Origin: Ereboglobus sp.
GTDB taxonomy: Bacteria; Verrucomicrobiota; Verrucomicrobiia; Opitutales; Opitutaceae
Length of the DNA: 64,000 nucleotides
Reading direction: 5' to 3'
Assembly: GCA_029974595.1 (NCBI GenBank)
Contig: JARKRC010000069.1
Span: 62,001-126,000 of the forward strand
Shown: positions 1 to 64,000 of the stretch, piece after piece
How the letters are laid out: each line of letters starts with the position of its first letter
Position numbering within the stretch: position 1 is the first letter of the stretch
The notes under the pieces: model-generated
What the model was told of the DNA's origin: nothing
Database searches by the model: none
The model's input: only the letters and a program-made list of their open reading frames with translations
Position numbers and translations under genes: made by a program

Positions 1-832
1 AATCGATGTTCGAAACGCGGACACTCGTTTTGACGAGGGTGGTTTTTCCAGGAGCGAGTTTGACGGCAGGCCCGGCGCCCTGGGCCACGCCAAGCGCGGG
101 TATTTCCAATGTGTAAGAAAACGTCTGCGTTTCCCCGGTATCGTTGCGCACTTCGGATTCGGCGTAAATCGTGGCGGTTCGTTTCGCCATGTCGAAATCG
201 GCGGCATATATATAAACACCCGTCGTCTGGAAATTCGAGTAGAGAGGCAGTGTTTGATATAATTCGCCCGTTATATGCAAACGGACGTTTTTTGTGATGC
301 CGCCATAGTTGGCGTTGAAGTTTTTATCCGACCACTGATATCGCGAGCCGGTGGCTTTTTCCTTGTAGGCCCAGTCGTTGTCAATACGCACGGCGATGGT
401 ATTTTCGCCGGTCTTGATATTGGATGTAAGGTCGAAACCAAAGGCCATGACGCCGTTTTCGCTGAGGCCGACATGCTTGCCGTTTACGTAAACCTCGGCT
501 ACCTGCCGCACGCCCTCAAACTCGATGAACACCTTCGATCCCTTGAGCTGGGCGGCTGTAAGCGTAAAATGCTTTCGATACCACGCGATGCCGGTGGAGT
601 GGTCTGCGATGTCCTTGCAAAACGCGTCATCCTCATTCCATGCGCGCGGAAGCGTGACGAGCTTCCATTGCGAGTCGTCGAAGCGCGTTTCGCTTGCGCC
701 CGCGGGATCGCCGACGTGAAGATGCCAGTCGAGGTTGAGGTTGTAGGTCGCGCGTTCAACAGCTTTGACAGCGATCGCAAAAAATGTCGCGAAAAACGCG
801 TTTGCTACACAGAGAAACCTTCCTATTTTCAT
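1..832 (-). CDS. Glycoside hydrolase family 2 (beta-galactosidase-like), partial: N-terminal part only
   Basis: The reading frame opens at an ATG (830-832) and runs without a stop to the left edge, so about 277 N-terminal residues are visible and the catalytic barrel lies outside the window. Residues 1-24 form a signal peptide ending near AVKA. The rest matches the GH2 sugar-binding jelly-roll: 'TYNLNLDWHLHVGD', a W-containing 'TLPRAWNEDDAF', 'GIAWYRKHFTL', 'VFIEFEGVRQVAEVYVNGKH', then the 'NNDWAY...YGGITKNVRLH' type segment and the start of the Ig-like domain. Family members are secreted or periplasmic beta-galactosidases or beta-glucuronidases. It is the most downstream visible gene of a minus-strand cluster, and its context suggests trimming of galactan or other side chains of rhamnogalacturonan. 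Substrate cannot be told from this fragment. Confidence 0.85.
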   Translation of the reverse strand, partial: MKIGRFLCVANAFFATFFAIAVKAVERATYNLNLDWHLHVGDPAGASETRFDDSQWKLVTLPRAWNEDDAFCKDIADHSTGIAWYRKHFTLTAAQLKGSKVFIEFEGVRQVAEVYVNGKHVGLSENGVMAFGFDLTSNIKTGENTIAVRIDNDWAYKEKATGSRYQWSDKNFNANYGGITKNVRLHITGELYQTLPLYSNFQTTGVYIYAADFDMAKRTATIYAESEVRNDTGETQTFSYTLEIPALGVAQGAGPAVKLAPGKTTLVKTSVRVSNID

Positions 833-858
833 AAAAATGTCACTCATCGGAGCGCAGT

Positions 859-918
859 TTTTGTAGCGCAACCCGTCCCCTTTGACGATTTGTCAAACTA
901 AAAGGCTGCGCTACAAAA
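859..918. repeat. Nested palindrome between two minus-strand genes, possible terminator
   Basis: Outer arms TTTTGTAGCGCA (859-870) and TGCGCTACAAAA (907-918) pair perfectly over 12 bp. Inside the loop a second hairpin, TTTGAC (881-886) / GTCAAA (892-897), also pairs. It sits between the stop of the small secreted protein gene (931) and the start of the GH2 gene (832). It could end transcription of the upstream gene or be an extragenic palindromic element. The A/T-rich outer ends make it symmetric on both strands. Confidence 0.5.
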
Positions 919-930
919 TGCGAACGACTG

Positions 931-1329
931 TTATTTTTGCTCAATCGCGATGGGACCGATTTCAAGCGGTGCCTTATTGGTGCGCGTTGCTTTCAGCCAA
1001 TACCAGTATTGTTTATTCGAATCAGGAACACTATCGACATAGCTGCTGGTTTTTCTGGGATTCACCTCTTTCACCTTTTCGCGCCCCTTGGGGCTGGCTT
1101 TGTCGTTGCGGCTCACAATAATCATACGCCAATCATCCTTGGGGAGCGCCCATGTGATGGCAACCTTATCGCCGTCTTGCACCGCCTTGACCTCCGCGCC
1201 CTCTGGTTTCGCAACATTTTGGACGGTTGTTTTGGGTTTCCTTGCCGCATTGTCCCTGTCGGGAGCAGCGGGTGCGGCGGTGGAAAACGTAACAAAGATA
1301 ATTGCGGCTATAATAAAAATGTATCTCAT
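931..1329 (-). CDS. Small secreted protein with a fibronectin-III-like fold (hypothetical)
   Basis: This 132-residue protein starts with a clear signal peptide (MRYIFIIAAIIFVTFSTAAP, cleavage near AAPAAP). Residues 35-130 have the strand pattern of a single fibronectin type III-like domain: 'DGDKVAITWALPKDDWRMIIVSR' followed by 'SYVDSVPDSNKQYWYWLKA', with W/Y residues at the usual core positions. There is no catalytic motif. It lies 32 bp downstream of the autotransporter gene and about 100 bp upstream of the partial GH2 gene, all on the minus strand. It may therefore be exported together with the polysaccharide machinery as a binding or accessory protein. The fold call is from pattern only. 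Confidence 0.7.
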   Translation of the reverse strand: MRYIFIIAAIIFVTFSTAAPAAPDRDNAARKPKTTVQNVAKPEGAEVKAVQDGDKVAITWALPKDDWRMIIVSRNDKASPKGREKVKEVNPRKTSSYVDSVPDSNKQYWYWLKATRTNKAPLEIGPIAIEQK

Positions 1330-1361
1330 AATACTATGTGATTGATTTTGAGTTTTATGTC

Positions 1362-3734
1362 TTAGAAGCGGTATCCGACACCTGCGCGGATGGCGACGGT
1401 TTGGTCCACGATTATATTGCTGTCATTGCCATAACTGGCGAAAATTGAGAGGCCGCTATGGAAATCGACTGATGCACCGGCCTCGATGTGCCAGCCGTTG
1501 CGATTCGATTGGGCAGCCTTCACTGTGACCGTTTCGCCCATGACAGTGGCCGTGAGGTCGCGGTTGTCGCGGCTCATTGTGTATGCCCAATAGGCGTTCA
1601 AAAACGGGCGAATCACTGCCTTGCCCTTGAGAATGCCAAAATTGCGGGAAAGCTGCGCGCCGAATGTGCCAATCGTCGAATCCGCGTTTTGCTTGGCAAC
1701 GAAGAGCGTGGCCTCGTTGGCGTTTCCGCCTTCGGTGAATCCGTCAACTTTCCATTTCAAATACTGAAGGCCCAGCGTCGGGGCAAAATCTAACCAACGG
1801 AGCTTGAAGGTGTGGCTGATCTGCGCACGCGCGCCATAGCGCGTCCCGTCGGTATCGGCAGTTGCGTGGGAACCGAGATGAGTGAGACTCACGTCGCGGT
1901 TTGCCGTGTAATTGTCGGTTCCGTAGAAACCGATGAGATTCGCTTGAAAAGCGCCGTTGCGATAGCGGAGATAGGCGCCGTAGATGTGACTTTTGGAATC
2001 ACCGGTGCTGCCCGAGTCGTCCAAGGTATAGTCAGTTTTGTCAAATGCGTATAAAAGACCCGCGAGCCATGTCGTTGAAAAAGCGTAGTCAACGCCAACA
2101 AGGATTTCCTCGGGGTTTATTTCATAATACTCACTATTGTCAGTGGTATTTTTCGTGGAGGTGTTGCGCGAAGCCTGGACATAAACATCGAATTTTTTGG
2201 CCTCGCGAAATTTTTCATCGGATACCGCAAGGCGATTTTCGATACTGCCCCCGAGTGCCGCTGTTTGAGTGATCGCCGCCGGAAACCACGCTTGATACGA
2301 CTGGGCGCTCAACTGGTTCAGCACTTTGCCGTAGGCTGTCATGCTTTTTTGCGCGTCGATGCTCATGATGAGGGCATCGGGCAGGCTTGCCTGCATGCCA
2401 TCCAGCATATTTGCCACGACGTATTGGTTTTCCGTCAGTCCCGAGACGCTGGCAAAATCGCCGTGAACAACGTTCACCCAGACCTCATAGCCGCCCGTGA
2501 TGGGAATGATGCTCCAGTTGCTGTCCGCGGCGAGCGGGCCGAAATTATGCACCAGCTTGTGGTTGAATTCGCCCGTCATTGTTCCGTTTACGGTGGCTAC
2601 TTTGTAGCTTCCGGTTTTCACAACAAAACTGCTTTCATCGCGCGTGACACCCAGATTAACGCCGGTTCCGGTTCCTGTCATAGCAAGATTCAACGCGCCG
2701 TTAATGGTCAGATGATCCATTTGCGTCGTCGTGAAGAAATTCAAATTGATGGCCGAGCCATCCATCATGTTCGCGGTGCCCGTGATCGTCAGTGAGCCGG
2801 CTTTTGTGCTGGTTCCTGGGGCGACGGCAGAGCCCAGGTTCGCCGTCACGGTTCCGATTACAAAACCCGAACCGCCCAGCGAGGTATTCGATGAGCCTTG
2901 CAATGTGATTCCGCCTTTGACGATACCATCGACTTGAAAAGTGTTGTTGCGCACAAGACCGTAGCTGCTTCCGGGAAGCGTTATGATGCCTGACGATGTG
3001 AGCACAGTCAGCGTGCCGGCACTGCCGGCATTCACGCGCAAGGCTTCACCGCTTGTCTTTGTGCTGGTGATGGCGCCGGAGATGGACGAATTGCGGCTTA
3101 TATTAAGCGTGTTGTTCCCGAGGCTGAGCTCCGTGCCGGCGTCCATGTCGAGTGTGGCGAGCTTCATGGCGGATCTGGCTCCGGAAAAATCAGCCGTGGA
3201 ACTGCCGCTCATCGCAAGGCTCGCGCCCCAGAGTGTTGCGCGATCAGGCGCATTTTTGATCGCTGGATAGGCGATTGCATCATTTCCGCCCGTATATATG
3301 AGTTTCGAATACTCCTTCAGTTCAATTTTTACGGGCAGATCGTTATCATTGTTGTTAACCGAATAAAAACCGCCACCCGCGACATTGAGTGTCGCCATTC
3401 CCTGACTGTTTCCTCGAACACTGATAACATAATCGCCCGTGCCCGGAGAAACGGAGAAACCGCCCATGGCGAAGGTCGCATCGGTCGAACCAGTGTTGGA
3501 TATGAGCAGCGTTGCGGGAGAACCATATCCGGCGCCTATATAGTCGGACGAGGTCGGCGTTCTGTTGAGACTCCAGTTAGAGGGGGCGGCCCAGTTTGAG
3601 TCAGTCGTGCCGGTCCAATAAATCGTGCTGGAGTCCAGCGCGGCTGCGACCGCATCGGGACTGAACGGCATAAAAATCGACGAGAGCGCGAATGGCAGCG
3701 TCAGCGCAAGACGGGATATGGTGTTCTTTTTCAT
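1362..3734 (-). CDS. Autotransporter with outer-membrane beta-barrel (type Va)
   Basis: The protein has 790 residues if started at ATG 3732-3734, which directly precedes the signal peptide (KKNTISRLALTLPFALSS...AVAA); the open frame extends further upstream but without plausible signal. Residues 35-480 form the passenger, opening with the 'IYWTGTTDSNWAAPSNWSLN' module common in verrucomicrobial autotransporters and continuing as a glycine/serine/threonine-rich beta-helix. Residues about 510-790 form the translocator barrel: alternating strands, 'GVDYAFSTTWLAGLLYAF', 'YGAYLRYRNGAF', and a C-terminal 'RAGVGYRF' with the terminal phenylalanine needed for BAM recognition. It starts 38 bp downstream of the fused TonB-receptor frame and is probably co-transcribed. 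No protease or lipase motif is visible in the passenger, so its role is probably adhesion or surface display. Confidence 0.88.
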   Translation of the reverse strand: MKKNTISRLALTLPFALSSIFMPFSPDAVAAALDSSTIYWTGTTDSNWAAPSNWSLNRTPTSSDYIGAGYGSPATLLISNTGSTDATFAMGGFSVSPGTGDYVISVRGNSQGMATLNVAGGGFYSVNNNDNDLPVKIELKEYSKLIYTGGNDAIAYPAIKNAPDRATLWGASLAMSGSSTADFSGARSAMKLATLDMDAGTELSLGNNTLNISRNSSISGAITSTKTSGEALRVNAGSAGTLTVLTSSGIITLPGSSYGLVRNNTFQVDGIVKGGITLQGSSNTSLGGSGFVIGTVTANLGSAVAPGTSTKAGSLTITGTANMMDGSAINLNFFTTTQMDHLTINGALNLAMTGTGTGVNLGVTRDESSFVVKTGSYKVATVNGTMTGEFNHKLVHNFGPLAADSNWSIIPITGGYEVWVNVVHGDFASVSGLTENQYVVANMLDGMQASLPDALIMSIDAQKSMTAYGKVLNQLSAQSYQAWFPAAITQTAALGGSIENRLAVSDEKFREAKKFDVYVQASRNTSTKNTTDNSEYYEINPEEILVGVDYAFSTTWLAGLLYAFDKTDYTLDDSGSTGDSKSHIYGAYLRYRNGAFQANLIGFYGTDNYTANRDVSLTHLGSHATADTDGTRYGARAQISHTFKLRWLDFAPTLGLQYLKWKVDGFTEGGNANEATLFVAKQNADSTIGTFGAQLSRNFGILKGKAVIRPFLNAYWAYTMSRDNRDLTATVMGETVTVKAAQSNRNGWHIEAGASVDFHSGLSIFASYGNDSNIIVDQTVAIRAGVGYRF

Positions 3735-3772
3735 ATAAAGGGAAAGAAACGTTTTTGGTCTATTGTCCGTTC

Positions 3773-6754
3773 TTACAGTGTGCATTTCAGGACGATATTC
3801 AGGAGCGTGCCCGACTCCCTGTAGCGGGATATGCGGTCGTAGCGCACGCGAACGTCCGGCTCGGCGGTGATATTGCGCCAGTCCAGAGATAACGCCCAGA
3901 CGCGCGAGAACTGGTAGGTGAAGCTGAAATCGAAACGCCCGGATGCCGCCACGTAAGAACCGTCTGTTCCCATGGTGATGGAGCCGTCGGCGTTCGTCAG
4001 CACCTTCGGCGTGCGCCAGAGATAACTGGCGCACCAGTAATATGACAACTGGGCATACCAGTTTTTGGAGCGGTATTTTAGCTGCGTGTTGGAGACTTTT
4101 TCCTTCAAGTCTGTGATGCTGATGTCACCCGTGGGATGCGCATAGCTGAAGGACTCGTATATCTCGAAATTTTTAAGGAACGACGGGAGAAAGGTGAGTT
4201 TCTGGCGGTAGCTGACTTCGAAGCCGTTCATCGTGGCTTTTCCGGCGTTCAATCCGGTGGTCAGATTGATTTCATAGTTGGGATAGTCGATATAGAGTTG
4301 CTTGTAGATGTCCTGATCGAGCAGGGAGGGATCAAGTTCCGAGAGCGGTCCGGTTGGCTTTATAATATAATCCGATATTTCTTTCCTGAAGATGCCTGCA
4401 GTCAGCACGCCGGAGCCGGCTTTTTTCGGAAAATAATATTCGGCGCTGAGATCGTAGTTGTTGCTGAACTGCGGCTTTAACGATGTGTTTGATCTAACGA
4501 CGGTCACGCTTTGCGCGCTGTCACTGACACTGATGGTGTCGGCGGGAAACAGATATTCCAATCCGGGACGGCCAATGCTTGTCGTATATGCGGCGCGAAA
4601 GATGAGGTTCGGAATGGGCTCATACTTCAATTGGACGTTTGGGAAAAAGTTGCCGTAGGTTTTCCCTCCCTCAATCCACTTTCTGTAATTTTCCGTGTTT
4701 TGATAGCGTTTGTCGCTCAGGTATCCGCCAGCGAGCGAATCGGTATATTCGTAACGAACACCTGCCATTATGTTGAAGTTGCGGATTTGCAGGGAACCCA
4801 TTGCGTAACCTGCCATCACGCTTTCGTCGAAAGTCTTCGTATATGTATAATAGGAGTCGTCAAAACTCGACTGGCCAAAAGTGAACATTTCGGGATGTTC
4901 GTTGAAATAGTCGAGAACCTTCCACGGGCTCATCCATTGGGGAACGAAAGTGTGGGAAAACTTCCACGCATCGCCGCGCACGGGATCATAAAACTCGCCG
5001 TATTTGGGCCGGGAGGCGCTGTTGTCGTTGAGTGTGTAGGTGCCTTTTTGAGTGGACATATCACGCGTCCAGTCGGTGTAGGATGCGCCGCCCTGGACGA
5101 GGAGCGGATAGCCAAACAGCACCAGGGGAACACGGATGTTGGCCTTGGCGCCGCTTTTTTTGTCGATCATGCGGCTCTCCTGCGTTGCAAGTGAAAGCGT
5201 GTTGTAATTGTCCAGATTCAGGTAGTCGTTTTGCGGAGTGATATCGAGCTGTTGGATGGTATAGCCGCTTTCTGATTGGAGGTCGCGGAATATATAGTGG
5301 CCGCGAGGACTCCTGTAGGTGACATTATTGATGCCTTGGGCCGGGCGGGTGAACGAGCGCGACATATAACCGTCGTAGTCGATACGAATGGCACCGAATG
5401 TATGTTTTACACCGGGATTGATCAACCATGCCTGTCCGTATCCGCCTTTGTTCGGGGCGCCGCCAACGCTCATGGTAAAATAGCTGTCCTCGACTTCGAC
5501 CGTATCGAAGCTGGATGTGTTTTTGTGGACCCGGCCGTTGCTGGTGTCCAATCGCGCAGAGAGGTTGTCGGACGAGATGGTTTTGCGGTCGTTGTAGGAT
5601 GTTTTCAGGAAGACGGAGGTGTGCCGCGCAAGTTTGTAATCGAGATTGAGCGAGGCGGCGCGCCTTTGTGCCCTGCTCGAAGTCTCACTCGCCTGTATGG
5701 TGCTTATATAGCCGGTGGAATCCCTCGTGGGGAGCTCGGTGGTGGGAATGTCGAAGTAGTAGGCTTGCTCGCCGAGCGCGTCGGTGAAACTGTAGGTTTC
5801 GTAAGCGTTAAGGGACAGGCTAACTCCGAGGCGGTTGCGAAGGAAGGATTCGGAATAATACAAATTGGCGCCCGGGTTCCACGCGCGATCCGGAGAACGT
5901 CCGCCGGCGGCTATCGGCGCGAAATTGAGGGCGGCGGTGTTAAGTCGCAAACTTGTCTGCATCACGACACGGCGGCCCTTTTGATCGAAGGCGTTTTTGG
6001 TGATGGCGTTGATGACGCCGCCGTTGGCATTGGCAGGCGAGGAGGGTGGCGGTGCCTTGAAGACTTCGAGGCTTTCAATCGCGTTGAGGGACATGGTTTG
6101 CAGGGAGACGCCGCGGTTGGAATTGGAGATATTGCTCGGATCAGTGGTGCTGTTGGCAAATTCGTTGCCGTCGATCGTGAAGCTGCCCTCGTTGGTGCTG
6201 ATGCCGCGAATGGTGAAGCTGCCCGCATCCTCGTTGTTATAATTGATAAAAATACCGGGAAGATTTTTGAGAAGTTCACCGGGATTGGTGTCAATGGGAT
6301 TGCCAAAGGCGTCGGCGGAGACGACGTCTTTCATCACGTCGGATTGACGCTGGCGCTGCATCGCAGCGGCCTGGCCTTCGCGCTCGGCTGTGACCGAGAA
6401 TCTTTCCAGAATATATACTTCAGAGCCCATCATGAAATCGAGCGTCTCGTTCGCGCCGGCTTCGAGAGTCACGGATTTTGTTTGCGGATCGAGGTCGGCA
6501 TAGGTGACGTGCACGGTGTAGTTTCCAGCTTCGAGGCCCCCGAAACGGAATGTGCCGTCGGCCAGGGTGACGTCGCGCGAGGCCTTGCCGTTGGCGGCCA
6601 AGGTGACTTCGGCGGCGGAAAGCGCGACGCCCGTTTTTTGGCTGCTGACTTTGCCGGTGATGACACCGTTGTGCTGCGATTGCGGCTGCGCATGAATTGA
6701 TGGAGTTGATGCAGCGCAAAGGATAAAAGTTAGGAGCAGGGCGAGGAACTTCAC
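3773..6754 (-). other. TonB-dependent receptor module with its own signal peptide and a possible GTG start
   Basis: This is the 3' third of the giant frame. An in-frame GTG (6752-6754) begins a textbook signal peptide (KFLALLLTFILCAASTPSIHA). Read from there the protein has 993 residues, a normal size for the family. A carboxypeptidase-regulatory-like domain follows (about 30-110: 'GVITGKVSSQKTGVALSAAEV', 'GTFRFGGLEAGNYTV'), then a plug domain (about 125-260: 'NPGELLKNLPGIFI', 'FTIRGISTNEGSFTIDGNEF') and a 22-strand-type barrel ending '...LLNIVLKCTL'. Known relatives import oligosaccharides across the outer membrane with TonB-ExbBD energy. Independent initiation at this GTG is an inference; no good Shine-Dalgarno sequence is visible, but most genes of this locus lack one. 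Confidence 0.6.
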
Positions 6755-9700
6755 GGGCGAGTCGCCCGTGCCACTCGGTCCGGCGACGCTGCGCGCCGTC
6801 ACACGGGCTGGCAGCCCGTGCCACTTTCGGAGGGCAACGAGGAGCGAGAGAGCGAGGAGATAGAGCCATCCCAGCGCTCCGCCGCCTCCACCGATACTGC
6901 TTCCGGTTGATGGCGGCGGGACGGCGCCATTAACGGTGAGCGTGGCGGAATTGCTTTGCGCGATGCCCATAGAATTAGTGACGGCAGCGCTGTAGTTGCC
7001 TGCGTCCGTGCGCTGGACGGGATTAATCGTGAGCGTGGCCGCTGTGGCCCCCGTAATGGGCACGCCGTCTTTATACCATTGATAGGTTGGCGTGGGCGCG
7101 CCGGTGGCGGCGACTTTGAACGAGACGGATGAACCGGCGCCGGCTGTCTGGCTGCTCGGCGACGTTATGATGAAGGGGCCGGTTTGCAGGACGCAGATTG
7201 TGTGGTCGCCGGTGTCGAGCACGTAAATGTCGCCGGTGGCGTCGATGACAATGCCACCAGGAGCATTGAGCGCGGTTTGCCCGGAACCGCCGACAATCGT
7301 GGTAGCGATGCCGCTGGCGGTGTCGATGGTGCAGACAGCGTTGTCACCAGTGTCGGCGACGTAAAGAATGCCCGCCGCGTCGATGGCGAGGCCCTGCGGG
7401 GTGTTGAGGCTGACGCCGGTTGGCGTGAGTGTTTCCACGAGGCCGGAAGCGAGCGCGATCGTGCGGATGGCGCTGTTGTTGGTGTCCGCAACGTAGAGGT
7501 GCGTGGCTCCGGCATCAAGCGCGAGGCCCATCGGGGCGTTGAAGGTGGCCGCCGTGCCTGCGCCGTCGTCGAAGCCGGAGACGCCGGTGCTGCTGCCGGC
7601 GAGAGTCGTCACGGCACCGGTCGCGATTACGATTTTGCGTATGCTGTTGTTGCCCGTGTCAGCGACATAGAGGTTTCCGGCGCCATCGAGGGCGAGTCCG
7701 TGCGGGATGCTGAGTGGCGGTGTGCCGGTGACGGACAGCGCAGTGACGGCGTGACTGGCGATGTCGATTTTGGAGATCGTGCTGTTGCCGGCGTTCGCGA
7801 CGTAGAGAGTCGTGCCGGCAGCGTCGATGACGATGGCGGAGGGTGTGTTGAAACCTGTTGCAAAGGTGGAAACGGTGCCGTCGGTGGCGATTTTGCGGAC
7901 GGCGTTATTGTCGGTGTCGGCAATGTAGAGATTGCCGTCTTTATCAATCGCCGCGCCGCTCGGTGAATTGAACTGCGCGTCGGCGCTGGGGCCGTTTACC
8001 AAGCCTGCCATGCCCGAGCCCGCGAAGCTGACGAGCGCGGATTCGCCGCTGATGGTGAGTGTGAGTTGTTTGGTGCCCGGTCCGGTCAGATTCATCGCAA
8101 CGAGGCTCACGAGGTAGTTGCCGCTGGCCGTGGGTTTGCCGGTGATGAGGCCCGTGGTGGTGTTGATGACGAGTCCGGGAGGCAGGTTGAGCGCGGCGTA
8201 ATTTGTCGGCGCATGAGTGGCGACAATTTGATAGCTGAAGTCCGCGCCAACAACGGCGGTGGCGGTGGCGGCACTTTGGATGACGGGCGGCGGAGTCAGG
8301 ACAGTGACTGCGAGTGTCGCCGAGCCGGAGCCTGCGCCGTTGGTGGCGATTATCGTGGTCGAGACAGTTCCGGTTGTCGTGAATGTGCCGGTAATCAGGC
8401 CCGTCTCTGCGTTAATTGCAAAATCAGCGGGGAAGCCGGTCGCCGAAAACCCAGTCGGGTTGTTGCTCGCGGTGATCTGATAGCTGAAGGGCGCGTCCTG
8501 GACGACCGTGGCTGTCGCCGGGCTGGTGATGACTGGCGGGGGCAACAGCACGCTAATTTCCAGGGGTGCCGATCCGGTGCCGCCGATGTTTTTGGCGTAG
8601 ATGGTGGCGGTGGTGACGGCCACGGTGTTGGGCGTGCCGGAGATTTCGCCTGTGGCGGTATTGATGGCGAGACCGTCGGGCAGGCCGGTGGCGTCGAAGC
8701 TCGTCGGATCGTTGGTCGCGGTGATGGTGTAGGAGAATGCATTTCCTCCAACAATCGAAGCGACGCTGGAACTCGTGATGACAGGCGCGGACGGCATGGT
8801 GTCATACACGATAATTTCGAGCGTGAAATCGGCGGTGCCGGACGAGTTTGTCGCGCTGATGGGAATGCTGTACCGGCCCGCAATCGTGGGTGCGCCGGAA
8901 ATGGTTTTGAGCGCGTCGTCGTAATTCAATCCGGCGGGCAGCGTGCCGACAGTGAGTTGTGTCGGGCTGGCAGGATCGCTTGTCACAGCGATGGCGTAGT
9001 TGAACGGCTGGCCTGTGATCGCGTCGGCTTTCGGCGCGCTGTCAATGACGGGCAACGCGATGGCGCCGCCGGCAATCGTGAGATGGATTTCCTTGGAGTT
9101 GACGATGGCAAACGTTCCCGTAATGGCCGGGTTTGCCGGATAGGACCAAGTCAGCGCAGGCGTGCTGGTGAAGGCGTTATCCGCGCGCAAGATCGCGTAG
9201 GTGCCGTTGACGGGCACGACGCTGGAGGAGATCACCGGTTTCACCGTGAGCGTGGGGCCAAACGCGACGCTGTTGGCGACGGAGAGCGCTTTGAGCAGGC
9301 CGGCGTTATCAACCGTGACGAGCAGCGCGGAAGCGTCCGCGTAGGAAACTTTGCTTGCAATCGTGCCCGAGCCGCCGAGCGCGGCGGAACTGGCGACGGT
9401 GACCTCCGCCGTTTTGGTGAGTTGGCCGGTGACATGAAGGCCACCCGAGGTCACCGTGGTCGTGCCCGTGTAGGTGTTGATACCGCCGAGCGTGAGGATG
9501 CCGGCGCCGATTTTCGTGAGCGCGGCGTAGTTGCCGACAATCGCGCCAAGATAAGTGGAATCGATATTTTTGCGACCGACTATAAATGTCGTAACGCCTG
9601 TCGCGGTGCCGCCGTTGTTGCCGGCGATGGACATGCCGGCGTTTACACTGCCCAACGCGCCAAGCTCGATTGTGCGGCTGGTGTTGCCGATGTCCGGGCT

Positions 9701-12700
9701 GAAACCGGCGCTGTCAAATACGAGCGATGTATCAGCCCAGTGCGTTCCGCTGAAAGCATACCAGGTGTTCGTCGCCGTGCCGGTACCGATGATGCGAAAC
9801 TCACCGTGAAAGTTGCTGAAGTCATTGCGCAAGTTGCCGCCGGCGGATGGCGTGCTCGCAGGCCTGAGAACCAGCGCAAGCGTGCCGGAGCCGAAGACAG
9901 TGCCGGTCATACGGAAGCGATCCTGGCTCGACATATTGATCTCGCCGTAAATTCCCTCGGGCACATTTGGAGCAAAATTGGGGCCGAAGTTCAGCGTGCT
10001 TCCCGTCTTGTTGTTGGTGACTGCAAACGTGCCGCCGGCAAACAACACCGGCCCGTAGTTTATGATGCCTTCCCCGGACGATGAGCTCCGATAGTTCGCG
10101 TAAATGCCTTCCTTGATCGTGATGGTGCCGGAAAATCCCGAGATGAATGTGCCGGTGTATGTCAGCGTGCCCGCGCCTTGTTTGATGATCGGAAACGCCC
10201 CCGAAAACTCAGCGCCCGCCGCGGGTGTAAGAGTGAGAGTGCGCGAAATATCCACTTTGATTGACGCGGGCAAAACGGCGGAGGGAATGGCGATATTGGT
10301 GGTTGTCGAAAGATCATTGATCAGGACTTTGTCACCGTTTTCGTAGTTTGTGGGCAGACCGGCCATCGTCCAATTCAGCGATGTTTTGTCCCAGTTGTTA
10401 TTGGCAGAACCAGTCCAAAGCAGCGCATCGGCAGGAACGGGTTCGATAATATTGAGCCGGAGTGTGGCGGTGCCCGTGCCGGTGGTGTTTGTCGCGGAAA
10501 GAATGACATTCGTCAGGCCGGTCGCAGTGGGCGTGCCGGTGATGGCGCCGTTGTTGTCAACCGACAGCCCGGCAGGCAGCGGCGCGGCATCGAAGCCCGT
10601 CGGATTGTTGGTGGCGACAATTTGGTAGTTGAACGGAATACCGAGCGTGCCGGTTGCGTTGAGATCGCTTGCTATTGAGGGAAGCGGCGAATAAGCGGCC
10701 TCGACCATCAGATGCAATGTCGCCGTTGCCACGCCGACGGGATTGGTCGCGCTGAGCGTGATACTGCTCGTGCCTGTAACCGCAAACGTGCCGGAGATCA
10801 CGCCCGTCGTGCCGTTGATGGCAAGACCTGTAGGAAGCCCGCTCGCAGCGTAACCGAGAATTGGATCGCCAGTCACGACGATAGAATAATTGAAGGGATC
10901 GCCAACCGTCCCGCTTACGTTGAGCGAACTGTTGGTGATCGCGGGCAACTCATACGCGCTAAGAACGAGATTGGCCGTGCCGGCGCCCGCCGCGTTACTG
11001 GCGCTGATGACAATTGTGCTCGTGCCCGAGGCGGTAACGGTGCCGCTGATGAGACCGGTCGTGCCATTGACCGCAAGCGCGGCGGGAAGTGGAGCGGCAT
11101 CGAACGCAGTCGGCGCATTGGAAGCGGCGATTTGGTAACTGAACGCCGCCCCGACGGTGGCGGTGGCCGCAAGCGGGCTGGTAATCGACGGCGGGATCGC
11201 GGGAGGCGGAGGATCGGTGATGATGATGTCGAGATTTTGCGAGCCAGCTCCGCCTGCGTTGCTGGCGGAAACGACGATCGTCGTCGTGCCGGAAATCGTC
11301 GGAGTGCCGGAAATGGTGGCCGTCGCGGGCGTGAAATCGAGCCACGCAGGCAAGCCGGTCGCGCCAAAGCCCGTCGGATTATTGGTCGCCATGATGGTGT
11401 AAGTGAACGCTGCGCCGGTCGTGCCGGTTACCGTTGCAGGGCTGGTAATGATCGGCGCATCCGGAAGCGCAGCGGTGATTGTTGCGGTAATGGTGTCGGC
11501 TGCCGGATTCATATCCAAAACAGCCGACACTCCTGAACCCGAATATGCCCAGACAAGCGTCGGCGAACCGGTGATGCCGCCGGTCGCGTGCAAAATTGTA
11601 TAGGTGCCTGAAGCCAATGTGACGCCATCAGGAATAACCGGCGTAACCTTGAGTGTGCCAGTGGTGGCAACCGAGCCGACAACCTCAAGCCCGGTCAACG
11701 AACCTGATGCGAGCACGTCCGTGAGCAACGTCGCGCCGCTGGCGTAAGCAACCCCGCTGGTAATCGTGCCCGAGCCGCCGAGCGCGGCCGAATCTGAAAC
11801 GGTGACCGCCGCCGTGTTGGCGAGCTGGCCGGTGACGCGCAATGCGCCTTCATTGACGGTGGTGCTGCCCGTGTAAGTGTTGACGCCTCCGAGCGTGAGC
11901 ATGCCGGTGCCGATTTTCGTGAGCGCAACGTAGTTGCCGACAAGCGCGCCGAGGTAGGTGGAATCGATGTTTTTGCGACCTATCACAAACGTGGTGGTGC
12001 CTGTCGCACTGCCGCCATTGTTACCGGCAATCGACATGCCGGCGTTTACGCTGCCCAACGCGCCAAGCTCGATTGTGCGGCTAGTGTTGCCGATGTCCGG
12101 GCTGAAACCGGCGCTGTCAAACATCAGCGACGTATCAGCCCAATGCGTTCCGCTGAAAGCATACCAGGTGTTCGTCGCCGTGCCACTGCCGATGATGCGC
12201 AATTCGCCGTGGAAGTTACTGAAGTCATTACGAAAATTACCGCCGGCAGAGGGTGTGCTGGCAGGCCTGAGAATCACCGCAAGCGTGCCGGAGCCGAAGA
12301 CAGTGCCGGTCATACGGAAGCGATCCTGGCTCGACATATTGATCTCGCCGTAAATTCCCTCGGGCACATTCGGAGCAAAATTGGGGCCGAAGTTCAGCGT
12401 GCTTCCCGTCTTGTTGTTGGTGATCGCAAACGTGCCGCCGGCAAACAGCACCGGCCCGTAGTTTATGATGCCTTCCCCGGATGATGAACTCCGATAGTTC
12501 GCGTAGATGCCCTCCTCGATCGTGATGGTGCCGGAAAATCCCGAGATGAATGTGCCGGTGTATGTCAGCGTGCCCGCGCCTTGTTTGATGATTGGAAACG
12601 TCCCCGAAAACTCAGCGCCCGCCGCGGGCGTAAAAGTGAGGTTGCGCGAAATATCAACCGCTATCGATGCAGGCGAAACCGCAACTGGGATGCTGATGGC

Positions 12701-12907
12701 TGTCGTGGTGGACGTATTGTCGAAGAGCACGTCATCGCCCGTTGCAAAGGCTGTCTGTGCGCCGCCCAAACCAATGGTCCAATTCTGATCGGCGGTGTTC
12801 CACGCGCTGTTAACTGCTCCGGTCCACACGAGCGAGTTTTGTGCACGAACGCCACCGGCAAGAAGCAACACACATGCGACCAGGGTGAGGATTGGTATTT
12901 TTTTCAT
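3773..12907 (-). CDS. 3044-residue fusion: PATR/putative-Ig/NHL surface mosaic followed by a TonB-dependent receptor
   Basis: One uninterrupted frame; the start at ATG 12905-12907 gives a signal peptide (MKKIPILTLVACVLLLAGG). Modules in order, with approximate residues: autotransporter-type repeat passenger 1 (25-480); four putative-Ig (He_PIG) domains (480-820); a near copy of passenger 1 (825-1280); four more He_PIG domains (1280-1620); six NHL repeats of the 'GNLYIADTDNNAVRKI' type, enough for one six-bladed propeller (1620-1905); one Ig domain (1905-1995). Next come a Gly-rich/hydrophobic/basic segment 'GGGGGALGWLYLLALSLL' (about 2000-2030), a short linker encoded by two palindromes, and a complete TonB-dependent receptor (2052-3044). 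The first part resembles surface-tethered glycan-binding proteins, and the last part an outer-membrane importer. A dyad operator lies 155 bp upstream. Whether one polypeptide or two are made is open. Confidence 0.85.
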   Translation of the reverse strand: MKKIPILTLVACVLLLAGGVRAQNSLVWTGAVNSAWNTADQNWTIGLGGAQTAFATGDDVLFDNTSTTTAISIPVAVSPASIAVDISRNLTFTPAAGAEFSGTFPIIKQGAGTLTYTGTFISGFSGTITIEEGIYANYRSSSSGEGIINYGPVLFAGGTFAITNNKTGSTLNFGPNFAPNVPEGIYGEINMSSQDRFRMTGTVFGSGTLAVILRPASTPSAGGNFRNDFSNFHGELRIIGSGTATNTWYAFSGTHWADTSLMFDSAGFSPDIGNTSRTIELGALGSVNAGMSIAGNNGGSATGTTTFVIGRKNIDSTYLGALVGNYVALTKIGTGMLTLGGVNTYTGSTTVNEGALRVTGQLANTAAVTVSDSAALGGSGTITSGVAYASGATLLTDVLASGSLTGLEVVGSVATTGTLKVTPVIPDGVTLASGTYTILHATGGITGSPTLVWAYSGSGVSAVLDMNPAADTITATITAALPDAPIITSPATVTGTTGAAFTYTIMATNNPTGFGATGLPAWLDFTPATATISGTPTISGTTTIVVSASNAGGAGSQNLDIIITDPPPPAIPPSITSPLAATATVGAAFSYQIAASNAPTAFDAAPLPAALAVNGTTGLISGTVTASGTSTIVISASNAAGAGTANLVLSAYELPAITNSSLNVSGTVGDPFNYSIVVTGDPILGYAASGLPTGLAINGTTGVISGTFAVTGTSSITLSATNPVGVATATLHLMVEAAYSPLPSIASDLNATGTLGIPFNYQIVATNNPTGFDAAPLPAGLSVDNNGAITGTPTATGLTNVILSATNTTGTGTATLRLNIIEPVPADALLWTGSANNNWDKTSLNWTMAGLPTNYENGDKVLINDLSTTTNIAIPSAVLPASIKVDISRTLTLTPAAGAEFSGAFPIIKQGAGTLTYTGTFISGFSGTITIKEGIYANYRSSSSGEGIINYGPVLFAGGTFAVTNNKTGSTLNFGPNFAPNVPEGIYGEINMSSQDRFRMTGTVFGSGTLALVLRPASTPSAGGNLRNDFSNFHGEFRIIGTGTATNTWYAFSGTHWADTSLVFDSAGFSPDIGNTSRTIELGALGSVNAGMSIAGNNGGTATGVTTFIVGRKNIDSTYLGAIVGNYAALTKIGAGILTLGGINTYTGTTTVTSGGLHVTGQLTKTAEVTVASSAALGGSGTIASKVSYADASALLVTVDNAGLLKALSVANSVAFGPTLTVKPVISSSVVPVNGTYAILRADNAFTSTPALTWSYPANPAITGTFAIVNSKEIHLTIAGGAIALPVIDSAPKADAITGQPFNYAIAVTSDPASPTQLTVGTLPAGLNYDDALKTISGAPTIAGRYSIPISATNSSGTADFTLEIIVYDTMPSAPVITSSSVASIVGGNAFSYTITATNDPTSFDATGLPDGLAINTATGEISGTPNTVAVTTATIYAKNIGGTGSAPLEISVLLPPPVITSPATATVVQDAPFSYQITASNNPTGFSATGFPADFAINAETGLITGTFTTTGTVSTTIIATNGAGSGSATLAVTVLTPPPVIQSAATATAVVGADFSYQIVATHAPTNYAALNLPPGLVINTTTGLITGKPTASGNYLVSLVAMNLTGPGTKQLTLTISGESALVSFAGSGMAGLVNGPSADAQFNSPSGAAIDKDGNLYIADTDNNAVRKIATDGTVSTFATGFNTPSAIVIDAAGTTLYVANAGNSTISKIDIASHAVTALSVTGTPPLSIPHGLALDGAGNLYVADTGNNSIRKIVIATGAVTTLAGSSTGVSGFDDGAGTAATFNAPMGLALDAGATHLYVADTNNSAIRTIALASGLVETLTPTGVSLNTPQGLAIDAAGILYVADTGDNAVCTIDTASGIATTIVGGSGQTALNAPGGIVIDATGDIYVLDTGDHTICVLQTGPFIITSPSSQTAGAGSSVSFKVAATGAPTPTYQWYKDGVPITGATAATLTINPVQRTDAGNYSAAVTNSMGIAQSNSATLTVNGAVPPPSTGSSIGGGGGALGWLYLLALSLLVALRKWHGLPARVTARSVAGPSGTGDSPVKFLALLLTFILCAASTPSIHAQPQSQHNGVITGKVSSQKTGVALSAAEVTLAANGKASRDVTLADGTFRFGGLEAGNYTVHVTYADLDPQTKSVTLEAGANETLDFMMGSEVYILERFSVTAEREGQAAAMQRQRQSDVMKDVVSADAFGNPIDTNPGELLKNLPGIFINYNNEDAGSFTIRGISTNEGSFTIDGNEFANSTTDPSNISNSNRGVSLQTMSLNAIESLEVFKAPPPSSPANANGGVINAITKNAFDQKGRRVVMQTSLRLNTAALNFAPIAAGGRSPDRAWNPGANLYYSESFLRNRLGVSLSLNAYETYSFTDALGEQAYYFDIPTTELPTRDSTGYISTIQASETSSRAQRRAASLNLDYKLARHTSVFLKTSYNDRKTISSDNLSARLDTSNGRVHKNTSSFDTVEVEDSYFTMSVGGAPNKGGYGQAWLINPGVKHTFGAIRIDYDGYMSRSFTRPAQGINNVTYRSPRGHYIFRDLQSESGYTIQQLDITPQNDYLNLDNYNTLSLATQESRMIDKKSGAKANIRVPLVLFGYPLLVQGGASYTDWTRDMSTQKGTYTLNDNSASRPKYGEFYDPVRGDAWKFSHTFVPQWMSPWKVLDYFNEHPEMFTFGQSSFDDSYYTYTKTFDESVMAGYAMGSLQIRNFNIMAGVRYEYTDSLAGGYLSDKRYQNTENYRKWIEGGKTYGNFFPNVQLKYEPIPNLIFRAAYTTSIGRPGLEYLFPADTISVSDSAQSVTVVRSNTSLKPQFSNNYDLSAEYYFPKKAGSGVLTAGIFRKEISDYIIKPTGPLSELDPSLLDQDIYKQLYIDYPNYEINLTTGLNAGKATMNGFEVSYRQKLTFLPSFLKNFEIYESFSYAHPTGDISITDLKEKVSNTQLKYRSKNWYAQLSYYWCASYLWRTPKVLTNADGSITMGTDGSYVAASGRFDFSFTYQFSRVWALSLDWRNITAEPDVRVRYDRISRYRESGTLLNIVLKCTL
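6752..6820. repeat. Two perfect palindromes encoding the linker between fused modules
   Basis: CACGGGCGA-G-TCGCCCGTG occupies 6752-6770 and CACGGGCTG-G-CAGCCCGTG occupies 6802-6820, each with 9-bp perfect arms and a 1-base centre. They share the CACGGGC/GCCCGTG ends and are 31 bp apart. They lie exactly between the codons of the first part's hydrophobic tail and the GTG that could start the receptor. This kind of short, related palindrome is normally intergenic. Being translated here as 'HGLPARVTARSVAGPSGTGD' suggests that a former intergenic region has become an in-frame linker. Confidence 0.75.
9350..10260. repeat. Internal direct repeat, copy 1 (passenger module)
   Basis: This segment of the giant gene is repeated about 2.4 kb away at 11757-12665. 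The stretch from about 9555 to 10215 is almost identical to its partner, with only scattered base changes; both contain, for example, CGATCCTGGCTCGACATATT. Similarity weakens on both sides. It encodes the part of the passenger with 'GTFISGFSGTIT' and 'PNVPEGIYGEINMSSQDRF'. Confidence 0.85.
11757..12665. repeat. Internal direct repeat, copy 2 (passenger module)
   Basis: This is the partner of the segment at 9350-10260, in the same orientation and the same reading frame. It encodes passenger 1 next to the protein's N-terminus. The two flanking He_PIG blocks are also related to each other. The simplest origin is therefore tandem duplication of a passenger plus four-He_PIG unit of about 2.4 kb, with later exchange keeping the passengers alike. 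Confidence 0.85.
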
Positions 12908-13061
12908 ATGATTTCGTAAAATCGGGAATGGAGCAATGGGAACAGATCGTGATGCGCGATTCATGTCTCGTAGGGAAATATACAAGGGGATGGGTGATGG
13001 AGCCGGCGTCTAAGTTGAGGGTGATTTTCCAGAGAATAACAAATGACGGGCGCACGCCGCC

Positions 13062-13077
13062 TCACCAAAATTGGTGA
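13062..13077. promoter_or_regulatory. Dyad operator candidate (site 1)
   Basis: TCACCAAAATTGGTGA is a 16-bp dyad with 7-bp perfect arms around AA. It lies in the 172-bp gap between two minus-strand genes, 155 bp upstream of the start of the TonB-receptor fusion gene. It belongs to the TCACCA-N4-TGGTGA family found at five other places in the locus. Confidence 0.7.
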
Positions 13078-13079
13078 TC

Positions 13080-16000
13080 TTAAAACTGTTCCCCGAAATG
13101 CGTGCTCCTGCCGAAAGCAACACCGCATTTTATGCCGCGCAGGGCGATGAGCAATGCGAGCGCGAGCCAATGCCACACACCTGTTGCGCCGCCTCCGCCA
13201 TCACTTCCACCCGGTGGCGGCGTGGTCGATCCGCTGCTCGTTGCGGTCACGGTCAACGTGGCCGCGTTGCTGATCACGGAATTCATTTCATTTTTCACCA
13301 CGACGGAGTAACTGCCCGCGTGCATGGTTTGTGCGTTCGCAATCGTATAAGTGTAATCGGTTGCTCCGGTGATGAGGCTCCCGCTTTTTTGCCATTGGTA
13401 AGCCGGGGTTGGCGCGCCGATGGCGAGAACTGTGAAGCTGGCTGTCGCCCCGGCACTGATGCCCTGATTCTCGGGATGTTTCAGAATGCGCGGGCCGTCG
13501 AGCAAAACGCGGATGGTGTGGTTGCCGGTGTCCGCGATGTAGATGTCGCCGGTGGCGGCGTCGATGGCAAAGCCGGTCGGGGTGTTGAGGCGGGCGTTCG
13601 GAGCGAGGCCGTCGGCGGTGCCGGAGGTTTGCGGTGCGCCGATAAGCGTGGTGACTTCGTCGGTTATGACATCGAGATAACGGATGGTGTGATTGCCCGT
13701 GTCGGCGATGTAGAGGTTGCCCGCAATGTCGAAGGCGAGTCCTTCGGGTTTGTTAAGGCGCGCGGTGAGAGCGGGACCGTTGGTGGCGCCGCTTGCGCCG
13801 GGTTGTCCGGCAGCGGTTGTGATCTCGCCGCTGACGGTGTCGACTTTGCGAATAGCGTGGTTGAGTGTGTCAGCCACGTAGAGAAACCCATCGAGACCGA
13901 TGGCGAGCGCAGTGGGGTTGTTGAAGCCAATGGCAAGGGTTGAAGAGGCAGTCGCTCCGGGAGCGAATTTCAGGATGGCGTGACTTGTCGTCGCTGCGAT
14001 GTAGAGATTGCCCGCAGCGTCACGCGCGAGGCCTTCGGGTTGCGGGATGCCGGTGACGAGCGTGGTGAGTTGTCCGGTGGCGGGATTGAGCGAACGGATG
14101 GCATTGTTGCCGGTGTCGGCCACGATGAGCGTGCCGCCTGTGCCAGTGATGAGTGCGCCGGGAAGTGCGAGCGCTCCACCCGTGGTGGCAAGCGTGCTGA
14201 CATTACCATGCGCGTCGATGACGCGGATGGCGTTGTTGTCCGTGTCGGCAATGTAGAGATTTCCATTGGCGTGCGCGATGAGCGCGGCGGGAGATTTGAA
14301 ACGGGCCGCGGTGGTCTGTCCGTTGGCAGTGCCGGAGGATTGCGCGACTCCGGCAAGCGTCACGAGTGCGGTGTGCGTGGGCGCGGCGGCAATGTTGAGC
14401 GTGAGCGTAAAGTTTGTCGTGCCTCTCGAGTTTGTGGCGGAGAGTGTGGCCGTGAATGTGCCGCTCACGGTGGGTTTGCCGGAGATGACGCCGGTGTTTG
14501 TGTTGATCGAAAGCCCCGATGGCAGGCCGGTGGCGGAATACGACGTGGCGGTGTTGTCAACCGTGATGGCGTAGTTGAAGTCGGAGCCGGTCGTTCCTGT
14601 TGCGGTTGCAGGACTGGTGAACGTCGGTTTGTCGGCAGGGCCAGCGGTGGCGACGGTGAGTGCAAGCGCAGTTGCGGAAACGGTGAGTTTGCCTTCGAGG
14701 CCGTTGGAAAGCGGTATCGTCGCAAAGTCCGCCGATGTAAGCGTGGTGCTGCCGAAGGTGGCGAGCGTGCGTGTGGAGCCGGCAGTGAGCGCGGTGGCGT
14801 TTGTGAGCGAAACCGTGCGCGCGCCAGAGCCGGTTTTGGTGAGCGCGCCTGTGATGACGAGACGGTCGCCGCGAACGATGTCGAGTTGCAGCGCGGCGGC
14901 GGAATCCCAAGTGAGTTTGGCGAACTTCGCAAAGGTGCCGCTCACGGCGAGCGTGCCCTCGTTGATCGCCGCCATCCCGCTGAAGATGTTTGTGCCGGAG
15001 AGCGTGAGCGTGCCCGCGCCGGTTTTCGTAAAACCGCCCGTGCCGCTGATCGCGCCGGCAAGCGTGATGTCGGCAGAAGTCTGAAGGACGATGTTGGATG
15101 TGAGTGTGACAGGGTGCGTAGTTGTCCATGCCGCTTTCGCGCCGAGTGTGCCGCTGGCGAGGGTGATTTTGCCGGCGAGTCCGATTGTGCCGTTTTTCAC
15201 GATGCCACCGGAACCGAGGTAGAGTGCGCCGCCATCAACGGTGATGGTTGCGCTGCCGGAAGTGACGGCGCCGTCGAAGCCGAGCGTGATTTTTTCAAAC
15301 GCAGCCTCCCCTCCGCTGAAAGTCGCGGTGGCAACGTTGTTCGCATTGCTGCCATTCGTTTTTGCGAGGACGAGACCGTTTGCGGTCTCGGTCGAGACGA
15401 GTTTGCCGCCGGTGACGCGAAGTTTTCCGCCACGTCCGGCGGATGTTTGGTTTGCGACGATAAACGTGCCGGTGACGAGCACGTTTCCGCCTTCGACGGA
15501 CATTGTGCCATACGAATCAGCCGAGCCGAGTGTGATGTTGGCGAGCGCCGCGTAACCGTCGGTGACGATGACTCCGGTCGCAAAAGTATCGCCGCTGCGA
15601 CGGATGTTTATGTTATCACAGGAAAGTGTGCCGCCGCTGATGAGCAAATAACCGCCGTCGCTGGACGCCGAGCGAATCGAGGCGGCGCGCGCCGAACCTG
15701 ATTGAACAATCAGGCCGCTGTTCGCGCCGAGATCGAAACGTCCGTCGGTGCGGAAGAACCCGCCAGTCACGGAGAACTTGGTGTTGGCGCTGATGCCGGC
15801 GGTGTTGTTGCCGATGTTCAAAATGCCGCCGAGGCCGATGCTCAATTCGCCGGTGTTGACTGTGAGCGCGCCGGTGAGCGCGTTGGAACCGGTGAGCACG
15901 AGGAGGGAACCGCCGGTTTTCACGAGGCCTTGTGTGCCAGCGAGCGGCGCCGCGATGGTGGCTTGCGCGTCGAGGGCGAGGTTGGAGACGTTGATTTCGG

Positions 16001-19000
16001 GCGTGCCGCTCGCGACGGCGAGGCGGAGCGCGGGAGCTGGGCCGCTGGCGAGTGGAATGATGCTCCAGCTGGTGGAGAGTGTCGGGTCGGTGTCGCCAAA
16101 GAGGATTTTCCCGACGGTGCCAGTGACATCAAGGATGACGGTGGTGTCTTGCGCGGGACTGATCGCGCTGAAGTCGGCAGCTTTGCTGAGGCCTTGCGCG
16201 CGGGTGCCTTCGAGCCAGTTGTCGGCGTCGCTCCAGAGGCCGCCGGATATTTCGTTGGCCCATGTGCCGTCGCCGTAGCGGGCGCGGATAATGGTTTCGC
16301 TGGTGATGGAGGTGGCAGCGAGAGCGTTGCCCGCGATGTCGGTGATGCCGGAGACGGCGGTGTTCACATCGAGACGGAGCGTGCCGTCGCCGTCGAGGTT
16401 GCCGACGGTCACGGCGAGGAAGGTCGAGTTGAGCGCGGTGACATCGGTGATGGCACCGGTCACGCCGCCAGTGAATACCGGGGTGAAGGAAGCGGCACTC
16501 GCCCCGGTGATTCCTTCGCTGAAAGAGACATTGAAAACGACTGCCGCGCCGGTGTCCGGCCCGGGGCGTGTGATGGAAGTAACGGAAGGCGCGGTGGTAT
16601 CGATGGTGACAACAAACGCGGGCGCGGAGAGGCTCGTGCCGGTCGCGGCGCGCGTGGCGGCGGCGGTGAACGCGTAGTTGCCGTCGGCGAGGCCGGCGGC
16701 GTGGGGATATTCGAAGCTCCATGCGCCGTTTGGGTCGGCCGTGGTTGTGCCGAGGGTATCACCGGAGCCGATGAAGGAAATGGTAATGGTGTCTCCGGTT
16801 GTCGCGGTGCCATGAAGCATGGGGCGTTTATTGGAGGTGATGCGGTCGGCCGGGGATGCGCCTGTGTCGTTAGCGAGACCGGCAATGATGGGCGCCGCAA
16901 CCGTTGTGTTGAGTGAAACGGTCGAGGAGGACGCGGCCGCAGCGTTGCCGGCTTTGTCGGCAGCGGTCGCGGTGAAAGAACACTCACCCGAGGGGAGCGA
17001 AGCAAGAGGACACGTAATTGTCCATATGCCGTCGGTCCCGACTTCAACGGGACCGAGGCCGCCGAGGGTCGTCACGGACATGGTTAAGAGGCTGTCCGGT
17101 TGCGCGGTGCCGGTGATGGCGCAGGTCTCACCGTCGCCGGTAATGCTCACGATGGCGGGCGCGGAAGGCGGCGCGGTCATGACAGTGACAGTGAAAGGTT
17201 GCGAACGCGCGCCAGTGCGGTTGTCGGCACCGGTCGCGGTGGCAGTGAAGCTCGATTTGCCTTCGGGAAGCGTTATGTCGGCGAAGCTGAGCGTCCAGTT
17301 TCCCGCGGCATCAGCTTGCGTCGTGCGTGTGATGCCGAAGGCGACAAGGGTGAGATTTACGGTGACGTCTGGTTCCGCGGTGCCGTGGAGTGTGATGTTT
17401 GCAGCGCTGGTAATAAAATCGGCCGCCGAGACACCGGTATCGGGCGTGATCGCCGTAATGACAGGGGCGGGTGGACCGAGAAGTTCGTCGAGCGAGGTGA
17501 CGATGTTTGGCGCGGGCGGTTGGGGCATGTTGTGGCCGAGATAGAAACCCGGATGCGGGGTCTGGTTGTAGGCGACGTTTTGCCACGCGATACCGAGGCG
17601 ATACTGGCGGTCGTGCATGAGCGTCGTGATGCGGTGGTCGGTCGGCGCGGTCGGAATGTAGATGCGCAGGGCATTGTTGTCGGATTCAGCGACGATGACT
17701 TCCTCCCGCCAGTCGCCAAAGAGGTCGCCGCTAAGGAGGGGCTTTTCGCTTTTCACGATGCCGTCGGGAGCGAAAAGGGTGTCCATTTTGTTGGTGTTCC
17801 AATTCCACTTGTAAATTACGCCGTTACTGTAGATTTCGCGGAGGAGGTCGCCGTCCCACCAGACGGCGAAGGTGGTCGAGGGTTTTACGGGAACGATTTC
17901 CTGATAGGTGATGGCACTGCGGATGTTCGAGCGCGCGCCCCAGATTTCATAGCCGGGGTTGCGCGGGTCAATGTCAGCGGCCATCGCGCCGTCGGTGTCG
18001 GTGGTGCCTGGAAGGCTGAAGAGGACGTCGCCGGTTTTCGCGTCGCGGAGGGTGTGGCCGATCCAGCCGTTTTTGCTGACTTCCTCGTGGCAGGCCCAAA
18101 CGAGGAGCTGGTCTTTCGCGGGGTTCATTTGCGCAACGTGCAATTTGTCGCCGTGGCGGAGACCGGTCGAGTAGAGGCCCTTGCCGTCGTGATCAATAGT
18201 GCAGGCGCCGTAGATGATTTCGTCGCAGCCGTCGCCGTCCACGTCGGCAACAGAGAGTTGATGGTTGCCCTGGCCGCGATAGGCGGTGTTGCCGGGCGTG
18301 CCGTCGTCGCTGTCGAAAAACCAGCGTTGCGTAAGCTGGCCGTCGCGCCAGTCCCATGCAGCGAGCGTGGTGCGCGTGTAGTAGCCGCGACACATGACGA
18401 GGCTCGGTCGCTGGCCGTCGAGGTAGGCGATGCAGGCAAGGAAGCGATCCACGCGATTGCCGTAGCTGTCGCCCCAGTCGCTGACGTTCCCGCGCGGGGG
18501 CAGGTAGCTGACAGTTTTCATCGCCGCGCCGGTCGCGCCGTTGAAGATGGTGAGGTATTCGGGGCCGGTGAGAATATAGCCGTTGCTGTTGCGCCAGTCG
18601 GCGTTGGCATCGCCGATAATTGTGCCGCGTCCATCCTTGGTGCCGTCGGCGGTTTTGCAGGCAATCTCGGCTTTGCCGTCGCCGTCGAGGTCATACACCA
18701 TGAATTGCGTGTAGTGTTCGCCGGCGCGGATATTTTTTCCGAGGTCAATGCGCCAGAGTTGCGTGCCGTCGAGTTTGTAGGCGTCGAGGTAGACGTTGCC
18801 GGTGTAGCCGGATTGCGAGTTGTCTTTTGCGTTCGAGGGATTCCATTTGACGACGATTTCGTATTCGCCGTCGCCGTCGAGGTCGCCAACGGAGCAATCA
18901 CCGGGTGAGTAGGTGTAAACTTCGCCCGCCGGAGTCGTGCCACTGACAGGGATGCTGAGCGGAATGCGCAGGTAGGGCTGAACGGGGGCACCGGCGGCAA

Positions 19001-19427
19001 TGGTGTTGGCGCCAGTTTCAGTGCGGGAGTCGCTGATGGTGTTGCCCGCAGGCAAGTCGACGCCGTCAGCGGCGATGGCGCGGACAATGTAGGAATTTTT
19101 CTTCGTAAAGTCAGCCGTGGCATCGGTGAAATTCGTGCCTTGCGTGAGGGGGGCGATGTTCAGTTTCACGGGAGCGGCGATATTGCCGTCGGTGATGCGG
19201 TAGAGGTTGAATGCGGTGTCGGACGACTCCGTGCCAATCAGACGCCAACTCACGAAGGCGTCGGTGGTCGTAGTGCGCACGGCGACGACACCACGGTCGA
19301 TGTTTCCCATGAGCGATGGCAGCGATGCGGCGCGACCGCCCGCTCCAATGACAAAGTGAGCGCACAACAAAAACCAGATGACTCCAAGCGTGCGCAGCGG
19401 TTTTTTGGCAAGGGGCGAATGTTTCAT
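13080..19427 (-). CDS. 2115-residue mosaic rhamnogalacturonan lyase (PL11) with Ig, PATR, NHL and C-terminal anchor modules
   Basis: ATG 19425-19427 precedes a signal peptide (residues 1-34). Residues 35 to about 635 form a complete PL11 rhamnogalacturonan lyase, an eight-bladed propeller with calcium-binding 'GDLDGDGEYEIVVKWNPSN', 'DLDGDGKAEIACKTADGT' and 'VADVDGDGCDEIIYG' loops; the family cleaves the GalA-Rha backbone by beta-elimination. Then come three to four bacterial Ig-like domains (about 640-1045), an autotransporter-type repeat region (about 1050-1595, e.g. 'KTGAGTLTLSGTNIFSGM'), one putative-Ig domain, NHL repeats (about 1690-1975), one Ig domain, and a C-terminal 'GGGGATGVWHWLALALLIAL' plus basic tail. 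The lyase itself equals the family's usual length; the remaining 1,480 residues are extra. The design suggests a lyase displayed at the cell surface. A dyad operator lies 48 bp upstream. Confidence 0.88.
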   Translation of the reverse strand: MKHSPLAKKPLRTLGVIWFLLCAHFVIGAGGRAASLPSLMGNIDRGVVAVRTTTTDAFVSWRLIGTESSDTAFNLYRITDGNIAAPVKLNIAPLTQGTNFTDATADFTKKNSYIVRAIAADGVDLPAGNTISDSRTETGANTIAAGAPVQPYLRIPLSIPVSGTTPAGEVYTYSPGDCSVGDLDGDGEYEIVVKWNPSNAKDNSQSGYTGNVYLDAYKLDGTQLWRIDLGKNIRAGEHYTQFMVYDLDGDGKAEIACKTADGTKDGRGTIIGDANADWRNSNGYILTGPEYLTIFNGATGAAMKTVSYLPPRGNVSDWGDSYGNRVDRFLACIAYLDGQRPSLVMCRGYYTRTTLAAWDWRDGQLTQRWFFDSDDGTPGNTAYRGQGNHQLSVADVDGDGCDEIIYGACTIDHDGKGLYSTGLRHGDKLHVAQMNPAKDQLLVWACHEEVSKNGWIGHTLRDAKTGDVLFSLPGTTDTDGAMAADIDPRNPGYEIWGARSNIRSAITYQEIVPVKPSTTFAVWWDGDLLREIYSNGVIYKWNWNTNKMDTLFAPDGIVKSEKPLLSGDLFGDWREEVIVAESDNNALRIYIPTAPTDHRITTLMHDRQYRLGIAWQNVAYNQTPHPGFYLGHNMPQPPAPNIVTSLDELLGPPAPVITAITPDTGVSAADFITSAANITLHGTAEPDVTVNLTLVAFGITRTTQADAAGNWTLSFADITLPEGKSSFTATATGADNRTGARSQPFTVTVMTAPPSAPAIVSITGDGETCAITGTAQPDSLLTMSVTTLGGLGPVEVGTDGIWTITCPLASLPSGECSFTATAADKAGNAAAASSSTVSLNTTVAAPIIAGLANDTGASPADRITSNKRPMLHGTATTGDTITISFIGSGDTLGTTTADPNGAWSFEYPHAAGLADGNYAFTAAATRAATGTSLSAPAFVVTIDTTAPSVTSITRPGPDTGAAVVFNVSFSEGITGASAASFTPVFTGGVTGAITDVTALNSTFLAVTVGNLDGDGTLRLDVNTAVSGITDIAGNALAATSITSETIIRARYGDGTWANEISGGLWSDADNWLEGTRAQGLSKAADFSAISPAQDTTVILDVTGTVGKILFGDTDPTLSTSWSIIPLASGPAPALRLAVASGTPEINVSNLALDAQATIAAPLAGTQGLVKTGGSLLVLTGSNALTGALTVNTGELSIGLGGILNIGNNTAGISANTKFSVTGGFFRTDGRFDLGANSGLIVQSGSARAASIRSASSDGGYLLISGGTLSCDNINIRRSGDTFATGVIVTDGYAALANITLGSADSYGTMSVEGGNVLVTGTFIVANQTSAGRGGKLRVTGGKLVSTETANGLVLAKTNGSNANNVATATFSGGEAAFEKITLGFDGAVTSGSATITVDGGALYLGSGGIVKNGTIGLAGKITLASGTLGAKAAWTTTHPVTLTSNIVLQTSADITLAGAISGTGGFTKTGAGTLTLSGTNIFSGMAAINEGTLAVSGTFAKFAKLTWDSAAALQLDIVRGDRLVITGALTKTGSGARTVSLTNATALTAGSTRTLATFGSTTLTSADFATIPLSNGLEGKLTVSATALALTVATAGPADKPTFTSPATATGTTGSDFNYAITVDNTATSYSATGLPSGLSINTNTGVISGKPTVSGTFTATLSATNSRGTTNFTLTLNIAAAPTHTALVTLAGVAQSSGTANGQTTAARFKSPAALIAHANGNLYIADTDNNAIRVIDAHGNVSTLATTGGALALPGALITGTGGTLIVADTGNNAIRSLNPATGQLTTLVTGIPQPEGLARDAAGNLYIAATTSHAILKFAPGATASSTLAIGFNNPTALAIGLDGFLYVADTLNHAIRKVDTVSGEITTAAGQPGASGATNGPALTARLNKPEGLAFDIAGNLYIADTGNHTIRYLDVITDEVTTLIGAPQTSGTADGLAPNARLNTPTGFAIDAATGDIYIADTGNHTIRVLLDGPRILKHPENQGISAGATASFTVLAIGAPTPAYQWQKSGSLITGATDYTYTIANAQTMHAGSYSVVVKNEMNSVISNAATLTVTATSSGSTTPPPGGSDGGGGATGVWHWLALALLIALRGIKCGVAFGRSTHFGEQF

Positions 19428-19474
19428 AGGGCTGATTTCATGAGACTATAGCAAGTCCAGCAGCCGCCTCCGCC

Positions 19475-19490
19475 TCCCCAATTCTGGTGA
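19475..19490. promoter_or_regulatory. Dyad operator candidate (site 2)
   Basis: TCCCCAATTCTGGTGA matches TCACCA-N4-TGGTGA with one mismatch in the left arm. It is 48 bp upstream of the start of the 2115-residue lyase gene, between that gene and the upstream lyase gene on the same strand. Confidence 0.6.
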
Positions 19491-19510
19491 TGTTTGCGCT
19501 ACGAAAGCCC

Positions 19511-21556
19511 TTATTTGCCCGAAAGTCCGGGAGTCGGGGTAACGATATTCGGCCAAGGCGCGGGTTTCATACCTGCTCCAAGATAGTAGCTCAGATGCGG
19601 CGGCTGGTTGTAGGCGACGTTCTGCCACGCGATGGAGACGCGATACTGGCGGTCATGCATGAGCGTGGGAAAGCGGTATGACGTCGGGAATGGCGTCGTA
19701 TAAATACGGAGGGCGTTTGCCTTGTATTCGCAGTCGCAGCTCTTGTTGCGGTGCGTGCAATCATACTCGGGCATGATGATTTCCTCGCGCCAGTCGCCAA
19801 AGAGGTCGCCACTCAGAACGGGCGTGGACTTGGTGCCGTTGCTTTTCACCACGCCCTTGTCCGCAAGAATGGGCGTAATGCCGGCGCCTGTCCATTTATA
19901 CACGGCTTTGCCGTCCGTGATCTCGCGCTGAAGATCACCATCCCACCAGAGCATGAAACTGAGCATTTTACCGTCCTTTTTTCCTATGACTTTCTTGGTG
20001 GTGGCGTCGGTAACGTCGGCGGCAACACCCCAAACCTGATAGCCGGGATAACGCGCGTCGATATGGCCGGCGGTAGCGCGTCCGGTATCGGATGTGCCCG
20101 TGATGCGCAGAAGGCTTTCGCCTGTGGAGGAATCATATAAATCATGCCCGAAAGGACGCGTTTCCAAGCATGTCCATACCTGCAAGCCGGATCGGCCGGG
20201 TATCATTTTTGCAACGTGTATCGCGTCACCGTGGCCGTTGCCCGTCGAAAAGCGGCCTGTGCCGTCATGATTGATGACGCAGGAGCCAAAAATGATTTCA
20301 TCCTTCCCGTCGCCGTCGACATCCGCCGCGGAGAGGTTATGGAAACCTTGGCCGTTGTAGGCTTCGTTGCCGGGATTGGAGCTATCGAACGTCCAGCGGT
20401 GCCTTAGTTTCCCTTCGCGAAAATCCCATGCGACAAGCACGGTCCGGCCCTTATAATATCCGCGACTCATGACAATGCTTGGGCGCTGGCCGTCGAGATA
20501 GGCGACCGTGGCAAGGAAACGATCCATGCGGTTGCCGTAATCGTCGCCCCATATTTCTTTTTGCCGCGCGACGGCCGGATTGTCGTCGTGGTTGTCGGGG
20601 TCGCGCTGCGGCAGGTATTGCACGGTGTCGATAGCCGCGCCGGTCATGCCATCGAACACGGTAAGGTATTCGGGGCCGGAGAGAATGCGCCCGGTTGTTC
20701 TTCCCTCCCGGATGCGATGATCGGCATTCAGATTGCCGATGACTTTGCCAGCGCCGTCAATAGTGCCGTCAGCGGTCTTGCAAACAACCTCGGCTTTCCC
20801 GTCTCCGTCGAAGTCATACACCATAAATTGCGTGTAATGGGAACCTGAGCGAATATTGATACCGAGATCGATGCGCCAGAGCAACGTGCCATCGAGCTTG
20901 TAAGCGTCGAGGTAGGTGTTGGCCGTGTAGCCAAATTGGGCATTGTCCCGAGCATTTTCCGGTTTCCACTTGAGAATGATTTCGTATTCGCCGTCTCCAT
21001 CAAGATCGCCCACGGAGGCTTCGTTCGGCGAATAACGTGATGCGACACCATCGGGCGTCGTCACATCAGCAGGGCGTTGCAAAGGCAGGCGCAGATACGA
21101 TTGGACGGAGGTGTTGGCACGCAAAGTGAGCGCAGATGTCGATGCTGCAGCGGAAGCCGTTTGCTCGATGCCGGAGACAACCGTGCGGACGCTGTAAACA
21201 TTGTCTTTCGAAAAATCTGCCTTGGTGTCGGTGAAGCAGGTGCTGTCGATGATGGGTTTTGCGTTCAATTTCACAGGCGCGCCGTTGCCGGTGGCGCGGT
21301 AGATGTTGAACGCGACCGCGGGGTCGTCCGTGCCGAGGAGCCGCCAGCTCGCAAAAGCCTTGTTCGATTCAAGACGCGTAACCACCAGACCCCGTCCAAG
21401 ACGCTCCATCTGCGAGGGCGGAAGCGGCGCTTCGACTGCCGCCGCCGGAATGGCTTCCATCCCGAGCAGGCCGAGGACGAAGGCGGACAAAAGCAGTGTC
21501 TTCGAGATTCTTGCAATGATTCCCTGCGCACAGTGAGGATGATTGTTTTGAAGCAT
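19511..21556 (-). CDS. Secreted rhamnogalacturonan lyase, PL11
   Basis: The protein has 681 residues when started at ATG 21554-21556, the ATG nearest to the hydrophobic signal segment (SKTLLLSAFVLGLLGM). An ATG at 21580 is also possible and would add 8 residues. The whole mature protein is a PL11 lyase with the calcium/propeller motifs 'VGDLDGDGEYEIILKWKPEN', 'YDFDGDGKAEVVCKTADG' and 'AADVDGDGKDEIIFGSCVIN', and the C-terminal 'LMHDRQYRVSIAWQNVAYNQ'. It is a close paralogue of the lyase domain of the neighbouring 2115-residue gene but has no accessory modules, so it is probably the soluble or periplasmic form. It is transcribed away from the sensor kinase gene; a perfect dyad in the shared promoter region lies 73 bp upstream. 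Confidence 0.9.
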   Translation of the reverse strand: MLQNNHPHCAQGIIARISKTLLLSAFVLGLLGMEAIPAAAVEAPLPPSQMERLGRGLVVTRLESNKAFASWRLLGTDDPAVAFNIYRATGNGAPVKLNAKPIIDSTCFTDTKADFSKDNVYSVRTVVSGIEQTASAAASTSALTLRANTSVQSYLRLPLQRPADVTTPDGVASRYSPNEASVGDLDGDGEYEIILKWKPENARDNAQFGYTANTYLDAYKLDGTLLWRIDLGINIRSGSHYTQFMVYDFDGDGKAEVVCKTADGTIDGAGKVIGNLNADHRIREGRTTGRILSGPEYLTVFDGMTGAAIDTVQYLPQRDPDNHDDNPAVARQKEIWGDDYGNRMDRFLATVAYLDGQRPSIVMSRGYYKGRTVLVAWDFREGKLRHRWTFDSSNPGNEAYNGQGFHNLSAADVDGDGKDEIIFGSCVINHDGTGRFSTGNGHGDAIHVAKMIPGRSGLQVWTCLETRPFGHDLYDSSTGESLLRITGTSDTGRATAGHIDARYPGYQVWGVAADVTDATTKKVIGKKDGKMLSFMLWWDGDLQREITDGKAVYKWTGAGITPILADKGVVKSNGTKSTPVLSGDLFGDWREEIIMPEYDCTHRNKSCDCEYKANALRIYTTPFPTSYRFPTLMHDRQYRVSIAWQNVAYNQPPHLSYYLGAGMKPAPWPNIVTPTPGLSGK

Positions 21557-21626
21557 GACGGAAGGGCCTTGGATCGACATTTGGCTGAATGTGCCCTTGA
21601 TAATGCCCAAAGCCGCACAGTCACGA

Positions 21627-21646
21627 CATCACCAATTATGGTGATG
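21627..21646. promoter_or_regulatory. Dyad operator candidate (site 3), between divergent lyase and sensor genes
   Basis: CATCACCAATTATGGTGATG is a perfect 8-4-8 dyad and the best copy of the family. It lies 71 bp upstream of the PL11 gene on the minus strand and 49 bp upstream of the sensor kinase ATG on the plus strand. One bound regulator could control both the enzyme and its own sensory system. Confidence 0.75.
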
Positions 21647-21694
21647 ATTTTCTCTGTTGCGCTTAATTACCATGTTGCCGTGATAATAAGTATC

Positions 21695-24600
21695 ATGGCC
21701 CCTTGCCCATCACACGCGCCATGCGCAAACCCGCCGCGTTACGTGCGAAATGCGAGGCCGCCGGGGCGGCTGCCTCGCCAGACGCTCGTGTCATTCGCAC
21801 TGGCCTTTCTTGCGCTCATTGCGGCAAACACCCTCGTGCGGGCATCCTCGCTTCCCGTCGATGACGGCTTCGTTTTGCGTGAGTGGTATGTCGAGGACGG
21901 GCTGCCGCATAATGTCGTCAACGCCGTCGTCCGCGACAAACGCGGCTTCCTTTGGATTGCGACGGTAGGCGGCCTGGCCCGCTTCGACGGCAGGCAGTTT
22001 GTCGATTACAAAGTGCCGCAGGAATACATGCAGAACGGCTACACGGACAACATCAGGGCCATGTGCATGGAAAACGAGCACACGCTGCTGCTCATCACCG
22101 ACGCCGACAGGCTCGTGCGCCTCCACGACGGCAAGTTCGAGCTCCATCCCGCCGATGCGATGCTGCGCGGACACATCCTGCGCGATCTGGCCGTGGATTC
22201 CAGCGGCGCCGTGTGGATTGGAACCAACACATCGACGCTCTTGCGCTGGGATGAAAAAAGCCTGCAAACCTTCAACGCCGGATCGGGGCTGCCTGCGCGA
22301 GGCGGGCGTTATTGCGTCGTAACCGACAGCGACAATCGCACGTGGGTGGGTGTTGATGATTTTCTCGGCTGGTATGAGTCCGGACGCATGCACCGGTATG
22401 AGGGCGACCACGGGCACGCCATAATAATCGCGCCGGCACGTTCGGGCGGAATCTGGATCTCCGCCCGGGAGCACTTGGCAAAGATCGAAGGCGGACAATT
22501 GAAGGTCGTGCTGCCGCGCGACAAATGGCTGGCGCCGGGCATGGGTATCCGGGAAATATTTGAAGCCGGCGATGGGGCGCTGTGGATCGCGACGCGCCGC
22601 GACTTTGTTTTTCGTCTGGCAAAAGGCATCATGGAACGGGTTCCACTGCACATCGAGCGAGTCCGCTCGATAACGGACGACATTGACTCCAATGTCTGGA
22701 TGGGCACCTACGGCGGCGGCCTCGTGCGCGCCACGCTGCGGCATCACGTGCTGCTCAACGCCGAAAGCGGTCTCCCCACCAATGTGAGCATCGCCGTATG
22801 CGAGGACGAACACGGCGCCATCTGGTGCGCCAACCAAGCCGGCGGGCTCGTGCGCGTGAAAGACGGCAGGATCAATACCGTCAGCCTGGACAAGCAGCAA
22901 GCCCCCTACATCAGCAATGTCTGCCCCGATCGGAAAGGCCGCATCTGGGCGTGTTCGCCCGGCGCACTTCTATGGACGACCGCCGCAGGCGAAACAGATC
23001 CCCTCACCGGAGAAACGCGATGGGTTTTCCGGCGCAGCGAAATCCCAATGCGCACCGTGCAAACCATGTTTTGCGCCGCCAACGGCGACCTCTGGCTAAG
23101 CTGGGATTACGGACGCCTCGGAGTGATGCACGACGGAAAAATGCGCGAGTATGGCAAAGCCGAAGGTTTTCCCGGGGAGCGCGTCGCGGGCATCATCGAG
23201 CGCAAGGATGGCACGATATGGTTTGGCACCGAGCCTGGACGCCTCTTCCGCCTCGACAAAAACAGCGACGCATTCGTGGAGGAAAAGCTGCCGGACAGCG
23301 CGCGCGCCCCGCGGTTGTTCTCACTCTTTGCCGACAGCGCCGACCGTCTTTGGCTCGGCACGACCAACGGACTGCTCCTCTGGCGCGGCAAACAATCAAG
23401 GCTTTTCACCCGTGCCGACGGACTCTCCGACAGGCTCATAAACCAGATCATCGAGGACGAACACGAGCGCCTCTGGATCAGCAGCCGTCGCGGCATCTTT
23501 TATGTATCGATAAAACAACTGCTCGAAATCGCGAACGCGCCCGAAGGTTCGGCTCCGAAAGCGACTGCGACCCTCTACGGCCGTGACGAAAGCCTCGACG
23601 GTATTTCGGGAATATCCGGCGGCCAGCCGATGGCATGGAAAAGCCGCGACGACCGCATTTGGTTCGCCACCTACCGGGGAGTCGTGGGCTTTGACACACC
23701 CGAGGTTGGCGAATCACGCAAGACCGTCCCCGTTTATATCGACGGAATAAGGACGAACGACAGCGCGATGGAAACGATCAAGCCCGGCGCACCGGCCCGC
23801 ATCGCGCCCAACTCCGCACCCATTGAGTTTCACTTCACCGCGCTCAATTTTTCCACGCCTCAACGCACACGCGTGCGCCGCATGCTCGAAGGCGTGGACA
23901 CCGGCTGGATCGATGTCGGCAACGAACGCAGCGTCACCTACCCTCGCCTGCCTCCCGGCCGTTACGTATTCCGCGTGCAAGCGGATGACGCCGACAGCGG
24001 CGTCATGAACCAGTCCGAGGCATCCGTTGACATCATCGTTGCCGCCGCATGGTGGCAGACGGCGTGGGCCGCGCTCGGCACGATCATCCTCTTCGCCGTC
24101 GTCGTCGCGCTCATCGTCCGCCGCGTTTCCAACCGCATCCTCAGGCGACGCCTGCGACGCCTTCAGCGGGAACGCGCCCTCGATCACGAGCGGGCCCGCA
24201 TCGCGCGCGATCTCCATGACGAACTGGGCGGAAGTATGACCAAGATCGGTTTTGTGGCCGACAAGCTGCAGCGTCGCAACGCCGATCCCTCGCAAACCGC
24301 GCTATTGGGACGCCTCGTCGGCCTTTCCACCAGCCTCGTCGAAGACCTGCACAAAATCATTTGGACTGTAAACCCTCAGAACGATTGCTGGCAAAACCTC
24401 GCCGCCTACATTGCCCGATATGCCCAGCGCCACCTTGCAGACACCGGCGTCATGTGCACCGTCGATGGCGTCGAGTCCATTCCCTCGCGCCCGCTCACAC
24501 CCGAAGTCCAGCACCACCTGCTGGCCCTCACGAAAGAAGCCTTGAACAACATCCTCAAACACTCTCAGGCCGACCGGGTCAGAATCGTCCTCTCCGCCAC

Positions 24601-24802
24601 CACCGAGCGCTTCCATATGAGCATAAGCGACAACGGACGCGGTTTTGACACGACCCTTTCAAACCCTGGAAACGGCTTGGAAAACATGCGCGCGCGCATG
24701 TCTGAAATCGACGGGCATATCTCAATTACAAGCCGCCCCGGCGAAGGCGCTAAAATTGAAATCGACGCGCCTTTTCACTGCAAACAGCCTCTTATCAACT
24801 GA
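21695..24802 (+). CDS. Two-component sensor kinase: periplasmic Reg_prop propeller, Y_Y_Y, HisKA_3, HATPase
   Basis: The protein has 1035 residues from ATG 21695; the frame is open farther upstream but would run through the promoter dyad. An N-terminal signal/anchor spans residues 30-50. Residues about 55-670 carry two-component regulator propeller repeats ('GLPHNVVNAVVRDKRGFLWI', 'NRTWVGVDDFLGW', 'RLINQIIEDEHERLWISSRR'). A Y_Y_Y domain follows (about 675-780), then a membrane helix (about 785-808) and a HisKA_3 box 'RIARDLHDELGGSMTK' with phospho-acceptor His841. The HATPase domain has 'KEALNNILKHSQ', 'DNGRGFD' and 'GNGLENMRAR'. In Bacteroidetes such proteins sense oligosaccharides released from the target glycan. 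Here the kinase is not fused to a receiver; the partner response regulator starts 32 bp downstream. Confidence 0.92.
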   Translation: MAPCPSHAPCANPPRYVRNARPPGRLPRQTLVSFALAFLALIAANTLVRASSLPVDDGFVLREWYVEDGLPHNVVNAVVRDKRGFLWIATVGGLARFDGRQFVDYKVPQEYMQNGYTDNIRAMCMENEHTLLLITDADRLVRLHDGKFELHPADAMLRGHILRDLAVDSSGAVWIGTNTSTLLRWDEKSLQTFNAGSGLPARGGRYCVVTDSDNRTWVGVDDFLGWYESGRMHRYEGDHGHAIIIAPARSGGIWISAREHLAKIEGGQLKVVLPRDKWLAPGMGIREIFEAGDGALWIATRRDFVFRLAKGIMERVPLHIERVRSITDDIDSNVWMGTYGGGLVRATLRHHVLLNAESGLPTNVSIAVCEDEHGAIWCANQAGGLVRVKDGRINTVSLDKQQAPYISNVCPDRKGRIWACSPGALLWTTAAGETDPLTGETRWVFRRSEIPMRTVQTMFCAANGDLWLSWDYGRLGVMHDGKMREYGKAEGFPGERVAGIIERKDGTIWFGTEPGRLFRLDKNSDAFVEEKLPDSARAPRLFSLFADSADRLWLGTTNGLLLWRGKQSRLFTRADGLSDRLINQIIEDEHERLWISSRRGIFYVSIKQLLEIANAPEGSAPKATATLYGRDESLDGISGISGGQPMAWKSRDDRIWFATYRGVVGFDTPEVGESRKTVPVYIDGIRTNDSAMETIKPGAPARIAPNSAPIEFHFTALNFSTPQRTRVRRMLEGVDTGWIDVGNERSVTYPRLPPGRYVFRVQADDADSGVMNQSEASVDIIVAAAWWQTAWAALGTIILFAVVVALIVRRVSNRILRRRLRRLQRERALDHERARIARDLHDELGGSMTKIGFVADKLQRRNADPSQTALLGRLVGLSTSLVEDLHKIIWTVNPQNDCWQNLAAYIARYAQRHLADTGVMCTVDGVESIPSRPLTPEVQHHLLALTKEALNNILKHSQADRVRIVLSATTERFHMSISDNGRGFDTTLSNPGNGLENMRARMSEIDGHISITSRPGEGAKIEIDAPFHCKQPLIN

Positions 24803-24834
24803 TACCACCCGATATCTCCTTACGCACATCACCA

Positions 24835-25473
24835 ATGCCAATCAGCATCGCCATAGTTGAAGATGACGCCGACATCGCCGAAGGAATTGCCGACATCATA
24901 TCGGAAGTATCCGACTTCAAACTTATCTGCTGCTGCCGGAACGTGCGCACCGCGCTCTCGGAGATTCCCGCCGCCGCGCCCGATGTCATCATCATGGACA
25001 TCAACCTGCCCGATGGCTCCGGCATTTACGCCACGGCAAAGCTCAAACAACTGCTTCCGCACACCGAGGTGATGATCTTCACGGTGTATGAAAATACCGA
25101 GGACATCTTTCAAGCGCTTGAAGCCGGCGCGAGCGGCTACCTGCTCAAACGCTCTAGCTCCGCCAAGATCATCTCATCGATACGCAACCTCATGAAAGGC
25201 GAGGTGCCGATGACCGCCGAAATCGCGCGCAAAGTCATCCAGTCGTTCAAAAAACAGCAGCCCGCCGCGCAACGCGGCGCAGCCAGCGACAAACTCACTC
25301 CTCGCGAAGTCGACATTCTGCAAATGCTGGCGAAGGGTTATCCGACAAAGGAAATCGCCAGCCGCCGTTCCATCAGCGTGGATACGGTAAACACTCACCT
25401 CAAAAGCATCTACGACAAACTCCGCGTGCATTCCCGCACGGAAGCCGTGCTCAAGTTTCTGGAAAACAACTGA
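24835..25473 (+). CDS. NarL/FixJ-family response regulator (receiver + LuxR HTH)
   Basis: This 212-residue protein has the full two-domain layout. The receiver spans residues 1-120, with acidic pocket E9/D10/D11, phospho-acceptor D55 in 'VIIMDINLPDGSG' and the conserved lysine in 'GYLLKRS'. The LuxR-type HTH lies at about 150-208 ('LTPREVDILQMLAKGYPTKE', 'VDTVNTHLKSIYDKL'). It follows the sensor kinase by 32 bp and should be its phosphorylation partner. LuxR-type dimers usually bind inverted repeats with a short spacer, which fits the TCACCA-N4-TGGTGA dyads in the surrounding locus. That link is an inference. Confidence 0.93.
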   Translation: MPISIAIVEDDADIAEGIADIISEVSDFKLICCCRNVRTALSEIPAAAPDVIIMDINLPDGSGIYATAKLKQLLPHTEVMIFTVYENTEDIFQALEAGASGYLLKRSSSAKIISSIRNLMKGEVPMTAEIARKVIQSFKKQQPAAQRGAASDKLTPREVDILQMLAKGYPTKEIASRRSISVDTVNTHLKSIYDKLRVHSRTEAVLKFLENN

Positions 25474-25643
25474 GCCCGGCCCGGAATCCGTGAGAACCAC
25501 TTGCCCTGTGCCGGTGAGTGCGGAAGCGCCCCAAGATCCGGAGCAAGATGCGCAGGTGAGGCGTCTTTCTCACTGCGAGGCGCACACGCAGATACGACGA
25601 AGACAATCGCGCATATCACGAGAAGGTGGAGCCCGTTTCTCAT
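25410..25643 (-). CDS. Possible small lipoprotein (uncertain)
   Basis: A 77-residue frame on the minus strand opens with MRNGLHLLVICAIVFVVSAC, a good lipoprotein signal with a VSAC lipobox. The mature part is short, proline/serine-rich and unrecognised. Its last 21 codons overlap the 3' end of the response regulator gene on the opposite strand. Real small lipoproteins often look like this, but in GC-rich DNA a chance antisense frame is possible. The rest of the 480-bp gap up to the next gene holds two dyad operator candidates and no other gene. Confidence 0.35.
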   Translation of the reverse strand: MRNGLHLLVICAIVFVVSACAPRSEKDASPAHLAPDLGALPHSPAQGKWFSRIPGRAQLFSRNLSTASVRECTRSLS

Positions 25644-25692
25644 TTTTAGGGAATTCTATCTCGATGCTGCCAAAAACACTGGGACGAACGCA

Positions 25693-25708
25693 TCACATAT
25701 TCTGGTGA
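25693..25708. promoter_or_regulatory. Weak dyad operator candidate (site 4)
   Basis: TCACATATTCTGGTGA keeps the full right arm TGGTGA and four of six bases in the left arm. It lies 245 bp upstream of the second TonB-dependent receptor gene and 66 bp from a better copy, so it may be the distal half of a tandem arrangement. Confidence 0.4.
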
Positions 25709-25773
25709 TTTTTATCCGACAAACGCCCGTCTCTCCACCAGCCAAACAAAATTAAGACCGAGCAGAGTGCATG

Positions 25774-25789
25774 TCACCAATTTTGGGGA
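25774..25789. promoter_or_regulatory. Dyad operator candidate (site 5)
   Basis: TCACCAATTTTGGGGA has a perfect left arm and one mismatch in the right arm. It is 164 bp upstream of the start of the second TonB-dependent receptor gene, in a gap that otherwise holds no gene. Confidence 0.55.
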
Positions 25790-25952
25790 TGCGAACGCTG
25801 CGTCATCATTATTATGATGGAAGGCGTTAATTTGCTAACCTGCCAACGCAACCTCCTGCCTTCCCCATATCTTTTCTGATTTCCTCACCACGTCATCCGC
25901 CACTTGCGGCATGAAACACATACGACCGAAATCCTAAACCCACCACCAAAAC

Positions 25953-28900
25953 ATGACACACGAACACCCTGAGCACAACCATGGCATGGCAAAAACCTTC
26001 CGTCCGCTTGCGACATTGATAATCTCCACGCTCCTACTGACCGCGCCGGCCATCGCCCAGATCGTCAAACCTGATGTCCCGGATACCACGCAATCGACAG
26101 CCCCAATACCCGTCGTCATCCAAGACCAGACCCCAAGAAGCACAGTCCCAGACGACATTATCATGCTGTCGCCTTTCCAAGTCGATGCAACGCGCGACAA
26201 AGGCTACTACGCTGAAAACACCCTCGCCGGCAGCCGTATGAAAACCAGCATCGCCGATCTCGCCTCATCGATATCGGTGGTGACTAAGCAGCAACTTGAG
26301 GATACGGCGTCCATGGATATCAACGATATTTTCCGATACGAGGCCGGCACGGAAGGCACACACACCTTTACGGCCTACGCTATCGACAAAAATGGCGGCG
26401 TCACGGACATGGGCGCGGGTTATGCCCCGGGCGGAGGCGGAGGCACGCAAACAGCCGCGACGGCCAATCGCATCCGCGGACTCAGCGCGCCGGACGCGTC
26501 TCGCAATTTTTATTCGGTTTCCTCCCGCATGCCCTTTGACTCATATAATACACAATCTGTCGAAATATCACGCGGCCCCAATTCGCTCTTGTTCGGCAGC
26601 GGCAGCCCCTCCGGCATTGTCAATCAATCGACGGCGGATGCCGACCTCAATAAGCAACGCTACAAAGTCCAATTCCAAATCGACAGCAACGCTTCCGTGC
26701 GCTCCACGCTCAGCGCAAATGTGCCTCTCATCAAAGGCGTGCTCGGCATTTATGCAGCCGTGCTTTATGATGACAAACAGTTTGAAAGGAAACCGTCCTA
26801 CGACATCACGAGGCGGCAATACGGCGCAATCTCGTTCAAACCCTTCAAGACAACGCTCATCAAGGCAAACGTCGAAGGCTACAACAACAGCAACCGCAGG
26901 CCGAATACCGTTACTCCGCGCGATGCCGTGACTCCTTGGATAAACTCCGGCATGCCCGCGTATGATCCGGTTGCGGGAACGATCACCCGCCTTGCCACCG
27001 GCGAGGTCAGCGGGCCGTTTGTCAGCAGCACCACATCGGCCAATTATATCGCAACCATAAATCAAACACCCGCCTACTGGCAGGCCAAATACGCCGCGGA
27101 TGGACGCCCTTATGTCGATATGTTCAACATCGACGGCAGAGCGCTGAATTCCGTTGATTCTTATTGGTATATACCGGGCATAGAGTTTCAATCCGGCCTC
27201 TCACGGCCCGTCATGCGCATCGCGAACGGCCAGCTCATTGATTATTGGGCCCGCCAGCCGAGCACAGTCACCGGCGCAACAAACCCTCAATATCCCTCAG
27301 CCGCCTACCCGACACAGGCAACGATCGCCGCAAATCCGCAAATGCAGGCATTGTATGAGCGTCGATGGACCTCTTCCTCCTTACCCAAGGCTCCGACCCA
27401 ATACAGCAGCTATTATGCGCCCGGCGTAACCAACAGCCAGATATACGACTGGAGACGTGTTAATACCATTCAAGCAAACCACGGCTCTGTCAAAGGCGCC
27501 ACCTACAACATCGAACTCGAACAGCAAATCCGGCATGACCTGTTTCTCAGCGCCGGCTGGCTGCGCCAGGACCTTGACTATACGGATAGCTATACCATCT
27601 CGCAACAAGCTGGCGCGATCTTGTTTGTAGATACCAACTATAGACTTCCAAGCGGAGAACTGAATCCTTACTTCGGGCTGCCCTATGTGGAGGATTCCGC
27701 GCCGGACACCTTTACCGGATCGGATTTGCGCGACAACTACCGCGCCATGCTCTCCTTCACTCCCGACTTCACCCGCAACAGCGGATGGACAAAATGGCTC
27801 GGGAAATACCGCTTCCTCGGCATGTGGGCCAAGGAACGCGTCACGACGAGCATGATACGCTGGCGAGGCACCCTCACCTCCGCGGATAATTACGACGGCA
27901 ACCTTCGTTATCTCCCTAACAAAGCCAATGCCAGCGGATGGCGCTATGCGGACACCACAATCCGCCGCACCTTCTACCTCGCAAGCCCCGGCGATCCTTA
28001 CGGCAAAGTCACGCAGGGCAGCGGCGCATTTGACAACCCAGGCACATCATCAGCCAACATCGTTACCTACAATTGGGAAACCGGCCAGTTTCAAAACGAT
28101 GGTGTTGGACTGGAAACGGTCATGATGGATGCCAATAGCGGCCAAAAATACCGCGAGATCGAATCGTGGAATTTGGGCATGCAAGCCAATCTCATCCAAG
28201 ATCGTGTCGCTATTACGCTAGGCTGGCGTCGCGACAAATACGCCGCACGCAACACAACGACGGGCATCATCACCGACCAAAACGGAAACCAGCTTGAACC
28301 TGCGATCAGCAGTAACAAAGGCCTTCTTTATCCGGACGGCTATGCAAACCATGGCCTGATCATGAATCGGTGGAACCAGCAATGGGACAAGCTCAGCGCC
28401 GATACAACCACCACCGGCGTGGTTATCCGTCCATTCAAGGAGGTATGGAACAGGATAAGCATCGCCGCGGAACGGGGAAACATTGCCGCGGAATTGCTGA
28501 ACAATATATCATTCCACTACAACAAATCGGATAATTTCAACCCGCCGCCCGATGCGAAAACCGACATGTTTTTCCATTCGCTGCCAAAGCCCGAAGGCGA
28601 AGGCAAGGACTGGGGCGTAAGCTTCACGCTCTTCAAAAACAAGCTCTACGCAAAGGTCAACTGGTATGAAACCGTCAGCTACAACGAAAGAACCTCGTCA
28701 GCATCATCATTCCTTGGCAGAATGCGCGATCTCGACAATAATTTCATGGTGCCTTGGGCCACAATGATCGTCCGCATCCAAGATACCCAGCCGGGCGAGC
28801 TTTATCCCTGGGACCTGGGTTATTCCACTGTCACGCAACCCGCGCTTACCGACGCGCAGTTAAATCGCGTTTGGGAGCTGATCGGCCTGCCAACCAAGTA

Positions 28901-29723
28901 TTACGACGGGCTGGATTACGCCGCCACGCAAACCAATCGTTCCAAGGGAACGGAAGTCACGGTTATATATAACCCTCAGCCCAACTGGACAATCAAGTTC
29001 ACCGGCTCCAAAACCAAGGCGATGTATGACGATGTCGCGCCCGAAGGTGATATGTGGCTCGCCAAACGCCTCCCCTATTGGAAGTCAGCCACACTCCCCG
29101 CGGGCCTGCCGGCACAAGCCTACGATGTTTTCGGTTACAATGGCGCCACCGTCACAAGCGCGCCTTCCAGCTCCGATTATTACATCGGTGATTTCTGGAA
29201 TTCATTCGGCTACAATAGCAACATCCGGCTCACAAACTCGGGAGACAAACGTCTCAATGAATATTACATGACAACGGTTGACGGGCAGATCGCCATGGCC
29301 AAAGCCCTGCAAGGCCTCCCCTCCCCCAGCCTGCGCAAATATCAAGCCGCGCTGACGACAAACTATGAATTCGGCAACGGCGTGCTGAAAGGTTTCAATG
29401 CCGGCGGCAGTCTCCGTTACGAATCCAAGGCCGCCATCGGCTACAAGGGCAAGGAAGGCGATCCGCAACGCCCCGGGATTATTACGATGAGCGATATCAA
29501 CCAGCCAATCTATGACAAGGCGAATTACTACACCGACCTCTGGATTGGATATAAAACCAAAATCCTCGGGGGCAAAGTAAACATGAAGGTTCAGCTCAAT
29601 GTGTATGATGTTTTTGAAGACGGCGGGTTGAAGACCATCGGTGTAAACTGGGACGGTTCCCCGTATGCCTACCGCATTGTCGATTCCAGGAAATTCATCC
29701 TCAGCACGACATTTGATTTCTAA
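25953..29723 (+). CDS. TonB-dependent receptor (no SusD partner)
   Basis: The protein has 1256 residues from ATG 25953; an internal ATG at 25986 would give a tidier signal peptide (MAKTFRPLATLIISTLLLTAP). After the signal comes a short extension with 'IIMLSPFQVDATRDKGYYAE' and 'TLAGSRMKT', the N-terminal signature of a receptor family greatly expanded in Opitutaceae. The plug (about 85-260) follows: 'DLASSISVVTKQQLED', 'VEISRGPNSLLFGSGSPSGI'. The barrel ends in 'FILSTTFDF' with the terminal aromatic residue. Relatives are annotated as siderophore-type receptors, but here the setting next to rhamnogalacturonan enzymes and the dyad operators argue for oligosaccharide import. A strong terminator follows at 29745. 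Confidence 0.92.
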   Translation: MTHEHPEHNHGMAKTFRPLATLIISTLLLTAPAIAQIVKPDVPDTTQSTAPIPVVIQDQTPRSTVPDDIIMLSPFQVDATRDKGYYAENTLAGSRMKTSIADLASSISVVTKQQLEDTASMDINDIFRYEAGTEGTHTFTAYAIDKNGGVTDMGAGYAPGGGGGTQTAATANRIRGLSAPDASRNFYSVSSRMPFDSYNTQSVEISRGPNSLLFGSGSPSGIVNQSTADADLNKQRYKVQFQIDSNASVRSTLSANVPLIKGVLGIYAAVLYDDKQFERKPSYDITRRQYGAISFKPFKTTLIKANVEGYNNSNRRPNTVTPRDAVTPWINSGMPAYDPVAGTITRLATGEVSGPFVSSTTSANYIATINQTPAYWQAKYAADGRPYVDMFNIDGRALNSVDSYWYIPGIEFQSGLSRPVMRIANGQLIDYWARQPSTVTGATNPQYPSAAYPTQATIAANPQMQALYERRWTSSSLPKAPTQYSSYYAPGVTNSQIYDWRRVNTIQANHGSVKGATYNIELEQQIRHDLFLSAGWLRQDLDYTDSYTISQQAGAILFVDTNYRLPSGELNPYFGLPYVEDSAPDTFTGSDLRDNYRAMLSFTPDFTRNSGWTKWLGKYRFLGMWAKERVTTSMIRWRGTLTSADNYDGNLRYLPNKANASGWRYADTTIRRTFYLASPGDPYGKVTQGSGAFDNPGTSSANIVTYNWETGQFQNDGVGLETVMMDANSGQKYREIESWNLGMQANLIQDRVAITLGWRRDKYAARNTTTGIITDQNGNQLEPAISSNKGLLYPDGYANHGLIMNRWNQQWDKLSADTTTTGVVIRPFKEVWNRISIAAERGNIAAELLNNISFHYNKSDNFNPPPDAKTDMFFHSLPKPEGEGKDWGVSFTLFKNKLYAKVNWYETVSYNERTSSASSFLGRMRDLDNNFMVPWATMIVRIQDTQPGELYPWDLGYSTVTQPALTDAQLNRVWELIGLPTKYYDGLDYAATQTNRSKGTEVTVIYNPQPNWTIKFTGSKTKAMYDDVAPEGDMWLAKRLPYWKSATLPAGLPAQAYDVFGYNGATVTSAPSSSDYYIGDFWNSFGYNSNIRLTNSGDKRLNEYYMTTVDGQIAMAKALQGLPSPSLRKYQAALTTNYEFGNGVLKGFNAGGSLRYESKAAIGYKGKEGDPQRPGIITMSDINQPIYDKANYYTDLWIGYKTKILGGKVNMKVQLNVYDVFEDGGLKTIGVNWDGSPYAYRIVDSRKFILSTTFDF

Positions 29724-29744
29724 CATTAAGATTAACATAAATCC

Positions 29745-29771
29745 AAAGGCCGCCTGATGATGGCGGCCTTT
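29745..29771 (+). terminator. Rho-independent terminator after the TonB receptor gene
   Basis: AAAGGCCGCC (29745-29754) and GGCGGCCTTT (29762-29771) form a perfect 10-bp stem with a 7-nt loop. A T-rich tract follows (CATTATTTT). It starts 21 bp after the receptor's stop codon and 20 bp before the first possible start of the next gene. Confidence 0.9.
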
Positions 29772-29790
29772 CATTATTTTCTTCGGTTGC

Positions 29791-32700
29791 ATGTTTTTGT
29801 TTCGTCTTTTTCCATCGCTCTCAATCTACGGCATTTTTTTCATGCGGCTCAAAAACCGCCGAGTGGAACATCAACAGGCAGTGTATCGCCGCATCCAGCC
29901 AGCCATGCACGCATGCTTTATCGCAATGCTCGCAGTCATGTGCGCAACCTTTGCCGCAATATCAATCGCGCGCGCCCAGCCCGTGGACGTGCTACCCGTG
30001 CGCATCAGCGAAGGCGCGCAATCACTCAACGGCACATGGATGTTCAAATACATTCCAGCATTGGACGCCGGCGGTGATGAAGGCTTTTATCAGGTGTCTT
30101 TCGACGTCAGACCCGCCTCCCGATGGAGCACGATCGACGTTCCCAGCCATTGGGAGCTTCAGGGGTTCGCGGAACCTCAATACGCCGACGACGTAAAGGA
30201 AGGCACCGGCCTTTATCGCCGCACCTTCTCCGTTCCACAAGACTGGCGACAGCAAAACCAACGCGTATTCCTCCGCTTCGACGGCGTGCTCTACGGCTTC
30301 AGGGCATGGGTGAACGGAAAACAAGTCGGAGAATGGAACAGCAGCTACAACCAGGCCACATTCGACATCACAGACGCGCTCAAATCCGATGGCGCCGACA
30401 ACCTTCTTGCCGTGCGCGTGACCACGCGAAGCAAAGGCTGGAACTTCGACAACATGGATTGTTGGGGACTCTCGGGCATTTATCGCGACGTGACTGTCTT
30501 CGCCCTCCCCCAAGCGCATCTCAAGGACTACACCGCCGTGACCACGCTCAAACAAGACGGATCAGCCGAATTGCGCATTGACGTGCTCGCAAGCTCCACC
30601 GCCACCAATATCACAGCGCACCTCATTGACCCCGAGCGCAATCCTGCCGGCACGTCAACGATTCCCGTTTCACGCGACGGAAAAGGCTCGGCCATTTTCA
30701 CCATCGCAAAGCCGAAACTCTGGACGGCCGAAACTCCATTCCTCTACCGCCTCGAACTCGATGTGAACGCCAGCGGCACAATCACGCAACGTTACACAGA
30801 CCGGGTCGGCTTGCGCCAAGTCACGATTGAAGACGGCATCCTGAAACTCAACGGCACGCCAATCAAATTGCGCGGCATCAACCATCACGACATCTGGCCC
30901 GAGGGCCGCGTCGCGACCGAGGAGAACATGCACCGCGACCTCGATCTCATGCGTGCCGCAAATATCAATTTCATCCGCACCTCGCACTACCCTCCTCATC
31001 CGCGGTTCATTGAGCTCTGCGATGAAATGGGTTTTTATGTCGATGACGAAGTTCCGTATGTCCACGGCCGCAAAAACCTGACCAACGCCGATTATCAAGA
31101 CACGCTCTACATGCGCGCCCGGGCCACCATCATGCGCGACAAGAACCGCCCCAGCGTCATTTTTTGGAGTCTCGGCAATGAAAACCCCGTCACCGAGCTC
31201 GGCCTCAACACAGGCCGGTATGCCAAAAAACTCGACCCTTCGCGCCCCATCACCTTCCCGACCATTGGAAGCTATTTTGCCAAAAACTGGGAGAAATATC
31301 CCGAGTTTGTTGACCTTTATGCGCCGCATTATCCCCCGCTCGCAACTGCCGTCAAATATGCCGAAACACTCAAGCGCCCCATCGTATTCACCGAATACGC
31401 ACACCAGCGCGGCCTCGCCCGCGGAGGCACCTCAATGCAGGATTTGTGGGATGTTTTCTATAAAAGTCCGCGTGTTGCCGGCGGAGCCATCTGGATGTTT
31501 CAAGATCAAGGAATCGCCCGCACAGCCCCCGGCGGCTTGAGCGCCGTGGAAGACAGCGACCTCATGGTCTGGCTCGATGAACACCGCTACTACGATACGC
31601 GGGGCTTCTACGCGATGGACGGCATTGTCTACTCCGACCGCACGCCGCAGGAAGATTACTGGCAGGTGCGCAAAGTCTATTCGCCCGTGCAAATCAAGGA
31701 ACGCGTATTGGCCGTGAAGCCCGGCGCGCAAACACTCGCCCTCCACGTGGAAAACCGACACGATTTCCGCTCGCTCACAGGCATGAAACTGCGCTGGACG
31801 CTCCACCGCAATCGCACGCCCATCCAAAGCGGCGTCGCGACTTTGAATGCCATGTCCAAGCAAACCGAAATCGTATCCATCCCCGTAAATCTTCCGGCGA
31901 CACTTTCAAGCGACATCTACGTTCTCTCGCTGCAATGCATCAACGAAAACAACCTCGCGATTCACGAGCGCACCATTCGCCTTGAAACGGGTGCATCCGA
32001 AAATGCGCGTTGGTCCGCGCTCGCCTCGACCCTTCCACAAGCACAGCCGGCCCTAGAACTCACCGACACGCTCATCACTGTCCGTTGCGCGAGTTATCAG
32101 CTCAAACTTGATCGCAAAAACGGCCGCCTCTCACTGCACGATGTCAAAGGTGAAACCATCGTCTCCGACTTCGGCCCGCACACCGGGCGCAACCCAACGA
32201 TCAACGACATGGGAAAAAACCGCGAACGCCTGCCATCCCTCTGGCAGGGCAGCCTCCTGCGCAACCCGAACGATCTCCGGACATCCGCGCGCAAAACCGA
32301 TGACGGCGGCGTGGAAATCACGGTAAGCGGCAATTACGCACGCCCCGGCGTTACGGGCGAATCGGTGCACGGCACACACACGCTTCTCATTGCTTCCACC
32401 GGCGCAATCAAAGTCACCTATGACTACGCACCCGTCAACGCGACCGGCGAAATGCTGGAGGCCGGATTCGCACTTTCGCTTCCCAAAAAGCACTCAGAGT
32501 TGCGCTGGCTCGGTCAGGGCCCCTATGCCGGATACCCGGGCAAGGACCGTCTCAACGAATACAATTGTTTCCACCTGAATCGAGAAGACCTCTACTTCCA
32601 CGGCAACCGTCGCGAAGTCGAATTCGTCGCGCTCTCCCGCCACGACGGCACCGGCGTTCTACTCAATGGGACCTCCATGACCATTGACCTCGAAAAAATC

Positions 32701-32943
32701 GGCGACGAGACGATTCTCTCCCACCTCTGCGCTGTTCCCGGCGTGAAGGCCGGCCATGAGAGCCGTGGAGAAAATGTCGAAATCTCATCACGTCTCAAGG
32801 CGTCATCGCTCAAACGCATCGCGGGCGAGTTCACGCTACTCCCGCTCAATGCGCAATGGAGCGAACCTCTTGCAAGCTGGCTTGGGCAGCCAAGCGAATG
32901 TGCCACAGTGACGCCCGGCTACTTCCACAGCTACGATCAATAA
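29791..32943 (+). CDS. Glycoside hydrolase family 2, beta-galactosidase type
   Basis: The protein has 1050 residues from the first ATG (29791). ATGs at 29842 and 29905 are alternatives, and the last sits directly before the signal peptide (MHACFIAMLAVMCATFAAIS), so the true protein may be 1012 residues. Domain order is that of LacZ-like enzymes: sugar-binding jelly-roll, Ig-like, TIM barrel, Ig-like, and a C-terminal Bgal_small_N domain (from about residue 760, ending 'GYFHSYDQ'). The acid/base is E464 in 'FWSLGNENP' and the nucleophile E535 in 'IVFTEYAHQ'. It is secreted and probably removes beta-galactose side chains of pectin. It lies alone on the plus strand between a terminator and a convergent rhamnosidase gene, and no dyad operator is seen upstream. 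Confidence 0.92.
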   Translation: MFLFRLFPSLSIYGIFFMRLKNRRVEHQQAVYRRIQPAMHACFIAMLAVMCATFAAISIARAQPVDVLPVRISEGAQSLNGTWMFKYIPALDAGGDEGFYQVSFDVRPASRWSTIDVPSHWELQGFAEPQYADDVKEGTGLYRRTFSVPQDWRQQNQRVFLRFDGVLYGFRAWVNGKQVGEWNSSYNQATFDITDALKSDGADNLLAVRVTTRSKGWNFDNMDCWGLSGIYRDVTVFALPQAHLKDYTAVTTLKQDGSAELRIDVLASSTATNITAHLIDPERNPAGTSTIPVSRDGKGSAIFTIAKPKLWTAETPFLYRLELDVNASGTITQRYTDRVGLRQVTIEDGILKLNGTPIKLRGINHHDIWPEGRVATEENMHRDLDLMRAANINFIRTSHYPPHPRFIELCDEMGFYVDDEVPYVHGRKNLTNADYQDTLYMRARATIMRDKNRPSVIFWSLGNENPVTELGLNTGRYAKKLDPSRPITFPTIGSYFAKNWEKYPEFVDLYAPHYPPLATAVKYAETLKRPIVFTEYAHQRGLARGGTSMQDLWDVFYKSPRVAGGAIWMFQDQGIARTAPGGLSAVEDSDLMVWLDEHRYYDTRGFYAMDGIVYSDRTPQEDYWQVRKVYSPVQIKERVLAVKPGAQTLALHVENRHDFRSLTGMKLRWTLHRNRTPIQSGVATLNAMSKQTEIVSIPVNLPATLSSDIYVLSLQCINENNLAIHERTIRLETGASENARWSALASTLPQAQPALELTDTLITVRCASYQLKLDRKNGRLSLHDVKGETIVSDFGPHTGRNPTINDMGKNRERLPSLWQGSLLRNPNDLRTSARKTDDGGVEITVSGNYARPGVTGESVHGTHTLLIASTGAIKVTYDYAPVNATGEMLEAGFALSLPKKHSELRWLGQGPYAGYPGKDRLNEYNCFHLNREDLYFHGNRREVEFVALSRHDGTGVLLNGTSMTIDLEKIGDETILSHLCAVPGVKAGHESRGENVEISSRLKASSLKRIAGEFTLLPLNAQWSEPLASWLGQPSECATVTPGYFHSYDQ

Positions 32944-33137
32944 CGACGCGCCATCGCAATACAGAGGGCATTTAATCCAGCCCGGCACGCTTCCAAGCGA
33001 GACGCTCTGCATCAAAGGCGCGCAGATATTGCCCGCGCGCGATCAATCCATTTTATTAGACGTTCTTAATAATGTATTTATATCCTTCATAATATTTTTT
33101 GCTTATGCAGGTCGGCAAGCTGCGCTAAAAAAGATTT

Positions 33138-36100
33138 CTATTTCAGTGAATATTTAACCAATAACACCTTGTCCATTATTCCAGAAGTGATCAGTTTGTC
33201 AGTTGATTTGACAACTTCGGGGTAAGAGTATGTGTATCGTTTTTCCTTCGGAAGCACGGCATCTCCAATCATCCGGTTTATCAACGAGTTTACGACTTCT
33301 ATTTCCAATTTGTTTTCTCCATCGCGAATGAAGGCCGTCAAATCAGCCTCCCACGGCGAACACCAGACCGTGGAGACTTCCTGTCCATTCAGCTTGATGC
33401 GCCCGAGAAAGTTCATACGGCTGAAACGTAAAATTACCCGTTCATTGGAAGGCGGTTTTTGCAGGTCGAGTCTCTTCCGGTAGATTGCGGTTCCGGAGTA
33501 ATAGCGAATGCGGGGATCGTCGTTTGTCGCCCAGTCGGTCAGTTCATTAAACACCACGACGCCCGGTCCTCCCCATTTGGGATCGAAATATACATCCCAG
33601 CCGCCGGCAATCGGCATGGCGGTTTCCCGTTTTCCGAATAACCGTGGGAGTAGATCGGCATTTGGCTGATCGGAGGTCACAATGAATCCTGATTCGCGGG
33701 GAGCCAACCGTAACTCCAACAACATGCCGTCATTGTCTGTTCCCGATGCGAGGACGGGCAACGATGTGCGAGTTCCTGTGACCGCATCCCAATATTCGGC
33801 GTAACGGGCTTTCGTGCGCAGACGTATTTTGTCATTGAATATGCGATTGCTGTGGTTGTTCAGATAAAATACGTCGGCATCGAGCAAGCGCCGGTGCGCA
33901 AAATGAACCTTATCCTTGGCTGTGTTGCCGCTTTTCAAGGTAATATCAGGGCGAATCTTTTCGCGCGCGAGCACTTCCGGGAAGGGCATTCCCCAATAGA
34001 GTTTCCCTTTGCCGACCTGTCGGATGCCCGATGTCGTGGTATCCGCACCCCAGAGACGATTCACCAGTTCGTTGTATTCTTCTTTATTGTCTGCATCGGC
34101 AAGCGAATCGGAGCCGGTCGGACGCGGACCGTAAACAGTGACTCCCCCTGCGATCAATTGCGCAATATGGCGCAGAACATGCAGCGGCATGTCATTATTG
34201 CGTTGTATTGCCAGTATGCGATAACTCATGCCGTCGGGCAGCATCAGTCTGCCGTCATCAGCTCGGGTGCGCATGGTGAGCGCCTCAGCGGTGCAAACAT
34301 CGAAATCATATCCTTCGGGGATCTCCGGCAAACGATAGGTCAATAATTTAACCGGCGCGTTTTGTCCCAGATACACACAAATGTCCACAACCGGCATTCC
34401 TTTTCGCATGAGGCTCGCGGAGCGCGCCTGCCAGTCCCAAAATGGACGGCTGTATTCCCATAAGGTATTGTTTCTATTAAAACTGTAATGTTTTCCACCT
34501 GCCAGGCTGCCCGGATATTTATCCAGCCAGGGCTGATATGCGGACGCACATAAAACGAATTCATTCACTCCAAATGCATATGCATAATCTCCGGCGTTTT
34601 TTGCATCGGAAAGGCTGGTGTTCAAACGACTGCCCGTGAAGGCCTCCGCCGAGGCGATGCGTTTCCCATACATGTGGGCAGCGGAGGAGGCTTCCTTCAC
34701 GTCGTATCCTCCATCGGGATGAGATGTCCAAAACTCGCCTTGAGGCTTTTGCACCCGCCCTTTGGCTTGAAGGTTGTCCGCAACCAAGCTCAATCCATTG
34801 CCTGTTGCCTGCGCTGTAAAATTGACGCCGGCAGCGGAACATAGTTGCTGAAGCGTCCCGTAATAGTTGTCTGAAACCATATCGGCCATGGTGCGGCGCA
34901 TATCATAGAGAAACCCGTCGGTCTCCGGTACCGAGCCGACAATGTAACCCATCATGGCAGGCAGATAGCGGCGCATGTTATAGCCTTTGCGGCGGGAAAA
35001 TTCCTCCTCGAAGCCCGGTGTCCAATTCTGCGAGCCCGCTTCGTGGCTGTCCATTGTTACACCTTCGGGCAGGCAGCCAATAGCCGCCAGCGAATCAATG
35101 ATCGGTTTTGCATAATTCTCCCATTGTGCCGTCACCGCCCTCACTGACATTTTATCGCATTCCAATCCCATCAAATTGGGGCGTCCATGCTTCAATGATC
35201 CACCGGTTGGCTCGTGCGCAAAACGCATGATGACCCACTCACCCTCGGGAACATCCCACTCCAAGCGTCCGCTGGCGTCCATTTTCCCGGTGAGGTCGAT
35301 GATTTTATCAGGATTTATAAACTCCCCAGATGCATAATCGGGAGTTGCATTCCCTTCAATGTATTCGGAAAAGAGCGCGGCACGCTCCTCCCATTGATCA
35401 ATACGCGCACGCGATGATAACGTCACATTTCCGAGAGCCAGATGCGGAGTCTGGTCTTTCGGAAGCCACCAGTCATGCAAGTTAAGTCGAAAGTAACGTC
35501 CGGCAGTCGCAGGAAACGAAACTGTTTTCTGTATCCAGACGACGGCCGGCGCCTTGTAAATCGGCTTCAGATCGCATATTTTTCTATAATGGATGCCGTC
35601 ATTGGATACTTCCAACTGTCCGAAATCTGGCAATCTGGTGTATCCCATCCCATAAAAACTGTCGGCAGGCGGCCCGGGATAATTCATGGCCCCCGTCGAT
35701 GCTTTTGTTCCGCGCGGATAAACACTGTATGTGATGGTCCGAGCCGTGAAATCCGATTCAAATTCGATATTAATATAAACGGACTCCCCGGCTTTCTTTT
35801 TTAGAATGCTGACGAGCTTGTTGCCAGGTTGGAAAAACGCATCGGGTGTCAGTTGCGAATCACTGGATGAAAATTGAACCTTCCTGTCACGGCTTGTTTC
35901 CCAGCGGTCTTTGGAAACGGGAAACGCCAATACGGCGACATCCCAGAAGTCAGCGCGCCCCGGCGCAGGAAGCACCCCTGAAAAATGTTTTCCTCCTGTG
36001 ACAACCCTATCGCTGGCTACGAGTCGCTGCATACCCAGCTCCTTCGTAATCCAAGGGCCGCCAGCGACAAACCCGTTGGACACATTGATTTCAAAGGACA

Positions 36101-36440
36101 GGCCGATGCGCTTCGCCTCGGAAGCCGCGAAACGGAGCATCTCCCACCATCCAGAAGAGAGAGCTGGAAGCGCGTTTTTCGCATCGCCATGCACTTGGTC
36201 ATAATAAACAACACCTCCAATTCCGGCGCGTTTATAGGCTTCCAAATCCGCCGTTATTCCCTCGCGTGTGGTTTCGGTCTCGCCATGAAACCACCAGACC
36301 TTCGTGCGCGTTGAATCATCGGGCTTCAAAAATTCGCGCCATGCCTGCTCTTTTGTCGAATGTGCTCCGAACGCCCCAAACGGGCAGAACAGACAAATCA
36401 ACAATGCCGCAAGTTGATATATATGTTTTAAAATTTTCAT
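33138..36440 (-). CDS. Alpha-L-rhamnosidase, GH106
   Basis: The protein has 1100 residues from ATG 36438-36440, which begins a signal peptide (MKILKHIYQLAALLICLFCP). The N-terminal barrel region has the family's hallmark opening 'WWFHGETETTREGITADLEA' and 'GGVVYYDQVHGDAKNALP'. Later come 'TMDSHEAGSQNWTPGFEEEF' and 'ASAEAFTGSRLN', and a C-terminal beta-sandwich with 'LRFSRMNFLGRIKLNGQEVS' and 'LEIEVVNSLINRMIG'. GH106 enzymes remove terminal rhamnose from rhamnogalacturonan oligosaccharides, which fits the neighbouring PL11 lyases. It sits 58 bp downstream of the GH2 gene on the same strand and is probably co-transcribed with it. Confidence 0.9.
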   Translation of the reverse strand: MKILKHIYQLAALLICLFCPFGAFGAHSTKEQAWREFLKPDDSTRTKVWWFHGETETTREGITADLEAYKRAGIGGVVYYDQVHGDAKNALPALSSGWWEMLRFAASEAKRIGLSFEINVSNGFVAGGPWITKELGMQRLVASDRVVTGGKHFSGVLPAPGRADFWDVAVLAFPVSKDRWETSRDRKVQFSSSDSQLTPDAFFQPGNKLVSILKKKAGESVYINIEFESDFTARTITYSVYPRGTKASTGAMNYPGPPADSFYGMGYTRLPDFGQLEVSNDGIHYRKICDLKPIYKAPAVVWIQKTVSFPATAGRYFRLNLHDWWLPKDQTPHLALGNVTLSSRARIDQWEERAALFSEYIEGNATPDYASGEFINPDKIIDLTGKMDASGRLEWDVPEGEWVIMRFAHEPTGGSLKHGRPNLMGLECDKMSVRAVTAQWENYAKPIIDSLAAIGCLPEGVTMDSHEAGSQNWTPGFEEEFSRRKGYNMRRYLPAMMGYIVGSVPETDGFLYDMRRTMADMVSDNYYGTLQQLCSAAGVNFTAQATGNGLSLVADNLQAKGRVQKPQGEFWTSHPDGGYDVKEASSAAHMYGKRIASAEAFTGSRLNTSLSDAKNAGDYAYAFGVNEFVLCASAYQPWLDKYPGSLAGGKHYSFNRNNTLWEYSRPFWDWQARSASLMRKGMPVVDICVYLGQNAPVKLLTYRLPEIPEGYDFDVCTAEALTMRTRADDGRLMLPDGMSYRILAIQRNNDMPLHVLRHIAQLIAGGVTVYGPRPTGSDSLADADNKEEYNELVNRLWGADTTTSGIRQVGKGKLYWGMPFPEVLAREKIRPDITLKSGNTAKDKVHFAHRRLLDADVFYLNNHSNRIFNDKIRLRTKARYAEYWDAVTGTRTSLPVLASGTDNDGMLLELRLAPRESGFIVTSDQPNADLLPRLFGKRETAMPIAGGWDVYFDPKWGGPGVVVFNELTDWATNDDPRIRYYSGTAIYRKRLDLQKPPSNERVILRFSRMNFLGRIKLNGQEVSTVWCSPWEADLTAFIRDGENKLEIEVVNSLINRMIGDAVLPKEKRYTYSYPEVVKSTDKLITSGIMDKVLLVKYSLK

Positions 36441-36498
36441 AATTAATATGGTAAAGCAGTGCCTAGATAAAAATATTCGTGATCTGCCGCGGAGGTTC

Positions 36499-39474
36499 CT
36501 ATTCTGCCACGGGAACAACTTCGAATGCACCGCTAAACGTTTTCGTCCTTGCGGTGTCCAGATACCATTCAGGGCGCTCGGGCGGGAAAAGTTTTGTCCA
36601 TGCGCCGGATTGGTGCGTGAGGACTCGCACCGTGTATCCGGTTGTCGCGTCGCCGCCGAGCCGCGTTGCTTGCGCGCCGCGGATGTGCAGGCTCGCGCCG
36701 TCGGCAACGGTAAAGCGCATCCAATCGGGGCTCCATTTGTTGCCCTTCGAGAGCACATCCGTCGGTGCGAAGCTCCACCAGCCGAAGCGCGTGGCTGCGG
36801 TTTTTCCCGCAACCGAATTAAGCGGACCGTAACCGAGCCAGGTCAGGCGGGTGAGGTTTTTGCCGATGGAAAACTCCAGGCCGGTTTCAGGGATGAAGGG
36901 CGCATCGAGTTTGGGTTCAACTTCAAGCGCGACACGCAGAATGCCCGTGTCGGTTATCGTGTAAGTGTAAGTTGCGATGGCAGCATTGCGGTCATCGGCG
37001 CGGTATTCAACGCTGGCGGTGATGCGGATGGCGTCTGAGCTTTCGCCAATCTCCCATTTGAGGAGCTTGGGTGCGATGTTTTGCATGAATGTGTCCCAGT
37101 CATACTGGCGTTCGCGTTTGTCCAGCGGGTTACGCTCGGCGTAGTCTGCGGGACGCCAGACGACGAGCGTCGCCCTGTCAGTGAGGCGTTTGCCGGCGAT
37201 GCTGATAGAGGCGATTTCACCGATGACAGAATTAAATTCATAACGCGCATCAGCTACCGTGACGGCAACGACACCCGAGAGTTTTTCGACCTTCGGCGCA
37301 GTTGGTTTCGTTTCGGCAGGCGCGACGGGTTGCGGCGTGGATTCGTAGCCGATGCGAACGCTTTTCCGCGTCATCTCGCTGCCATCCGCACGAAGGAAGG
37401 CGATATCGACGTAGTAAACATGCCGCGACAACTCGACGATTTTGGACGTTGGAATTTCGAGATGTGCCGTGACGCGCGGAGGCGCGTTGAGCGTGACTTC
37501 GTTTTTGTCGATGGCCTCGGCATCACGATAGAGCGTCCATACGATATTGACCGTGTTCAGGTTGAGAAAGTCATGATCGTTCCGCACGGGAATCCGAAGC
37601 GCGGGTTGGTTCGCATTAAAGGCGATGCGCTCAACAAGCACCCGCACGGGCGCGTAAACGGCCTTTGTCTCCCAGTAATCGCGCTGAGGTGTGCGGTCGG
37701 CATTGACGATGCCGTCGGCCCCATCGTTGCCGTGCGCGTCAATGATCGCTGCGCCGTTTTCAATGATGTTTTCGGCAACGAGCGACGAATCGTAAGGCGT
37801 GTAGCTTTTTTTATCGCGCATGGGATGGAGAACCTTGCGTCCATTGACAGGACGGCGAATGCCTTGGTCGGCCCAAATCCAAATGCAACCACCCGCCCCG
37901 GAGGGATGCGCGGTGAGCGTATCAAACCGTTGCTCAAGCTCGCCGAAGTCAAACTCGCCAGGCCCAAGAGCGTGCGAGTATTCCGTCGTGATGATGGGGC
38001 GACGCGAAGCCGCGGCGAGTTTGTCGTAATCGGCGGCGCTCCAATAGTGCGGCGCGAGAATGTCGATCTCCGGCGGCAAGTGCGTGTCGGCGCGGAAAGG
38101 CATGAGCACAGGGCGCGTCGGATCCATCCCTTTGAGGGCACGCAGGCCCGCGAGATGAATGGATGTAAACGGATCCTCGTTGCCAAGATCCCAAATTATG
38201 ACCGAAGGACGATTACGGTCACGCGCCACGGTTTCGTAGAGGCGCAGGAACATGCCTTCGGAAAGAAGGGGATTGCTCAGATCGTCACCACCATAACCGA
38301 GCGGAATTTCGTTGAGAACGTAAAAACCCATTTCATCGCAGAGGCGCAGAAAACCCTCAGCAGGCGGATAGTGGGCGCATCGAATCGTATTTATGTTCGC
38401 CGCCTTCATCAGTTCCAAATCCTGCCGCCAGTGCTCATGGCGAGTCGCGCGCCCCACATCGGGATGCTCGTCGTGGCGATTGACCCCGCGCAATTTCACC
38501 GGCTGCCCGTTCACCCGGAGGATTCCCCCAGCCGTGGAAACATCGCGAATGCCGATGCGATCGCTCCACGTGTGGACAAGCTCACCGTGATAATGGAGGT
38601 CGATGTGCAGATCGTAGAGATGGGGAGTCTCCGCAGTCCATGCGGCGGGAGTGTTCACGTGCAGCGTAACCGGCACGTCCCGTCCATTGTGGCCGCTCGT
38701 GATCGTCGCGCCGGAATAAGTCTGGGTCGCGACCGTTTTGCCATCACGCAAAAGCGTGGCGACGAGCTCAAACGGAGGCGATGGCGCAAAGATATAGGCC
38801 TTCTCATTGCGAGAAATCATGGCTCTCACCTCGACATCGGCATTGCGGTATTCCCCATCAAATTTCGAGCGCGCCTCGACGCTCTCGATATACAATGCGC
38901 GTGGCGTATCCTCGATCCAGACACTGCGGTAAATGCCGGGAAGCGACCAGTCGTCATTGGTGTCGAAACGGTGCGACTGCACGCGCTGGCGCACGCGAAC
39001 GGCAAGTTGGTTCTTTTTTCCGGGCTTTATGGTTTTCGAAACATCAATCGCGAACGAGGTGAATCCGCTGTCGTGGCGTCCTATGTTCTTTCCGTTGAGC
39101 CAGACCTCGGCGGAAACCCACACACCGTCGAAATGCAAGAGCACCCTGCGGCCCTGCAAGGACGCCGGGGCATCGAAACTGTGCAGATAAAAACCCTCCG
39201 CTTCAGTCGGACGCCGATAATGAGGCTCCTCAAACTCGTCATTGGTCGTCCAATTCGACGGAACCGTAATCGCTTTGAATGCAGATGAATCAAATGCAGC
39301 ATCGTAAAACTTGCCATACTTGGCATCCGCTGTCGCCGCATCCGGGGCAAGGGCAAAACGCCATTTCCCGTCGAGAGAAAACCGCCCGCTGTTTGCAACG
39401 TCGCGAGCAACAGCTAAGTTAATGCCCAGCAAAAAGGCAAAAATTGCAGCGGCGGTCATAATTCGACATTTCAT
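36499..39474 (-). CDS. Glycoside hydrolase family 2, beta-galactosidase type
   Basis: The protein has 991 residues from ATG 39472-39474; the upstream in-frame extension has no signal and is unlikely. The signal peptide is MKCRIMTAAAIFAFLLGINL. GH2 domains are complete: jelly-roll ('HYRRPTEAEGFYLHSFD', 'LLHFDGVWVSAEVWLNGKNI'), Ig-like, and TIM barrel with acid/base E433 in 'IWDLGNEDP' and nucleophile E498 in 'IITTEYSHA'. A further Ig-like and a Bgal_small_N-type domain follow. It is a paralogue of the GH2 at 29791 but clearly divergent. It leads a two-gene unit with the GH106 rhamnosidase and has a good dyad operator 139 bp upstream, so both enzymes are probably induced with the lyases. Confidence 0.92.
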   Translation of the reverse strand: MKCRIMTAAAIFAFLLGINLAVARDVANSGRFSLDGKWRFALAPDAATADAKYGKFYDAAFDSSAFKAITVPSNWTTNDEFEEPHYRRPTEAEGFYLHSFDAPASLQGRRVLLHFDGVWVSAEVWLNGKNIGRHDSGFTSFAIDVSKTIKPGKKNQLAVRVRQRVQSHRFDTNDDWSLPGIYRSVWIEDTPRALYIESVEARSKFDGEYRNADVEVRAMISRNEKAYIFAPSPPFELVATLLRDGKTVATQTYSGATITSGHNGRDVPVTLHVNTPAAWTAETPHLYDLHIDLHYHGELVHTWSDRIGIRDVSTAGGILRVNGQPVKLRGVNRHDEHPDVGRATRHEHWRQDLELMKAANINTIRCAHYPPAEGFLRLCDEMGFYVLNEIPLGYGGDDLSNPLLSEGMFLRLYETVARDRNRPSVIIWDLGNEDPFTSIHLAGLRALKGMDPTRPVLMPFRADTHLPPEIDILAPHYWSAADYDKLAAASRRPIITTEYSHALGPGEFDFGELEQRFDTLTAHPSGAGGCIWIWADQGIRRPVNGRKVLHPMRDKKSYTPYDSSLVAENIIENGAAIIDAHGNDGADGIVNADRTPQRDYWETKAVYAPVRVLVERIAFNANQPALRIPVRNDHDFLNLNTVNIVWTLYRDAEAIDKNEVTLNAPPRVTAHLEIPTSKIVELSRHVYYVDIAFLRADGSEMTRKSVRIGYESTPQPVAPAETKPTAPKVEKLSGVVAVTVADARYEFNSVIGEIASISIAGKRLTDRATLVVWRPADYAERNPLDKRERQYDWDTFMQNIAPKLLKWEIGESSDAIRITASVEYRADDRNAAIATYTYTITDTGILRVALEVEPKLDAPFIPETGLEFSIGKNLTRLTWLGYGPLNSVAGKTAATRFGWWSFAPTDVLSKGNKWSPDWMRFTVADGASLHIRGAQATRLGGDATTGYTVRVLTHQSGAWTKLFPPERPEWYLDTARTKTFSGAFEVVPVAE

Positions 39475-39610
39475 GATGTTTGATTTCGTTTTGAGGATGA
39501 CAGTGGCGAGGTGTTCTGGGTTTTTGGTGCTCGAAACAGTATCTACCGCATGAAACCGATAAGCTGGCTCGAGTTTTCGCAGCGATAATGCCAAAATTAC
39601 CAAGCATTCA

Positions 39611-39630
39611 CATCACCAAATCTGGTGATG
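39611..39630. promoter_or_regulatory. Dyad operator candidate (site 6)
   Basis: CATCACCAAATCTGGTGATG has perfect 8-bp arms around a 4-base centre. It lies 137 bp upstream of the GH2/GH106 unit on the minus strand and marks the last recognisable element of the polysaccharide locus. No tRNA, integrase or att-like repeat is visible between here and the next region at 39,698. Confidence 0.7.
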
Positions 39631-39697
39631 CTCCTCTCACCTTTCATTGACAAACAGAGCGTTCTATTACCCTGCCCGCGCCGGTTTCCCAATTGTA

Positions 39698-39889
39698 GGG
39701 CGACGGTCAAGGTGTTCTCGGCGGCGATAGTCGCCGCCTGTGCTCCACCTTTGCGTTCGGCGCTTCCCCCTCGTCGCTTGCTCCTCGGCGCGCTTCACGA
39801 CTCGTCGCCCGTGCCGGCCTGTGAACGCGGGCAGCACGCGATAACCCGATACGTCATCGGGAAACGGTTTCCTGCATTCGCAACAGCAG
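39698..39889 (+). ncRNA. Structured leader A, upstream of the methylase gene
   Basis: The first hairpin spans 39698-39810. Outer arm GGGCGACG-GTC pairs with GACTCGTCGCCC, followed inward by CAAGGTG/CACCTT and GGCGGCGA/TCGCCGCC. A second hairpin, CCCGAT-ACGTC-ATCGGG, lies at 39845-39861 and is followed by AAACGG. The ATG is 28 nt later. Leaders B and C have the same order, spacing and invariant bases but different, still-pairing stems. It may belong to the published radC-motif RNA class, which precedes DNA-interacting genes in mobile elements; that identity is a guess to be tested. Confidence 0.7.
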
Positions 39890-40714
39890 ATGAACTCAAA
39901 ACCACCGACATTCAGGTCGTTGATCGAACAACTCGCACATCAACACGACGCCTACAAAGTCTTCTCAGCATTCACGACGATGGCCGCATGCGCACTGGCC
40001 GCACAAACCCGCGAAGCCGAATACCTCGAAGAGGCCAAGCGCTGGACCAGGGACGAACTCGACACCTTCAGCCACGCACTTGGCGCACTTATCCTCGAAA
40101 TGGAAACCCAGCCCTTCACCGATGTCCTCGGGAGACATTACATGGACTTTGCCATCTCGCACGAAAGCCAGCAATGGAATGGCGAGTTTCATACGCCTAA
40201 AGAAATCTGCGAATTGATGGCCGGCCTAATAGCCGGAGACACACCGCTATCCGAAGACGGTCCGATCACACTTTGCGAACCCGCCTGCGGAGCCGGAGCA
40301 ATGATTCTGGCATACGCCCACAACCTGAAGCCAATGCACCGCCAACGCCTCCGAGTCACCGCCATCGATATCAGCAAAGTTGCCTGTGACATGTGTTTCA
40401 TCAACACAACGCTTTGGGGAATCCCCGCCGAAATCGTCCACGGAAACACCATCTCCATGAAATGCTTCGCCGTATGGGAAAACATCCACTGGATCACTCG
40501 CGGCTACTTGCACTTGCTCGCACCGACATCAATCGCCGTTGATGGAAATGCCACCGATGGTATCCCCGATTGTTCGCCAATTTCGCAAGATGCCGTGCAA
40601 ATCTCTCAATCGTTTCTCACCGCAGTAGCCTCCAAGCAAGGACAACCGCCTCCGCCCAAAACCATCGCCAAAATCCAAGCGTCCATACAACAACAGGAAT
40701 TTGATTTTATATGA
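39890..40714 (+). CDS. N-6 adenine methyltransferase-like protein of mobile elements
   Basis: This 274-residue protein has an HsdM-like architecture: 'NGEFHTPKEICELM' (98-110) and SAM motif I 'CEPACGAGAMILAYA' (129-143). An acidic residue after the next strand, D160 in 'VTAIDISKVACDMC', and 'INTTLWGIPAEIVHGNTISM' follow. The (N/D)PP(Y/F) catalytic tetrapeptide that should follow the GNTIS segment is not visible; instead the sequence continues 'KCFAVWENIHWI'. Proteins with this shortened form occur in integrative elements and phages. It may bind SAM or DNA without methylating, or use an altered motif. The gene follows structured leader A and overlaps the next gene by ATGA. Confidence 0.8.
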   Translation: MNSKPPTFRSLIEQLAHQHDAYKVFSAFTTMAACALAAQTREAEYLEEAKRWTRDELDTFSHALGALILEMETQPFTDVLGRHYMDFAISHESQQWNGEFHTPKEICELMAGLIAGDTPLSEDGPITLCEPACGAGAMILAYAHNLKPMHRQRLRVTAIDISKVACDMCFINTTLWGIPAEIVHGNTISMKCFAVWENIHWITRGYLHLLAPTSIAVDGNATDGIPDCSPISQDAVQISQSFLTAVASKQGQPPPPKTIAKIQASIQQQEFDFI

Positions 40715-41406
40715 TAATATCAATCAATCCGCCCGTTACATTTTCTGTTACCCCCGGTCATATTCAACTCCTCGAACAAACTCCCATGAGCAAAAGCAAT
40801 AATACCACGCAGATTTTCACAGCCGATGTTATCCACGCGAATACCAAAGATTGGAGTACCGTTGTCGGTGGCGGCGGCGGTTATTTCGCAATGCCAGTCT
40901 CAATCTCCACTTATCACCGACGCATCACCGAAATGTGGGTGCGCCTGAGTGACGGCAGGGAAACACGCATTGATTTCAGCGGCGATTTCCCAGTGCTACC
41001 AGGCCACCGTATCGCATTCCTTGCCACAGCGACGCACATCTGGGCAGCACGCAATTTTAACACTGGAAACATTTATTGGCTCGCATCCATAGATTGGCTA
41101 GCAGGCAAATTCAGATTGCTGGCACACTGGATAATGCTCGCTGGATTTCTTCCGGCCATTTTCTGCGGTTTCCTGATAAAGGAATTCCGCCTTCCTTATC
41201 TGGCGGGAAATACAGTTTCCAACAATATAGCGATTTGCCTCATCACACTGGCTGTGATCGCCATTGGCATTGATGCCATGCGCTACTTGAAACACCGAAA
41301 ACGTGTTGCAGCCTGGCAGGCGCTCATAAACGAAGGAAACGCCAAACTCCTCAACGCCACCTACTCAGCAGTGCCGCCGGCGTTGAGTAACTTCCCCGCG
41401 AGCTGA
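40711..41406 (+). CDS. Membrane protein of unknown function (mobile-element type)
   Basis: ATG at 40711 overlaps the stop of the methylase-like gene, which suggests coupled translation and gives 231 residues. ATG 40786 ('MSKSNNTTQIF', 206 residues) is an equally plausible start. Residues about 35-115 form a soluble N-terminal domain ('VIHANTKDWSTVVGGGGGYF', 'WVRLSDGRETRIDFSGDFPV'). Two membrane segments follow at about 140-160 and 172-190, with a basic tail containing 'RYLKHRKRVAAW'. I do not recognise a function. The 3' end overlaps the convergent AAA+ gene by 46 bp. Confidence 0.8.
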   Translation: MIISINPPVTFSVTPGHIQLLEQTPMSKSNNTTQIFTADVIHANTKDWSTVVGGGGGYFAMPVSISTYHRRITEMWVRLSDGRETRIDFSGDFPVLPGHRIAFLATATHIWAARNFNTGNIYWLASIDWLAGKFRLLAHWIMLAGFLPAIFCGFLIKEFRLPYLAGNTVSNNIAICLITLAVIAIGIDAMRYLKHRKRVAAWQALINEGNAKLLNATYSAVPPALSNFPAS

Positions 41407-42218
41407 TCTTGCAAAAACCGCTCCACCGCAGAGCGCATGGGGCGGGCGCCAAGCGTCTTGTGGAATCCCGCACGCAACATCGCCTCAACGTCGTCAGGGG
41501 AAACTTCCAAGCTGTGCCCGAGCTTGCGCAGCCGTGCCAATTCACCCGCAATCATGGATTCGCAAATTTCGCGCTGCACCGTATACGGCAAGCGCGCAAA
41601 CACCACTTTTTCAGTCATGCGCCCCACCAGCTCGGGTCGCAAGCTTTGTCCGACTCGCGCCAGCACCGTGCGCTCAATGGACGCAAATGGCGTCGATTGC
41701 ATCCGCATCGCTTCCGCCGCTCCGATGTTCGATGTGCAGACGATATAGAAGCCGGACAGATTTTTTCGCTCGCCGCTCGCAAGCGTGATGCTGGCGTCAT
41801 CCAATATCTGCAAAAACAGATCCAGAACGAGCGGGTGCGCTTTTTCGATCTCATCGAAGAGCAATGTGCCGCCATTCGACTTTTCAAGTGCGCGCCCGAG
41901 CAAACCGATGTCGCCGACTTTCTCGCCGATCAACTTTTCGACTGACGACTGGTTTTGGTATTCCGACATGTCGAAGCGCAGCGGCTTCGCTCCATTGAAG
42001 AGGAACGCTGTGAACGCATTTGTTATCTCGGTTTTCCCCGTGCCCGTCGGTCCCACAAATAGAAATGATCCTTTGGGCCGATCATGATGCGCCAGCCCGA
42101 GTTCGCCTCGCTGCAAAACCGACACCACCCGGCCAATCACATGCTCCTGCCCTTTGATGTAGCTGCGCAAGTGCGCTGCCAACTCCAGCAGCTTGTATTT
42201 CTGTTTATCTGTGTTCAT
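41361..42218 (-). CDS. Stand-alone ClpB-like AAA+ ATPase module
   Basis: The protein has 285 residues from ATG 42216-42218. It equals one AAA+ ring module of ClpA/ClpB (the D2-type half): 'YIKGQEHVIGRVVSVLQRGE', Walker A 'VGPTGTGKTEI', Walker B 'TLLFDEIEKAHPLVLDLFLQ', sensor 1 'IVCTSNIGAAEA', 'RPELVGRMTEKVVF', and sensor 2 in 'GARPMRSAVERFLQDQL'. There is no N-domain, first ring or middle domain, so it is far shorter than true ClpB. It is the last gene of the conjugation operon, 13 bp after the coupling protein. It may remodel the relaxosome or another protein complex, but that is inference. Confidence 0.9.
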   Translation of the reverse strand: MNTDKQKYKLLELAAHLRSYIKGQEHVIGRVVSVLQRGELGLAHHDRPKGSFLFVGPTGTGKTEITNAFTAFLFNGAKPLRFDMSEYQNQSSVEKLIGEKVGDIGLLGRALEKSNGGTLLFDEIEKAHPLVLDLFLQILDDASITLASGERKNLSGFYIVCTSNIGAAEAMRMQSTPFASIERTVLARVGQSLRPELVGRMTEKVVFARLPYTVQREICESMIAGELARLRKLGHSLEVSPDDVEAMLRAGFHKTLGARPMRSAVERFLQDQLAGKLLNAGGTAE

Positions 42219-42231
42219 CCGCAGTCCAAAG

Positions 42232-43728
42232 TCATCCCCGATACCACTCCGGCACTTTTCCATCGGCACCGCGCGGTGTGAGCTTCACCCGGCGAAACCC
42301 CATCTCGCAATGCTGCACCACCGCCTGGAACTTGCGCAGCCGGCGGAACTCGTGCGGTTCCATGTAATATTTCTCCTCCTCCGAATAACTCACGGTCCGC
42401 TTGCCACCGGAATAACTGTAGCTGCGCTTTTTGTATTTCTTCTTTCCAAGAGTGTCCGCCGCGATCTTCGCCGACTCTTCATCTGCCGCTTTGCAAATCA
42501 CGCGATTCGCCATGTTCGCGATAAAAACCTTTGCCTTTTGCTCATCGCCAATCGGTGGAATGAGCGACGTGTAACTTTGCGTCGCGGCGACGACTGTCGC
42601 CTTCGCCTCGCGAATCACATCCACGACATTGTAGTCGCTCGTGCCATCCTCACTCGCCGTGATGATTTTCTGGGCCTCATCCGCCCATAACACGAGCAGG
42701 TTGTGTTTCGCGCGCTCGGCAGATGGCGAATCAAAACGCAGTAACACATGCGAATAAAACACCAGCTTGAGCAGCGTGTGGATGTAGCGGCGTTCCGTTT
42801 TGAATCGTTGCGGGATCGCCACGCAGACGACCTTGCCCCTGTCGATTTCGGCCATCGAAAACGTCGATTCCTCGGGACAAAATACCTGCACAATGTCGGG
42901 ATGCGTGAAATGTTTCAGGCGGTTCGCCAGCGTCCCGCGGACGCCGCCCATTTGCTCGGCGGGTTGATTGGAGATTTGCGTGCGATGATGTTCCAAGAGC
43001 CGTGCGGCTTCGTCTGATTTCACGTTGCGTATCGATGCCAGCACTTCCTGCATGAATGCATCCGACGAAAGCATTTCGTAGGCATGTTCGAGAGTCACCG
43101 GCAACCCCGCGCAGTCCAGCGCGCGGAATGCGAAGTCCATTTGTATCTCCGATTGCGCCTTGAAAAATGGTTGTTCGCCGTCCTGCCCGAGCGACGCAGC
43201 GACATCGCACACGTCCTTTGCGCGGGCGGAATAAGGCAGGCGCTTATCCGCTAGAAAATTAAAAGTATGTTCGGGCCGCCAACACGCAGGCGCACCCTCC
43301 GGGCGCACACGCAACAAGATCAAATCCTTCTCGCGACCGAACGCGCGAAACATTGTCGAGAGCGTTTCCCAATACAGCCCCTTGTCGTCGATGCAGATGC
43401 CGCCCCAATTCGGACAATTCATCGTCACCTGCCAGAGCATGTTGTTGATGACGGCCTGCGTTTTACCGCTCCCCGTCTCGCCTGTGATGAGCCAACCGCG
43501 ACAAAAGTCATTCATGCTCCACGCGAATCCTCCCAAATGCAGAATCGGCCTTGGCCTGCCCCGCGCTTCACACAACGCCCAATACCCGCACGCAATCTGC
43601 CAGCATGCCAGTCCCACAAACGCCGCCGACACCGGCGCACGCATCGACACGCCAGCGACAAGCGGATGCGACCAGACAAAAGCAGAAATGCCCCCGCATA
43701 CCAGCGCCAGTAGCAGATGAAAAAACAT
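42232..43728 (-). CDS. Type IV coupling protein (VirD4/TraD family)
   Basis: This 498-residue protein has two N-terminal membrane helices (about 3-20 and 32-52). The soluble ATPase has Walker A 'GETGSGKT' at 83-90, preceded by 'SMNDFCRGWLI', and Walker B 'LLVLWADEAQK'. It also has 'VDVIREAKATVVAATQSYTS', typical of coupling-protein RecA-like domains. Such proteins recruit the relaxase-DNA complex to a type IV secretion channel. It lies within a minus-strand operon between a small unknown gene and the ClpB-like gene. No mating-pair-formation genes are in the window. Confidence 0.9.
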   Translation of the reverse strand: MFFHLLLALVCGGISAFVWSHPLVAGVSMRAPVSAAFVGLACWQIACGYWALCEARGRPRPILHLGGFAWSMNDFCRGWLITGETGSGKTQAVINNMLWQVTMNCPNWGGICIDDKGLYWETLSTMFRAFGREKDLILLRVRPEGAPACWRPEHTFNFLADKRLPYSARAKDVCDVAASLGQDGEQPFFKAQSEIQMDFAFRALDCAGLPVTLEHAYEMLSSDAFMQEVLASIRNVKSDEAARLLEHHRTQISNQPAEQMGGVRGTLANRLKHFTHPDIVQVFCPEESTFSMAEIDRGKVVCVAIPQRFKTERRYIHTLLKLVFYSHVLLRFDSPSAERAKHNLLVLWADEAQKIITASEDGTSDYNVVDVIREAKATVVAATQSYTSLIPPIGDEQKAKVFIANMANRVICKAADEESAKIAADTLGKKKYKKRSYSYSGGKRTVSYSEEEKYYMEPHEFRRLRKFQAVVQHCEMGFRRVKLTPRGADGKVPEWYRG

Positions 43729-43803
43729 ACGGGCGCATCATGCCACCAGCAGACGCCTGCGAATTGTAGAATCCTGCGCGCAGCAGGAGAAAACAGGGAA
43801 AAA

Positions 43804-44265
43804 CTACTTTTCTCTTTTCCTGATTTCCATGTGGACGATGAGTGGCTCGCCATCTGCGGCATCGGCGTGCAGGAAACGCTCCGGCACTTCGCGGATTTCG
43901 ACGATGCGATGCTTCATGATGGCATCCGCCAGTGCCACCAGGTTGCGGCCGCGCATGACAATCTCACGCGAACCAAAGGTCATTTGGATTTGTTCGGCAA
44001 AACTCGCCGTGCTTGTGCCGGGTGCAACGTTGTCAGATGGGAAATACTCGGCTTCGACAAAATATGACCACGGAAGCACCAGCCGTCGTCGATTCCACTG
44101 ACAGAACACAACACAGGGTTCAGACCCTTTTTCCAATGGTTGAGAAGCAATGGCTCCTAAGTGTCCGGCAGACGCCGAAGCGTGATTCGGTGCGTTCAAT
44201 TGTGCTGCATCGTCATCGCTCTTTTGCAGTCGGCGTTGCTTTTCCAGATATTCAGACAGACTCAT
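43804..44265 (-). CDS. Small conjugation-operon protein, function unknown
   Basis: The protein has 153 residues from ATG 44263-44265, whose ATGA overlaps the stop of the relaxase gene, so translation is probably coupled. The N-terminus 'MSLSEYLEKQRRLQK' is helical and charged. After a variable linker comes a compact beta-rich domain ('VVFCQWNRRRLVLPWSYFVE', 'QMTFGSREIVMRGRNLVALA'). No known motif is recognised. Its position between relaxase and coupling protein suggests a relaxosome accessory role. Confidence 0.75.
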   Translation of the reverse strand: MSLSEYLEKQRRLQKSDDDAAQLNAPNHASASAGHLGAIASQPLEKGSEPCVVFCQWNRRRLVLPWSYFVEAEYFPSDNVAPGTSTASFAEQIQMTFGSREIVMRGRNLVALADAIMKHRIVEIREVPERFLHADAADGEPLIVHMEIRKREK

Positions 44266-47126
44266 ATTCTGATTCCTTTGTTTGATTTCGCTTGTTGGAT
44301 TATTTGCGGGATTGGCGGCGGGACCGCATGCGCGTTGTCTTGCGTTTGGGTTTTCGCTGCGCGCACCCAGCGCATCACTGATTTGTGCCGTTGAATGCGC
44401 TGGGCTTCGCGCAACAATTTTTGCATCTCGCCGGGTAGTTCCTCGCAAATGGCGGCGAATGTTTCCTGGGCAGGCTCGATGGATAATGCGGCCTCGCGGT
44501 CGGACTCACGTTCTACGCAGAGCCTCAATGCCTCCTTGTCCTCGGTAAGCACGAGCACCTTTTTACGAGCACGGGAAATCGCCACATACCATTGCTGGCC
44601 ATTTGTGCTGACCGGCATCGCGTCGCGTTCACCAAACGCAGCCAGCACCGTATCGACAGTTTTTCCCTGCGACGCATACGACGTCACGGCATAGCCGGGC
44701 ACAAACATCCGTTGCGATGGCGTGAGCGTTTTGGAAACGCCGCTGTCATCGCGCACGCGGATGCGGCCGTCTTTCAGCATTCGTTTTACCGTGACGAGTT
44801 CGCCATTTCGAATCGGTTTCCCATCGGCGGATTGTCCGTTGAACTTCATCTGCAAACGGTCGCCACGTGTCAGTTCGATGTCATGCGAGCCCGCGACAAC
44901 AAACCGCTCCGCGTAATCCATGCTTATTTTCGTAACATGACCGTCCTTCGCCACCGCGATTCCGCGTTCGTCAACCTTCACGATGTCGCCCCAATCGCCG
45001 CGCCCAAAGCGCCCATACTCGCGCACGAAAAACACACGCGAACCAGCCGGATAAAACCGGGCATCGCGCTTTTGCGCATCGGTCAAATCCAACGACTGCC
45101 ACGAGCTGATCGGCACGCCGCATTTGAGTTTGCCCGCATTTTTCAGCTCTTCGCGAATCGCTGCATTCAGCTCGCGAACCTCCGTCCACGTCTGCGCAAC
45201 CGCGAGCACTTTTTCTTTTCGATCCAGCGCGGCGCGATATTCGTGCGCGAGTTCCTTGCGCAATTCCTCACCATCCATTTCCTGAATCGCCCCGAGCGCA
45301 TCCAGCTTGTCGAACGAAGCCAGTGTGTCGCCGTTTGCAGCAACCGCCACGGCGTCACGATAACCTTTGATAAACTGTTTTTCGCGAGGCGTGCGGCCCA
45401 ATTTCGGATCTTGCCGGCGGATTTCCGACAAGCAGACCGGACGCACATTCGTGTTTTCCTCAATAACGCGCAGCGCATCGCTTGCAGCGACCGCCCCTTG
45501 CTGGCGCGTGTCGCCAGACAAGATCAACCGTCCGCCGCACGACTGCACCCGTTTCATCAATGCAAGCATGTCGCTTCCGCCGATTTGCCCGGATTCATCC
45601 ACGATGACCACCGAGCGTGAAGGCAATGTCGCACCAGCAAGCAAACGCGCCAACGTAATCGCGCCAGTCAATCCATCACTACGCAGGCCATCGGCCTGCT
45701 GATGCTGCGGAGCCGCGATGACCATGCGATGTCCTTTTTCTTCCAGACCACGCACGACCTCGCGAAGCGTAAAACTCTTGCCCGTTCCCGCCCCGCCACG
45801 AAACAGCGTCACAAAATCCCGACTGCTCAAAATGGCGCAAACAGCCTTGCGTTGCTCATCGGACAATTCAGCTGACGGTTGGTATTTCGCGTTCAACGGA
45901 GCGAACCGGTTCGCGCCATCCTCGACGCAGAGTGCGACTTTGAGTTCGCGCGTCAGCGCTTCCCGCGATGTCAACTTTCGCCCGTCTTCCGAGAAGATAT
46001 AGCCGCGTTCCATAACGGCTGCCTCCAGTTCTTCCAGTGTGAAATTCTCACCGCGCCCACGAGCGAGGGCAGCTGCGAGGAGTTCATGGTCGGCAAGCAC
46101 CGCTTTGCGTTCAAACAGATGCCTGTCCGCCCAGGCCGCCAAACCGGACACATCCGGTTTTTGCGTCATCAATGCTGGCAACGACGTTGGCAACTTCGTC
46201 GGTGCAATGAGCGTCAACGCCTCGCGCTCGGCACGCGGCATTTCCTCTTCCCATCGCGGACGCAACCGATCGGCAACCGCGTTTTTCGTTTTTCGCTTTC
46301 GCCTGTCATGCGCCACCTGTTCGCGCAGCGCCTTTTCATTGCCGCGCAGCCCCTCCTCGGCAATGCGCTTTTTGGTCTCTTCGCCAATCTGATGATGCCG
46401 TTTGGAAAACCGGGAAATCACTTCCGCAGGCACGCCTTTGATCTCAAAATCGCGGGCGTTGTTTTCGATTTCGTAACCGAGGCCACGCAGCCCCTTCGCC
46501 AGTTCGTGGTAGTAGAGATGCTCGGCGTATTTCTGCGCACGATACATGCCCGTCGCATGAAGCGCCTTCCAGCGGTCCTCGACAGAATCATACGTCGCGT
46601 TGAACACGATGCAGTGCGTGTGTAAATGCGGGTCGAGTTCGCGGCTCGTATCATGCCGAAACATTGCCGCAATGACGCCGCCGGTCGCACGCTCGTCATT
46701 CGCACCGTCGATACGCACCCGCGTCTCGGCATATTTTTCCAACTCGTCCAGCATCACGCGAACCGCGCGGTCATGCAGTTCGACAATGCGGGCATCCTGA
46801 TACAGCGCGACCACCGAAACCGACTTTGGCGGCGAAATCGTGAAATCATAAAACACACGCCGATTCGCCACCGTTTTCGAACCTTCGCGTCGCGTCGTAT
46901 TGCGACGGGCCGTGAGCCACTCACCGGTTTCCGGATTCAGCCCGTCGCATAATTTTTGAAACGCCTCCTCGGTGACACGCCCCTCCAACCCAAGCATCGC
47001 GGCGCCCACACCGCGCCACTCGCCGGCAACCACATGACCATCCATGTAGTAATCGCCCACGGCCAAATGCTCGCGAAAGTATCCCTTCGCATTCGACAAT
47101 TTCAACTGAGGCTTGGGAGTCAGCAT
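44262..47126 (-). CDS. MobF-family conjugative relaxase/helicase (TrwC/TraI-like)
   Basis: The start at ATG 47124-47126 ('MLTPKPQLKLSNAKGYFREH') matches the usual relaxase N-terminus; the open frame continues upstream but without family similarity. From this start it has 954 residues. The relaxase domain has paired tyrosines Y26/Y27 in 'VGDYYMDG' and the metal-binding histidines H167/H169/H171 in 'LDPHLHTHCIVFN'. The C-terminal SF1 helicase has Walker A 'FRGGAGTGKSFTLREVV', Walker B 'SVVIVDESGQIGG', 'RLILSGDTRQQGAV' and 'YAVTSYASQGKTVDTV'. Members nick oriT, stay covalently bound to the strand and unwind it. It is the first gene of the minus-strand transfer operon. Confidence 0.95.
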   Translation of the reverse strand: MLTPKPQLKLSNAKGYFREHLAVGDYYMDGHVVAGEWRGVGAAMLGLEGRVTEEAFQKLCDGLNPETGEWLTARRNTTRREGSKTVANRRVFYDFTISPPKSVSVVALYQDARIVELHDRAVRVMLDELEKYAETRVRIDGANDERATGGVIAAMFRHDTSRELDPHLHTHCIVFNATYDSVEDRWKALHATGMYRAQKYAEHLYYHELAKGLRGLGYEIENNARDFEIKGVPAEVISRFSKRHHQIGEETKKRIAEEGLRGNEKALREQVAHDRRKRKTKNAVADRLRPRWEEEMPRAEREALTLIAPTKLPTSLPALMTQKPDVSGLAAWADRHLFERKAVLADHELLAAALARGRGENFTLEELEAAVMERGYIFSEDGRKLTSREALTRELKVALCVEDGANRFAPLNAKYQPSAELSDEQRKAVCAILSSRDFVTLFRGGAGTGKSFTLREVVRGLEEKGHRMVIAAPQHQQADGLRSDGLTGAITLARLLAGATLPSRSVVIVDESGQIGGSDMLALMKRVQSCGGRLILSGDTRQQGAVAASDALRVIEENTNVRPVCLSEIRRQDPKLGRTPREKQFIKGYRDAVAVAANGDTLASFDKLDALGAIQEMDGEELRKELAHEYRAALDRKEKVLAVAQTWTEVRELNAAIREELKNAGKLKCGVPISSWQSLDLTDAQKRDARFYPAGSRVFFVREYGRFGRGDWGDIVKVDERGIAVAKDGHVTKISMDYAERFVVAGSHDIELTRGDRLQMKFNGQSADGKPIRNGELVTVKRMLKDGRIRVRDDSGVSKTLTPSQRMFVPGYAVTSYASQGKTVDTVLAAFGERDAMPVSTNGQQWYVAISRARKKVLVLTEDKEALRLCVERESDREAALSIEPAQETFAAICEELPGEMQKLLREAQRIQRHKSVMRWVRAAKTQTQDNAHAVPPPIPQIIQQAKSNKGIRI

Positions 47127-47658
47127 GACGTATTCAAAAATAGGATACTCACGTTCATGCCGAAGTGCATCCGCACTCTCCCATCGCCCGACGCCCTTCC
47201 CCTTGCGCCTCCGCGCAACGCATTTTTCAGGTGTTTCATGTCCCGAAAATACCACGCACTCCCAATTCATAATAGGTGCATCGTGAGCATGAGTTTTTCC
47301 CGCATTTTCGGAAGTGGGCACTCGCAGCATGAAAGCGGGCGACATCCACGAAGTCGCGCCGCGCCACTCCGTGCCCTCCGTTCTGCAGCGCGACATCGTT
47401 CCTAGGCGCATAATAACAACGGCACGCGCGCAGAGATCCGGGTGCGTTTCTTCGCGGCTACTACGCCTCCAGCCTCCGCAATCCGCCTGCGTTCCTCGGC
47501 GGGCTGCTTCGGCGTTCCGGCTCCGCCCCGCTCAAAACGTCCCGGAACTCCTCGCGGGCCTGAAACTGAAACGACACCGCTGCCAAATGAGGGCACGCAT
47601 TGAAAAACGCCACTTGGTAACGTAAAAAATTCTCTGCCCTCTGGTCGCCCAACGCTAC
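47127..47658. other. Gene-poor region upstream of the relaxase, likely place of oriT
   Basis: Apart from one doubtful 66-codon frame, no gene is supported here. MobF systems often have oriT beside the relaxase gene, so this is where one would look. The only small dyad noticed is AGTGC-ATCC-GCACT at 47164-47177. The part from about 47455 to 47530 is unusually GC-rich and repetitive (runs of GCCTCC/GCCTGC). No nic-site consensus was recognised. Confidence 0.3.
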
Positions 47659-47661
47659 CAC
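47461..47661 (-). CDS. Possible small protein (uncertain)
   Basis: A 66-codon frame starts at GTG 47659-47661, with an upstream TTG as an alternative. It encodes 'QVAFFNACPHLAAVSFQFQA' and 'EEFRDVLSGAEPERRSSPP', with a helical centre and a proline/arginine-rich tail. The sequence looks more protein-like than typical shadow frames in this area. It has no Shine-Dalgarno sequence, and its start abuts the structured leader B on the other strand. Confidence 0.3.
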   Translation of the reverse strand: MVALGDQRAENFLRYQVAFFNACPHLAAVSFQFQAREEFRDVLSGAEPERRSSPPRNAGGLRRLEA

Positions 47662-47838
47662 ATCGGTCAATGTGTTCTCGGCTTCGACGCGGCTCGCCTG
47701 CGCTCCACACCGCCTGCCTGCACACTTGGCGCAGGCAGGCTTTGACTCGATGTGAAATCGGGGCGGACGAGATCGGGCAGCACCGAGCAACCCGGCACGT
47801 CGCCGGACACGGATTAACGCTCGACCTCGCTTACAACC
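47659..47838 (+). ncRNA. Structured leader B
   Basis: In hairpin 47659-47754 the outer arm CACATCG-GTCAA pairs with TTGAC-T-CGATGTG. Inside are the conserved loop TTCTCGGCTTCGAC and GGCTCGCC...CCACA, and an extra stem GCCTGCCTGC/GCAGGCAGGC. The second hairpin is CCGGC-ACGTC-GCCGG (47792-47806), followed by ACACGG. The ATG of the next gene is 32 nt later. The same order is present in leaders A and C with compensating stem changes. Confidence 0.75.
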
Positions 47839-48183
47839 ATGAGCGATACCGCAACCAAGACACTTATCCCGAAGCAAGCCGAGCGCGACCAAGCGATCAG
47901 CTATTTGAAGGAATCACTGCATCCCGGCGACACCGTTTACGTGATTCTCCGCCACGTCAGTAAAAGCGGGATGAGGCGCCTGATCGACCTCTACACAATA
48001 AAAGACGGACGCCCATTCCGAATCACATGGAATGCCGCCAAGGCACTCGAACTTACCTACGACCGGAGACAGGAAGCGCTCCGCATAAACGGATGCGGAA
48101 CAGATGTCGGGTTTGAGGCCGCCTACAACCTCGGCTGGGCCGTCCTCGATGATCCCAACGCCCTCAAGCACCAGTGGCTTTGA
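47839..48183 (+). CDS. Conserved small phage/plasmid-type protein
   Basis: This 114-residue protein starts 84 nt after the end of the first hairpin of leader B. The central 'YVILRHVSKSGMRRLIDLYT' and the end 'LRINGCGTDVGFEAAYNLGW' match a family widespread in phages and conjugative elements, in which 'SRSGMSR' and 'GCGMDMGF' are the most conserved stretches. The function is unknown. A strong terminator follows 27 bp after the stop, so the gene is monocistronic with its own leader. Confidence 0.85.
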   Translation: MSDTATKTLIPKQAERDQAISYLKESLHPGDTVYVILRHVSKSGMRRLIDLYTIKDGRPFRITWNAAKALELTYDRRQEALRINGCGTDVGFEAAYNLGWAVLDDPNALKHQWL

Positions 48184-48209
48184 CCCGCAATCAGCAGTCT
48201 CACGCATAG

Positions 48210-48240
48210 CACGGCGGGCACACAACACCGCCGTGTTTTT
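48210..48240 (+). terminator. Rho-independent terminator
   Basis: CACGGCGG (48210-48217) and CCGCCGTG (48228-48235) form a perfect 8-bp stem with a 10-nt loop, followed immediately by TTTTT. It closes the small gene 47839-48183. The following 150 bp up to leader C hold nothing I recognise. Confidence 0.88.
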
Positions 48241-48394
48241 AATCAGGGCAACTGTGGGCAAGCAATCACACCGATTAACCGGTTGTCCTAATTTTTTGGT
48301 TAGAAATGCGAACATGAAAATATGCGTCTTTGCGCATACTCCATCAGCACTCCGCGATGAACCTTTTGCCCTCTGCGTGGGTTCCGAATCGTAG

Positions 48395-48571
48395 CATACC
48401 CGTCAATGTAGTCCCTGCTCGACGTGGCTCGCAGGGCTCCACACCGGACGCCTCCGCACATGCTCCGGCGTCCTTTGACTGGGTATGTCCGCGGAACGGC
48501 GTGAATCGGGCAAGACCCAGATACCCCGGCATGTAGCCGGAAACGGACTGCGCCTGATTCCGCCCAACATC
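48395..48571 (+). ncRNA. Structured leader C
   Basis: In hairpin 48395-48487 the outer arm CATACCC-GTCAA pairs with TTGAC-T-GGGTATG. The inner CCCTGC/GCAGGG replaces the corresponding loop of leader B, and an extra stem GGACGCC/GGCGTCC follows CCACA. The second hairpin is CCGGC-ATGTA-GCCGG (48526-48540), followed by AAACGG. The ATG of the next gene is 31 nt later. Spacing is nearly identical to leader B. Confidence 0.75.
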
Positions 48572-49063
48572 ATGGTTACAAATGAAACGACACTCGTCCC
48601 GGAACTGTTTCACCTGCCCAGAGGCCGCAAACTCACCGCCCTGCGCATCGAACTGCTCCACAACATCAACCTCGGCGAAACCGCGACTTTCCGCTTCCTG
48701 CGCGGGTATCTAATTGCCGCGTTGTGGGCATCGACCGATGACACCGGCGAACCACTCGACAGCAAATTCTCGATCACGAGCATCGCAACCGAGTCCCTAT
48801 TGAGCGCATGGGCGGAATGCTCACGTTTCATCAGGGAATGTGAGACCGACTTGATCCACCTCGACGACGAACGCAACGGTCACAACCTATGGCTCACCCG
48901 CACACGAAGCGGCAGCGGATTTTGGGATGAGCGAGTTTACGACGAATCCGCCGAATTGGCCATGCAGCAACTCACCTGTGCCAGCCACGCCCTTGGCGAA
49001 ATTGACCTCTATATCGGCGACGACAAAAAACTCCATTTTAGCAACGAGAGCGCAGTTGGTTGA
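48572..49063 (+). CDS. Conserved small plasmid/phage-type protein
   Basis: The protein has 163 residues from ATG 48572 ('MVTNETTLVPELF'); the longer upstream frame would run through leader C. It contains 'FLRGYLIAALWASTDDTGEP' (about 45-65) and ends 'GEIDLYIGDDKKLHFSNESA'. Many mobile elements carry proteins with this 'ALW.S.DD.GEPLD ... GFWDR ... GE.DLY.GDDG..' pattern, but no function is known. A decayed second copy of its 3' end is present at 53845. Confidence 0.85.
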   Translation: MVTNETTLVPELFHLPRGRKLTALRIELLHNINLGETATFRFLRGYLIAALWASTDDTGEPLDSKFSITSIATESLLSAWAECSRFIRECETDLIHLDDERNGHNLWLTRTRSGSGFWDERVYDESAELAMQQLTCASHALGEIDLYIGDDKKLHFSNESAVG

Positions 49064-49120
49064 AAGAAATCCTATTAATTGAAAAAAATTATCGTTCTCA
49101 ATCGGAGGTTTGTGGCTAGG

Positions 49121-50302
49121 ATGATCATTATGTCGCTGGCTCAACTTTTATACCGAAGTGAATCCGAATCGCTTGATTTCAAGCGTAGCCAATATCCATT
49201 CGTATCGGCAGACGACCGCACGAAAAGCGAATTGTTGAAAGACATTTTGGCGATGGCTAATTCGTGGCGAACAGAACCCGCTCATATCCTCATTGGCATT
49301 GATGCGTCCGCACACCCACCACAAGTAGCAGGCATTACCAATCATTTTGATGATGCCATATTACAACAGTTCGTAAATGGAAAGACGCAACGTCCGCTCA
49401 AATTTTCATATTATGCCGCTGAACTGCAGGGATTACCTATCGGTGTAATTGAAATTCCTGTGCAATCACGGCCGATTTTTTTGAAAAAAGATTATGGTAA
49501 GCTCAAAGCCAACACAGTCTATATTCGACGTGGTAGCTCCACCGATGAAGCATCCCCAGATGAAATAGCTCTAATGGGTGCAAAGAGTGCTACTCTAAAA
49601 GACAGCGATATTCAGATTCATTTTGCGATTCCCGCCAGTCGTGAAATCAAGGGCAACCAAGTCCATTTCGATTCGCATATATTCCACATTAAGGAAGGAG
49701 ATAATATTCCCGATTTCAGACCACCTCCGCCAAAAGATATATTCTATGTGCCGGATCGTATCTCAAAGCCCAATATAGACTTTTATCGAGAGCTTGTCCA
49801 AGGGGTAACTCAAAACTACTTATTACAAAAAGTGGCATTAACAGTCACCAATAATGGTACATTGGCAGCGAAGGAAATCCGTATCGAATTTGTTCTACCA
49901 GATCAAAATCGAATTTGGGAATTTTGCGACGAAAGCGATTTTGTGACTGAGGTGCCTAAACGCTATAAATCATTTTATGATGACAATCTGTTGCGTATTA
50001 CAGCAGCTCGTCGAAATGGAGAGCCAGGCTACGAATTTTGCTACATCGATGGTCAATGGCATCTTACCTTTGAGTTTGGATATTTACAGCCTGGACGCAC
50101 GCTCTGGCCTGCATTGGAGTTTTACGTGGGCGCCCGGCAAACGGGAACAGTGAGTCTGCAGGGGCGAGTGATGGCAGATGGATTGCCTGCGGCAGCAACT
50201 TGCAAGGTGGAGTTTTCGGCAAAAGTGACCGAAAGCGAAACGAGCTTAGGTGAGTTGATGCAAAACTACGATGCGGCTATGGAGCCAGACGAAAGCGACT
50301 AA
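49121..50302 (+). CDS. AlbA_2/Schlafen-type DNA-binding domain protein
   Basis: ATG 49121 lies 12 nt after GGAGG (393 residues); ATG 49130 and GTG 49112 are alternatives. Residues about 10-140 match the AlbA_2 (Schlafen AlbA-2) domain: 'ESESLDFKRSQYPF', 'ELLKDILAMANSWRTEPAHI', 'LIGID', 'IPVQSRPIFLKKDYGKLKAN', 'VYIRRGSSTDEASPDEIALM'. The C-terminal 240 residues are beta-rich ('VTNNGTLAAKEIRIEF', 'FEFGYLQPGRTLW') and resemble an Ig-like or immunity-type sandwich. AlbA_2 proteins are common in defence islands and as transcription regulators. Base composition becomes clearly AT-richer from here on, which points to separate acquisition. Confidence 0.8.
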   Translation: MIIMSLAQLLYRSESESLDFKRSQYPFVSADDRTKSELLKDILAMANSWRTEPAHILIGIDASAHPPQVAGITNHFDDAILQQFVNGKTQRPLKFSYYAAELQGLPIGVIEIPVQSRPIFLKKDYGKLKANTVYIRRGSSTDEASPDEIALMGAKSATLKDSDIQIHFAIPASREIKGNQVHFDSHIFHIKEGDNIPDFRPPPPKDIFYVPDRISKPNIDFYRELVQGVTQNYLLQKVALTVTNNGTLAAKEIRIEFVLPDQNRIWEFCDESDFVTEVPKRYKSFYDDNLLRITAARRNGEPGYEFCYIDGQWHLTFEFGYLQPGRTLWPALEFYVGARQTGTVSLQGRVMADGLPAAATCKVEFSAKVTESETSLGELMQNYDAAMEPDESD

Positions 50303-50326
50303 AACCTGCTGTGCTGAAAGACCATC

Positions 50327-50427
50327 GCTGTGCCCGGCGCGCCATTTTACCACGGCTGTTCAAGGTCATGCTCGTTCCTCGCCTCCACCTTGACAGCCGC
50401 GTTTTTCTGCGCCTATCGGGTCACAGC
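50327..50427 (+). ncRNA. Structured element E, relative of the leader hairpins
   Basis: The inner stem CGGCTGT-T-CAAGGT (50353-50366) pairs with ACCTTG-ACAGCCG (50387-50399) around a loop with the GTTCCTCGCCTCC core. Outer pairings GCTGTG/CACAGC and GGCGC/GCGCC close a structure of about 100 nt. It starts 25 bp after the stop of the AlbA_2 gene. It lacks the second hairpin of leaders A to C. The 302-bp gap to the next gene contains nothing else recognisable. Confidence 0.65.
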
Positions 50428-50604
50428 TTGATAAGAAGCCCAATGGACACTTACTGCGCCGTTCGTTGCGGATGGCGACGATTTTGACCTATCAATGGAT
50501 CATTACCACCCATCCATTTTTTCGCTTATTAGAGTGCATTAGTAGTGCAGCCGATGCTGATTCTTGAGACTCGACAAAAATGAACCAGTCTCAAAAGTAG
50601 GAAC

Positions 50605-53097
50605 ATGCCTGGCACCATTCATGTGAAATTGCGTCCGCTACGGCTCGCTTTCCTCGTAGATCCCAATGATCGCTCCGCTGTGCGTACTGCGATCAAGACT
50701 ACTACTTTTTTATGGGGTGGTATGCTTAACCCGCTGGTGCCCTGTTATCATAGGCTACCGAAACAATGGGCTGACTATCCTGCTTCGGTTCGACCTACGG
50801 CAAAATCAGTTGTCCAAGGTTACCTGAACACATTCGATCCCGATTTCGTCGTTAAGGTTGGCCGGCTGGAGCAGAGCAAGATCGACTGCGGCCACTACGA
50901 AATTCTCAAGTGCTCTGATATTCTAACTGAGGCGCAAAAGGATGGATTCCCCTCGTGTGGCATAGGTCTATTTGAAGTGCTGAATCATTTTCGCGATAAA
51001 GAACTGCGATTCGTGCGCCATCACCCCATGCAGCTTCGTCTCCCAGAATTCGGAGTAAGCCACGGATTATTTCTTGCCAGTCTCTTCGGCGAATTGTCTC
51101 CCGAAATGGAACCGATTTTTCGTAAATCTCTTCAAACTCTGCCCGGAGTGACGTATGCGCCGGCTGGAATACAGAACTATTGGGACTTTCTGGCACCGGA
51201 AAATCTTTTCCTGAGACGATTAGGCATGTTCGAAATTCGCGGACGCACCGGTTCAGGCGATCCTCATGATTGCCTATTCTTTTTGAATGCGAACCGAAAC
51301 ATTGATGTCATCGATTATTGGAATCTTCGCGCACTAGGCTGGAATATAATACCAGTTTGTCAGCAATCTGCCACTAACGACAATCTACTCAATTTTGCTT
51401 CACAGATAGTTGGAGAAAACTCGTTCGCATACCGGTACAACCCTAAGCTATATAACGACACGCTCCTACTAAAAAGTCGCAGTTGTTCACTATCAGATTT
51501 TGATCGATTCTGCCGAGCATTGAAAAGCAAGTTGAAGCCGCCTCGGACCGAAGGGGAAACGCAGGTCACCTGTCAATTATGGTATCCTCGGATGTGGGAC
51601 GAATGGGCACGCGAAAAGGATGGAGTTAATCTTTGCAAGGTTGAAGTTACCGAGAAGAAACATCAAATTGACCTCGCTGAGAAAGATGCCGCATTCGAGA
51701 GTATGCTGCCCGAATTTGTCGCCCCATTCAGTCGCTATAATAGTCCGCGAGTGGCCAATGAGATTACGCCGCGTCTCTGGCAAACCGGTAAGCTTTTCGC
51801 CGAAGTTCTGCCTTCCGGAAGCAAAGCCGTAGCTCGCGCTGTTGGAAGGTTCGGTCTAAACGAATGGCGTTGTTCGGGATCCGGGCTGGTTTATCTGCCT
51901 AATTCGAATGGCCGAACCATGCGCTTGAACACTGCTGCTGCAGACGTTGTATTCACTGCGTGGCTCAAAGAAAAGGGATGGAATGCTGTGATGTCTGATA
52001 AAGGGCATATTGCGCACCAGATGTTCAAACACCTAGAAGGTCCTTTGGGGTTAGGATTTCTAACTATCCCCGGCATGGTTGAATTCATTGATGTACTGGC
52101 TAAGAAATGCGTGCTATCAGCAACCGCGCTTCGCAGTAGCTTGAGCAGCCTTGCGGGGAAGTCCTCGAACAGTCCTTTTATCAATATTGACAATCTTACC
52201 ACAACCCTTGTCGCACGAAAACTCATTCAACTTGGTATCGAAGTGCAGTGCCCCGAATGCCGACAGCGGTCATGGTATTCTGTAGCAGATGCCGACTACC
52301 AGTTAAAATGTACCAAGTGCTTGGAGCCTTTCCCACTGCCAACGGATCGAGCCGGAGATATCGCTTGGGCTTACAGGGCTATCGGTCCATGCAGCCTGCC
52401 CCGACGAGCCTACGGCTCAATTACAGTGCTTCTTACGTTGCGCTTTTTCATGCAACAGCTTGATGGGGCAACGACGCCCATGCTCAGTTTTACGGCAAAA
52501 AAAGGAAATCGAGAAATCGAATTCGACCTCGGAATCTTCTTCCGCTGGTCGAAATACCGTCAGTTCAGCCGGCAAGAGCTTGTGCTGGCCGAATGCAAAA
52601 CGTTCGTTTCGTTCGAAGAAAAAGACGCGAAACGCATGCAAGAAATCGCCCGAGAGTTTCCCGGTGCCGTCCTAGTATTTGCGACGCTAAAACTATCGCT
52701 CGATAAAAAGGAAAAGCGGCTGTTACGGCGTGTTGCCAATCGGGGCAGGAAATATTGGAAGGATGATCGTCCGTCCAATCCAGTGCTTGTCCTTACAGGC
52801 AACGAGCTTCTCGCGAACCAACATCCACGAGATGTCTGGCGTGAAATAGGTGGCCGTTTTGCTGATCATTCCCACCATTACGGGCTGCAGGATCTCGCAG
52901 CGTTGGCTGATGCGACTCAGCAGATATATCTCGACCTCCCATCGTGGCACGAATCGCTACGAAGCCGCCGGCGCAAACAAATTCCATCGGCACCTTTAAC
53001 ACCAACAGCATCTACAAACCTTCCCGCAGATGACCTTCGGGCTCCATTTCTTGTAATGATGCAGCAAGTGCCATTCCGGCCCGACCAGCACATATAA
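50605..53097 (+). CDS. 830-residue protein with zinc ribbon and PD-(D/E)XK-like C-terminus, function unknown
   Basis: ATG 50605 is preceded by AGGA. The first 520 residues are unrecognised. A zinc ribbon follows (about 547-573), with CPEC and CTKC pairs in 'VQCPECRQRSWYS' and 'YQLKCTKC'. The C-terminal part has 'REIEFDLGIFF' followed by 'QELVLAECKTFVSFEEKDAK' (ECK at 662-664) and a helix. This spacing of D and E-x-K is that of PD-(D/E)XK nucleases, including many restriction and defence enzymes. The gene lies between structured element E and a DUF2513 gene in an AT-rich accessory region. A nuclease effector or restriction-like role is plausible but not shown. Confidence 0.8.
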   Translation: MPGTIHVKLRPLRLAFLVDPNDRSAVRTAIKTTTFLWGGMLNPLVPCYHRLPKQWADYPASVRPTAKSVVQGYLNTFDPDFVVKVGRLEQSKIDCGHYEILKCSDILTEAQKDGFPSCGIGLFEVLNHFRDKELRFVRHHPMQLRLPEFGVSHGLFLASLFGELSPEMEPIFRKSLQTLPGVTYAPAGIQNYWDFLAPENLFLRRLGMFEIRGRTGSGDPHDCLFFLNANRNIDVIDYWNLRALGWNIIPVCQQSATNDNLLNFASQIVGENSFAYRYNPKLYNDTLLLKSRSCSLSDFDRFCRALKSKLKPPRTEGETQVTCQLWYPRMWDEWAREKDGVNLCKVEVTEKKHQIDLAEKDAAFESMLPEFVAPFSRYNSPRVANEITPRLWQTGKLFAEVLPSGSKAVARAVGRFGLNEWRCSGSGLVYLPNSNGRTMRLNTAAADVVFTAWLKEKGWNAVMSDKGHIAHQMFKHLEGPLGLGFLTIPGMVEFIDVLAKKCVLSATALRSSLSSLAGKSSNSPFINIDNLTTTLVARKLIQLGIEVQCPECRQRSWYSVADADYQLKCTKCLEPFPLPTDRAGDIAWAYRAIGPCSLPRRAYGSITVLLTLRFFMQQLDGATTPMLSFTAKKGNREIEFDLGIFFRWSKYRQFSRQELVLAECKTFVSFEEKDAKRMQEIAREFPGAVLVFATLKLSLDKKEKRLLRRVANRGRKYWKDDRPSNPVLVLTGNELLANQHPRDVWREIGGRFADHSHHYGLQDLAALADATQQIYLDLPSWHESLRSRRRKQIPSAPLTPTASTNLPADDLRAPFLVMMQQVPFRPDQHI

Positions 53098-53296
53098 GAT
53101 CGTCAGCCGTTTCAAACACACATCTGCAGGATGCGCCCAAACTGGAGCAAAGCGAAATGCGATCAACGAGACACAAGGCATCCTGCCTACGCTAATTCTT
53201 GGAAAACACTTCATTCAACATGTTTGGTGAGAATTGCAGAGTAAGGTGTTTGATTTGGGATTGAGCAATGCTCGCGACTTAACTGGCCTTTTACTC

Positions 53297-53689
53297 ATGA
53301 GCACTCGTGACCACCCCTTTGCCCGCAACATGGACTTGGTGCGTGACATCCTGATCTGGATTGAGCGTGGCGCGCCGCGAGAAGAACAACCATCAGCCGA
53401 CAACGAACTACGGTTCAATCATCACGTGAAGATCATGCGCGATGCAGGCTTTATCGACGCATCCACGATGGACGACGGTTACACTGACACCGGTCTTGCA
53501 GTTCCTGTCCGTGTGGACGTCCATGGTATCACTTGGCAAGGGTACGAGCTTCTTGCCGCAATCCGCAACGACACAATCTGGAACGCTGTGAAATCCAAGA
53601 TGCTTGAGCATGGTCTTCCTATGGTTCTCGATCTTGTTGTATCCGTTGCGCGTGGCTATGCTGCGCAAAATGGTGTCCCCCTAGGTTGA
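53297..53689 (+). CDS. DUF2513 domain protein
   Basis: The protein has 130 residues from ATG 53297; ATG 53330 would also preserve the domain. The opening 'NMDLVRDILIWIERG' and 'LRFNHHVKIMRDAGFIDA' with 'VHGITWQGYELLAAIRND' match the DUF2513 family, a winged-helix-like small protein common in phages and mobile islands. A regulatory role is often presumed. A weak hairpin with a T-run (AAGATT/AATCTT, 53715-53739) follows the stop. Confidence 0.82.
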   Translation: MSTRDHPFARNMDLVRDILIWIERGAPREEQPSADNELRFNHHVKIMRDAGFIDASTMDDGYTDTGLAVPVRVDVHGITWQGYELLAAIRNDTIWNAVKSKMLEHGLPMVLDLVVSVARGYAAQNGVPLG

Positions 53690-53844
53690 AATTTTCTCGC
53701 GTTTAGGTTGCCACAAGATTGCCAAAAATCTTACTTTTTGCTTCCTTTTCTTGCCTGACTCTGCCACAGCTCTCCTGTTATAAAAGATTAATTATCAACG
53801 AAGTCCGTATTACGTAACAACTTAATCAAAGGCACGGCTGAGAG

Positions 53845-53988
53845 TTCTTCGACGAGCAAGTTGACGACGAATCCGCCGAGTTGTCTATGCAGCAACTCAC
53901 TCACGCCAGCCACGGATTCGGCGAGGTTGACCTCTACCTCGGTGACGACAAAAAACTGCACTTCAGCAACGAGGGTGCCATCGCCTAA
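53845..53988 (+). pseudogene. Fragment of a second copy of the 48572-49063 gene
   Basis: Translated here, the frame reads FFDEQVDDESAELSMQQLTH followed by ASHGFGEVDLYLGDDKKLHF and a stop at 53986. It is about 80% identical to the last 48 residues of the protein at 48572-49063. The upstream two thirds of the gene, its start and its leader are absent. The rest of the 556-bp gap (53690-54245) shows no gene. The fragment is a scar of duplication or of replacement of neighbouring cargo. Confidence 0.8.
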
Positions 53989-54245
53989 ATTCAGGGTTGA
54001 TTTAAAATGTGCCACACCTGTTTTACAAATATGTGCCATTTTCTGGCTTTTGCCTAACTAAATGACTGATCATTCCGTGTCCGTCCGAATGATCTCAGCC
54101 AATCTCCGAACGCTGCGGTTGTAGATTACTTCCTGAGAAACTCAAAAGTTACTTTGACACATGAGTTTACACGACGCCGAGATTTGCCATTGCCTAACAG
54201 AAATAAACGTTTACTGCATGTGGCGCACAAAACTAGGTAACCTCT

Positions 54246-56144
54246 ATGGGAAAACCATTTATCAACGAATTAAAGCATCTACCAAGTAGCCTTAAATGGG
54301 GCGGTGAAGTTGGCATAAGCCTTCTTGCTAAGTTCGTCGCATGGACTAAAGGGAATCCACTGATCACTGTTGGTGCAGGCGGTTCATTCACGGTTGCTGA
54401 ATTTACTCGATTATTGCACGAAGAACGTGGTGGCATCGGACTTTCGCATACTCCGCTTTCTTTCATTCAATCGAAGACAAACATTCGGGATAGCTATGTC
54501 GTTATCTTTACTGCTAGTGGTAACAACCGCGATGTGCTCGCAACTTATGATGCGGCGGTACAACGTGAACCCCAAGGCATCCTGATTGTTTGTGGGAAAA
54601 AACAATCTAAGGTCGAGGTCAAAGCTCGTGCCTCCGAACGAACAACTATTTTTGCGCATGCGTTTCCTGCGGGACGGGACGGTTATCTTGCGACAAATTC
54701 TCTGGTTGTATTTTCAATCCTTATGCTTCGTGCGTTTGGTCATCCGACGCCAACTGTTGAGCTAGTAACGAATCTTTCCGAGCGCGCGCAACAACGGTGG
54801 AAAGAAACAACGCTGCTGCCTACCGGGGCATCATATTACCTTGCATTGTTCGGAGGGTGGGGGCGTCCAGCAGCAATTGACTTTGAGTCGAAGTTCAGCG
54901 AAGCAGGGCTTGGTGGCGTAATGCTGACTGATTACCGACACTTTGCTCACGGCCGTCACAACTGGATCGATAAACGGGGCGAACAATCAATTATAATAGC
55001 GTTTTTTACTCCCGATTCGAGCGACCTCGCCAAGCGAACACTCGCGTTGCTGCCACCTTCTACGCGCATAATTAAATTTGAGACTCATGATAGCGGACCT
55101 ATTGGGGCACTAGAGTTGTTGTTAGATGTATTTCAGTTTACATTATATGTAGGCCAGAAGGTTGGCATTGATCCCGGTCGACCGCGCGTCCCCAGTTATG
55201 GTGGTAAGATATACCACTTGGGCCCGATGCTCAGCAATAAACGGTCTCCGCGTGCTGCAGCACTTTCAGCCATTAATCGTAAACTTGTCGCCAGAGGTAC
55301 GCTAGGAAATCAAACGGATGAAATTGCGCTGTCCAAGGCTCGCAATGCTTACATAGAGAAACTTGCGGGCACACGTTTTGGTGCACTCGTCACAGATTTT
55401 GATGGAACTGTGGTTTCGCCTGGTGCTGGACCTAACGGAGGCCTTTCAGAGCCCGTTACAGCTTTTTTTGAAAAATTGTTGCGTGCTGGTGTACAACTCT
55501 ACTTCGCAACTGGTCGCGGGGACTCCATTTATGCCATCGTAGCTGCTTCTATTAATCGCAGATATCATTCTCAGATATTTATTTCTTACTATAATGGTAG
55601 TGTAACTGCCCCGCTCACCAAAGCTCCACCGAAATCCCAAGATGGTCCGTATCATGCTGAGTTTGAAAAAATGCTCAAGCGACTCCGTCGTGAACCACTG
55701 CTCGCCAACGTGACAAATCTGGAGAACAAAAACTTTCAGATCACAGCAAAGGCATCCACTCAATTAGAGTTCTCTGCGATTTCTATCATCATTCGTGAAC
55801 TTATCGCACAGGAATCAAACGATAAATATAAAGTTGTGCAATCTAGCCATTCGCTTGATATTATACCGCTTTCTGCTTCCAAGATGACCTGTGTAAAACT
55901 GGCGAAAGATCGTCTTGCTCACGAATTTGATGTGCTTACAATTGGAGATCGTGGCGCACTATTCGGCAACGATTATGAACTCTTGGCCCATCCATTTTCC
56001 CTGAGTGTCGATTCAGTATCCACGGATATGCATAGCTGTTGGAATTTACTACCTCCGGGGTGCCGAAACGTAGCAGGGCTAGTGCATTACTCAAGATCGG
56101 TTGCTTGCAAGGCAAACAGCTTCACTTTGACTTTACCTGTTTAA
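54246..56144 (+). CDS. SIS-domain/HAD-phosphatase fusion protein
   Basis: This is a 632-residue protein. The N-terminal 330 residues form two SIS (sugar isomerase) lobes: 'ITVGAGGSFTVAEF' and 'YVVIFTASGNNRDVLATYDA' in the first, 'FESKFSEAGLGGVML' and 'DYRHFAHGRHNW' in the second, the arrangement of GlmS/AgaS-like phosphosugar-binding proteins. From residue 380 there is a Cof-type HAD phosphatase with motif I 'VTDFDGTVV' (nucleophile D384, acid/base D386), motif II 'YFATGRGDS', and motif IV 'LTIGDRGALFGNDYELL'. It is the first gene of a five-gene operon and starts 51 bp before the next. It probably binds, isomerises or dephosphorylates a sugar phosphate. The fusion is unusual. Confidence 0.85.
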   Translation: MGKPFINELKHLPSSLKWGGEVGISLLAKFVAWTKGNPLITVGAGGSFTVAEFTRLLHEERGGIGLSHTPLSFIQSKTNIRDSYVVIFTASGNNRDVLATYDAAVQREPQGILIVCGKKQSKVEVKARASERTTIFAHAFPAGRDGYLATNSLVVFSILMLRAFGHPTPTVELVTNLSERAQQRWKETTLLPTGASYYLALFGGWGRPAAIDFESKFSEAGLGGVMLTDYRHFAHGRHNWIDKRGEQSIIIAFFTPDSSDLAKRTLALLPPSTRIIKFETHDSGPIGALELLLDVFQFTLYVGQKVGIDPGRPRVPSYGGKIYHLGPMLSNKRSPRAAALSAINRKLVARGTLGNQTDEIALSKARNAYIEKLAGTRFGALVTDFDGTVVSPGAGPNGGLSEPVTAFFEKLLRAGVQLYFATGRGDSIYAIVAASINRRYHSQIFISYYNGSVTAPLTKAPPKSQDGPYHAEFEKMLKRLRREPLLANVTNLENKNFQITAKASTQLEFSAISIIIRELIAQESNDKYKVVQSSHSLDIIPLSASKMTCVKLAKDRLAHEFDVLTIGDRGALFGNDYELLAHPFSLSVDSVSTDMHSCWNLLPPGCRNVAGLVHYSRSVACKANSFTLTLPV

Positions 56145-56195
56145 TAAATAATTATTTCACGATATAAAATATTATTTTCCGTTACCCTTAACTAA

Positions 56196-57323
56196 ATGAA
56201 AGAACAGTTAGCAGAGCGCTTACTAGCGCGCGTAATGAATTGGGATGCTGAGCGTGTCGCCAAAGAACGTCCGGTGCTTCAATCACTCGCGGCATACAAA
56301 TACGATGAGTACCAGAGATTCTCTCCCGGTCAGCGTTTTATCGAAAGCCTAGCTCTTTGGCTTTATGACTTTAAAACAACTGACCATCAAGAAACCGCTT
56401 ACGAATTCGTACGCAAACGTCTCATCTTCTTTTCTGCCGCTGAAATTCAGCATCTAGTAAGTATTGCATATCCCGACCACATTCGCCCTTTATTATTACA
56501 ACGTGCGGCACAAGAACTCGATCTCGACCCTTACCATGTAGGTAAAGTCATCGCGAGTAACTCCTTTCGAGTGCTCCAACGATCTACTTTATTTTTAGGT
56601 CTCAGCGATGGTGCTCGCACGGATATATTTCGTCGGTCCAACGAAGAGTACTTAAGTCATGAGCAGATATTGCAAAATTACGAAATCAAAGCCGAACGTG
56701 TCATGAAATTGTTAGAGAAGCTTAGGAAGGATTTGCGCAAAATTGCTTCTGCAGCTCAAGACGTGAGTGCTGCGACATTTAATACCATTGTGCTAATGGA
56801 CGATTTCTCGGCTAGCGGTACAAGCTATCTTCGATTCAAAGATGAAAAATCGAAGGATTTCAAAGATGAAAACTTGGAAGGAAAACTTTTTGAATTTTAT
56901 CGGGACATCAACGCCCCAGGGTCTCCTTTTGCGCAATTGATAAACTCAACGACAAAGATTTATTTAATTCTATATATCGCAACGAATCAAGCTATTGATT
57001 ATTTGAAAGATTTTTTGACCAAGCACTGGGGCGATAAAGGCATCCGATTTGAGATATTGGCTGTTCATCCCCTTTTTCCATCAATCAAAATTGCCCCAAC
57101 TGATCCTCTTGCGCCTTTGCTCGAATATTATTACGACAAAGAAACACTAGAAGACGAGCACACTAGCAAGGGTCTGCATGGTGTCAAATATGGGTACGCA
57201 GCCTGTGGCTTACCTGTAGTGTTGACACACAACACGCCGAATAATTCAATCTATCCTATCTGGGCACGTTCCCCAAAATTACGCGCCTTGTTTCCCCGTA
57301 TTAGCCGTCACAAAAGATCATGA
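56196..57323 (+). CDS. Phosphoribosyltransferase-like protein
   Basis: This is a 375-residue protein. The strongest feature is the PRPP-binding loop 'IVLMDDFSASGTSYLRF' with D202/D203, the phosphoribosyltransferase signature. The N-terminal 130 residues are helical ('SPGQRFIESLALWLYDFKTT', 'IQHLVSIAYPDHIRPLLLQR'), and the C-terminal part carries 'HGVKYGYAACGLPVVLTHNT', a plausible hood or substrate region. It resembles the PRTase-like proteins that comparative genomics has placed in prokaryotic conflict systems. Its stop overlaps the next gene's start by ATGA, so both products should be made together. The substrate is unknown. Confidence 0.82.
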   Translation: MKEQLAERLLARVMNWDAERVAKERPVLQSLAAYKYDEYQRFSPGQRFIESLALWLYDFKTTDHQETAYEFVRKRLIFFSAAEIQHLVSIAYPDHIRPLLLQRAAQELDLDPYHVGKVIASNSFRVLQRSTLFLGLSDGARTDIFRRSNEEYLSHEQILQNYEIKAERVMKLLEKLRKDLRKIASAAQDVSAATFNTIVLMDDFSASGTSYLRFKDEKSKDFKDENLEGKLFEFYRDINAPGSPFAQLINSTTKIYLILYIATNQAIDYLKDFLTKHWGDKGIRFEILAVHPLFPSIKIAPTDPLAPLLEYYYDKETLEDEHTSKGLHGVKYGYAACGLPVVLTHNTPNNSIYPIWARSPKLRALFPRISRHKRS

Positions 57324-59233
57324 GGGACCACCGCAATCCATTTCTTCTTCAAGCCTCAGAGCATATCGAAACGGATCTTACATTTCTACGCTTATTCGGT
57401 CCGGGCACTTTAGATATGCTGAAAATGGACCAAGCCCTCACTACTAAAATATTTTTTAGTGCACCAGGTGGAGGGAAAACTTCATTACTTCGTTTATTTA
57501 CTCCCGGTCCTTTATTAGAATTACACAGACATCGGAATGTAGAGGACTGCAAAGAATTATTCGAAAAAATGAAAGGCCTGCTTGCCCTTGATGATGATGG
57601 GCCTCGAGTGCTTGGCGTTGCCCTCTCGTGTGATCGAGGCTATGCTAATCTCGGCGATATTGGATTAGATGCTGTCAAGCAAAGCCGACTTCTTTTTGCT
57701 CTGCTAGATGCAAGAATTCTCCTTGCCACGGTTCGCTATACACTAGCACTCAAACGACTGGGACCTGATGATGATTGCGAGAGATTAAAATTTTTGCGCC
57801 CACCCACACCTCTCGATTTGCCTGGGTTAGAGCTACCTTGTAATGGCGAAGAACTACGCCAATGGGCTCGTCGTAGAGAAGAGGAAATTTGCGCTACTCT
57901 CGATAGTTTTAGCCCCGAAGATACCACTGTAAGTGGCAGTGAGGGATTACAATCGCTGGAACTTCTCAAGCCTTGCTACGTGCATTTTGATGGGCAGCCA
58001 GTAGCCGAGCAAATTCTCATAATGCTCGATGATGTCCAACGCCTCACTACGCGCCAACAACAACGTTTGATTCAATTCATTATAGACAAGCGCAGTTCAA
58101 CACCAGTTTGGATTGCTGAACGGTTCGAAGCACTCAGTCATGCTGAAATTTTGGGTACTGGCACCATTCACGGGAGAGATTGCCAGCCCATTCTACTAGA
58201 AAACTACTGGCGCGGCGCGCAAAAACGTTTTGAAAATGTCATTATCAATATTGCTGATAGGCGAGTACAGGATTCAAGATCCATCGAACTGTCGCATTTT
58301 GAAACATGTCTAGAAGATTCGCTAAATGGGCCAGAATGGCGGGGCAAATTTGATGAAATCCTCAGGATACTACAAAAGCGAGTTAAAGAACGTGCCTCGC
58401 AAACCAATCTTTTTGCCACGTGGCTTAGGGAGTATGAAAATCTTGACGGATCTCCACGTGAGCGAGCCATTGCTTGGCGATCATTGGAAATTTTAATAGA
58501 ACGCGAATTGCGCCGTAAACAAACCTCTTTTGGTTTCGAACTGGAAGCAGAAGCTCTCTCGGATAAAACAGATGCCTCTTTGGGGGCTGCTGCAGATCTG
58601 TTTCTCGCAAATGAATTCAAACTCCCATATTATTATGGGGCGTCCACTCTCGCTAAATTATCATCATTTAACATTCATCAATTTCTGCAAATCGCCGCCG
58701 AACTTTTTGAAGAGACCGTTTCCGCCAACGTAATTGGGCAGTCCGCTGCATTGTCAGTCGTTCGGCAAGAAACTATTTTAAACCGCGTCTCCAGTAAATG
58801 GTGGACGCAAATTACAGAACGGGTGACCCATTCCCACCGCGTCAAGAATCTATTGGAGTCAATCGGAACATTTTCGCGCTGGTATACTAACAGACCAACT
58901 GCTCCGAATGACCCTGGTGTCAATGCCATAGCTATTTTGATGTCAGACCGAGATCAGTTGCTTGATCCCGCATGGCTCAAATCAAGACCCAATCACCGGA
59001 TACTCGCAGAGGTTATCGCATCGGCATTGGCGCATAACTATCTCGACGCACAACCAAACTATAAATGCAAGGGGCAACTATGGCTCGTTCTCAATTTAAA
59101 TCGTCTGCTTTGTGTACGATACCGCCTGCCTCTCGGCTATGGCTTATTTAAAGAACAGCGCTTAGACGAATTGATAAAATGGATGGATAAGGTTTTCGAA
59201 CCCAAACGTGTAACTGGGGAGGAATTGCTATGA
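57320..59233 (+). CDS. ORC/CDC6-like AAA+ ATPase
   Basis: This is a 637-residue protein with Walker A 'FFSAPGGGKTSLLRLF' (about 47-62) and Walker B 'QILIMLDDVQRLTTRQQQRL' (about 233-252). These are followed by sensor-like 'TPVWIAERFEALSHAEILGT' and a long helical C-terminal half. The order and spacing match the ORC-CDC6-type STAND/AAA+ proteins seen beside phosphoribosyltransferase-like genes in defence loci. It overlaps its neighbours on both sides by ATGA and is probably the sensor or switch of the system. That role is inferred from the family and position only. Confidence 0.85.
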   Translation: MRDHRNPFLLQASEHIETDLTFLRLFGPGTLDMLKMDQALTTKIFFSAPGGGKTSLLRLFTPGPLLELHRHRNVEDCKELFEKMKGLLALDDDGPRVLGVALSCDRGYANLGDIGLDAVKQSRLLFALLDARILLATVRYTLALKRLGPDDDCERLKFLRPPTPLDLPGLELPCNGEELRQWARRREEEICATLDSFSPEDTTVSGSEGLQSLELLKPCYVHFDGQPVAEQILIMLDDVQRLTTRQQQRLIQFIIDKRSSTPVWIAERFEALSHAEILGTGTIHGRDCQPILLENYWRGAQKRFENVIINIADRRVQDSRSIELSHFETCLEDSLNGPEWRGKFDEILRILQKRVKERASQTNLFATWLREYENLDGSPRERAIAWRSLEILIERELRRKQTSFGFELEAEALSDKTDASLGAAADLFLANEFKLPYYYGASTLAKLSSFNIHQFLQIAAELFEETVSANVIGQSAALSVVRQETILNRVSSKWWTQITERVTHSHRVKNLLESIGTFSRWYTNRPTAPNDPGVNAIAILMSDRDQLLDPAWLKSRPNHRILAEVIASALAHNYLDAQPNYKCKGQLWLVLNLNRLLCVRYRLPLGYGLFKEQRLDELIKWMDKVFEPKRVTGEELL

Positions 59234-60402
59234 ACCAACCAAATCGTTGGAATCACTATGTTTTAGAAAGAGGGATCGGGCTCCAACGCTTTTGGGCACA
59301 CCACCTCTCCAAGGCTCCTCGACGGCTTTTGTTCATTCTTGCTAAAGGGTTTGATCCCCGAATGTGCTTAGGCTTGGAAACTATATTGACACTTCAGCCT
59401 CAAATTAATTGCGATGTATCGTTGATTGAATTCGACGAGGGGCCGACTTCTGCATCTTGGGATCATCAAAAATTAATTGATAAAAATGTAGCTCGGCTTA
59501 CTGAGTTAATGGAAAAACGCGGACAAATCCGCCGACTGCCGCTCGAGGTGCGATCACAAGATGGTCGACGTGTGGCATCTAGTAGCGCGGTCAACCTATT
59601 TCGCAAAAAAGCAGACTTAGGTGAATATACGGATATCGTCCTCGATATCAGCTCGGCACCTAGAGGTGTTTATCTTCCGTTAATTGCCAAAATCCTTTAC
59701 CTACTCGACAATAATCACTCTCCTTCTGGTCAACCCATAATTAATTTTCACCTATTAGCATGGGAAGATGTTGAACTTGATACTCGTATTAAGGATAATG
59801 GTGTTGAAGAACGAGCTGATTACCTCAATCCATTTCGCGGGGGTATGGATCGTGAAGCGACTGCTAGCCAACCACGAGTTTGGATACCATTGCTGGGCGA
59901 ATCGCACCGTGTGCAACTTGAGCGAATTTACGTACATGTAAATCCAGACGAAATATGCCCCGTATTACCGTCACCCGCTCGTAATCCGCGGCGAGCTGAT
60001 AATCTCGTAATCGATTATCATGATTTACTTTTCGACAGTTGGGGTATCGATCCTAAAAATTTTATTTACGCCTCAGAACAAAACCCATTCGAAGTATATC
60101 GTCAAGTTGTGAGAGCAATTTGCGCGTACCGTGACTCGTTTGCTCCGCTTGGAGGTGCTAAATTTGTTATTTCGGCCTTATCGTCTAAACTCCTATCAAT
60201 TGGAGCACTTTTAGTTGCCTATGATTTTAAGTCGCATGATTTTGATGTGGGCATAGCACATGTTGATTGTAATGGCTACAGCTTTACGGCACCAGATGCG
60301 CCAGCTGCCGGGGAACTCTTTGGCCTGTGGCTTTCTGGCGAATGGGAGGCACACGCTGTGCTAACAGCCATCGAAAATGAACCGTCCTCTCTCAAGGAAT
60401 AG
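59230..60402 (+). CDS. Unknown protein of the five-gene system, two Rossmann-like halves
   Basis: This is a 390-residue protein whose start overlaps the ATPase gene by ATGA. I recognise no family. The pattern suggests two alpha/beta halves. The first has 'RLLFILAKGFDPRMCLGLE' and 'YTDIVLDISSAPRGVYLPLI'. The second has 'DNLVIDYHDLLFDSWGI' and 'AKFVISALSSKLLSIGALLV'. Small and acidic residues at strand ends (DISSAPRG, SALSSK) could bind a nucleotide or phosphosugar. It might be a ligand sensor working with the ATPase. There is no membrane segment or signal peptide. Confidence 0.75.
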   Translation: MNQPNRWNHYVLERGIGLQRFWAHHLSKAPRRLLFILAKGFDPRMCLGLETILTLQPQINCDVSLIEFDEGPTSASWDHQKLIDKNVARLTELMEKRGQIRRLPLEVRSQDGRRVASSSAVNLFRKKADLGEYTDIVLDISSAPRGVYLPLIAKILYLLDNNHSPSGQPIINFHLLAWEDVELDTRIKDNGVEERADYLNPFRGGMDREATASQPRVWIPLLGESHRVQLERIYVHVNPDEICPVLPSPARNPRRADNLVIDYHDLLFDSWGIDPKNFIYASEQNPFEVYRQVVRAICAYRDSFAPLGGAKFVISALSSKLLSIGALLVAYDFKSHDFDVGIAHVDCNGYSFTAPDAPAAGELFGLWLSGEWEAHAVLTAIENEPSSLKE

Positions 60403-60463
60403 GCTCGACTGGTTTGTTGATTTTTAGAAAAAAAGCAGCAAGTTTTTCCCTCCAGTTGTCATT

Positions 60464-61474
60464 ATGCCTGTCCTCACTCCTAGTCCCGCTCAAAAACATT
60501 CTAAGAAATCAGCACCGATTTCAGTCGGAGCAGGGTTTTTGGCATTGGATTGGCTTTTGGTGGGGAAAAATCCAGTTCGTTCAACAAAACGGTCCGCAGG
60601 AGGATCTTTTGGAAATGTGATGGCAATCCTCGCCTACATGGGCTGGAACTCATTCCCTGTAGCTAGGTTAGGAACTGATACCTACGCTAAAAGCCTGCTT
60701 GAAGATTTACTGGAATTCAAGGTGAAGACTGACTTTATCCAAAGGGAGGGCAAAGGAACGACTCCCGTTATCATTGTACGAGTGGACGAAGCTCCCGATG
60801 GCAGCCAGCGCTCTCGTTTTGAATGGCGTCACCCGACCTCTGGCGAACGCTTACCTTCGCATCGCCCCTATCCCCGTTTTCTAGCGCAGAGCATCGCTGA
60901 GGATCTGCCCGAGGCCAATGTCTTTTATTTTGACCGTGCCGAACCTGGATCATTGTGGCTTGCGACAGAAATGAGGCAGAAAGGCGCAGTGGTTTTCTTT
61001 GAGCCTTCGTCGTACAAAAACGAAAAAATATTCACGGCATGTATGGCCGTTTCAGATATCGTCAAGTATTCGGCTGAGCGCATCCTTGAACCACCAGTTA
61101 CTCCCAATTGCCCGTCACCACGGCTTGAAATCCAAACTTTAGGAGTCCGCGGTCTTCGATTTCGCTTGAAAGAAGGTCAAAGCAAGCCAAGGCCTTGGCG
61201 TCATCTCCCTGCATTTTCCGCTTCCAGCATCAAGGACACGACGGGATGCGGTGATTGGTGCAGTGCAGGTTTGATACACCAATTAGGGAACACCTCCCAT
61301 GCCGAGTTTCGCCACTTAGATGAAGCATCCATCATTGATGGGTTACGTTTTGGACAGGCTCTTGCGGCAATAAACTGCCGTTTCGAGGGTGCGCGTGGGC
61401 CGATGTACGCCATTAATCGCTCGGAGCTATTGGTTGAAGCAAAAAAAATCCTTCAATGTAATCCTTACAGCTAA
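60464..61474 (+). CDS. PfkB-family carbohydrate/nucleoside kinase
   Basis: This is a 336-residue protein. The family's two signatures are present: an N-terminal sugar-binding region 'GAGFLALDWLL' with 'SAGGSFGNVMAILAYMGWNS' and 'VARLGTDTYAKSLLEDLLEF', and the C-terminal catalytic block 'IKDTTGCGDWCSAGLIHQLG'. In this block the usual GAGD is GCGD and the second aspartate is the catalytic base. Such kinases phosphorylate ribose, fructose derivatives or nucleosides. It lies 61 bp after the unknown gene on the same strand and is the last gene of the five-gene operon. With the SIS-HAD and PRTase-like proteins it suggests handling of a ribosyl or nucleoside phosphate. Confidence 0.88.
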   Translation: MPVLTPSPAQKHSKKSAPISVGAGFLALDWLLVGKNPVRSTKRSAGGSFGNVMAILAYMGWNSFPVARLGTDTYAKSLLEDLLEFKVKTDFIQREGKGTTPVIIVRVDEAPDGSQRSRFEWRHPTSGERLPSHRPYPRFLAQSIAEDLPEANVFYFDRAEPGSLWLATEMRQKGAVVFFEPSSYKNEKIFTACMAVSDIVKYSAERILEPPVTPNCPSPRLEIQTLGVRGLRFRLKEGQSKPRPWRHLPAFSASSIKDTTGCGDWCSAGLIHQLGNTSHAEFRHLDEASIIDGLRFGQALAAINCRFEGARGPMYAINRSELLVEAKKILQCNPYS

Positions 61475-61485
61475 CACATTGGAGC

Positions 61486-61596
61486 CGTGCCCTATCGCGC
61501 CATTGTATCACGACTGTGCAATGTGTTCTCGGCTTCGACAAGGCTCGCCTCCGCTCCACATTGACAGCCGTGCTTTTCGGCGACTATGGGGCCACG
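61486..61596 (+). ncRNA. Structured element D, relative of the leader hairpins
   Basis: The inner stem CAATGTG (61519-61525) pairs with CACATTG (61557-61563), extended by CTGT/ACAG. The loop TTCTCGGCTTCGACAAGGCT is nearly identical to that of leader B. Outer pairings CGTG/CACG close it at 61486-61596. It begins 12 bp after the stop of the PfkB gene and lies between that gene and the convergent AbiEii-type gene, so it can act as a 3' end. Compared with element E, the stem has changed CAAGGT/ACCTTG to CAATGT/ACATTG while staying paired. Confidence 0.7.
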
Positions 61597-61696
61597 ATTG
61601 AAGAAAACCTCATGCGAGAGGTGTTATCTTTGTCTGTTTTGCAGCGTTTGTCGTCCTGCTTGCGCGTACCCGCCATCGACACGCCTACACGCTTCG

Positions 61697-62740
61697 TTAC
61701 GGCGTGTCTTTCCGAGGAGCCGTGGTGTTGAAGTTTTTTTCGAAAGCGGTGGCGGCGGCGAGCATTTCTTCGAAATCGGGTGTTTCGCCGAAAAACATCG
61801 GTCCCAACATTGCCTGATAGTCGGCGCGCCAACCGGCAACTTGCTCAACTGGCGGCACGAGACGAAAAGTTCCCGGTTTGTACGTGCTGTAATCGACCCA
61901 CGAGTAGCGGAAAAAGAGTTCCCGATGTTCGGCCACTCTTTGGAAAAGCGCGGTTTGTTGCAGGGCACGCTCGCCGACGCCGGAGCGCAGCAGGCACCAG
62001 AGATCGTAATAATGACGGGCCATGCGAATTTTTCGCGGTTTGTCGGCAGGACGAAATGTTTCCTCGTGAAGCAGGCAAGCTTTCTCCCAAAGCGTGCGTT
62101 CGGCACTGAGCACGCGGACGGGAAAGGGTTTCGCGTCGTCGAGAGCAGGGAAGTGCTCGATAACGTATGGCTGGATAAGTTTGTCCTCATGCGGCCAATC
62201 ATTGGAACGCGCGCCGAGTTCGATTTTCACGACGGGGCGCACGTAGCCGGCAGCATCGGCTGGAAATACGGTCGGATAGTGGAACAAGAGGCATTGGCCA
62301 TCCGGCATGTCGGGATCGACTTCGAGGAGCCAGTCGGTTTTACCGAGCGTCGTTTCCAAGTGCGACGCGAGGGCGGGTTGCAACGTGCCTTGCACCCATT
62401 TGCGGCACGCGTCCATAAGCCCTTCAAGACGCAGACGGCGTTGTTTGTTGCTCGCAGCTTTGTCCGGAGCGGCATCGCCGCTGAATCCGAGGACTTCCTT
62501 GTCCACGATGAGGTCGATGTCTTCCGAAAAACGCTCGATGAGTTTCCATGCTTTCGAGAGGGATGTGCCGCCTTTGAAAGTGAGATGGCTGCCGATTTCA
62601 GGCATGCTGAAAAGCTCGCGAAGCGTCCAGCATACCCAAAAATCTTTTTCGACACTGACTGCCTGCAATCCCATCGCGGCATCGACTTGTTGGAATGCGT
62701 TGAGCCTGCGGGCTGCGGAGAGTTTTATGAATGTATCCAT
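61697..62740 (-). CDS. AbiEii/AbiGii-family nucleotidyltransferase toxin
   Basis: The protein has 347 residues from ATG 62738-62740, eight bases after the antitoxin stop codon; a longer start would overlap the antitoxin gene. The nucleotidyltransferase core has 'LTFKGGTSLSKAWKLI' (GGTS at 57-60) and 'FSEDIDLIVD' with D74/D76. It also has 'VKIELGARSNDWPHEDK' and 'RTLWEKACLLHEETFR' further on, all typical of the AbiEii toxin family. Known members stop growth during phage infection by modifying a cellular target, with NTP as donor. It is paired with the AbiEi-like gene upstream, the usual order. Confidence 0.92.
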   Translation of the reverse strand: MDTFIKLSAARRLNAFQQVDAAMGLQAVSVEKDFWVCWTLRELFSMPEIGSHLTFKGGTSLSKAWKLIERFSEDIDLIVDKEVLGFSGDAAPDKAASNKQRRLRLEGLMDACRKWVQGTLQPALASHLETTLGKTDWLLEVDPDMPDGQCLLFHYPTVFPADAAGYVRPVVKIELGARSNDWPHEDKLIQPYVIEHFPALDDAKPFPVRVLSAERTLWEKACLLHEETFRPADKPRKIRMARHYYDLWCLLRSGVGERALQQTALFQRVAEHRELFFRYSWVDYSTYKPGTFRLVPPVEQVAGWRADYQAMLGPMFFGETPDFEEMLAAATAFEKNFNTTAPRKDTP

Positions 62741-62748
62741 GAAAGTGG

Positions 62749-63366
62749 TCAGGAGCCGGAGTTGAGCAGCGTTTGCAGCAAATCCGCAATCCATGCTGGA
62801 GCGTAGGCGAGGTCTTTTCGGATGGCGGCGTGGTTTGCCTTGGCCAGGTAACGGCGAAGCGCAGCGCGCACGCGGTCGTCCACTTGGTCCTGCCCTATGT
62901 AGCGAAGCGCTTGAATCACCGTGCCGCTTTCGCGGCCGGCGGTGGCCATATTGCGCGGCGTGGTGCGTTGAAGTCGGATTTCGCGGCGACCGATTTTGAC
63001 CTTGCGAGTGGGGCCGTCTGTCAGGAATGCGATGCGTGATGGCACTTGTTCGGAAAGGCCGAGGATATTGGCGGCATAGGCGCCCGTGGGCTGAAGGCGA
63101 ATGGCGTCGCGCACGACCAACGCACGTGCAATCGCGTCGGCAGATGGTGACACCAAGCCGAGCGCAGGGTCTTGTACGGGATAGTCGTAAAGGCCGCGCG
63201 CAAGCTGGCGAATAGAGCCGTCCACCTTGAATCGCCGGAGCGCCGAATCAATCGCAGCTGAGTGTCCGATCCCTTGAAAATGTTTTGGAGTAAACACCCA
63301 CCCCCTACCGTGGCCATATATTAAGCTACGGACTTTGCCATCAATTGATTGTGCGATTTTTTTCAT
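62749..63366 (-). CDS. AbiEi-type antitoxin / DUF6088 transcription regulator
   Basis: ATG 63364-63366 ('MKKIAQSIDGKVRSLIYGHG') gives 205 residues and leaves a dyad operator just upstream. A longer frame from 63450 would bury that dyad in coding sequence, so the shorter start is preferred. The N-terminus is a winged-helix domain ('WVFTPKHFQGIGHSAAIDSA', 'LRRFKVDGSIRQLARGLYDY'). The C-terminal part ('TDGPTRKVKIGRREIRLQRT') is the antitoxin domain. AbiEi proteins repress their own operon by binding inverted repeats and neutralise the toxin's effect. It is separated from the toxin gene by eight bases. Confidence 0.88.
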   Translation of the reverse strand: MKKIAQSIDGKVRSLIYGHGRGWVFTPKHFQGIGHSAAIDSALRRFKVDGSIRQLARGLYDYPVQDPALGLVSPSADAIARALVVRDAIRLQPTGAYAANILGLSEQVPSRIAFLTDGPTRKVKIGRREIRLQRTTPRNMATAGRESGTVIQALRYIGQDQVDDRVRAALRRYLAKANHAAIRKDLAYAPAWIADLLQTLLNSGS

Positions 63367-63373
63367 TATTTTC

Positions 63374-63403
63374 TGACGGGAAAAATGATGTATTTTTCCG
63401 TCA
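63374..63403. promoter_or_regulatory. Dyad operator of the AbiE-type operon
   Basis: TGACGGGAAAAAT (63374-63386) and ATTTTTCCGTCA (63392-63403) pair over 12 bp with one bulged G and a 5-base centre. It ends 8 bp upstream of the antitoxin ATG, where a self-repressing antitoxin would be expected to bind. No other inverted repeat of this quality lies between here and the divergent gene at 63550. Confidence 0.65.
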
Positions 63404-63549
63404 ACGCAAGACGCATTTATGGCATCTTCGATTTCGTTAATCGGCCACAATGGGAAAAGAGCATCCGAGCCTCCCTGTAGCCTAGCTGAATCGCCAATAT
63501 CGTCAAAAAGACATGCTCACTTGCCACAACGTCCATCAACAATGCAATA

Positions 63550-64000
63550 ATGAGCACCGTGAGCACGATTACCATAACACGTGAGCAGCTTTACGAACGA
63601 GTATGGTCGGAACCGGCTACCAAGGTGGCTTTGGCATTCGGTCTTTCGAGTGTGGCAGTCAAAAAAATGTGTCGGCGAATGAACGTCCCAACTCCCTCTC
63701 GCGGATATTGGGCACGCTTGGCCGCCGGTCAAAAAGTGTCCAAAGTTCTCTTGCCAGAAAAAGGCAAAGATTCCGCTGCCATGGAATCCAAGCAAATCGA
63801 CGCCGAGGCGAACACACAGCGGCGTGAAGCGCTTCAAAAGGGGTTGCCTCCGCCAATATCGATATCATCCGGAAACAATCGTTTGGAGTTGCCCGCTACG
63901 TTGCAAATTAGCCGCCTGCACCCACGCTCTTGCGCCTTTCATGACAGGCTCATGATAGGCAAAGCGGAACAGAATGGGATTGTCCGTTTGAACTCGTCCG
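63550..64000 (+). CDS. Conserved hypothetical protein with N-terminal HTH, partial at right edge
   Basis: ATG 63550 opens a frame that runs to the window end without a stop (150 codons visible). The N-terminus 'TITREQLYERVWSEPATKVA' followed by 'FGLSSVAVKKMCRRMNVPTP' and 'SRGYWARLAAGQKV' is a well-conserved opening found in many proteobacterial and verrucomicrobial mobile-element proteins. It looks like a helix-turn-helix that could bind DNA. The visible remainder is low in motifs. It is divergent from the AbiE-type operon. Confidence 0.85.
   Translation, partial: MSTVSTITITREQLYERVWSEPATKVALAFGLSSVAVKKMCRRMNVPTPSRGYWARLAAGQKVSKVLLPEKGKDSAAMESKQIDAEANTQRREALQKGLPPPISISSGNNRLELPATLQISRLHPRSCAFHDRLMIGKAEQNGIVRLNSS

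Follow-up and report, generated by a model that had tools for sequence, protein, structure and literature searches.

The window analyzed here, a stretch of 64,000 nucleotides, covers C28:62001-126000 of an Ereboglobus sp. genome of 4,074,106 bases (4.07 Mb) in 77 contigs (G000). It holds a glycan locus with two TonB receptor genes, two PL11 rhamnogalacturonan lyase genes, GH2 and GH106 genes, and a sensor kinase gene followed by a response regulator gene (Table 1). One receptor is part of a single 3070-aa ORF in which passenger-type, Ig and NHL repeats are fused to a TonB-dependent receptor. An autotransporter β-domain ORF (1362-4034) overlaps the end of this fusion, a similar fusion occurs at L067:1-7758, and PL11, PL4 and PL9-like fusions have repeat types in common with it. 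The second receptor gene is probably co-transcribed, as a predicted operon, with the GH2 gene that follows it (29791-32943). The true start of the kinase probably lies downstream of 21690. The response regulator consists of a receiver domain (PF00072, E 4.7e-23) and then a GerE helix–turn–helix (PF00196, E 1e-19), the arrangement of the NarL/FixJ (LuxR-type) family, and resembles VraR and NarL of known structure (full-length NarL structure, E 5e-28).

Beside the glycan locus, at 39890-50302, lie an N6-methylase-like ORF (39890-40714), a coupling-protein-like ORF (42232-43728), a TrwC-type relaxase (44262-47411) and an AlbA/Schlafen ORF (49079-50302). These ORFs may belong to an integrated conjugative element bordering the glycan locus.

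Table 1. Dyads, -10-like hexamers and genes of the glycan locus (window positions unless a contig is given)
Feature	Position	Strand	Remark
TonB receptor fused to Ig/NHL repeats	3773..12985	-	predicted target of dyad 1
-10-like hexamer TATTCT	13033..13038	-	23 bases past dyad 1; TTTGT (TGn) before hexamer
Dyad 1, perfect	13062..13077	-	faces receptor-fusion gene 3773-12985 (minus)
PL11 rhamnogalacturonan lyase fusion	13080..19427	-	predicted target of dyad 2
-10-like hexamer TATAGT	19445..19450	-	24 bases past dyad 2
Dyad 2, one mismatch	19475..19490	-	faces PL11 fusion gene 13080-19427 (minus)
PL11 rhamnogalacturonan lyase	19511..21610	-	predicted target of dyad 3
Sensor histidine kinase ORF	21077..24802	+	Pfam: Reg_prop, Y_Y_Y, HisKA_3, HATPase_c
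-10-like hexamer CATTAT	21600..21605	-	23 bases past dyad 3
Dyad 3, perfect	21629..21644	-	between lyase 19511-21610 (minus) and kinase; promoter spacing towards lyase only
NarL/LuxR-type response regulator	24835..25473	+	Response_reg + GerE; proposed dyad-binding activator
Dyad 4, weak, two mismatches	25693..25708	-	faces minus-strand small lipoprotein-like ORF; -10 match only 3/6
Dyad 5, one mismatch	25774..25789	+	faces second TonB receptor 25953-29723 (plus)
-10-like hexamer TATGAT	25813..25818	+	23 bases past dyad 5
TonB receptor (Plug)	25953..29723	+	predicted target of dyad 5
GH2	29791..32943	+	domain search
GH106 α-L-rhamnosidase	33138..36812	-	downstream of GH2 36499-39603; predicted operon
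GH2	36499..39603	-	predicted target of dyad 6
-10-like hexamer CATTAT	39585..39590	-	22 bases past dyad 6
Dyad 6, perfect	39613..39628	-	faces GH2 36499-39603 (minus), then GH106
LacI-family regulator	G000:C28:52570-53577		adjoins GH2 gene of the fourth perfect copy

Dyads in the window and its genome

A preliminary description of this DNA listed six copies of the dyad TCACCA-N4-TGGTGA, and each of the six positions does hold the motif: three copies are perfect (13062, 21629, 39613), two have one mismatch (19475, 25774) and one has two (25693). Allowing up to three mismatches, we counted 44 matches in the window, compared with a mean of 21.15 and a maximum of 32 in 100 shuffles. In the whole genome, the perfect dyad occurs four times, always on C28 between 56895 and 101628 (44.7 kb), and its reversed control pattern does not occur. 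The motif is therefore not equally frequent in the rest of the genome. Three of the four copies lie inside the window; the other (C28:56895), 5.1 kb to the left of it, is upstream of a minus-strand GH2 gene. At one mismatch or better, 12 places were found, seven of them on C28; the other five (on C12, C17, C21 and, twice, C25) fall within mechanically called ORFs. One of the seven, at window position 53215, lies in the mobile-element part, probably as a chance match. It forms a pair with a second imperfect dyad 80 bases away, at 53295; the pair, too, is probably due to chance.

In the genomes of 38 relatives (142 Mb), 15 perfect copies were found outside the two clusters, the one on C28 and another described below. 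The number expected per 44.7 kb is ~0.005, a Poisson figure that ignores composition. All 13 of the background copies examined fall inside ORFs called mechanically with a minimum length of 80 aa, a weak criterion because over-extended ORFs from the same caller also engulf locus dyads (21629, 25693, C28:56895 and three Ereboglobus sites).

The dyads were also described as lying in gaps upstream of locus genes, each with a centre that begins with A. The first statement holds in general. The weak copy at 25693 does precede a gene, but this is a small minus-strand ORF (about 25500-25643) with a lipoprotein-like signal (ending ...VVSAC); the site would serve either that ORF or, as a distal site, the receptor promoter. 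The second statement is correct for the + strand of the six window sites and fails in the sister species.

Spacing between dyad and -10 hexamer

The TCACCA loci of the window's genome and of Ereboglobus sp. PH5-10 (G003) together have 16 dyads, 13 of which were oriented to the gene downstream; the distal members of three tandem pairs in PH5-10 (5991, 17761 and 6312) were left out. For the two dyads between divergent genes (21629 and L062:13794), orientation was set towards the lyase. A -10-like hexamer was present 22-24 bases past the dyad at 12 of the 13 sites, the weak copy at 25693 being the sole exception. At 10 sites the offset was exactly 23, with at least 4/6 matches to TATAAT, and it was 22 at 39613 and 24 at 19475. 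Best scores at offsets 20-25 summed to 57; shuffles averaged 37.4 (maximum of 50 in 5000), and the opposite direction gave 35. In an orientation-free scan, offset 23 had 10 matches, and the offsets outside 22-24 averaged 0.32 and never exceeded 2. Offset 20 also scored at five of the 13 sites, because of a TTATTAT-like sequence shifted by three. By inspection, TG stands one base before the hexamer (TGn) at 10 of 13 sites.

If the hexamer start is taken as -12, the dyad would span -51 to -36, with its centre at -43.5. Judged by these predicted promoter starts, the dyads would lie about where Class II-like sites (-41 to -45) abut or replace the -35 element.

The dyad at 21629 was originally assigned to the kinase gene as well as to the lyase gene. 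Its promoter spacing is that of the lyase side; the kinase side has no -10 hexamer at offsets 22-24, and the kinase was dropped as a second target. On that side, GATAAT occurs 36-37 bases past the dyad, both in the window (21681-21686 region) and in L062 after 13794, and is possibly a separate kinase promoter. It was not clear in the other nine of the 11 sites examined.

Dyads at orthologous and paralogous loci

A scan of related genomes had been proposed as a check on the motif. Among the 38 relatives, a single dyad cluster was found, in PH5-10, also of the Opitutaceae, with 5/6 perfect copies at C11:73794-96278. The same contig encodes the closest relative of the window's regulator (74% identity; G003:C11:76973-77602). 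The genes that follow the dyads on it are a cut NHL/Ig-repeat receptor-like ORF region (L062:1-6030), a TonB receptor, a PL11 fusion, one GH88/esterase gene and two GH2 genes. Three tandem dyad pairs, 23-24 bases apart, are found here (L062:17761/17784, L062:5967/5991 and L063:6312/6336), and none at this spacing in the window locus. A DDE_3 transposase ORF (L063:1961-3016) ends 58 bases short of the perfect dyad at L063:3074.

Regulators 56-70% identical to that of the window are encoded at loci with variant dyads, mostly at the same -10 spacing, before TonB receptor, PL11 or PL4 genes. On G003:C5 (68%), three TC[CAG]CC[CT]-type dyads each have a -10 hexamer at 23; two precede a TonB receptor and one a PL4 fusion. 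On G003:C8 and in G001 (61%), the dyad is TCCCTA-N4-TAGGGA, with the hexamer at 23 and 24 and, in G003, a TonB receptor fusion following; here TCCCCA-N4-TGGGGA also precedes PL11 genes 26-28 kb away, with TATTCT at a read offset of 23. Some paralogous loci have one dyad only. This is the case for G002:C418 (68%; -10 at 23, before a TonB receptor), for L083 (70%, a MAG; -10 at 24, target off the contig), and for G173 (56%), whose dyad, found by eye and then checked, has one outer mismatch, TACCAT at 23 and a TonB receptor following. Lone TCCCC dyads in G000:C55, G001:C1:918523 and G003:C10 were discarded, as they lie inside ORFs.

In the four genomes of the genus, TCCCTA-N4-TAGGGA is perfect three times, only at paralogous loci; G001 and G003 each have one copy of its reversed control. 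The two G001 loci with this dyad are probably one locus counted twice, because the two ends of G001:C1 (L184/L070 and L071) are 99.65% identical over 14,959 bases, with 51 gaps; this end duplication may be the overlap of a circular sequence that was left untrimmed. Across the 16 dyad-strands of the paralogue set, 1, 5 and 4 matches were counted at offsets 22, 23 and 24, and other offsets averaged 0.32 and did not exceed 2; both G001 contig ends are included, and at a looser palindrome cut-off another offset reached 4. The C11, C5 and C8 loci of G003 differ in their dyads, so that a single genome has three regulators, each at a separate locus with a dyad type of its own.

The predicted regulator, its rivals and its relatives

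The sites themselves, their restriction to the locus, their conservation with an orthologous regulator, their -10 spacing and the variant dyads of the paralogues can all be read from the sequence. They point to the dyads being operators at which the NarL-type regulator acts as an activator of rhamnogalacturonan-I genes, a reading we consider likely. The link between dyad and LuxR-type regulator, put forward earlier as predicted binding, is supported by orthologue co-occurrence, activator-like spacing, a NarL-like 16-bp geometry and paralogue-specific dyads. In the mechanism we propose, the periplasmic Reg_prop/Y_Y_Y kinase would probably sense a rhamnogalacturonan-I fragment and phosphorylate the regulator. 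A regulator dimer would then bind the 16-bp inverted repeat, which in 7-2-7 form reads TCACCAN-NN-NTGGTGA, centred near -43.5, and recruit RNA polymerase to promoters with a TGn-extended -10 hexamer. From the position of the sites we infer activation rather than repression, so that receptors, PL11 lyases and GH2/GH106 enzymes would be switched on. If this is right, cockroach-gut Opitutaceae have a predicted regulator–operator–promoter unit for rhamnogalacturonan-I use, and a single genome contains duplicated response regulators whose operators differ, a natural series in which insulation after duplication is directly testable. The predicted regulon would be new, though of a type already known; the open-licence PMC papers that our searches turned up included none on an operator for a Verrucomicrobiota glycan locus.

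The heptamer consensus of NarL is TACYYMT. The half-site here is TCACCAN, which differs from it, and the seventh base of this arm is not conserved as a repeat. In geometry, the 16-bp dyads, with their outer T, equal the engineered 7-2-7 NarL site in excerpts of PMC4549865. NarL activates E. coli ogt from sites at -44.5 and -77.5, both 16-bp 7-2-7 inverted repeats, and acts at similar positions in napF and yeaR (excerpts of PMC7419079 and PMC4549865). The window's system has in common with E. coli NarL the REC + GerE family and a 16-bp inverted repeat; NarL sites are centred next to or slightly upstream of the -35 region, and the predicted centre of the dyads is similar. It differs in that glycan genes rather than those of nitrate respiration are the predicted targets, that the sensor is a Reg_prop kinase, and that the proposed operators differ between paralogues within one genome.

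The output domain of Bacteroides HTCS is AraC-type, whereas that of the window's regulator is GerE/LuxR-type. An HTCS is a single polypeptide that combines sensor, kinase, receiver and HTH; here, kinase and regulator are separate ORFs. Such systems control pectin PULs of Bacteroides, and excerpts of PMC3243724 describe BT4178 as the HTCS for rhamnogalacturonan I, with a periplasmic Reg_prop/Y_Y_Y sensor. To that extent, the sensor type and the control (here predicted) of an adjacent rhamnogalacturonan locus are shared.

The main rival is that the dyad is the operator of the locus LacI-family regulator, acting as a sugar-responsive repressor. LacI genes are found in both TCACCA loci and near three paralogous loci (L066, L181 and L182), and the homologues of G000 and three paralogous loci are 48-52% identical to the one on Ereboglobus C11. 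LacI sites are often even palindromes of 16-22 nt (excerpts of PMC4052901), and the 16-bp even palindromes upstream of glycan genes resemble those of LacI-family sugar regulons. But the same excerpts give a central CG for 1173 of 1251 LacI-type regulators with even palindromes, and not one of the 16 dyads has it. Moreover, the LacI recognition helix (SHTTVxQ) is alike at G000/G003:C11 and G003:C5 despite their different dyads; at G001 and G003:C8 it is SHTTVSE, one residue different. No LacI match (E <= 1e-3) was obtained in the dyad-bearing L213, L235, L251, L086, L087 and L078 or in the short contigs L069 and L083. The position of the dyad, upstream of the -10 hexamer as for an activator and not over the promoter core, also argues against a repressor. 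We therefore think it unlikely that LacI is the cognate protein.

Use of the dyad by some other DNA-binding protein encoded elsewhere, such as a global carbon regulator, is less likely still. Our regulator screen covered part of the flanking DNA; yet a global site would be genome-wide, whereas the four perfect copies share one locus, and in the sister species the dyad goes with the orthologous locus. We regard it as just as improbable that the dyad arose by chance or is a structural element (a short hairpin, a terminator remnant or a repeat with no regulatory role). Palindromes do occur inside genes too, the loose pattern TCMCC-N6-GGKGA being found at 15-29 places per genus genome compared with 3-8 for its reversed control. 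But the clustering is far above background and the distance to the -10 hexamer is fixed in the gene direction only. A structural or terminator role is also disfavoured because the sites precede genes rather than sitting at 3' ends.

Beyond the genus, operators of NarL-type regulators might follow a more general rule: Verrucomicrobiota Reg_prop kinase/NarL-type pairs would be duplicated, mutually insulated glycan modules, with their own 7-2-7 operators (TCACCA, TCCCYA, TCNCCY, TCCCCC) at the same promoter position, set by a few recognition-helix residues. We find this generalization doubtful; if true, it would make regulons predictable from regulator sequence alone. To the 40 loci fetched from 387 Verrucomicrobiota genomes others were added, and 64 locus groups were scored. 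Dyads with a 4-base spacer recurred in 11 of the 64, no more commonly than with spacers of 2, 3, 5, 6, 7 or 8 (4-17 groups). In the distant loci, offsets 22, 23 and 24 gave 5, 4 and 3 matches, but offset 10 gave 5 and offset 42 gave 4. On first inspection, a TC-N12-GA dyad was not seen in 22 of the 64 groups. For distant relatives the dyad rule is not established: the 4-base spacer does not stand out, and the offsets give a modest signal.

Individual distant loci do carry dyads. Among relatives at 36-50%, the MAGs L086 and L087 have TCCCCC-N4-GGGGGA twice each, and in G164 dyads precede PL11 and GH2 genes. In the recognition helix, we aligned the position that we take to be equivalent to NarL 189, the numbering and contact roles being presumed. 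Serine at this position goes with C at base 3 of the half-site in G003:C8/G001, G002, L083, G173, L086, L087, G164 (two regulators) and L249, and threonine mostly with A in G000/G003:C11, L078 and L216 (A or G). At G003:C5, threonine is paired with a mixed base 3. There are counter-examples: L243 and L236 have threonine with TCCCTA or TCCCC dyads, and G164, where N goes with A at base 6, departs from a companion rule. A correspondence between residues of the recognition helix and bases of the half-site is suggestive only, the pairings having been chosen after the data were seen. At L243:11596, L243:18622 and L078:7054, in two genomes, the dyads are followed by an identical nine-base sequence, catgacggg, in one case in the opposite orientation.
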